Below, piece by piece: positions 1 through 28,320 of a stretch of DNA of 28,320 bases (position 1 is the stretch's first letter; every line of letters starts with the position of its first letter). The position numbers and the translations under genes were made by a program. Source of the stretch: a virus; the IMG/VR virus record IMGVR_UViG_3300030098_004476, positions 4,834 to 33,153 of that record; one strand, 5' to 3'. Under the pieces are notes generated by a model. It had not been told where the DNA came from. It saw only the letters and a list, made by a program, of their open reading frames with translations, and ran no database searches.

Positions 1-2934
1 GCCACCAGTATCTCCAGCGTTAAAGGATTCTAACACTCCATCAATATATAAGAAACTTCCAACACCGTTTCCTCCATACACAAGAGCGACGTTATGCCAT
101 CTTCCATCATCACATAATGTAGTCGAAACCAAATCAGTAGTAACACCATTAGTTCCTATTCTACCTTGAATCTTCCCGTCAGACCTAACTTTTAGATAAG
201 TGTATGGGTCGTGTATTTTTAAGAAATATTGTTCATTTGTATCTTCAGTTCTAACCCAAGCTTCTATAGTTGCAGTAGCGCCAAAAGATTGACCTGATGC
301 GTATAAAATATAATCTGTAGGTGCACTAGTAGGGTCATTATCAAACACTCCCTGAGCAGTACCAATAAGTCCACCAGTCTGACTAATTTGAGTTCCACTA
401 ATGTAAAAGTTTTGTCCAGCTTGGTCGAATACTGAATCACTAGATTTATCATCAGAAATAGCAAAATTATGAACACGGAAATTAATTGAACCACCAGTTG
501 CACCATCAGCGCCTATTTGGAAATCAGTATCTCCTGTAGTTCCTACTATAAAATCAGAACCTAAATTAATACTACCGTCAGTTTTAGCGCGGTATCTATT
601 ATTATACATTTGTTTTCCTAGATAAATAGAAGGTCCCCACCAAGTATCATTGTGTGCAGTTTGGTGTTGATATATTATTTTAGTGTTAGTGTTATGAGTC
701 CAACTATCATTACTTGGTTTAGGAAACTTGTTAACATACAATGCAGCATCTTTTACAATTGCAGCACCAGACATATAGACTGGTATCTTTATATGAACCG
801 AAGCTCCACTAACATCAAGAGTTTGTCTAGTATCATTACCAGCACTATCTCTAAGTGGGAACTTTACTTCAGCTCCACCACCAGTTTTGTCTCCCCACAC
901 AGTGTTGCCATTTATTTTAAATGTAGAAGTGTTTTCGAAAGCGTCATTACCAGTTTTCATACTACCAAACATATGTACACCACTAACTTGTATACTACGG
1001 TAAGGCGCTAGCGTACAACCATAATCAGAATGCGTACCACTCAAAATTGCGGGGTAATTCTCACTGGCAGATTTAATCATTGAACCGTTATTATTATTTG
1101 TCATCGCTTGAATATATGCAGAACCACTAATGTATCCAACTGAACCTGTTGTTCCTAAAGTTAATATACCACCTGAACTTAATCCAGAGTGAGCATAAGC
1201 TCTCATATTTGAAACTAAGTTAATTGAATGTTCTACAATCCAACATCCACCGTGCCAAGCAGGTTTAGTTCCACTAACCTTAACTTTATAGTAAACGTTT
1301 GGTTCTTTAGATGGTAAATTAGCAGGATACCAATTGTTATTATCTGCACTGTTTAAAAGTAAAGTACCACTGTTATGAATGTATGTTCCAGTAACTCTAA
1401 ATCTAGGTTCTCCACCTGTATCACTTAAAGCTCTCAACATCAGTTCACCTCGTGGTGCACTAATTGAAGTACCTGATACAATATCTAATTTATTAGTACC
1501 TCCACCGTTTGGTGTTACAAAATCAAATCGTGGGTTAACCCAAGCTGCGTTTGTAAGTGTACCATTGTTACCACCAATACCACTGTCTACTGCAACTCCA
1601 GTACCTTCATCTAACTTCCACCATCCAACTGGGCTACCAACCCATTGTCCCTGATAAAGAAGTGTTACTTGTGCATCTGTCAGTTGAGTATCATAAACTG
1701 CAATGTTATGCATTCTACCTTGGAATGTATCTGCGCCAGCACCATCTGCTCCAATTTGAAAAGAGGAAGAACTGTAATCAGGACTACCTGTAGGGGTGTT
1801 GGTCGTTTGTAAATCACCGTTAATGTATAACTTTAATGAACCACTCTTATATGACCCAACAATGTGAACCCATTGATTTTTAAAATCAGTGATGTCAAAA
1901 TTTACACTTGAAGTTGCCCTATAAAAATTTAAAGTATTATTATAATGATATAATCTCCAACCTTTAGTGCCACCATCACTATAAGCAGCTAAGTAATCTG
2001 AACCTGAACCACCACTATCAATATAAAACCAACCAGATATTGTAAAATCATTATTTTCTAAATCAGCTTTATCTCCAACATTTATATAATCACCTGTGCC
2101 ATCAAAATTAACATAAGTAGAACTTTTTAGATTCAAAGTACCGCCACTAACGTGTATTGTATTTCCACTGACACTACCTGAACCTACTTGGTAAAGATGG
2201 TATTTAGATTTATCTTGTACAGTGTTAGTTAAAGTTAAGTCACTGTCTGTAGCACTACCATCATCGTTTGTAGCACCGTCATCACAGGTCCACCAGTGAA
2301 TTGGAGTACCGTGTGGTAACTCGCCCTTCATAATTTGACCGAGTTGAGCAGTAGAACTTGATACATTGTAAACCTGAACATCACGTATGTATCCGGGGAA
2401 ATACCTTCCATCTGAAAAAGCAGCCCTTCCTAAATGAGGACGTGCAATAGCATAACTGTGTGTGCCAGCAGATGCATAAGTATCATCTGAATATTGTACA
2501 CCATCAACGTGTAAACTTACATTATTACCGTCAGTCACTATAGCAAAGTGTTGCCAAGTTCCGCTAGTTAATACACCAGCAGAACCGCCTGTGTCTTTTG
2601 CAGCTACACCTCCTCCAGCAGAATCAACATACCCATATCTAAATGAGGTACCGTGACTGCCGTGGTTTCTAGTTTGCATTAAAATCTTTCTAGTTTCAGA
2701 ACTAGAATCAGAAAAAAGTACCTTTTCGCCTTGGTTAGTTTGTGACCCTGTATAGTAAACCCACATAGCTATAGTAGCTGTAGTTCCTGTAACTGTTGAC
2801 ATAGTGGTAGAACCACTAGCGTAAGCGTTAGTGCCATTCAACTGCATAGCAGAAGGCATATTCTGTACTAAAGAACCACTACTTAATGAACCTATGAGGT
2901 TACCACCGTATCCTACAAATTGAATATCTGCCAT
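1..2934 (-). CDS. LamG/concanavalin-like domain virion adhesin, 3' end missing
   Basis: The frame is open from the ATG at 2934 down to base 1 (at least 978 codons, no stop), so the C-terminus lies outside the window. At least three LamG/concanavalin A-like beta-sandwich modules can be seen: residues about 28-205 (with TIAMWVYY, WQHFAIV, LHVDGV), about 272-428 (FTISGWFYID, WVHIVGSY, LKLYINGD) and about 870 to the edge (ATIEAWVRT, WHNVALVYGG, FLYIDGV). A partial copy lies around 780-830 (FQIGADGA also occurs in module two). The stretches between them are rich in G, S, T and N and look like beta-solenoid or fibre material. LamG modules typically bind glycans, so a role in host attachment on the virion surface is inferred. 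The start is one base after the stop of the upstream gene, and GGAGGAAAG in that gene's end is a good ribosome site. LamG call is firm; the adhesin role is likely but unproven. Confidence 0.85.
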   Translation of the reverse strand, partial: MADIQFVGYGGNLIGSLSSGSLVQNMPSAMQLNGTNAYASGSTTMSTVTGTTATIAMWVYYTGSQTNQGEKVLFSDSSSETRKILMQTRNHGSHGTSFRYGYVDSAGGGVAAKDTGGSAGVLTSGTWQHFAIVTDGNNVSLHVDGVQYSDDTYASAGTHSYAIARPHLGRAAFSDGRYFPGYIRDVQVYNVSSSTAQLGQIMKGELPHGTPIHWWTCDDGATNDDGSATDSDLTLTNTVQDKSKYHLYQVGSGSVSGNTIHVSGGTLNLKSSTYVNFDGTGDYINVGDKADLENNDFTISGWFYIDSGGSGSDYLAAYSDGGTKGWRLYHYNNTLNFYRATSSVNFDITDFKNQWVHIVGSYKSGSLKLYINGDLQTTNTPTGSPDYSSSSFQIGADGAGADTFQGRMHNIAVYDTQLTDAQVTLLYQGQWVGSPVGWWKLDEGTGVAVDSGIGGNNGTLTNAAWVNPRFDFVTPNGGGTNKLDIVSGTSISAPRGELMLRALSDTGGEPRFRVTGTYIHNSGTLLLNSADNNNWYPANLPSKEPNVYYKVKVSGTKPAWHGGCWIVEHSINLVSNMRAYAHSGLSSGGILTLGTTGSVGYISGSAYIQAMTNNNNGSMIKSASENYPAILSGTHSDYGCTLAPYRSIQVSGVHMFGSMKTGNDAFENTSTFKINGNTVWGDKTGGGAEVKFPLRDSAGNDTRQTLDVSGASVHIKIPVYMSGAAIVKDAALYVNKFPKPSNDSWTHNTNTKIIYQHQTAHNDTWWGPSIYLGKQMYNNRYRAKTDGSINLGSDFIVGTTGDTDFQIGADGATGGSINFRVHNFAISDDKSSDSVFDQAGQNFYISGTQISQTGGLIGTAQGVFDNDPTSAPTDYILYASGQSFGATATIEAWVRTEDTNEQYFLKIHDPYTYLKVRSDGKIQGRIGTNGVTTDLVSTTLCDDGRWHNVALVYGGNGVGSFLYIDGVLESFNAGDTGG

Positions 2935-2935
2935 A

Positions 2936-5317
2936 CTAACTTATAATCTTTCCTCCTTTATTTATCACATTACCGTATACCTTTACATAACGTTCATCAC
3001 CAGTACTTCTATCTTCAACGTCTAATGTGGCACCTGCACTACCAAGTGTTAAGTTTCCTGATACTACATAACTTATGTTTAAACTACCATCTTGTAAATA
3101 CCAGTTTGTAACCTTTCCACTTTTAATATCGAAATTGCGACCTATATACCATATGTCTGTAGAACCTGCACCCTGTGGTGTCATATAATTGTTAGGAACT
3201 CCGTTAAATGTAAAATCTCTGATAACTGATATATCTCTGTTAGGAGCGCAGTTACCTCCAGATATAATTAAATTGTAAAATGCGTTACCTCCAGTAAAAC
3301 CAGCAGCTGCCTCGTGTTCTATACCTTCACCCCAAGTAACACCAGACACCATCATTGTTCCACTATTATGATGCATCTGCCCACCATCGAACATATAGAA
3401 AGTAGCATTGTTAAACTCATCTCCACCATTGTTTTTAACTACAGAACCACTATAATCTTGAGTACCAGCTTTTTGTGCTAATGATTTAGTGTTCGAAGTG
3501 AGTGGCCAATATAATTTACCACTTGGTCCAATAATCATAGAACCAAATTCAAATTGAGCCCACGCACCATCACGCGTCCAACTACTTGTCGTAGCCTGTG
3601 AAGTTAACATAGTTTGATAGTTAGCTGCACCGTAGTTTCTTAAATCTAACGTACCAGATATAAAAGTTTGAACACCTCGTTCTGCAAAAAATCCACCAGC
3701 GTAAGGTTCAACAGCTGTTGAACCGCCTCTAAGTTCTAGATGTGAACCAGCCGCTATTTTCATCTCATTATGTATATGGAAAGGCCCCCCGGTAAATGTA
3801 CCGTTACTTGTTTGTAATCCGTTACTACCAGAAATGTGAGCATTATACCAATGGAACCTCCTACCATATCCTGTTTGAGCAGCACCACTTGCTGGATTAC
3901 CAGCAATAGTCACATTCTTATAATCATTTTGATTTATTGTTACAATAGAAGCAGAATATCCATTCTGCCACAACAACGTACCACTGCCGTGATAGAACCC
4001 AACAGGTATAGTGTTAAATGTAAAGGTATTACCGTAGTTACCTAAGTATGTACCTATATTTACATACATACTTGAATAACTGTTATACCCTTTAGAGTTA
4101 AATGTAGTTGTTCCACTACTAAACTGAAGGTAAGGGTAACCAGTGCTTCCACTTGCATCGCCATAATTAGCCTTTAATGAACCTATTATAAGATTTGAAT
4201 CTCCACCCCAAATAGATGCACACCCATATAGATATACAGATTGGAAAGAACCTTCATTACTTCCGTCAGTCTTTTTGTCATATATACCAGCATTTCCTTT
4301 AGCTGGATATGCTCCCAAACTAACTGTTCCTCCTTGACAATCTAAAATAGCTCTACTATATCTATAGTAATCTCGGTCAAAATTCATAGCTGAAGGTTGA
4401 TTACCACCTAACCAAGCGTTTTTCATTGAGTTGTCACGAGCGTCCATCCAAGTCATACCACTGACTACAAGGTTTCTATTAGTAGTCTCATATTTTAATA
4501 AGAATCTACCTTTGTATAAATATAAATAATGTTCTATTGTTAAATCACTACGAGGTCTTACTGTATGTTGAGCATAGGTAGGACTAGCTCGAGCATCCCA
4601 AGGTATATCAATTACCAAGTCCCAAGGACCTGAATCTTGAGTTGTATCTGCCCATTGAATATACATATTAGTATCCCAACCAGATACACTATCTCCTTCT
4701 GCATCATCTGGTGCTTTAATATAAAGCATACCTTTATTGTGATAAATTGCACCGTTAGTTAATTCAAAGTAACGGTCCGCAGATGTATTTTGCCCTACAA
4801 AATAACAAGTGCCACTTGTAAAATAAACTTCAGCATTTGCACTAGTTGATGCCATACCTTTTCCAATATACCAAACACCAGTAGAACCTGTTAATATTTT
4901 TCCACTATCTTCTACAACGAACCCATAAGTTGTGGCATTACTTCCAGAAGCAACTTTCAAAGTACTTCCTGATAAATCTAATTGACCTTCGTGTTTAACA
5001 GTTAAATTATTAGTAACAGTTAAATTATAACCAGCTGAATTGAAAGTTCCTTTTTCTAAAATTAAATCATTATCTACTTGTAAAGTGTTTTGTTGTTGAA
5101 CACTCCAGTCACCTTGACTACTACTTACAGTTAAGTTCTGACATTGAATAGCGGCATTGACATAACACTTATCTTTTCCTGTTGGGATGATGACTGTGTC
5201 TACGTGGGTCCCAATACTATCTCCCGGATATCCCGAGCCAAGGTCCCAATTTGCGGGTGCAGTCCAATCTCCGGGACTACCTGCGGTCCTGCTCCACGTA
5301 AATGTTCTAGATGCCAT
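2936..5317 (-). CDS. Large beta-rich virion fibre/receptor-binding candidate (793 aa)
   Basis: A 793-residue protein, rich in G, S, T, N and Y, with no signal peptide or membrane segment. The N-terminus (residues 4-50) has the pattern W....G....W....NW.....P...D.V.IP, common at the start of parallel beta-helix surface proteins. It is followed by NLTV..NLTV steps (residues about 80-120) that look like beta-solenoid rungs. Short GSG/SGT motifs recur about every 25-40 residues. It sits between a small structural gene and the LamG gene on the same strand, with AAGGAGA before its ATG, so it belongs to the virion adhesion cluster. A tail fibre or spike function is inferred. I did not recognise a catalytic site; a polysaccharide-degrading function of the kind known for some beta-helix tail spikes cannot be excluded. 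Confidence 0.7.
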   Translation of the reverse strand: MASRTFTWSRTAGSPGDWTAPANWDLGSGYPGDSIGTHVDTVIIPTGKDKCYVNAAIQCQNLTVSSSQGDWSVQQQNTLQVDNDLILEKGTFNSAGYNLTVTNNLTVKHEGQLDLSGSTLKVASGSNATTYGFVVEDSGKILTGSTGVWYIGKGMASTSANAEVYFTSGTCYFVGQNTSADRYFELTNGAIYHNKGMLYIKAPDDAEGDSVSGWDTNMYIQWADTTQDSGPWDLVIDIPWDARASPTYAQHTVRPRSDLTIEHYLYLYKGRFLLKYETTNRNLVVSGMTWMDARDNSMKNAWLGGNQPSAMNFDRDYYRYSRAILDCQGGTVSLGAYPAKGNAGIYDKKTDGSNEGSFQSVYLYGCASIWGGDSNLIIGSLKANYGDASGSTGYPYLQFSSGTTTFNSKGYNSYSSMYVNIGTYLGNYGNTFTFNTIPVGFYHGSGTLLWQNGYSASIVTINQNDYKNVTIAGNPASGAAQTGYGRRFHWYNAHISGSNGLQTSNGTFTGGPFHIHNEMKIAAGSHLELRGGSTAVEPYAGGFFAERGVQTFISGTLDLRNYGAANYQTMLTSQATTSSWTRDGAWAQFEFGSMIIGPSGKLYWPLTSNTKSLAQKAGTQDYSGSVVKNNGGDEFNNATFYMFDGGQMHHNSGTMMVSGVTWGEGIEHEAAAGFTGGNAFYNLIISGGNCAPNRDISVIRDFTFNGVPNNYMTPQGAGSTDIWYIGRNFDIKSGKVTNWYLQDGSLNISYVVSGNLTLGSAGATLDVEDRSTGDERYVKVYGNVINKGGKIIS

Positions 5318-5331
5318 CTAAATAATTCTCC

Positions 5332-5778
5332 TTAATTCAAGGCGTATAAATATGCTTCGACACCAGCTGATGTTCCAGCAGATGTAGATGCTACAAGAGC
5401 TACATACCTGTATTTGTTATTAAAAGGAATGTGTTTTGTATTTGTGGCTGCAATGTTTTGGGTAGAACCAACTTTATCCCATACCTTTGCATAACCTGTA
5501 GCACCGTAGTTAACAGCACCAGAAGCGTATGCAGCGAACATCTCTACATCAATAGCTTGGCTTCCTGAATTGTAAACAAACCAAGAACCTCCTCTACCAG
5601 TTAATGTTTGTTTTTGAATTAACACTGTCTGGGCTGTAGTTACTGACCCTGTTGCTGTGGTATAAACTAACCCAGTTGAAGAATCATCTGGGGCAGTTAC
5701 AACACGCATTGCTGTACCGTCTGTTACTTGTGTGTAAGAGTCAAATTGTCTTCCTGAAACGTTATCACTTATGGCCAT
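5332..5778 (-). CDS. Small virion structural protein (148 aa)
   Basis: A 148-residue all-beta-looking protein with alternating hydrophobic and small polar residues, no Cys and no membrane segment. Its end (KYRYVALVASTSAGTSAG) resembles small head-tail or tail-associated beta proteins, but I cannot assign a family. It has its own TATA box at 5808-5819 and a strong ribosome site (GAGGTGA) before the ATG, which suggests that it is made in larger amounts than the giant fibre upstream. The stop lies just before AAGGAGA, the ribosome site of the 793-residue gene. Candidate roles are a minor capsid or fibre-base protein. The gene is convincing; the function is not known. Confidence 0.65.
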   Translation of the reverse strand: MAISDNVSGRQFDSYTQVTDGTAMRVVTAPDDSSTGLVYTTATGSVTTAQTVLIQKQTLTGRGGSWFVYNSGSQAIDVEMFAAYASGAVNYGATGYAKVWDKVGSTQNIAATNTKHIPFNNKYRYVALVASTSAGTSAGVEAYLYALN

Positions 5779-5806
5779 AATTTCACCTCACTGATAACAA
5801 CGTGGA

Positions 5807-5820
5807 ATTTATATATAAAG
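5807..5820 (-). promoter_or_regulatory. Archaeal TATA promoter for the 148-aa virion gene
   Basis: Read on the minus strand this is CTTTATATATAAAT, an excellent archaeal TATA element. It predicts a transcript start near 5789, just before the GAGGTGA ribosome site and the ATG at 5778. The core TTTATATATAAA is itself a palindrome, so in isolation it has no direction; the downstream gene orients it. Confidence 0.65.
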
Positions 5821-5827
5821 ATTGTCC

Positions 5828-8800
5828 TTAATCTTTGACAACCCAAACACCGGGAGCAACTATTACAAAAGTCTTATTTGCTCCCCTATAAGCAGCTATT
5901 GATACAGTAGCGGAAGCACTATTACTACCTCCTTCATAAATAACATCGGAACTACCAGCTTGTTTCTGAACAGTCAGTGCTCCTTCTGGGTCTGCGTCCC
6001 ATCTTTGCATAACTGTTATCTCTAACCCTGTATACTTAGATTCAGCAAGAGGTAATTCAGTTGGGATAGCTCCTGCACCCGGTGGACTTGTTGCTTCTGC
6101 TTTTACATACTGGGTGTTAGGTTGATGTTGTAAAATTGCATTTGAGTCAAAACCAGCGTGTATTGCACGTAAATATACAGACTCTCCTATATCTTTTTGA
6201 ATTGCACCTCCAGATACGTGCAAACTAGATGAAGGTGCATCTGTACCTATACCTAGTCCTGTGTCATCAATTCTCATTATATCTGCGTTTTGTATAGTAA
6301 ACCTTATTGGAACTACTGCTGAACCAGTAGATTGAAGTTTTAATGTACTTCCTCTGTGTTCCATTAAGTAATATCCGTTATGACCACTTCTATTATTTTG
6401 TAATTTAATAGATGGGTCTACATCTCCACCTAACACGTGAAGTAAATCATCAGGTGCTGTTGTGCCTATACCAAAATTGCCGTTAGTTAACATAGACATT
6501 TTAGTACTAGTTCCAGCTGATTTAAACCTTATATCACCATCGGCTTCATACTCTATAGCAGCGGTACTTCCACTTCTTATATGGAAAACGGGGTTGCCTG
6601 TATCATTATAAATTGCATATTCTTTATCATAATGGGTTGTTAAATTATTTCCAGAATCAAGACTTAAATCTTTACCAGCAGTTCTAATATACAATTCATT
6701 AGGTCCTTCAATTACTGCACCTTTACTGTAATTATTACCTGTTGTTTTAAATCTAAGATATTCACTACTTGCTCTACTTCCACTCATATAAGTAGTTGCA
6801 CCATCTGTAGTAGAACCTGTTGCGTGTCTAAATGCAATATAACGACTTTTGTTAGTCCATATATCTGTGTATGCATCATCAGTAGTACCTAAAGCTTGTC
6901 CAGCATTACCAGCTAGAACTGCTGCATAAGTATCCTCTACACCTATTCTTTTTATATCAGTAAATGCAACACCTGTAGTGTCTTGGAATCTAGATACAAT
7001 GTTTGTACCACTAACGTGAAATGCTGTGGCAGGACTGGATGTTCCTACACCTAATTTTCGACCAAGTGTTCTAAGATATAGATTTTTACTGTCATCACCG
7101 AAATGCATATTGTATGAATATATTATGTGGTCCGTCTGGAAATCTAAAGTAGAATCAGAAGCTTCTAAACGTAATACATATCCGTTATTAGATGTGTTTT
7201 TAAATCTACCTACAAAACTACTAACATCATCATATACATCTAATTTGTAACTAGGGTTAGTTGTGCCTATACCTATATGTTTATCTGCACTATCTAAATG
7301 CAATACAGATGTACCGTCTTGAGCAGCAAGTACTAAATCATAACCAGAAGCTTTAGGTTGTAACGTTACTGGAGAACTAGCCCCTGCTGCAATTCTAAAG
7401 GTTTCAGTTCCTCTATAATTAAAATTAGTTATTCCTGCTTCAGAATTAAGGTTTACATTATCTGCTGCATATAATTGTAAGTGTCCACTAGAACCAGATA
7501 TAAGATTAGCATTTATGTTTATGTTAGATGCGACAGTTAATGTGTCAGTTCCTTTAACATATGTTAATCCTGCATCACCACCAAACGAAGAGCCACCGTC
7601 GTTAAACTGGACTTGAGTATCAGAACCGGCAGCACTACCGCCTCCTCCAGCGGCAGAACCGTTGTTAGTTAGTGCAATGTCGTTACCGTCATCGTCTGTA
7701 TAATATAAATTAGCAGGGTCATCATTTTTAACCCAGAGTTTTCCAAAAGCAGCTGTATGATTAGGTGCTGATGCTCGTTCTTTGATTTCTATTGCAGGGT
7801 CAGAACCGTGTAATCCTACAAGACCATCATCGTGAACTGTAAATAACCAATTCTGGGAACTGTCAACTACTTTAAACAAATAAGTACCTGCAGCACCTCC
7901 TAAATCAGCTTGTACATCTCCTTTACTATCTAACCTGATTCTTTCGCCACCGGTATCTGTTTCTAAAGCTAACTGACCGTGATGGGATTTTATTACAGTG
8001 TCGCCACCACTATTCATACCGAAAGTAGTGTAGTGACTTCCATCCCAAGCTAAAGTCAAAGGTACTCCGTTATCGGCATCTACAACTGTAACTTTACCAG
8101 TAGCAATGTGACTGGTATTACCTACAAGTAAACCTCCCTTACCTGCTGTTCCATAGTTACTATCTGTAGAAAAGACTACACTTGGTATACTACCCGAAAT
8201 TGTTGGGTCAAGGCTTGCAGATGTTTCTGAAGCAAACCCAAGTCCCATATCTCCAGCACCACTTCTGCGCCAAGCATTACTAACTAACCATCTTCTAGCA
8301 TTACTAGACCAATTACTATTACCGTGGAAAAGTAAAGAACCAAAGTTACCATAATCTTGTCCACCAGAATTATAACCTGCTGTACCAGCTAATACTAAAG
8401 ATACAGCTCTACCACCACCCATTGCGTTTTGATGTAAACTAGTTTGCTCAGCTGCTCCTATAACCATATAAGGTGGTTCTGCACGACCACCACCCATTTG
8501 TGAATGTTTACCTCCAATACCAGCTAAAACATAAGAACCTGAACCTAAAGATGGTGCATACAATGATGTTACCCTTGTGTGTGTAGAACTAGTATATGCA
8601 GTAGAAGTAATACCTGTACCAGAAATAGTTAAACCTTGTCCTTGTCTTAAAGTGTCTGGTGCAATAACTCCTATACCAACTCCTTGAGTAGAGTTCATAG
8701 TCATACCAGAAACGCCAGCAGTCAATAAGTGTAAAGTGTCAGCTGCACTTCTAGACATACCTGTATTTTGGTCACCATAAAATCCATAATTAGCTTCTCC

Positions 8801-11800
8801 ACCAGTTGGAGTTAAATCTAATAAAGGTCCACCACTTGTTGCTGAATAAAGTTTACTTGCATCTAAGTGCATACGTGGATTACTTGAAATGTAAAAATCC
8901 ATTCTATTACTATATCTATACAAACCTAATGTTGAATCTGCACCAAGGAATAACTTACTATAACTACCATCGTTAGCCATACGCACTGTTTCATAACCAC
9001 CAACAGTGAAACGCATTGTTTCTAAAGCGTGATTATAACCTATGTGCCCAATAGCGTTACTTGACGTGTCACCAAATAATAATCTACCTTCGTGAGTATC
9101 ATCACTTACATCAATGAGTATACCTTTATCATTAGCAGATGTTAGAACGTGTAATGGTTGTTGAGGTGTAGTTGTGCCTATACCTACTTTACCATCAGGT
9201 TGTATTGTAAAGATTGCATTAGCGTCATCTGCCGTTGATTCTAAGGAACTTCCTGTATCACTTAAACTACTTTTATATGCTACCCCCCATTTGAAAGAAG
9301 TACCATAAAGAGGACCACTATACCATCCTGCTGTATTAGGATGATTATATGAATAAACACCACCGGGTCTATTAGCTCCATTATATGTTAATAGTTTAAT
9401 ACCAGCTGCGGTATATCCTGCACCTGAACCCATAATTTTCAGATAAGTGTTTTGATTTGCATCTGTTGCTCCAATGTTAACTGCATTACTAAAAGTACTA
9501 GTTCCTCCTCCTTGTAACTCTACACCTGTTCCAAGATTTAAATTACTACTTCCAGTAATATTTCCTACAACGTGAAGTTTTTCACTGGGTGCATCAGTGC
9601 CTACACCAACTCCACCATTAGATTGTTTTAACACTAATTGATTACTGTTTCCATTTGTAGTCATAACTAGGTTAGAAGTTGCGTTTTGTGTTATATTGAA
9701 AATACCAGTGTCATTTCGTAAAGTGGAATTACCATCGTGATATAAGTAAAAATCATCACTATCACCAGCTGCAAGTGTATGACTATCTTGTACTCTTAAA
9801 TTACCATTTATATCTACAATAGTCCCATTGTAAGTAAAGTTAGCATTACCTTCAATAGTGTTAGCACCTGTCCATATAGCTAGTTGATTATCTACCGGTG
9901 TTCCCGATTTAGAAACGTCACCGCCTCCGGCTGCTGCAACAGCAGTAGTTACATAAGCAGTAGAAGCTGCTTTAGTACTGTTATCACTTGAAGTCATTGT
10001 TCCAACAACCGGAGTAGTGTTGAAAGTAGCAAGACCTGCTTCTGACATATCAAAAGATAATGCAGTTACTTGACCTGTATCATTATCAACACCTGTAATG
10101 TTTAGGTCTTTATCTGTGCCTTTAGCTTGTAACCAGACATTATCATTAGTATCCATATAAACAGTAAACTTGTTACCACCAGCTTTACTAAATTTAACAT
10201 CTCCACCAGCAGCATCAAGTGTAATGTCATCAGCGACATCTAAAAGAAAATCTCCACTAGACACATCATATTCATTGTCTGATATAGTAGTGTAAGAACT
10301 TGAACCAATTTTTGCACTTCCTCGAACATCTAATTTAGCAGTAGGTCCACTTGTACCTATGCCTACGTCACCACCAGCTTCTAAAAATAATACATTATCT
10401 GCTACACCCACTTCTGCAAAATTAAGACCATTCTGGGTAGAATCCAAACCTAAGTTCCAATCCGACCTTCCTGAATCTATATCTTCCAATCTAAGTCGAG
10501 GTGTATTTCCTTTAATTTGTATTTCTGGGGCAGACCCTGATACTACTAATGAATATCCGGGTGAAGCTGTACCTATACCTACATTAGAACCAGAGGTTAC
10601 AATAAAACTAGGAACTCCTTCATCTCCATATGCTTTAACCATAAACGGGTGTCTATCAGCATTACCACTAACACCTAATACATATCCACCAGAACCGCTA
10701 TTTTCGTCATCACCAGAACTATATCCAAATTGCCCATATCTGAAAAAAGAATAAGACCAACGTCTGTTTGATTGTCCCAAATTAGCACTAGAATCAGAAG
10801 TAGGAATGAATGAAGTATATACTTGTGTAGAACCTAAGAAAAGACTTCCACCAACACCACCAATCTTACCAAACCCTGTACCGTCATTATTAGTGTCTCC
10901 AAAATAAATACCTTTAGAACCATTGTTAAACATATACATTCCATAAGTATTACTTCCTTGCATAACGTGTAAAGGATAACTCGGATTAGTTGAACCTATA
11001 CCTACATTACCACCATTTTTAAAGGTAACCATCTGAGCTCCTCCACCCTGATAATCGTATACTGCTAAATCTCCATTTGTTTCATAAAGAGCCCATAAAT
11101 TAGTTCCAGCAGTATTTTGATAATAAAATGCTCCTCCAGTCCTTCTCAAATAATAATCTTGGGTAGTATGAATAGCTCCGGAAACATCTAACGTTTTAAC
11201 AGGGCTATCTGTACCTATACCTACCCTATTGTTTGCGGTAAGGCGCATAGTTTCTGAACCACTAGTGTAAAACGATGTTATACCGTGGTCGTAAGTAGTT
11301 GCATTTTTTTGTGTCTGTCCTACTTTGAATTCAGACAAACCTACATTTGGAGTAGCATTTTTAAGATATTCTAAAGAAACTGCATAATTCCAATTGTGTG
11401 AATATCCTAATGTTAATTTAGGATTACCACTATTACCCATCACCCAAAGATTACCTTGACCGTAACCTAATAATTGAACGTTGTTACCGTCTAATAAAAT
11501 ACCATCATCGAACCGAGCTGCATATCCATTACTTCCTGAGATAACGTGTAAAAGTGCACTAGGGTTATTCGTATTTATACCTACGTTACCACCAGCAAGA
11601 ATACGCATTCTTTCAGTGCCATTGGTTGCAATTTTAAGAGGTACATCTGCTGCATATGACCATATATAAGATTCATTAGTGTTATTATTATATCCAACAT
11701 CTAATCGTCTACTATCACTTTCATCGAAAACAGCTAAACCATTTGCAGTAGAAGCAGCATTAGTGTTTCTTAACATCAAACCAGCATCGCCTGCAACACT

Positions 11801-12172
11801 AGTAAGTACATTTAAAGATTCGTTAGTGCTATTAAAAGTGATTACACTAGTACCTGATATAGTAGATGCTACACCAGCAGTTTTATAGAAAGGTAATTGT
11901 CCTTGTGAAGAAGATGCAACTATACCGCTACCACCACCACCACCACCACCGGCAGAATTAATAGTGTAAACGCCTGATGATTCACTAACTGTTACATTTG
12001 TTCCCGCAGAGATACCCACCACAGGTAGGGTTACAGTTCTTTGTGGTACATTGTTAGTTTGATTTAATTGTAAAATATTATCACTTAACGCCAAACTTGA
12101 TACGTTTGACCCTGAAACATTTTTTAAAATGCTCTTCTTTCCGTGTGGTAATATTCTTTTCGATAGTGGCAT
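5828..12172 (-). CDS. Giant repetitive tail-fibre protein with GIGT..P...L.V repeats (2114 aa)
   Basis: A 2114-residue protein, the longest in the window. From about residue 195 to 1986 it carries twelve copies of a motif of the form (V/I/L)G(I/V)GT..P...L.V, such as VGIGTDSPVKTLDV, VGIGTTTPQQPLHV and LGIGTDAPSSSLHV. The copies alternate with variable beta-rich segments with recurring Y, W, G and DGD-type turns. Such repeats are typical of long fibres of marine phages. Glycine-rich linkers occur near residue 77 and about 1515. The last 100 residues lack the repeat and may be a tip or attachment domain. No S74 chaperone motif was seen. The gene follows a terminator and has its own possible promoter. 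The fibre role rests on repeat type and genomic position; the receptor is unknown. Confidence 0.85.
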   Translation of the reverse strand: MPLSKRILPHGKKSILKNVSGSNVSSLALSDNILQLNQTNNVPQRTVTLPVVGISAGTNVTVSESSGVYTINSAGGGGGGGSGIVASSSQGQLPFYKTAGVASTISGTSVITFNSTNESLNVLTSVAGDAGLMLRNTNAASTANGLAVFDESDSRRLDVGYNNNTNESYIWSYAADVPLKIATNGTERMRILAGGNVGINTNNPSALLHVISGSNGYAARFDDGILLDGNNVQLLGYGQGNLWVMGNSGNPKLTLGYSHNWNYAVSLEYLKNATPNVGLSEFKVGQTQKNATTYDHGITSFYTSGSETMRLTANNRVGIGTDSPVKTLDVSGAIHTTQDYYLRRTGGAFYYQNTAGTNLWALYETNGDLAVYDYQGGGAQMVTFKNGGNVGIGSTNPSYPLHVMQGSNTYGMYMFNNGSKGIYFGDTNNDGTGFGKIGGVGGSLFLGSTQVYTSFIPTSDSSANLGQSNRRWSYSFFRYGQFGYSSGDDENSGSGGYVLGVSGNADRHPFMVKAYGDEGVPSFIVTSGSNVGIGTASPGYSLVVSGSAPEIQIKGNTPRLRLEDIDSGRSDWNLGLDSTQNGLNFAEVGVADNVLFLEAGGDVGIGTSGPTAKLDVRGSAKIGSSSYTTISDNEYDVSSGDFLLDVADDITLDAAGGDVKFSKAGGNKFTVYMDTNDNVWLQAKGTDKDLNITGVDNDTGQVTALSFDMSEAGLATFNTTPVVGTMTSSDNSTKAASTAYVTTAVAAAGGGDVSKSGTPVDNQLAIWTGANTIEGNANFTYNGTIVDINGNLRVQDSHTLAAGDSDDFYLYHDGNSTLRNDTGIFNITQNATSNLVMTTNGNSNQLVLKQSNGGVGVGTDAPSEKLHVVGNITGSSNLNLGTGVELQGGGTSTFSNAVNIGATDANQNTYLKIMGSGAGYTAAGIKLLTYNGANRPGGVYSYNHPNTAGWYSGPLYGTSFKWGVAYKSSLSDTGSSLESTADDANAIFTIQPDGKVGIGTTTPQQPLHVLTSANDKGILIDVSDDTHEGRLLFGDTSSNAIGHIGYNHALETMRFTVGGYETVRMANDGSYSKLFLGADSTLGLYRYSNRMDFYISSNPRMHLDASKLYSATSGGPLLDLTPTGGEANYGFYGDQNTGMSRSAADTLHLLTAGVSGMTMNSTQGVGIGVIAPDTLRQGQGLTISGTGITSTAYTSSTHTRVTSLYAPSLGSGSYVLAGIGGKHSQMGGGRAEPPYMVIGAAEQTSLHQNAMGGGRAVSLVLAGTAGYNSGGQDYGNFGSLLFHGNSNWSSNARRWLVSNAWRRSGAGDMGLGFASETSASLDPTISGSIPSVVFSTDSNYGTAGKGGLLVGNTSHIATGKVTVVDADNGVPLTLAWDGSHYTTFGMNSGGDTVIKSHHGQLALETDTGGERIRLDSKGDVQADLGGAAGTYLFKVVDSSQNWLFTVHDDGLVGLHGSDPAIEIKERASAPNHTAAFGKLWVKNDDPANLYYTDDDGNDIALTNNGSAAGGGGSAAGSDTQVQFNDGGSSFGGDAGLTYVKGTDTLTVASNININANLISGSSGHLQLYAADNVNLNSEAGITNFNYRGTETFRIAAGASSPVTLQPKASGYDLVLAAQDGTSVLHLDSADKHIGIGTTNPSYKLDVYDDVSSFVGRFKNTSNNGYVLRLEASDSTLDFQTDHIIYSYNMHFGDDSKNLYLRTLGRKLGVGTSSPATAFHVSGTNIVSRFQDTTGVAFTDIKRIGVEDTYAAVLAGNAGQALGTTDDAYTDIWTNKSRYIAFRHATGSTTDGATTYMSGSRASSEYLRFKTTGNNYSKGAVIEGPNELYIRTAGKDLSLDSGNNLTTHYDKEYAIYNDTGNPVFHIRSGSTAAIEYEADGDIRFKSAGTSTKMSMLTNGNFGIGTTAPDDLLHVLGGDVDPSIKLQNNRSGHNGYYLMEHRGSTLKLQSTGSAVVPIRFTIQNADIMRIDDTGLGIGTDAPSSSLHVSGGAIQKDIGESVYLRAIHAGFDSNAILQHQPNTQYVKAEATSPPGAGAIPTELPLAESKYTGLEITVMQRWDADPEGALTVQKQAGSSDVIYEGGSNSASATVSIAAYRGANKTFVIVAPGVWVVKD

Positions 12173-12180
12173 ACATAATA

Positions 12181-12197
12181 CCTAGGTTGCCTAGGTT
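12181..12197. repeat. Twin CCTAGGTT direct repeats before the fibre gene
   Basis: Two copies of CCTAGGTT start at 12181 and 12190, nine bases apart, close to one helical turn. Each contains the palindrome CCTAGG. They lie between the capsid-operon terminator and the fibre start, about where transcription of the fibre gene would begin. This is consistent with an operator, but that is inference. Confidence 0.5.
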
Positions 12198-12231
12198 AAA
12201 AAAGATTGTGGGGGTTTTTATACAGACCCCC
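12198..12231 (-). terminator. Terminator of the head operon
   Basis: On the minus strand GGGGG(T) at 12231-12227 pairs with CCCCC at 12214-12210 around an AU-rich loop, and a run of six T follows at 12203-12198. It lies 38 bases beyond the capsid gene stop. The hairpin plus T-run would end the head-gene transcript; in archaea the T-run itself is the main signal. Confidence 0.7.
12214..12224 (-). promoter_or_regulatory. Possible TATA box inside the terminator loop
   Basis: The loop of the terminator reads TGTATAAAAAC on the minus strand, an acceptable archaeal TATA box. It predicts a start near 12193, about 20 bases before the fibre ATG at 12172. No other TATA candidate lies between the terminator and the fibre gene. 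Confidence 0.4.
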
Positions 12232-12244
12232 AACTGTAAACCGT

Positions 12245-12256
12245 GCTCCGAAGAGC
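12245..12256 (-). other. UUCG tetraloop hairpin after the capsid gene
   Basis: GCTC-TTCG-GAGC is a four-base-pair stem closed by the very stable cUUCGg tetraloop. It lies 13 bases 5' (on the transcript) of the terminator stem, just past the capsid stop. It may stabilise the 3' end of the abundant capsid messenger. Confidence 0.5.
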
Positions 12257-12268
12257 TGATTATTTACC

Positions 12269-13354
12269 TTATGCAGTGTTAATAACAACTACACCAGTTT
12301 CAGGTCTAATGACCTTTAGTCCGTATCTCATAGACATATAAGAACCGACAATTCCGAAACCGGGGTTTGCTTCTTCTACAGTCAATGGGCGTCTTTCGAC
12401 GTAAGCCATTTGTTTGACACTAGAATCAAAGACACCAAACCTTGAGGATGGTATCCAAGCACTTGTGAAAACGTTTAGACCGTAGATTTGTCCAACTAGA
12501 CCGTTAGCAGCGGTATTCTCTAAGAATCCCATTTGACCACCATCGTTACGTGGGTTTCCAGTACCGAGTGATGCTGCGACTGTGAAGTCAGCCAAATCAA
12601 GTAAAGACCTGTAGTGTGCTGGGGAAATGAAGACGGTGTCTGCATTGTATCCCATATTACCAATCAATTCAATTGCGTTGGTAAGGTCAGCAAGTCTTAG
12701 CTTTCCTGCAACTCCTGAAACAGCTGACACATAGTGACTTTTTGTCAATTGTGCGTCAGATGTCAAAGCGTAGTTGTACAATCTTCCTGTATCAACAGTA
12801 CCACCACTAGCGATGAATCCACCGTAAATATTTTCAGAGAAATCGGTAATCGAACCTGTACCATTTTCTCCAGTATTTACGCCAATGTTTGAACCGCTAA
12901 TACCTGTACCAAATGTAGTGTCTGCTAATCCCATCAAAGCGTAAATGACGTGTTTTTCCAAATGTCTATCTACTGCTCTGCGTGCTTCGTTAAGGGCCAA
13001 CTCAACTTCGTTGAATCGGGAATCCTCAATCATTCTTCGGGTTACACCTACTGCAATACCCCACTCTTTAACAGATACTCTCTCGGAGCGCATCTTTGTG
13101 TGTTGGTATTTAGGTGTAGAACCTTCGTCTATCTGTTCCATATTCATTGATGGAAGACCAAATGTAATATCTATGTCTCCACCAGTGTCAGTTACCATAC
13201 GTTCTGTAAACAAACTGATTGCAGGGATATCGGTTGTTCGATAATCGACGAGTGCGTCTTTATAATCAATAAGGACTCTCTCTCCTGTACCGCCTGTTGC
13301 TGCGTATGAACCTGTGTTATTGGATGTTAGTATACCTTCTTGTGTTGTAACCAT
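12269..13354 (-). CDS. Major capsid protein, HK97 fold
   Basis: About 361 residues, the usual size for an HK97-fold capsid protein. Seen: an N-arm, then a long amphipathic helical segment (SVKEWGIAVGVTRRMIEDSR followed by EARRAVDRHLEKHVIYAL) typical of the spine helix and its surroundings, then a beta-rich axial domain ending in GLKVIRPETGVVVINT. It follows the protease and decoration genes and precedes a terminator, as expected for the capsid gene. I chose the ATG at 13354 because AAGTGATT lies just upstream and resembles the site before the decoration gene; a GTG at 13363 in the same frame is the alternative. There is no obvious R-x-F-A protease site in the N-arm. Role: the shell of the icosahedral head. 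High confidence from context and helical pattern. Confidence 0.85.
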   Translation of the reverse strand: MVTTQEGILTSNNTGSYAATGGTGERVLIDYKDALVDYRTTDIPAISLFTERMVTDTGGDIDITFGLPSMNMEQIDEGSTPKYQHTKMRSERVSVKEWGIAVGVTRRMIEDSRFNEVELALNEARRAVDRHLEKHVIYALMGLADTTFGTGISGSNIGVNTGENGTGSITDFSENIYGGFIASGGTVDTGRLYNYALTSDAQLTKSHYVSAVSGVAGKLRLADLTNAIELIGNMGYNADTVFISPAHYRSLLDLADFTVAASLGTGNPRNDGGQMGFLENTAANGLVGQIYGLNVFTSAWIPSSRFGVFDSSVKQMAYVERRPLTVEEANPGFGIVGSYMSMRYGLKVIRPETGVVVINTA

Positions 13355-13370
13355 AATAATCACTTATTCC

Positions 13371-13769
13371 TTATAGAATCACCTTCTTTAAAGATAATCC
13401 GTCACCGGTTGCTAAAGCTGAAGTTTCTGCGTAGATTCCTACTACTGAACCTTGACCTTTTACAACTGGGGTAGCTGTTTCTAAGTACATTCCTGCACCT
13501 TGAACTGCTATTTCTGCTCCGGGGTTAATGTTTCCTGAACAAAATGTTCTTAACAATACTCCCTTCCCTGTTACTACATTTACAACGTTACCGGATGTTG
13601 CTGCGGTTAATGATACTCCAATACCTTTGGCTCCACTCACTTTTACTGGTTGGATTTGTCCATTGGTGTGTTGAACTACATAATCACCTGCTGCAATAGT
13701 CTCGTTTGCTGTAAATGGTAAGATGCGGCTTGGTGCCCCACCATCGTTTACAATTATTTCTGTTGCCAT
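13371..13769 (-). CDS. Capsid decoration/stabilising protein (DUF2190-like)
   Basis: A 132-residue all-beta protein. It opens with a region like those in DUF2190-type decoration proteins (FTANETIAAGDYVVQ) and continues with VKVSGAKGIGVSLT and GKGVLLRTFCSGNINPGAEI, the G-x-G-V pattern of a small beta-barrel. Proteins of this type bind the outside of HK97-fold capsids and stiffen them. The gene lies between protease and capsid genes, the usual place for a gpD-like protein. The start has the strong archaeal site AGGTGATT five bases before ATG. The assignment is by resemblance and position. Confidence 0.7.
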   Translation of the reverse strand: MATEIIVNDGGAPSRILPFTANETIAAGDYVVQHTNGQIQPVKVSGAKGIGVSLTAATSGNVVNVVTGKGVLLRTFCSGNINPGAEIAVQGAGMYLETATPVVKGQGSVVGIYAETSALATGDGLSLKKVIL

Positions 13770-13780
13770 AATTTAATCAC

Positions 13781-14254
13781 CTATTTCCTATTAAATCGGA
13801 TTTCTCCGTTTTTATTCATAGAGAACATTCTCTCTACTTCAGGTTCGGCCTCTACGGCCTTTTCTTCAGAATCTTTAGCGATACCTTTACCGAAAGTTTT
13901 TTCGGTTTCTGGTGCCTCCATAGACTCTAATGCTTCATAAAACCCTGAAAGTTTGTTATCTTCCCATAGAGCTAATTCTTCAGTTCGAGCGGCTTTGTTA
14001 TCCTCTTCGACTCTTCCCAATAGCAATTCTTTAGAGATGACGTTACCAACAAGTTCGTCTTTGACGCGCTTTGCTTCAGCAACTTGTCTCTCCTCTTCTG
14101 CTTTTTGGAAATCGGCGACGAGTTTGGTAGCCTCTTCGTACTTACCTTCTAACTCTTTATGGGCGGTTGATACTTCTTCCAGTTGCTTTTTGTATGAAGC
14201 AAACTCTCTCTCTAAAATCTTTTCAGATTCGCTTTTTACAACTTCCTCGCTCAT
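13781..14254 (-). CDS. Possible nested scaffold gene inside the protease gene
   Basis: Met261 of the protease-scaffold protein (ATG at 14254) is preceded by AGAGGTC six bases upstream, a good ribosome site. It sits exactly at the junction between the Cys-rich linker and the coiled coil. Starting here would give a 157-residue scaffold-only protein in the same frame, as in lambda, where Nu3 is made from inside gene C. The site and the domain boundary are seen; use of the start is inferred. Confidence 0.4.
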   Translation of the reverse strand: MSEEVVKSESEKILEREFASYKKQLEEVSTAHKELEGKYEEATKLVADFQKAEEERQVAEAKRVKDELVGNVISKELLLGRVEEDNKAARTEELALWEDNKLSGFYEALESMEAPETEKTFGKGIAKDSEEKAVEAEPEVERMFSMNKNGEIRFNRK

Positions 14255-15034
14255 ATTATCGACCTCTTTGTGTTCACCGTCGTGGTCACATTGGCACTTA
14301 TCTTCTGAAGGTCCATCACAACAATGTTCTTTGGTTGCAAACTCCCTTTCAGTTTTTGTACCGCATTCCGTGTCAATCGTGCATTCCCCACAGACGGGCG
14401 TTGCTATTTCATTATCTATAAATGAAACCTCAACAGGCCTGATGTTAGTGGCATAAGAATCGCCCATAACATCGACATCCTTCGAAAACCAGTCTATACT
14501 GACGTGAGTGATGTCACCGCCTTTAACTTTCTCTATCACTTCAGCTGTTCTTTCTGTAGGTTCAAATACTTGAGCCTGCATCGTAACAGCAACTTTTCCA
14601 TTTTCCATCTCCTCAATTTGAGGATTAAATGCCTTTCCGATTAAATCTTCAGGCGTTCTTTGATGAGTGTAATATATAGGCAGTTCATTGAAAGCTTCTA
14701 AACTTTCTTTAAGAATACTTGGTTCAATGAAAACTTTTTGTTCTTCGCCTTCAACTTCATAGTCGTGTCGACCTGAAGTAATAGCTTTGATAGGAAACTC
14801 CCAAACATCCCTCTTTTCTTTAGAAGATTGTTTAATCTTTTCCACATCTAATTTGAAATCCATAGCAAAACTTCTTTGGGTCTCAGCGCTGTTAATAGTT
14901 CCAAATTCTTTTTCTTCACCATTCTCTTCTGCCCACATTAGGCACATTCCCTTTGCCATAGCTTCGGGATTGTCTATTCCTCTCTTTTTAAGTCGAGGAC
15001 CTAACTCTAATACACATCGTTCAAACGTCGTCAT
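13781..15034 (-). CDS. Prohead maturation protease fused to a scaffold domain (417 aa)
   Basis: Residues about 75-215 form a prohead-protease-like domain: YYTHQRTPEDLIGKA supplies a candidate catalytic His (H124), DITHVSIDWFS a candidate catalytic Ser (S179), and RPVEVSFIDNEIATP the following strand typical of the family. A Cys/His-rich linker (C215 to H255, nine Cys/His) follows. Residues 262-350 are a highly charged coiled coil like a scaffold (delta) protein, and the last 50 residues are acidic then basic. The short N-terminal domain (residues 1-40) is unusual for the family. The ATG overlaps the portal stop by four bases, with GGAGGT seven bases upstream. Role: scaffold for procapsid assembly, later cleaved by the protease. 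An internal start at 14254 may give free scaffold. Confidence 0.8.
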   Translation of the reverse strand: MTTFERCVLELGPRLKKRGIDNPEAMAKGMCLMWAEENGEEKEFGTINSAETQRSFAMDFKLDVEKIKQSSKEKRDVWEFPIKAITSGRHDYEVEGEEQKVFIEPSILKESLEAFNELPIYYTHQRTPEDLIGKAFNPQIEEMENGKVAVTMQAQVFEPTERTAEVIEKVKGGDITHVSIDWFSKDVDVMGDSYATNIRPVEVSFIDNEIATPVCGECTIDTECGTKTEREFATKEHCCDGPSEDKCQCDHDGEHKEVDNMSEEVVKSESEKILEREFASYKKQLEEVSTAHKELEGKYEEATKLVADFQKAEEERQVAEAKRVKDELVGNVISKELLLGRVEEDNKAARTEELALWEDNKLSGFYEALESMEAPETEKTFGKGIAKDSEEKAVEAEPEVERMFSMNKNGEIRFNRK

Positions 15035-16317
15035 ACAACTACCTCCACAACCTCTTCTTTCTTAACTTTCTGGTTGCTTTGCTTTCTCTTGTTACCTGAT
15101 TTATTTTTAGAAAGTCTTTGTTCTGTTCTGCGACCTTCTTCTTTTTTATCTTTATCCCTACCTCCACTGAGAGGTATATTTGGGTCAGTAGGTTGCATTT
15201 CTACAACTCCTTCCTTATCTAAACCTCTTTCAGCTCTTACTTCTCCAGAAGCTAATACACCTTCTGATAGATATATCATATCTGTTTTAGCTTTTGTAAA
15301 TGCGTCTTCTAAGTTGAGTGCACGGAAAACAAAACGGGCATCGCCAAGTTGTGGCATTAGTTGTGAATTAATTGATGATTCTACAGCTTTTTGTAAATAT
15401 TTAACATAAGGTTCAAAAATAGGTCTTGCCTCAGCAGGGTTAGACCACATTGTTCTTGGTACCTTTAAAGCCATATGTATTTTATCTAATAAATCATCTG
15501 TGTATTTACCATATTCAAAAGCACGGTCAGTACCTTCGAGTTCTTTAATTTGAATATCGTTACCGTGAATTATATCTTCACCGGGTTCTAAAGTATTAAA
15601 AGTTTCAACAATTTCATTAATCTTATCAGGGCCATAGGGCATATCAGGGAGCCCGCAGGAAATGTCGAAACGAGAGACCGCATATTTGTTAAGAGCGGCA
15701 CCGATGTCACGCTCTGCATAATCTTTTAGGTCTACTAAGTATAAAATAGTATGGATGTCTGAAAGTCCATACGCATAATCATCAAAAGGATTGTTTTGTA
15801 ATTCTACTATCTCATCTGGGTCAAAACGAACGTCTTCTTGGTCAGCGCCTACAGATTGGTAGTACCACATTACTTGACCGTGTTCGTTTCTTTTAACATA
15901 CATATTTTGAGAAGAACGTAGAACTAGGTTGTCTCCAGTCCATTCCAAATAGCCTGAACCAAAGATTCGAGCATTGCGTAGCCAACCATAGATTGTCATA
16001 TCAATATTGATATCAACAAACATCTTCTCTATTTTTTCTCTAAGTTCCTTATCTTCAGTAACAATATCATAACCATCCTTTACTGCATAAAGACAAGGTA
16101 AATCAATTAAAGAACGTACAATTGGGTCTGATAAATAAACATTCATATAAGTTCTGTTGTCACCTATATGCTGTTCGTAATTTCTTTGTCCCTGACTGTG
16201 GGAAAGTTTTAATCTTCTTATAACACCGTCTCCGAAGCTACGCGGGTCATCCTTTTTTGTAGTAGGATTACTGCCCGTAACAGCAAAAATGCGGCGTATT
16301 CTATCACCAAGACCCAT
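15031..16317 (-). CDS. Portal protein
   Basis: About 428 residues. Features of HK97/SPP1-type portals are visible: an N-terminal region with YLSDPIVRSLIDLPCLYAV, a YGWLRNARIFGSGYLEW segment, an LQNNPFDDYAYGLSDIHTILY segment (the PxxxxYGxS pattern common to portals) and a long helix with DLLDKIHMALKVPRTMW in the clip/wing part. A basic, low-complexity tail ends the protein. The portal forms the twelve-subunit ring at one vertex through which terminase packages DNA. I chose ATG 16317; a TTG at 16326 is in frame. A TATA box at about 16352 puts the transcript start within a few bases of either, so the messenger is nearly leaderless. The stop overlaps the protease ATG (ATGA). Confidence 0.85.
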   Translation of the reverse strand: MGLGDRIRRIFAVTGSNPTTKKDDPRSFGDGVIRRLKLSHSQGQRNYEQHIGDNRTYMNVYLSDPIVRSLIDLPCLYAVKDGYDIVTEDKELREKIEKMFVDINIDMTIYGWLRNARIFGSGYLEWTGDNLVLRSSQNMYVKRNEHGQVMWYYQSVGADQEDVRFDPDEIVELQNNPFDDYAYGLSDIHTILYLVDLKDYAERDIGAALNKYAVSRFDISCGLPDMPYGPDKINEIVETFNTLEPGEDIIHGNDIQIKELEGTDRAFEYGKYTDDLLDKIHMALKVPRTMWSNPAEARPIFEPYVKYLQKAVESSINSQLMPQLGDARFVFRALNLEDAFTKAKTDMIYLSEGVLASGEVRAERGLDKEGVVEMQPTDPNIPLSGGRDKDKKEEGRRTEQRLSKNKSGNKRKQSNQKVKKEEVVEVVV

Positions 16318-16344
16318 TGGTATCAAATAATAAATAGACGGGTC

Positions 16345-16357
16345 TAATATTTAAAGT
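16345..16357 (-). promoter_or_regulatory. TATA promoter of the portal-protease-capsid operon
   Basis: CTTTAAATATTAG on the minus strand, centred near 16352, is a good archaeal TATA element. The predicted start is about 16326, at or just before the portal start codon, and no ribosome site is seen there. This would let the capsid genes be transcribed separately from the terminase. Confidence 0.5.
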
Positions 16358-16362
16358 TATGC

Positions 16363-18042
16363 TCATAAACCGCGTATATATCGCTTTCCAGAGCTAGAAT
16401 TGCGTCTTCCAGAGGTTGTTAATGTACTCCTACTGTGTCTTCCGCGTCTTGTTTTAGACTTCTTTTTAACGGTCACTGTACTAAGGCTTGCACTAGCAGG
16501 TAACATTGAAAGTGCAGAGTGTACACCAATCACACTACTGTCACAATAATCGTCGTGTTTTCCGTTTGGAGCAGCTATCTTTTCTGTTTTTTGAGTAGAA
16601 TCCATAACATATTCAATATCACAGTGTTCTCTATACCATTTCCACATTAATTTTTTGGCTTCACCTTCTTGGTAATCGGGTCTAGGAACCCTAATAGCAG
16701 TTTTTTGCACAAATGATACATAATCACGATAAGCATAAGTTTTTGACCCCCTTGGTCCCCCAGTAAATACGAAAGGTATGAAATGTATACTTCTTGGAAT
16801 ACATTCTAACCTTATATCCTGTTCGACCGCACCCCCAATACCTGTCGCGTCGATAATAACACGAGCAGCAGAAAAGGTATCAGCCACAGACATAATTCGT
16901 TCTCTTTGATAAGGAATATCGTGTCCTCCAGACTTTGGTCCGATTTCTTCCAAATAGATAAGTCGTGCGATATTGCCATCATCCAACTTTTCAGTACTCC
17001 ATACACTAATAACAGTAGAATTGACAGATTTGCCAATGTCAACAGCCACAGTATTGTTTTTTCCTGTTTGGACAATGGAATCGACCGTTTGTTGTGTAAT
17101 GAGTTCATAGTCGTCAAAACATCTCCTTATATTTTCTGGTATAAATACATTTGATATACTTTCCACGAATTCACATTCATATTCAGTTTTCCAGTGTATA
17201 GAGTCTTCACCCCATTCAGTCATTTTATTCAACATCTCCTCCTCTTCATAAGGAGCAGTATAAGCTTCACCCTTAACAATTGCATTTCGCCAAGTATAAT
17301 GTAATCGACTGAACGTATCTTCGTACCCTTCGTCATACAAATATCGGTACATATGATTATCTTTACTCTTGGGTGTACCAAGGTTGATAAACGGCGCCTT
17401 ATTCGCTACAATGGCAGGTTCAACGTTGTCGATAAACAACTCGTCTGCTATTAAAGGTGACTCATCCACTATTAAAAGTGTTGGGTGCTGTCCCCGAATA
17501 GATTGTCCTTGGTTAGAAGGCGCTACGGGTGCCCTACGCAGGATTGTACCAGCTTTCATCTTGATATGAGGCTTGTTATGTAGCTTATAATTACCGACTA
17601 GACTATCTAAAAATGCATTATCCCTAAAATGACGCAGTACATAATCAAAAATCAGGGCGCACTGGTCTTCTGTAGGTGCTAAAACAAACACAAGGTCCCT
17701 AAATCGGTTAAAAAACATAAAAATAACAGCTGCAACAGACAATGCCCAAGATTTTCCACTACCTCTAGGTGCTAAAATCGCTAATTTTCGGTGTTTATCC
17801 GGATTTCCTTCAGGATATGTCAAAGATTTGACTACAATGTCCATTTGTAGTGGTCTTAATCGTAAAGGTCTCTGTTGTTTGTCTAATAAATAGGTTTGAC
17901 AGAAGGCTCTTACTAGTTTTTCCATCTTTTTTTCATCTTTACGGACTTCTCCAAAAAAAGTAGATAGGTTTTGCGAGTCAAATTTGTTAGGTCCACTTAA
18001 AGCGGCCTTAATCTCTTTCGTCTGGTTCGCTACTGGTATCAT
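16363..18042 (-). CDS. terL: Terminase large subunit (559 aa)
   Basis: An ATPase-nuclease that packages viral DNA. Walker A is APRGSGKS (residues 91-98), Walker B is LLIVDE (189-194) with the catalytic Glu, and the coupling motif region is around INLGTPKSK (219-227). The RNase H-like nuclease has acidic residues at D335 (AVDIGKS), D398 (IIDATGIGG) and D497/D498 (KHDDYCDS). The last 35 residues are very basic, which may help DNA or portal binding. The length is normal for the family. The gene starts 34 bases inside the end of the small upstream gene, with GGAAG before the ATG, so the two are translationally coupled. It precedes the portal gene, as usual. All key residues are present. Confidence 0.95.
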   Translation of the reverse strand: MIPVANQTKEIKAALSGPNKFDSQNLSTFFGEVRKDEKKMEKLVRAFCQTYLLDKQQRPLRLRPLQMDIVVKSLTYPEGNPDKHRKLAILAPRGSGKSWALSVAAVIFMFFNRFRDLVFVLAPTEDQCALIFDYVLRHFRDNAFLDSLVGNYKLHNKPHIKMKAGTILRRAPVAPSNQGQSIRGQHPTLLIVDESPLIADELFIDNVEPAIVANKAPFINLGTPKSKDNHMYRYLYDEGYEDTFSRLHYTWRNAIVKGEAYTAPYEEEEMLNKMTEWGEDSIHWKTEYECEFVESISNVFIPENIRRCFDDYELITQQTVDSIVQTGKNNTVAVDIGKSVNSTVISVWSTEKLDDGNIARLIYLEEIGPKSGGHDIPYQRERIMSVADTFSAARVIIDATGIGGAVEQDIRLECIPRSIHFIPFVFTGGPRGSKTYAYRDYVSFVQKTAIRVPRPDYQEGEAKKLMWKWYREHCDIEYVMDSTQKTEKIAAPNGKHDDYCDSSVIGVHSALSMLPASASLSTVTVKKKSKTRRGRHSRSTLTTSGRRNSSSGKRYIRGL

Positions 18043-18343
18043 CTTCTTCCAACTCCCCTAAGAAGTTCATAAAGTTTTCGGTCTTTTCTTCTACTAAAGT
18101 AGGTATTTCAATATTAAGAGCACGAAACTCAGTATGAATATCGCGAACAATCTGGTTTCTTTGCTGCAATAGCTTTGTTCTAGCGTTAACATCCCGAATA
18201 CATACAGAAATTTCTTCCCAAAGCAAGTCTTCAATAACAAGATTTCGTGCCAAAAGTCGTACAAGTTCTTTATGACGTTCATATTCTCCTTCTCCAACAC
18301 GTTCTCTTAAACGTGACACATAATTCTCAACTTCGTCTTCCAT
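18008..18343 (-). CDS. Putative terminase small subunit (111 aa)
   Basis: A 111-residue, almost wholly helical, charged protein (RLRERVGEGEYERHKELVRLL, then EEISVCIRDVNARTKLLQQR) with an acidic tail. No clear helix-turn-helix was recognised. It is placed directly before terL, overlaps it by 35 bases, and has the size and helical character expected of a small terminase, which recognises the packaging site on the DNA and regulates the large subunit. Assignment is mainly positional. Its ATG follows the preceding gene's TGA directly. Confidence 0.55.
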   Translation of the reverse strand: MEDEVENYVSRLRERVGEGEYERHKELVRLLARNLVIEDLLWEEISVCIRDVNARTKLLQQRNQIVRDIHTEFRALNIEIPTLVEEKTENFMNFLGELEEDDTSSEPDERD

Positions 18344-18625
18344 TCACCACTTCACTCTGTTAGCCCAATATGCGGCTGATAGTTTTCCTTTCTTTATATT
18401 CTTAGCGTGACGTGCCTTAAATGACTTTCTTCGAGCTTTAGATTTTTTGTCAGTTTTTTTACCTGCTCCAGATACACCTTGTTGACCAAATCGTATTGTT
18501 TTAACTGTATCACCTTCTTTTGCCACAACTACGTGTGACTTAGTAGGGTGACTTGGTGTTCTTTTAGGTTTATTGTATCCAGACACTCCTGCTCTAGCTA
18601 ATCTTGAATCTTTTTTCTTTGCCAT
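18344..18625 (-). CDS. Basic 93-aa protein of a marine-phage family (DUF6321-like)
   Basis: Ninety-three residues, very basic. The central and final parts, VKTIRFGQQGVSGAGK, KARRKSFKARHAKNI and GKLSAAYWANRVKW, closely match a small conserved family that I recall from cyanophages, pelagiphages and other marine phages (DUF6321-like). The function is not established; the basic charge suggests DNA binding. It lies just before the terminase genes, so a packaging or head role is possible. The ATG overlaps the stop of the tiny gene upstream (TAATG), with GAGGAAAAAGTA as the ribosome site. Its presence in an apparently archaeal virus suggests exchange with bacteriophages. Confidence 0.8.
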   Translation of the reverse strand: MAKKKDSRLARAGVSGYNKPKRTPSHPTKSHVVVAKEGDTVKTIRFGQQGVSGAGKKTDKKSKARRKSFKARHAKNIKKGKLSAAYWANRVKW

Positions 18626-18702
18626 TACTTTTTCCTCTTTTTAGTCTTCTTTTTTTTAGGTCTTCCAACCTTTTTACCGTATGTCCCTTTACCGTAGGGC
18701 AA
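18625..18702 (-). CDS. Tiny basic protein MPYGKGTYG...KKKK (25 aa), TTG start
   Basis: A 25-codon gene. From the TTG at 18702 it reads MPYGKGTYGKKVGRPKKKK and then a basic tail. The same opening is familiar from tiny proteins of marine phages, which supports this start. GGTGGG lies seven bases before the TTG, inside the end of the upstream gene, as a ribosome site. A GTG at 18717 in the same frame would add five residues but lacks such spacing. The stop overlaps the next ATG. The GRPKKKK patch resembles an AT-hook, so DNA binding is a guess. Confidence 0.6.
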   Translation of the reverse strand: MPYGKGTYGKKVGRPKKKKTKKRKK

Positions 18703-18703
18703 T

Positions 18704-18865
18704 TTAGTTCCCACCACTAGATAAAGTTGCAGGTGCTTTTACAAATTTAGATTTGTCTTCGGTAGCATTTACGTTAATGGTTGGTGCACGACCGTTCAAA
18801 AATAACATATTTGGGTCGTCTCTCTTACTAACACTTTCGTCGTATTCTCTTTTGGTTTCTGCCAT
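18704..18865 (-). CDS. Small hypothetical protein (53 aa)
   Basis: Fifty-three residues beginning MAETKREYDESVSKRDD and containing NMLFLNGRAPTINVN, ending APATLSSGGN. No family recognised. It starts two bases after the stop of the upstream gene, and GGGAAG serves as a ribosome site. It contains the ribosome site of the following tiny gene. Codon phasing, the ribosome site and tight packing support it as real. It is probably transcribed from the promoter at about 19205 with its neighbours. Confidence 0.6.
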   Translation of the reverse strand: MAETKREYDESVSKRDDPNMLFLNGRAPTINVNATEDKSKFVKAPATLSSGGN

Positions 18866-18867
18866 AA

Positions 18868-18993
18868 TTATTTCTTCCCTTTTTTAGTAGGTTTGCAATT
18901 ATTACACTCTTCGCAACAAGCTAATAAGTATTCTACTTGTTCGTGTAATCCTGCTAGTTGTTCTGCCAAGTCAGCTATTTCGAAATCATTCAT
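18868..18993 (-). CDS. Small Cys-cluster protein (41 aa)
   Basis: Forty-one residues: an acidic amphipathic helix (IADLAEQLAGLHEQVEYLLA) followed by CCEECNNC, five Cys and two Asn in eight residues (four of the Cys in CxxC spacing), and a basic tail. The Cys cluster could bind a metal. The ATG overlaps the stop of the upstream gene (ATGA), which argues for coupled translation. No family recognised. Confidence 0.6.
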   Translation of the reverse strand: MNDFEIADLAEQLAGLHEQVEYLLACCEECNNCKPTKKGKK

Positions 18994-19166
18994 TTTTTAG
19001 CCTTCTTTTTTGATGCAGCTTTCTTTTTAGCTGGTGCCTTTGCCTTTGGCTTTTCTTCTACTTTCTCCTCAACAACAGGTTCAGCTGCTGCTGGAACTTC
19101 TTCTACTATGTTACCGTGCCTATCTCTCTTAGGAGCTGGCATTTCTCTTGCGTGTAATTGTGTCAT
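18990..19166 (-). CDS. Small bipartite acidic/basic protein (58 aa), first gene of its unit
   Basis: Fifty-eight residues: a polar start (MTQLHAREMPAPKRDRHGN), an acidic Pro/Glu/Val middle and a Lys/Ala tail (KAKAPAKKKAASKKKAKK) like histone or ribosomal tails. DNA or virion-core binding is plausible but unproven. It is the first gene after a TATA box and has the best ribosome site in the area (AAGGAGGTC, seven bases before ATG). It is therefore likely the leader of the small-gene/terminase unit. Confidence 0.65.
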   Translation of the reverse strand: MTQLHAREMPAPKRDRHGNIVEEVPAAAEPVVEEKVEEKPKAKAPAKKKAASKKKAKK

Positions 19167-19200
19167 AATTGACCTCCTTACAAAAAGTACGTTACGTCAA

Positions 19201-19210
19201 CATATAAATG
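19201..19210 (-). promoter_or_regulatory. TATA promoter of the small-gene/terminase unit
   Basis: CATTTATATG on the minus strand, 44-35 bases before the ATG at 19166. The predicted start is near 19181, directly before AAGGAGG. It overlaps no gene and follows the stop of the membrane-protein gene by 14 bases. Confidence 0.6.
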
Positions 19211-19216
19211 TTTCGG

Positions 19217-19756
19217 TCACTTTTTGCTTTCCATCTTATGTTCTTGCTCTTGTGCTTTAGATTCTATTTGTTGAGCTTGTTTCAATACCGAATCGTTATA
19301 GTCGATAACCGATTGAGCTTTAACTTTATAGAATGCTGTTTTCTCTGCTTGTTCTTGTTTCCAAACGTCTAGAGCATCTTTGATGATAAGAAGGGCTGGC
19401 CCCCCTAGAATTGCTATCAAAGTTGTATATCCTTCAATTTGTTCAAGAACAGAATCATCTTGCAATCCGCTGTGTATAACGAATCCTGCAAATCCGACCC
19501 AGAGTAAAACTAAAGGTACAGCAATCATAAACATAAAGATGTCGTTGAACGTTACTCCTTCCTTTGCTTGATTACTCATATGTTCAGTCCTCCTTTCTTT
19601 CTTTACTGGTTTCTTTTTTGGCATCTTCGGTAGTGTAGGTACTTGTTTCGATAGACGTTTTGCAATAGCAAGAAACATCATTATAACAATAATCATACCC
19701 AGAAAAGCAGAAACAACTGCCATTATCTCTAAAAATGTCAATGCCCATTCTATCAC
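19217..19756 (-). CDS. Three-span membrane protein (179 aa), GTG start, possible dual start
   Basis: Three hydrophobic segments: residues 8-31, 72-95 and 108-126. Between the first two lies a very basic loop (KMPKKKPVKKERR, 44-56), and after the third a charged coiled-coil tail. The GTG start overlaps the stop of the 40-residue gene (GTGA), and AGGTGA lies upstream. An in-frame ATG at 19579 (residue 60) has AAAGGAGGA nine bases ahead of it and would give a 120-residue, two-span version. The small size, spans and charged tail allow a holin-like role in release, but no family was recognised and a virion membrane or host-envelope protein is equally possible. It is the last gene of a membrane operon. 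Confidence 0.65.
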   Translation of the reverse strand: MIEWALTFLEIMAVVSAFLGMIIVIMMFLAIAKRLSKQVPTLPKMPKKKPVKKERRTEHMSNQAKEGVTFNDIFMFMIAVPLVLLWVGFAGFVIHSGLQDDSVLEQIEGYTTLIAILGGPALLIIKDALDVWKQEQAEKTAFYKVKAQSVIDYNDSVLKQAQQIESKAQEQEHKMESKK

Positions 19757-19875
19757 TCCTCCTCACCTACAAAATCTTCAAATGTACTTTTCTTTATCAT
19801 TGCTTTTACATCATCTAATTCTGCGATTATCTTTCCTAACATATTAGTAAGAACTAACATCTCGTTTGCTTTCAT
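19753..19875 (-). CDS. Small hypothetical helical protein (40 aa)
   Basis: Forty residues forming one amphipathic helix (MLVLTNMLGKIIAELDDVKA) and an acidic end. The ATG overlaps the stop of the 335-residue membrane gene (ATGA) with TTGGAGGA as a ribosome site, and its own stop overlaps the next GTG (GTGA). This chain of overlaps strongly suggests a co-translated operon of three. Function unknown. Confidence 0.6.
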   Translation of the reverse strand: MKANEMLVLTNMLGKIIAELDDVKAMIKKSTFEDFVGEEE

Positions 19876-20879
19876 TCTTCCTCCAATTTAAACGCTTCAT
19901 CTTCATCACTGTAGTAAGGGTAATTTGTAATACTTGTAACATATTCATATTCCCCTGTGTTATTCCAATCAGCTAAAAAACTTGCATAAAAATAATAAAC
20001 TCCGTCCGTATGATTATCGAACGTTTCCTCATATGGTTCTGCTCCTGAATTTAACCAATGAGTATCTTCAACCCACCCTGACACATTAAAGAAATGTTCC
20101 GAATATACGAAGGTATCGTACATTAAGGTCGTTTCGTTTCCCTCTCCGTCAATGAAAAAGTGACCCACGTCATAATACACCAACACAGGTAGAGGCTCGT
20201 CAGAGTCATCACAATTAGTGTCCATATCGACATAAATATCTAAAGTGTTATACTCCCTCGAAAAGTTACCATACTCTAATCCATTCCATAAAACTAACTG
20301 GGTATGGTTGCAATGGTTTTCTTCGTGTTCGTATTCACAAGAACCATCGTCTTCAGTTGCCCTATCGTTATAGTTGTTGGCATCGATATCCATACATCCA
20401 TAGACTGTTTCATTAGTTTGGGTTTCGTTTCCAGTACCATTTTGATTTAGGTATTGACAACGTCCGTTATCGTGAGTAGCTTGTGCGTCGTAATTCGTGG
20501 CGCTCGCATCAGTACATCCGTATTTAACTGGTGGGGGAAATACGCAACTCCCATTATCAAAATCAGCGTCTTTCTTGTAATTGATAGCAGTTGGGTCCAT
20601 ACATCCCCCTTTCAAAGCCGGTTCGTCTTCGCCACCACCCCATATCTCACTAAACTGGTCAATGTCCACAGTTCCGCTTCCAAACATAGCAAGTAACAAT
20701 ACAGTTAGTATTGACCCTACTTTTTGACCTAGTTTTGTCTCGCCAATCTTATCTGCAGCCTTTCCTACTGTTTCGAAAAGTCCTTCATCTTCTTCATCAG
20801 GACGAGGTCCGCCTAATCCTAAGGCTTCCCTTTCTTCAGCAGAAATTACACTTATGGCACCATAATCGTCACGAGACAT
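19872..20879 (-). CDS. Membrane-anchored surface protein with three GCxD...A.NY...DDGSC repeats (335 aa)
   Basis: Residues 1-50 are polar, 54-70 a short membrane segment, and the rest appears external. Three repeats begin at residues 92, 121 and 161, each with two Cys 19 residues apart (C93/C112, C122/C141, C162/C181), of the GC(M/T)D..A.NY..(A/D)(A/Q)..D(D/N)G.C type. I associate these with secreted proteins of marine Group II archaea and some marine bacteria. After them comes an acidic beta-rich domain with many N-glycosylation sites (NFS, NET, NVS, NHT, NNT). This supports an archaeal host and an origin by gene capture. Possible roles are virion envelope attachment, superinfection exclusion or host-surface change. 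It is first in the leftward membrane operon. The start has no ribosome site; the TATA box predicts a leader of about 11 bases. Confidence 0.75.
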   Translation of the reverse strand: MSRDDYGAISVISAEEREALGLGGPRPDEEDEGLFETVGKAADKIGETKLGQKVGSILTVLLLAMFGSGTVDIDQFSEIWGGGEDEPALKGGCMDPTAINYKKDADFDNGSCVFPPPVKYGCTDASATNYDAQATHDNGRCQYLNQNGTGNETQTNETVYGCMDIDANNYNDRATEDDGSCEYEHEENHCNHTQLVLWNGLEYGNFSREYNTLDIYVDMDTNCDDSDEPLPVLVYYDVGHFFIDGEGNETTLMYDTFVYSEHFFNVSGWVEDTHWLNSGAEPYEETFDNHTDGVYYFYASFLADWNNTGEYEYVTSITNYPYYSDEDEAFKLEEE

Positions 20880-20910
20880 ACCATTAACTTGGTTGGAATG
20901 ACTTATAAAG

Positions 20911-20923
20911 TTTTTGTCAGGAG
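20911..20923 (-). promoter_or_regulatory. TATA promoter, leftward, of the membrane operon
   Basis: AAACTTTATAAGT on the minus strand, centred near 20916. The predicted start is about 20890 and the ATG is at 20879, so the leader is very short and has no ribosome site. It lies within the divergent control region. Confidence 0.5.
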
Positions 20924-20935
20924 CTCTATAGTATA

Positions 20936-20949
20936 GTACTATATAGTAC
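20936..20949. promoter_or_regulatory. Perfect 14-bp palindrome GTACTATATAGTAC, operator candidate
   Basis: GTACTATATAGTAC is its own reverse complement. A related half-site (CTATAGTATAG) lies directly left of it. It is about 13 bases upstream of the leftward TATA box and between the two divergent promoters, the place for a repressor or activator that controls the early/late switch. Binding is inferred. Confidence 0.55.
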
Positions 20950-20957
20950 CAAAATAC

Positions 20958-20991
20958 CTTAACATATGCTTTCTTTGCTTAACGTATGCAG
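20958..20991. repeat. Two copies of CTTAAC(A/G)TATGC element in the divergent region
   Basis: CTTAACATATGCTT at 20958-20971 and CTTAACGTATGCAG at 20978-20991, 20 bases apart, i.e. two helical turns. They lie upstream of the rightward TATA box at 21003. The first copy is identical over 14 bases to 25158-25171 in the iteron region. Confidence 0.6.
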
Positions 20992-21002
20992 TAATACGAA
21001 AC

Positions 21003-21012
21003 CTTTATATAG
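21003..21012 (+). promoter_or_regulatory. TATA promoter, rightward, giving a leaderless nuclease messenger
   Basis: CTTTATATAG centred near 21008. The expected start, 25-27 bases on, falls at or next to the ATG at 21035, and no ribosome site precedes that ATG, so the messenger is probably leaderless, a known archaeal arrangement. Confidence 0.65.
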
Positions 21013-21034
21013 ATTCTAGATATGTTAAAAAAAT

Positions 21035-21967
21035 ATGAAAGAAACTCAAAGTGACTCTTCGGAGTTCACGTTTACTGTCAGTGTTGACACTGAAACCGAA
21101 ACTGAAGATATAGATTGGACTCCAAGCGAACAACGTTTGTCTCCGTCTAAGATAAATACTTTTTTGCACTGCCCGAGGCAGTTCTACTACAAATACATTG
21201 AAAAGTTACCAGACCAACTTACCTTGCACCTTTTTCGAGGTACTATAGTTCACGAAATACTTGAAGATTTATTTGAAAAAGAATTTAAGTATCCTAGTCG
21301 ATGGCGAAACGGCGAACCGCAAGAGTGGGCAATTTTAGAGTTCCGTAAAAAATGGGCAGAACGTAAAGCTAAAATGCCGTGGTTATGGAAGAACCCCGCC
21401 ATTGATGGTGACGTTATGGAAAGGGAAACCATTGACCTTCTTGTAAATTACTGCCACCGTGTAGAAAAGAAACTGTATGAATTAATGGATTGGAAGGTTG
21501 CGCGTTCCAAAGATATGGCGTTTAAACAACTTAAACCAACATTCGCCGAGATGCGAGTGCATAACAAAGAATACAAAATAATGGGTATTATCGATGTTAT
21601 CCAAAAAGATTTCGAGGGTAATATCTCTATAGTTGATTATAAAACCAGTAAGCGATACGGAAGCTGGTTGCCCGATGATTACTATCGTCAATTAATAATA
21701 TATGCCCTATTGTACAAAGAAGAAACTGGGGTCACCCCAAAATTCGCGGGTATCGATTGGTTGCGGTATGACGACTGTTATTTTGTCGCAGTTAACGACG
21801 GTATTATCGAAGAAGCGCGGGAACTAGTCAAAGGCATACACAACGAATTAAAGAAAAGGGGGGACGACATTGAGCAGTATCCATTAGTGCCCCAGAACCT
21901 TTGTAAGTGGTGTGCCTTCTATAAGAAGCCCTGCGAACCAAAAGGTATATATAGTAAGAAAAAGTGA
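21035..21967 (+). CDS. PD-(D/E)XK nuclease of the Cas4/AddB/RecB type with Fe-S cysteines (310 aa)
   Basis: The PD-(D/E)XK core is clear: SPSKINTFLHCPRQFYYKY (residues 36-54), RGTIVHEILE (68-77, His73), GIIDVI (Asp187), IVDYKTS (Asp201, Lys203) and YRQLIIYALLY (Gln219). One Cys at 46 and three at 290, 293 and 300 (CKWC.....PC) form the four-Cys pattern that holds a 4Fe-4S cluster in Cas4 and AddB. Such enzymes resect or trim DNA ends, so a role in viral recombination, replication or end processing is likely. No CRISPR genes or arrays are nearby, so this is not part of a CRISPR system here. The N-terminal 33 residues are acidic and Thr-rich, without a known domain. First rightward gene, leaderless promoter. 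Confidence 0.9.
   Translation: MKETQSDSSEFTFTVSVDTETETEDIDWTPSEQRLSPSKINTFLHCPRQFYYKYIEKLPDQLTLHLFRGTIVHEILEDLFEKEFKYPSRWRNGEPQEWAILEFRKKWAERKAKMPWLWKNPAIDGDVMERETIDLLVNYCHRVEKKLYELMDWKVARSKDMAFKQLKPTFAEMRVHNKEYKIMGIIDVIQKDFEGNISIVDYKTSKRYGSWLPDDYYRQLIIYALLYKEETGVTPKFAGIDWLRYDDCYFVAVNDGIIEEARELVKGIHNELKKRGDDIEQYPLVPQNLCKWCAFYKKPCEPKGIYSKKK
21946..21954 (+). promoter_or_regulatory. TATA promoter for the 142-aa membrane protein
   Basis: TATATATAG inside the last codons of the nuclease gene, centred near 21950. It predicts a start near 21975, 38 bases before the ATG at 22013. Confidence 0.5.
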
Positions 21968-21976
21968 TATTATAAT

Positions 21977-21996
21977 GGGTGACCACAATGGCACCC
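21977..21996 (+). other. Leader hairpin before the 142-aa gene
   Basis: GGGTG at 21977-21981 pairs with CACCC at 21992-21996, and CCA at 21983-21985 with TGG at 21989-21991; one A is bulged and the loop is CAA. It occupies the 5' leader between the predicted transcript start and the GAGG ribosome site, so it may protect or regulate the messenger. Confidence 0.45.
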
Positions 21997-22012
21997 ACCT
22001 CGAGGAAAAAAT

Positions 22013-22441
22013 ATGGCAAACGAAACAAATAACGAGACTGCTGCAAATAATACAGCTGGTGATACCAATATGACCGCTGATATTCTAGCAACAGTAGAAG
22101 AAAGTGGTTTGTTAGAAGAACCAATGGTTCTCGCATTGCTAGGTTGCGTCGCCGCTTTAGTAGCTTTTGTGTGTTACACAAATCCTGCTGTAAAAGCTGC
22201 GGTAATGCCACTTTTGAACAAGTACTTGAAAAAGTACGATGCTCAAATTGACGCACTGCTAGAAGAAAATCTAACAAAAGCTCAGGCAAAAGTCTACGAA
22301 AAACTTGATGAAACACTCAAGGCTCAAGTAAAAGATGATTTACTACGTAATGTAGTTCTCACAGCTTGGGACGAAAAAGACGACGAGCTTAAAGCTTTGG
22401 TAAAGGGAAAAGTTAAAACTGCCCTTGATAATACCAAGTAA
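22013..22441 (+). CDS. Single-pass membrane protein with sequon-rich N-terminus (142 aa)
   Basis: Residues 1-34 are polar and carry several N-glycosylation sites (NET, NNT, NMT). Residues 38-57 are one membrane segment (MVLALLGCVAALVAFVCYT). The rest is a long, charged helical domain (LNKYLKKYDAQIDALLEENL onward) that should face the other side. The sequons suggest the N-terminus is outside the cell or virion. It has its own TATA box, a leader hairpin, GAGG before the ATG and a strong terminator after the stop, so it is a single-gene unit, perhaps highly expressed. No family recognised; a virion membrane, spanin-like or exclusion protein are possibilities. Confidence 0.7.
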   Translation: MANETNNETAANNTAGDTNMTADILATVEESGLLEEPMVLALLGCVAALVAFVCYTNPAVKAAVMPLLNKYLKKYDAQIDALLEENLTKAQAKVYEKLDETLKAQVKDDLLRNVVLTAWDEKDDELKALVKGKVKTALDNTK

Positions 22442-22448
22442 ATCTGAC

Positions 22449-22484
22449 GGGGACAGGATTCAAAATTTGTCCCCAATTTTTTTT
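22449..22484 (+). terminator. Hairpin-T-run terminator
   Basis: GGGGACA at 22449-22455 pairs with TGTCCCC at 22468-22474, followed by eight T at 22477-22484. It lies eight bases past the stop of the membrane protein. This is the clearest terminator in the window. Confidence 0.85.
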
Positions 22485-22591
22485 AAACATCCCTGCCTAA
22501 TCAAAATTCTCTAGTGTTTGTTTGAAGGGGTGGACTACTGAACATAAAGACAAGGAAGAGATGTATAGACCCTACCCTTATACATATACAT

Positions 22592-22620
22592 TATAATAAT
22601 GAATGTATAATTATTATACA
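22592..22620 (+). promoter_or_regulatory. Operator-like inverted repeats before the DnaJ-like zinc-finger gene
   Basis: Two overlapping inverted repeats: TATAATAAT/ATTATTATA (22592-22600 and 22610-22618), and TGTATAAT-T-ATTATACA, perfect, at 22604-22620. A TATA-like CTTATACATAT lies at about 22578-22588, so transcription would begin inside the repeats. GGAGAT then precedes the ATG at 22632. A repressor bound here would block the start. Confidence 0.55.
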
Positions 22621-22631
22621 GGAGATATAAT

Positions 22632-23024
22632 ATGAAAACAAGAAAAGAAATCGATATTATAGAAGTAAGACAGTCAGTCCGTAAACACAGACAGGCTACA
22701 CACGACACACAGATGAATAGATTCATCAGGTGTCAAGAACGAAGACAAGTTGGAAGAAACAAACCAACTACACTCGACGAGTTCATCAAAGCTTATCCAG
22801 TAAAGCTTGAGTCTGGGAAGACAATACAAAAGAACAAACCTGTATGCTCTAAATGCAAAGGACAGGGAGTATTGACTATGTATCTACACAGAGATGACGG
22901 TAGGTGCTATCAGTGTCAAGGCACTGGTAGCTCTGCTACTGTTAATTGCACTGGGTCCCCACAATGCAAACATTGTGAGGCTATACGCAGGGAAGCTTAC
23001 AAGACAGGTGGGAACTACTACTGA
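22632..23024 (+). CDS. DnaJ-type zinc-finger protein (130 aa)
   Basis: The first 70 residues are basic and helical. Then come CSKCKGQG (Cys72, Cys75) and CYQCQGTG (Cys92, Cys95), two CxxCxGxG motifs as in the DnaJ cysteine-rich domain, and a further CTGSPQCKHC group (Cys106, Cys112, Cys115). There is no J domain, so it is not a true co-chaperone. Small zinc-finger proteins of this sort occur in many tailed viruses and may act in binding of protein or nucleic acid. It is the first of a tight rightward set. The ribosome site is GGAGAT. Zinc binding is likely; the target is unknown. Confidence 0.75.
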   Translation: MKTRKEIDIIEVRQSVRKHRQATHDTQMNRFIRCQERRQVGRNKPTTLDEFIKAYPVKLESGKTIQKNKPVCSKCKGQGVLTMYLHRDDGRCYQCQGTGSSATVNCTGSPQCKHCEAIRREAYKTGGNYY

Positions 23025-23134
23025 TGCCTCAATATCGTGACCTACACCAGTGTAAGACAAGAAAGAAACCTGTATCCAAGAAGATGCAAGAGTTAATAGA
23101 TAAAGAAAAGGCGTCTTATAATAAGGCATCTTAA
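23024..23134 (+). CDS. Small basic hypothetical protein (36 aa)
   Basis: Thirty-six residues starting MPQYRDLHQCKTRKKPVSKK. The ATG shares one base with the stop of the zinc-finger gene (TGATG), which suggests coupled translation; no separate ribosome site is needed. Basic, one Cys. No family recognised. Confidence 0.5.
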   Translation: MPQYRDLHQCKTRKKPVSKKMQELIDKEKASYNKAS

Positions 23135-23136
23135 GT

Positions 23137-23274
23137 ATGAAGACAGACTACACACTTGAGTGGCTAGACTTTTGGAACTACGAATTAACTAAGAAAATCG
23201 AAGAACTAAAAGAGAAACTCGAAAAGAGAAAGAAGGAATTAGGGTCTGAGAATGCCAATGAGTTTAACGAATAA
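23137..23274 (+). CDS. Small coiled-coil hypothetical protein (45 aa)
   Basis: Forty-five residues: an aromatic start (YTLEWLDFWNYEL) and a charged coiled coil (KKIEELKEKLEKRKKELG). It begins two bases after the previous stop, so it belongs to the same messenger. No family recognised; the helical pattern and tight spacing support it. Confidence 0.5.
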   Translation: MKTDYTLEWLDFWNYELTKKIEELKEKLEKRKKELGSENANEFNE

Positions 23275-23317
23275 TACTATGAGTATATCTATTATACATC
23301 ATAGATTAATGATGATG

Positions 23318-23328
23318 TTTATAAATAC
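23318..23328 (+). promoter_or_regulatory. TATA promoter for the 199-aa gene
   Basis: TTTATAAATAC, centred near 23322, 66 bases before the ATG at 23388. The predicted start is near 23348. TTGGTC at 23345-23350 can pair with GACCAA at 23371-23376, which would fold the leader just before the start codon. Confidence 0.5.
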
Positions 23329-23387
23329 ACGATTCAGTTGTGAGTTGGTCACACTACTGTCTATGCACAAGACCAATTTGTATAAAA

Positions 23388-23987
23388 ATGAGTAAGAAAA
23401 CAACAAATACAGAAAAGCAAACCGCGTGGAATCACGTGGTGGTAGAAGAGTCAGGAGGCAGAGGAACCTATTTCGATATGCCTGATGACAAGACTAAGTA
23501 TGGAACAGGTCACGCAGAAGTAATTCTCCGTGCACTTGGATTCAACGACTTAGATAACAAGAAACATTGGTTAAAAGATAACCGTCCACACGGGAGTCGA
23601 AGAGACATAGGAATTGCAGTATCCAATATTGCAAGGATGAAAATCACAATGTCATCTGAACACACTGAGGGACAATACCCAAGAAATGTAGTAGCACTGA
23701 ACAAACAATGGTTTGATACTGTGTTTGCGCCTGAAGTCCACAAATTACAGGCACTTCGTGGTAATCCTAAAGTAAGACAAAGACGCAATACAATTGAAAT
23801 GTTAACTAACCAAATTAGCCATCTAGAAGGTAATGAGGAAGAGTTACATAAAGCTGTAATGAAAGAATCAGGTGGTTTGATTGATGGTGCTCCAAAAGAG
23901 CTCAAAGAATCAATGTTAGAATATCTGACAGGTCAGTATATAGAGACACGTAAAGCTAAGTTAGAGGAACTTAAGAAGAAGAAATAA
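23388..23987 (+). CDS. Hypothetical protein with a basic C-terminal coiled coil (199 aa)
   Basis: One hundred and ninety-nine residues. The first 100 are mixed (WNHVVVEESGGRGTYFDMP, then GHAEVILRALGFNDLD), the rest helical with RQRRNTIEMLTNQISHLEG and a Lys-rich end (KLEELKKKK). I did not recognise a family. I chose ATG 23388 over a GTG at 23340 in the same frame, because the first 16 codons from the GTG are Cys-rich and unlike the rest and would cover the predicted transcript start. It stands alone with its own TATA box and is followed by a hairpin. The basic helical end might bind nucleic acid. Confidence 0.65.
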   Translation: MSKKTTNTEKQTAWNHVVVEESGGRGTYFDMPDDKTKYGTGHAEVILRALGFNDLDNKKHWLKDNRPHGSRRDIGIAVSNIARMKITMSSEHTEGQYPRNVVALNKQWFDTVFAPEVHKLQALRGNPKVRQRRNTIEMLTNQISHLEGNEEELHKAVMKESGGLIDGAPKELKESMLEYLTGQYIETRKAKLEELKKKK

Positions 23988-24022
23988 GTCCAATAACTAA
24001 TAGTCGTTAGATAAAGAAGCAC

Positions 24023-24054
24023 TGGTGGAGGGATTGGTATGATGCCCTCCGCTA
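24023..24054 (+). other. Intergenic hairpin between the 199-aa and 90-aa genes
   Basis: GGAGGG at 24027-24032 pairs with CCCTCC at 24045-24050, extended outward by TGGT/GCTA with wobble pairs; the loop is 12 bases. It lies 40 bases past the stop. A short T-run (CATTTTT) comes a little later, so it may be a weak terminator or a processing site rather than a full stop. Confidence 0.4.
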
Positions 24055-24078
24055 CTCTTCATTTTTAGGAGTAAAATT

Positions 24079-24351
24079 ATGACAACAATAAAAGAACAAT
24101 TAATTAAGAAAAAAGACAAGGCAAGAACTAAAGTCGTTGATATACTACAACAAATACAGAGACTCAACAGACTAAACAAGAGAGAGTTTGCAAGAACATT
24201 CTACGGACTCAGTGATAGTAATTGGAATGAACTCTACATAAGAGACAAATTCAATAAATACTGTGAGGAAGGTTTCCTTTCCGCATATAACAGACTTGAC
24301 GTGAAGAATTGCAACAGAGTAATAGATATCATAACTGAGGAGGTTTGGTAA
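24079..24351 (+). CDS. Hypothetical helical protein (90 aa)
   Basis: Ninety residues, basic and helical, with IKEQLIKKKDKARTKVVDIL and FARTFYGLSDSNWNELYIRD. The pattern from residue 26 on (LNRLNKREFARTFYGLSD, then LYIRDKFNKY) could be a helix-turn-helix-like fold, but I cannot confirm it. AGGAG lies eight bases before the ATG. Its stop overlaps the next start (TAATG), so the two are coupled. No family recognised. Confidence 0.6.
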   Translation: MTTIKEQLIKKKDKARTKVVDILQQIQRLNRLNKREFARTFYGLSDSNWNELYIRDKFNKYCEEGFLSAYNRLDVKNCNRVIDIITEEVW

Positions 24352-24617
24352 TGACTGACTGTGAACACGTAGGTAAATACTCGAAGAAAGTATGTTCTGG
24401 TGATTGTGGTGAAAGTCTATACGAAGATGCAATGATGGCTTTAATTAACGCATTAGACAAGAAACCGACTAATACAAGGTCTGACTGTTTCCATCCTATA
24501 ATGGATTTAGTATACAAAGGAATTACTTGTAAAATCAATTACAATGAAGAAACCCAAACGGTGATATTTGACCCTCTAGTAGGAAAAGAAGACTTCTGGT
24601 GTGAAGATATGCACTGA
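24351..24617 (+). CDS. Small Cys-containing hypothetical protein (88 aa)
   Basis: Eighty-eight residues with Cys at 4, 15, 19, 46, 60 and 84 and His at 6 and 48. The N-terminal part DCEHVGKYSKKVCSGDCG could be a metal site; the rest is mixed alpha/beta (CKINYNEETQTVIFDPLVG). The ATG shares a base with the upstream stop; GAGGAGG is the ribosome site. Last gene before the long non-coding stretch. No family recognised. Confidence 0.6.
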   Translation: MTDCEHVGKYSKKVCSGDCGESLYEDAMMALINALDKKPTNTRSDCFHPIMDLVYKGITCKINYNEETQTVIFDPLVGKEDFWCEDMH

Positions 24618-24631
24618 AACTTACTCAGTTC

Positions 24632-24826
24632 TCACCTGATTGCGTAAGGTCCTGAGCACGACCAAAAACTGCTCAACTTTTTTGTCTTTGCAAACGAAGA
24701 CACGAAGACAGGCCCCGCTTCGCTGGAGCGATATTTCGCTGTGTGCAAGTGAGAAACTGCTGGAGCACTTAACCTGTTCGCCGTAATGAGAACCTGCTCG
24801 GGCAGATGAGAACCTTGCTGGAGCAT
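24632..24826 (-). CDS. Weak candidate: leaderless 64-aa minus-strand gene
   Basis: An open frame starting MLQQGSHLPEQVLITANRLS. It is listed because the TATA box at 24851-24860 predicts a start near 24829, three bases from this ATG. Composition is not distinctive (Ser, Ala and Leu rich, no domain), and the sequence is built on the imperfect repeats. A non-coding RNA from the same promoter is at least as likely. Confidence 0.2.
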   Translation of the reverse strand: MLQQGSHLPEQVLITANRLSAPAVSHLHTAKYRSSEAGPVFVSSFAKTKKLSSFWSCSGPYAIR

Positions 24827-24830
24827 TTAA
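24750..24830. repeat. Imperfect tandem repeats TGAGAA..(C)TGCTGGAGCAyTTAA
   Basis: Copies start at 24750, 24787 and 24807. The first and third share GCTGGAGCA(C/T)TTAA; the second has GCTCGGGCAG. Weaker TGAGAA copies occur at 24935 and 26452, and GCTTCGCTGGAGCG at 24718 is related. On the minus strand TGCTCCAGCA can form short hairpins. Confidence 0.5.
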
Positions 24831-24850
24831 TCGCTTGAGGTATTTCGCTC

Positions 24851-24860
24851 CTATATAAAG
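24851..24860 (-). promoter_or_regulatory. TATA promoter directed leftward from the non-coding region
   Basis: On the minus strand this reads CTTTATATAG, the same form as the strong promoter at 21003. The predicted start is about 24829, and transcription would run toward the 3' end of the early genes at 24617. No clear protein gene follows. Confidence 0.45.
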
Positions 24861-25013
24861 TCTTGTATTGCTGATGCAGTTAACAAAGCAAGTGCATCCT
24901 TCTTTCTTTTCTTGCTGGTGACAGTTAGCGCTGATGAGAAAATCGAGCATAAACTGTCGGTTTTAGTTTGCTGAACTGGTTTGGTGTGTGTGTGAGCGTT
25001 AAAAGAAAGTCCC

Positions 25014-25265
25014 AAAGCATACGTCTAAGGACAAATTAAAGCATACGTGTGCCAATAACATATGCTTAGCAGTATATAATAGAGCACTCTCTCTCTTTTT
25101 GCTTAATAGAGCCCAGAGCTAATATATCTTGCTTAGTAATACTAGAGCATAATATATCTTAACATATGCTTCCATACATATGCTAAGCATACATAAATTA
25201 AGCATACACAATTAAGCCCTATGCTTATATTAGTTATAGCTCTATATAAGTCCTTGCATATGCTG
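25014..25265. repeat. Array of CATATGCTTA / TAAGCATA iterons
   Basis: At least eight copies of an AGCATA core in either direction: AAAGCATACG 25014 and 25038, AACATATGCTTAGC 25057, CTTAACATATGCTT 25158, TATGCT-A-AGCATA (palindrome) 25179-25191, TTAAGCATAC 25198, TATGCTTA 25220 and GCATATGC 25256. Spacing is irregular. AATATATCTT also occurs twice (25131, 25151). Likely the binding array of a replication initiator or regulator. Confidence 0.65.
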
Positions 25266-25282
25266 TATTACCGCGATTTTTC

Positions 25283-25307
25283 TACGCTTGTGTGAGTCTT
25301 TATATAT
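25283..25307 (+). promoter_or_regulatory. Strong rightward promoter, copy 1 of a duplicated element
   Basis: Contains TGTGAGTCTTTATATAT with the TATA box at about 25299-25307. The predicted start is near 25330, and the ATG is at 25384 after a leader rich in AGCAA repeats. The 25-base block matches 26458-26482 with one mismatch. Confidence 0.7.
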
Positions 25308-25383
25308 AACCCCGACCATAGAGCATAGTCTATTGAGCAACAGCAACAACAGCAAGACTCAGTAGATAGGAGCAAAGCAAACA

Positions 25384-25740
25384 ATGTTAAATAAAACACA
25401 GCAAAAACAACTTGAAGCAAAGGTTGGTTCGCTTGATTTAGTTCCTGCACACTTGAAGCAGGCACTAATCGAAGCATTCCTCAAAGCGCTTCAAATAGAA
25501 AAAGAAAAGCAACGCATAGAGCAGAAATATTCTACCTATGCTGGAACACCTGATACGCCGGATAGAAAGTTAGAGCGTTATCGAATGCACAAAGCAATGC
25601 ATTACGGTTTATTACCCGGCGTTGTGTGTTCGTGCTTCCGTGATGACACAGCAGCTACGCCGTGTGCATATGTGCCGGATAAAACTGTTGGTCCGCTGGA
25701 AAGCTACTATAAAAAACACAGCATTTGGTGGAAGGTATGA
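25384..25740 (+). CDS. Hypothetical protein (118 aa)
   Basis: One hundred and eighteen residues. The first half is helical and charged (QQKQLEAKVGSLDLVPAHLKQALIEAFLKALQIEKEKQ, a coiled coil cut by a short loop); the second half is compact with Cys at 82, 84 and 93 and aromatic residues at the end (YYKKHSIWWKV). No family recognised. The ribosome site is AGGAG in TAGGAGCAAAGCAAACA before the ATG. It opens a rightward operon under the promoter at 25283; the stop overlaps the next start (ATGA). Confidence 0.65.
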   Translation: MLNKTQQKQLEAKVGSLDLVPAHLKQALIEAFLKALQIEKEKQRIEQKYSTYAGTPDTPDRKLERYRMHKAMHYGLLPGVVCSCFRDDTAATPCAYVPDKTVGPLESYYKKHSIWWKV

Positions 25741-26120
25741 AGCAAGATAAAAAAGAAGCAGTTATGCCTCCAGCAAAAGTTCTTGCTGAGTTAAATAACT
25801 ATATGATACGCTTGAAAGGAACACGACCAATGCTTAACTTGCATCCAGCAGATAAGAAGATAAGCAAGACACTCCGAGAAAGTGCAGCGTTTTGGTTTTC
25901 TAAGAGTCCAGCGATGATTACACATATTGACATTGATAACTTTTTACGGCAATTCTTTGAGGCACTTGCTGACAAGGATGTTAATCACGAAGCAATTATG
26001 ACTGACGTGAAGAAGCACGCAGGTATGGGTTACAAGAGCGGTGGTGTGCACGGCAAAAATGAATACAGCAAAGACAAGAGTCGTGTAGATGGCCGTATGA
26101 TTCAGAGAGGTAGACGCTGA
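25737..26120 (+). CDS. Hypothetical protein (127 aa)
   Basis: One hundred and twenty-seven residues beginning MKQDKKEAVMPPAKVLAELN. Helical in the middle (TLRESAAFWFSKSPAMITHI, DNFLRQFFEALADKD) and basic at the end (KSRVDGRMIQRGRR). No family recognised. The ATG overlaps the upstream TGA by four bases, so the two are coupled. A TTG at 25725 is in frame but inferior. The basic tail suggests nucleic-acid contact, which is a guess. Confidence 0.6.
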   Translation: MKQDKKEAVMPPAKVLAELNNYMIRLKGTRPMLNLHPADKKISKTLRESAAFWFSKSPAMITHIDIDNFLRQFFEALADKDVNHEAIMTDVKKHAGMGYKSGGVHGKNEYSKDKSRVDGRMIQRGRR

Positions 26121-26122
26121 TT

Positions 26123-26272
26123 ATGATACCAAGCAACGAAGAAACATTCAGCATAGACTTATTCCCCGGCAACATATATGCAATGGTTGACGGCAAGTTA
26201 TGGACTGCGCCGTTGTATCAAGACGGCACTGTTGATGACGAGCAATGGGGCGAAGTAATGGAGTTATTATAA
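26123..26272 (+). CDS. Small acidic hypothetical protein (49 aa)
   Basis: Forty-nine residues with IDLFPGNIYAMVDGKLWTAP and an acidic end (TVDDEQWGEVMELL), probably a small beta-hairpin plus helix. It starts two bases after the previous stop. Acidic small proteins can act as DNA mimics or inhibitors, but nothing here proves that. Confidence 0.5.
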   Translation: MIPSNEETFSIDLFPGNIYAMVDGKLWTAPLYQDGTVDDEQWGEVMELL

Positions 26273-26276
26273 AGCA

Positions 26277-26360
26277 ATGACTGAAGGACAAATTGAATGG
26301 TTAAAGCAATACCACATCGCTTATATATTAAGCGGTTATTATAAGTGGAGCAATAATTAA
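26277..26360 (+). CDS. Very small hypothetical protein (27 aa)
   Basis: Twenty-seven residues (MTEGQIEWLKQYHIAYILSG and a short end), four bases after the previous stop. It may be a single amphipathic helix. Support is only spacing and an ordinary composition; it could be chance. Confidence 0.35.
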   Translation: MTEGQIEWLKQYHIAYILSGYYKWSNN

Positions 26361-26457
26361 GTAATGAACGCCGATAGGAATGAAGTGGTCGACAAAGCGG
26401 GTTTTGTTTTCCCCGTGCTCCTACGTCCGCTTTATTCCCGGCAATGTTCGATGAGAA

Positions 26458-26482
26458 TACGCTGGTGTGAGTCTTTATATAT
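26458..26482 (+). promoter_or_regulatory. Strong rightward promoter, copy 2 of a duplicated element
   Basis: Matches 25283-25307 with one mismatch, including TACGCT, GTGTGAG and CTTTATATAT. The predicted start is near 26505, just before AGAGGAAATGTA and the ATG at 26528. AAAGCGG at 26394 and CCGCTTT at 26427 form an inverted repeat upstream. Confidence 0.7.
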
Positions 26483-26527
26483 GACCAAAACTATAAAGCA
26501 ACACTGCGAGAGCAAAGAGGAAATGTA

Positions 26528-28252
26528 ATGACAATAGAAACAGCAGAGTGTGATGTATGTGGCGCTGAAGAGCAGTCAACCGACATCGAATCTACAGCAG
26601 CTTATGAGTGTGTTTGCTCAAGTTGTCGTGATGAGATGTGGTCTTGTGATGACTGCTCAGATGAGTTCACAGCATCAGATGAACAATACGATACGCCGAA
26701 TGGCACTATATGTCACGACTGCCGTCACGGTGACGATTATTGTGACTGTGACAATTGCGGCGAGATTATCGCACTACAAAATGGTGACTATTACAACGAC
26801 CAAGAATACAGCGGTGAGATTGTTTGTTACAATTGCGGCGATACATCTTGCACTGATTGCCGTGAGTGTGGCACTGACATAGAGTTCTACGAAGTGGGCA
26901 GCGACCACTATTATGACCGACGCTGTGAAGAATGTTACAACAGAAATGACCGAAGTATTGGCTCTGCCACTAACTCAATGTCACGCAGCGTGACTAATAT
27001 ACTTACAGCAAATTCATACTCACCATTATCGGGTCACGATTATATGTTGCTTTCTCGATATTACAATCACGCTTTAGACGATTACGAGCATAACAGGTAT
27101 GTTATAAACAAAAATGCACTCGGTCCTCGCTTCAATACTGATGAGGGCGAAGCTTGGTGGAATGGTCAAATCAAGCTGACTAGTCCTGTCTACAAACGCA
27201 CAGCAGCAATGTTGTCAGATATGATGAAATTAGATTTATTCTTAGACCAGCATAAAAAGTATGGTCTATATCACCCATTACGGCACATCTTTAGAACTTG
27301 TCTAAAATATTATCACCGAAGCAATGGTGAATATGTAGATGGTTGTGAAGTTAGTATGGAAACGCTTGGTCAACACTACTTTGACTATCCTTTAGAGCAA
27401 ACTAATAGAGAAAAAATTATTAGAATGCTGAAAGATAACAAGACTGATGACGGAGCAGACCTTAAGAGAGCACTCAATCAAGTCTTTTCGAGAGCATATC
27501 GACTTAAATTCCCACAATATACATCACGGACAAATGGCCGCACTGAGTGGGCAGATTATTTCCAACAATATCAAACTAATGTAGTAAGCAAGTTAGTCGA
27601 TGTCCAAATCGGCTTCGATGTATCAACATTATGGGAAAATTTCCAAGCAGGTGAAGCACTGCGTAGTTGTCAGACGCCGGGTAACAGCACTGCATATGGT
27701 TTCGGTGCTGCCGATATGATGACTAACCCACATCTGCTTGCTATACTGCGTGACGAACACGGCACTCTTATTGGCCGTTCAGTTATTAGACTATTCAAAG
27801 AGCAGTGGGATGACGAGCATCCTATGATGATTGCTCCATCCAGAATATACTTATCACAGCACTCAAATGTAAAGAATGAAGTGTATGTTGGACTATTCCA
27901 AGCACTAAATGAGTGGGCAACCTCAACATTTACTGAAGGCTTCCACTTAATTGCTTACCGTCATTCAAGACACGACAGCAGTATATTTAGTTTTATTAGA
28001 TACTCAGAAAAATTCAGCAGAGATACTACTATATCACGACCAAGACTTTACACGCTGGATTGGGTTCCATTTTGGGAAACCAAACCTGACAACAGTGAAG
28101 CGACATTTACTTATTATCAAGACGAGGACCAACGACTCAAGCTCAGCAGTGTGCGTAGAGACGCAGAGGCTCCTCCATTCGTTCAATACTCAGCACGTGA
28201 GTATATAAGCGGAGAAGAATATTATATAATCGAGGTAGAAAACAATGACTAA
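26528..28252 (+). CDS. Large protein with a Cys-rich zinc-binding N-terminus (574 aa)
   Basis: Residues 1-140 hold 19 Cys, mostly as CxxC knuckles (Cys8/11, 30/33, 40/43, 62/65, 74/77, 100/103, 108/111, 133/136). They look like several tandem LIM-like or treble-clef zinc fingers. The middle (about 150-365) is helical. Residues 369-425 contain LWENFQAGEALRSCQTPG with Cys381, then NPHLLAILRDEHGTLIGRSVIRLF. This last pattern recalls proteins of large phages with a (S/T)CM...NP..v.L......i..R motif whose function I do not know; Cys381 might be catalytic. The stop of an upstream frame overlaps the ATG (TAATG), but the twin promoter 46 bases upstream is the more likely driver. The ribosome site is AGAGGA. 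Confidence 0.65.
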   Translation: MTIETAECDVCGAEEQSTDIESTAAYECVCSSCRDEMWSCDDCSDEFTASDEQYDTPNGTICHDCRHGDDYCDCDNCGEIIALQNGDYYNDQEYSGEIVCYNCGDTSCTDCRECGTDIEFYEVGSDHYYDRRCEECYNRNDRSIGSATNSMSRSVTNILTANSYSPLSGHDYMLLSRYYNHALDDYEHNRYVINKNALGPRFNTDEGEAWWNGQIKLTSPVYKRTAAMLSDMMKLDLFLDQHKKYGLYHPLRHIFRTCLKYYHRSNGEYVDGCEVSMETLGQHYFDYPLEQTNREKIIRMLKDNKTDDGADLKRALNQVFSRAYRLKFPQYTSRTNGRTEWADYFQQYQTNVVSKLVDVQIGFDVSTLWENFQAGEALRSCQTPGNSTAYGFGAADMMTNPHLLAILRDEHGTLIGRSVIRLFKEQWDDEHPMMIAPSRIYLSQHSNVKNEVYVGLFQALNEWATSTFTEGFHLIAYRHSRHDSSIFSFIRYSEKFSRDTTISRPRLYTLDWVPFWETKPDNSEATFTYYQDEDQRLKLSSVRRDAEAPPFVQYSAREYISGEEYYIIEVENND

Positions 28253-28320
28253 GAAAGAAAGCAATGAAACAGTTGCAGAAAAGCAACAGGCTAGTAAGTC
28301 AGTTGTTACCAAGATTCCTG
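28245..28320 (+). CDS. Start of a further rightward gene, cut by the window edge
   Basis: The ATG at 28245 lies eight bases inside the previous gene and opens MTKKESNETVAEKQQASKS and beyond, 25 codons before the edge. GAGGTAG precedes it. A polar, Lys/Glu/Ser-rich start; family unknown. Confidence 0.55.
   Translation, partial: MTKKESNETVAEKQQASKSVVTKIP

What the first reader, a model, noticed from the sequence alone, without database searches (positions are those of the whole stretch)
1..28320. No GATC and no CATG in 28 kb
Reading every line by eye, including across block borders, I found no GATC and no CATG on this strand; both are palindromes, so none exists on the other strand either. With about 37-38% G+C each should occur roughly 90-100 times. 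Other four-base palindromes (GTAC, CTAG, AGCT, ACGT, TTAA, GGCC) are present. Two complete absences together point to selection by host restriction enzymes that cut GATC and CATG, and hence give a fingerprint for finding the host.
Basis: partly seen in the sequence, partly recalled or inferred. Interest (0 to 1): 0.75.

Follow-up and report, generated by a model that had tools for sequence, protein, structure and literature searches.

The report
Marine archaeal viruses purged three restriction sites
This window comes from a tailed virus of uncultured ocean archaea whose DNA has lost every copy of three short words (GATC, CATG and CCAGG/CCTGG) that host DNA-cutting enzymes typically recognise; the same gaps run through a whole family of related viruses and help point to the host.

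Summary
In detail: GATC 0 and CATG 0 in 28,320 b, against 73 and 113 in dinucleotide shuffles. These are the only 4- and 5-base words purged in the close relatives. Protein sequence does not explain it: codon shuffles expect 61, 60 and 16.

Homologues of its terminase and polymerase form a large virus family in IMG/VR. In 111 non-redundant contigs (1.71 Mb), GATC is 42 against 5,264 expected; 42 contigs (578 kb) lack all three sites. Lineages switch independently: some keep CATG at exact expectation, some keep CCWGG, one partly tolerates GATC, and a few also lose CTAG or GTAC.

The host is an archaeon: relatives carry archaeal initiation factor aIF1A and tRNAs. The best candidates are marine Poseidoniia, perhaps Marine Group III (MGIII). 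MGIII genomes carry BglII/BstYI-family and DpnI-family GATC nucleases and a Dam-family methylase. An EcoRII-like (CCWGG-type) pair occurs in another Poseidoniia genome. I identified no CATG enzyme.

Most likely this is purging under host restriction, as known for haloviruses. It is a new, unusually complete member of a known kind.

The parts
1..28320 (.). Whole window: no GATC, no CATG, no CCWGG on either strand
   Evidence: also absent from the remaining 4,833 b of the record
2936..5317 (-). 793-aa protein, part of the tail/fibre block (function inferred from position only)
   Evidence: ORF list; no PHROG match
5828..12172 (-). 2,114-aa repetitive protein with 'GIGTxxP' repeats, probable tail fibre (inferred from sequence and position)
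   Evidence: ORF list; direct repeats D1
12269..13363 (-). Major head protein (HK97-type by inference from the PHROG names)
   Evidence: phrog_1650 E 1.8e-10 and others
13371..13769 (-). Head scaffolding/decoration-like protein
   Evidence: phrog_673 E 2.6e-8
13781..15034 (-). 417-aa protein, probable prohead protease/scaffold (inferred from position)
   Evidence: weak phrog_19364
15031..16326 (-). Portal protein
   Evidence: phrog_9232 E 3.7e-16
16363..18042 (-). Terminase large subunit, used to find relatives and to build the family tree
   Evidence: phrog_2 E 7.6e-32; 70 then 80 related loci; tree
18344..18625 (-). Conserved 93-aa virus protein
   Evidence: phrog_7595 E 4.7e-39
21035..21967 (+). 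Cas4/RecB-like exonuclease
   Evidence: phrog_69 E 5e-27, phrog_1706
26528..28252 (+). 574-aa cysteine-rich protein; its family occurs in the CATG-avoiding genomes and not in the CATG-tolerant ones
   Evidence: family G001_020; no Pfam match

Best explanation
The window is part of a tailed virus of an uncultured marine archaeon, most likely of the class Poseidoniia (MGIII or MGII). Its ancestors were repeatedly exposed to host type II restriction enzymes that cut GATC, CATG and CCWGG. Any genome with an unprotected site was cut on entry, so every site was removed, almost always by synonymous changes. The virus protects itself by having no sites, not by methylating them. Related lineages that met other sets of enzymes show other sets of purged words. 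Shown here: complete absence of the three sites, its spread and switching in the family, synonymous mode, archaeal genes in the viruses, and GATC-type restriction genes in MGIII genomes. Inferred: that those particular enzymes are the selecting agents, that MGIII or MGII is the host, and that a CATG enzyme exists.
For: Absence far beyond chance for three palindromic type II sites and for no other 4- or 5-mer in the pooled relatives (683/875/230 expected, 0 found). Codon shuffles exclude a protein cause. Near-complete relatives of 65-76 kb have 0/0/0 with about 200/250/70 expected. In 111 non-redundant contigs GATC is 42 against 5,264. Clade-specific switching: G014 has CATG 186 against 185.9 expected while GATC and CCWGG are 0; other clades keep CCWGG, or lose CTAG or GTAC as well. 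Relatives encode archaeal aIF1A (1JT8 E 3.6e-24, PF01176), and four records carry tRNAs with a D-arm shared mostly with MGII/MGIII. MGIII genomes carry a DpnI-family nuclease (PF06044 E 3.9e-28), BglII/BstYI-family nucleases (PF09195 E 2.2e-11 and 7.2e-11) beside an m5C MTase, and a Dam-family MTase. Another Poseidoniia genome has an EcoRII-C nuclease beside an m5C MTase; two have a Dam-family MTase plus a PADLOC type II REase. Published precedent: PMC8651126, PMC7230728.
Against: No CATG-specific enzyme was identified in Poseidoniia. GATC MTase/REase genes were found in only a minority of the 340 Poseidoniia genomes searched (D12 family in 22). No virus of this family was found inside any of those genomes (terminase 0 of 340). 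The aIF1A tree does not decide between MGII and MGIII (AU p = 0.37 for virus+MGIII). BglII and BstYI themselves recognise six-base sites containing GATC, so a GATC-cutting specificity for the MGIII enzymes is inferred. No activity was measured.
Confidence: 0.82

Rival explanations
1. The CATG gap is self-protection against a nuclease that the virus itself encodes: a small PD-(D/E)XK protein (PDDEXK_14) cuts host or competitor DNA at CATG, and the viral genome stays safe because it has no such site.
For: The PDDEXK_14 gene is present in every long record of the CATG-avoiding lineage that covers its locus (G001, G003, G005, G006, G012) and absent from all CATG-tolerant ones. It sits just after the polymerase and matches PF24579, E 1.6e-12.
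Against: On the polymerase set this is a single evolutionary split, so the correlation is weak. The structure model is poor (pLDDT 58), and its nearest folds include Holliday-junction resolvases and a DpnI chain, none at E <= 0.001. It does not explain the GATC and CCWGG gaps. The virus family already has a separate RecU-like resolvase.
Confidence: 0.07
2. The gaps come from mutation or repair at methylated sites (for example host methylation followed by deamination, or a repair system that cuts at GATC), not from restriction.
For: GATC and CCWGG are the classic Dam and Dcm sites, and one virus lineage carries an m5C MTase.
Against: Mutation bias gives depletion, not zero across hundreds of kilobases. 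CATG is also absent, and in sister viruses it is exactly neutral. Host chromosomes of MGIII and MGII keep GATC at about half of expectation and CATG at 0.74-0.92.
Confidence: 0.04
3. The gap is a by-product of composition, codon use, assembly or library preparation.
For: None found.
Against: Markov, dinucleotide-shuffle and synonymous-codon controls all predict dozens of sites. The gap recurs in contigs from many different metagenomes, while CATG is normal in other contigs of the same family.
Confidence: 0.01

Closest known systems
HF1-group haloviruses (HF1, HF2, Serpecor1, Hardycor2; PMC7230728)
   Same: Lytic archaeal tailed viruses whose whole genomes lack given 4-base palindromes (GATC and CTAG), attributed to host restriction; most also carry a methylase for some other motif.
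   Different: Hypersaline hosts and another motif set. Here GATC, CATG and CCWGG are purged together, CTAG is only mildly reduced in most lineages, and the virus family is uncultured and marine.
Archaeal tailed viruses that lack Dam and lack GATC (PMC8651126)
   Same: The published rule 'methylate yourself or purge the motif' describes the pattern; no Dam-type D12 MTase was found in 12 records of this family.
   Different: Here the rule appears in a marine family with at least three motifs and repeated switching between clades; methylases are present but of other classes.
Viruses of Poseidoniales: Magrovirales and Adrikavirales (PMC12451623, PMC13108676)
   Same: Tailed dsDNA viruses predicted for marine Poseidoniia archaea, with genomes of a similar order of size.
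   Different: The one exemplar I looked up (PP497040) was not in the collections, so kinship could not be tested; restriction-site content is not discussed in the magrovirus paper checked.
Bacterial phages that lost host restriction sites (for example Staphylococcus phage K without GATC; from memory)
   Same: Complete loss of a host restriction site in a large lytic genome.
   Different: Single isolates with one site; here a deep family with three sites and clade-wise changes.

Membership tests
Restriction-site purging as a virus counter-defence | A specific type II recognition word is absent far below expectation while similar words are not | tested here: met
   GATC, CATG, CCWGG 0; all other 4-mer palindromes and CCSGG present
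Restriction-site purging as a virus counter-defence | Avoidance by synonymous change, not by protein composition | tested here: met
   Synonymous shuffles expect 61/60/16, observed 0/0/0
Restriction-site purging as a virus counter-defence | Shared by relatives with the same host defence and relaxed in others | tested here: inconclusive
   Clade-specific states on the family tree are clear; that they track host defences is inferred, since the hosts are unknown
Restriction-site purging as a virus counter-defence | Virus does not encode a methylase that protects the same site | tested here: inconclusive
   No D12/Dam MTase in 12 records; a beta-class MTase and, in G012, an m5C MTase of unknown targets are present
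Restriction-site purging as a virus counter-defence | Host carries the cognate restriction enzymes | tested here: inconclusive
   GATC-type genes in MGIII, EcoRII-like pair in one Poseidoniia genome; no CATG enzyme identified; exact host unknown
Restriction-site purging as a virus counter-defence | DNA that carries the sites is restricted by the host | not testable with these tools
   Needs purified enzymes or a cultured host
Tailed dsDNA viruses (Caudoviricetes) of archaea | Head/packaging module: major head protein, portal, terminase | tested here: met
   PHROG matches
Tailed dsDNA viruses (Caudoviricetes) of archaea | Archaeal host | tested here: met
   Indirect: aIF1A and archaeal-type tRNAs in relatives, aIF1A also in the 98%-terminase relative G001; not inside the window itself
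Virus of Marine Group III archaea | Virus genes or sequences linked specifically to MGIII | tested here: inconclusive
   aIF1A 48-52% identical to MGIII and 37-42% to MGII, tRNA nearest to MGIII, but tree unresolved and no integrated copy
Magrovirales or Adrikavirales | Phylogenetic grouping of capsid and terminase with the type species | not testable with these tools
   Exemplar PP497040 not held; phage collection gives only distant terminase matches (25% to Halogranum tailed virus 1)

The most novel reading that the evidence does not exclude
Some MGIII archaea carry two opposite GATC nucleases side by side: a DpnI-type enzyme, whose known relatives cut adenine-methylated GATC, and a BglII/BstYI-type enzyme expected to cut unprotected (R)GATC(Y), paired with a C5-cytosine methylase. 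Adenine methylation would then be no escape, which would explain why an entire virus family has purged GATC instead of methylating it, and why the only lineage that tolerates some GATC (G012) encodes a C5-cytosine methylase.
Probability: 0.2. Interest if true: 0.7.

Novelty: new member of a known kind. Interest (0 to 1): 0.55.

Why it matters
Almost nothing is known about how uncultured marine euryarchaea defend themselves. A family-wide record of purged sites reads out which restriction specificities have pressed on these viruses, clade by clade. It gives a testable list of enzymes (GATC, CATG, CCWGG, and CTAG or GTAC in some clades) to look for in Poseidoniia, a host-assignment mark for viral contigs, and a way to spot chimeric assemblies.

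Tried and rejected
Scan of GTDB genome contigs with the terminase profile: nothing confirmed. Terminase profile in 340 Poseidoniia genomes: nothing, without a positive control. DNA search of 20 kb of virus against the same genomes for spacers: only gene-level similarities, no spacer-like match, but it exposed the aIF1A homologue. Virus-encoded Dam as the cause: not found. Longer purged motifs: among 6-mers only some words, mostly palindromes, are low (for example CTCGAG and AGGCCT in the CATG-tolerant set; CCTAGG and GGGCCC in the other), none as clean as the three sites. Flanks of residual GATC and CCWGG sites show no obvious longer motif. PDDEXK_14 fold: model too poor to name a function. 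PDDEXK_14 relatives in other virus contigs or phages: none beyond this family. PP497040 not available. Magrovirus paper: no mention of restriction or GATC.

Full report
1. Observation. The window holds no GATC and no CATG. Expected numbers are 71-74 and 91-113, depending on the background model. A systematic word count shows a third gap, CCWGG (0; 27-32 expected), while the sister word CCSGG is not depleted. The window is bases 4,834-33,153 of a 33,153-b virus record, and the rest of the record is also free of all three. Shuffling synonymous codons within the same proteins would leave about 61 GATC, 60 CATG and 16 CCWGG, so selection acts on the DNA word and not on the protein.

2. What the window is. 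It is a tailed dsDNA virus: major head protein, scaffold-like protein, portal and terminase on the minus strand, a Cas4/RecB-like exonuclease on the plus strand, and long tail/fibre genes. No close relative was found in the phage collection; the best terminase match is 25% identity to Halogranum tailed virus 1, a virus of an archaeon. IMG/VR holds hundreds of relatives; the most similar long record is 71.9 kb (G001, terminase 98%).

3. The gap is family-wide. Records of 64.7, 71.9 and 75.5 kb have 0/0/0 where roughly 200 GATC, 220-280 CATG and 70 CCWGG are expected. Pooling close relatives, of all 4-mers only GATC and CATG, and of all 5-mers only CCWGG, are purged. In 111 non-redundant contigs (1.71 Mb), GATC is 42 against 5,264; 42 contigs totalling 578 kb lack all three.

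4. The gap changes between clades. On a terminase tree of 97 rows, GATC is near zero everywhere except one clade at about 12% of expectation. CATG is absent in most rows but normal in basal clades, and CCWGG needs at least four changes. G014 has CATG at exactly the neutral number (186 against 185.9) with zero GATC and CCWGG. Among 53 polymerase loci, GATC is zero in all but one; a few additionally lack CTAG (L321 3/71, L329 1/62) or GTAC (L350 0/34). This is what exposure to different sets of restriction enzymes would leave.

5. Virus-side genes. A beta-class N6/N4 MTase (PF01555) stands in a slot upstream of the RecU-like resolvase in G001, G003, G005, G006 and G008; in G012 the slot holds a C5-cytosine MTase. 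The long CATG-tolerant genomes have neither. The targets are unknown; homologues of the beta-class enzyme are common in marine cyanophages. A small PD-(D/E)XK protein (PDDEXK_14) follows the polymerase only in CATG-avoiding genomes. This allows a rival in which the virus avoids its own nuclease, but it rests on one evolutionary split.

6. Host. The related genomes encode aIF1A, an archaeal translation initiation factor (1JT8 E 3.6e-24; PF01176), and four records have tRNAs with an archaeal D-arm whose exact matches fall mainly in MGII and MGIII genomes. aIF1A is 48-52% identical to MGIII and 37-42% to MGII, but a rooted tree leaves the choice open. G+C of virus and MGIII is alike at about 37%. 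I conclude: archaeal host about 0.95, Poseidoniia about 0.75, MGIII about 0.5 (my estimates).

7. Host enzymes. MGIII genome G027 (named 'marine group III euryarchaeote AH-321-L02') has, side by side, a DpnI-family nuclease (PF06044 E 3.9e-28), a BglII/BstYI-family nuclease (PF09195 E 2.2e-11) and an m5C MTase (L474). G047, placed in MGIII by its aIF1A, has a homologous m5C MTase (76%), a BglII-family nuclease, a DUF262-type (GmrSD-like, by my reading of the sequence) 1,133-aa protein and a Dam-family MTase on one contig (L473). Two other Poseidoniia genomes have a Dam-family MTase next to a PADLOC type II REase, and one has an EcoRII-C nuclease beside an m5C MTase. So GATC-type and CCWGG-type restriction genes exist in the candidate host class. 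Their known relatives read: BglII AGATCT, BstYI RGATCY, DpnI methylated GATC, EcoRII CCWGG (established knowledge; not tested here). No CATG enzyme was identified, and these genes are in a minority of sampled genomes.

8. Mechanism. The most likely reading is purging of restriction sites under host type II restriction. Where a DpnI-type and a BglII-type enzyme coexist, adenine methylation would not help, which fits purging rather than methylation. This last step is inference.

9. Comparison. Haloviruses of the HF1 group lack GATC and CTAG completely (PMC7230728), and archaeal tailed viruses without Dam lack GATC (PMC8651126). The present case works the same way and is a new member of that kind. 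It is larger in extent (three sites, a deep family, clade-wise switching) and lies in uncultured marine archaeal viruses. It is not a new kind of system.

10. Caveats. Environmental contigs can be chimeric: G004 lacks CATG for 19 kb and then has it at normal density. Counts per contig are not independent. Host assignment is indirect. No enzyme activity was tested.

Noticed in passing
L074:8672-9001:+ (G001) and homologues in G003, G005, G006, G012, G014, G015, G016: The virus family encodes an archaeal translation initiation factor 1A (aIF1A); one literature search of the held library turned up no report of one in a virus. It could bias host translation toward viral mRNAs.
   Followed up: partly
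L474:1997-4416 (G027) and L473:2272-8429 (G047): MGIII restriction islands: a DpnI-like nuclease beside a BglII/BstYI-like nuclease and an m5C MTase; in the other genome an m5C MTase, a BglII-like nuclease, a DUF262-type protein and a Dam-family MTase.
   Followed up: partly
G004 (L085-L087, L091; L353), about 18.7-19.3 kb: Sharp step: no CATG in the first 19.3 kb, then normal density. The left part matches CATG-free relatives and the right part CATG-tolerant ones: a recent recombinant or an assembly chimera.
   Followed up: partly
L321, L329, L350: Some sister viruses additionally lack CTAG (3/71, 1/62) or GTAC (0/34, 6/47), suggesting further host specificities.
   Followed up: no
L132:4573-5682:+ (G012): The long record of the only lineage that tolerates some GATC (15/136) carries a C5-cytosine MTase in the slot where relatives carry a beta-class MTase.
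   Followed up: partly
G027:C10:1-6000 (L475): A 6-kb segment at the end of an MGIII contig, with a resolvase-like gene, a DUF6998/methyl-directed REase-like gene and a 666-aa m5C MTase, has CATG 0/21 while the rest of the contig is normal: mobile DNA in MGIII may also avoid CATG.
   Followed up: partly
window 25283-25325 and 26458-26500: Direct repeat with TTTATATA just upstream of two plus-strand genes (starts 25384 and 26528); looks like archaeal TATA-box promoters.
   Followed up: no
L077:2465-2542, L083:9415-9492, L088:18822-18899, L132:1830-1907: Virus tRNA genes (tRNA-Lys CTT, tRNA-Glu CTC) with encoded CCA and an archaeal D-arm close to MGIII/MGII tRNA-Glu.
   Followed up: partly
MGII and MGIII contigs L148-L230: Host side: MGII-like contigs have AGCT at 0.35 and GATC at 0.50 of expectation; MGIII-like contigs have GATC at 0.53 and CATG at 0.74.
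   Followed up: no
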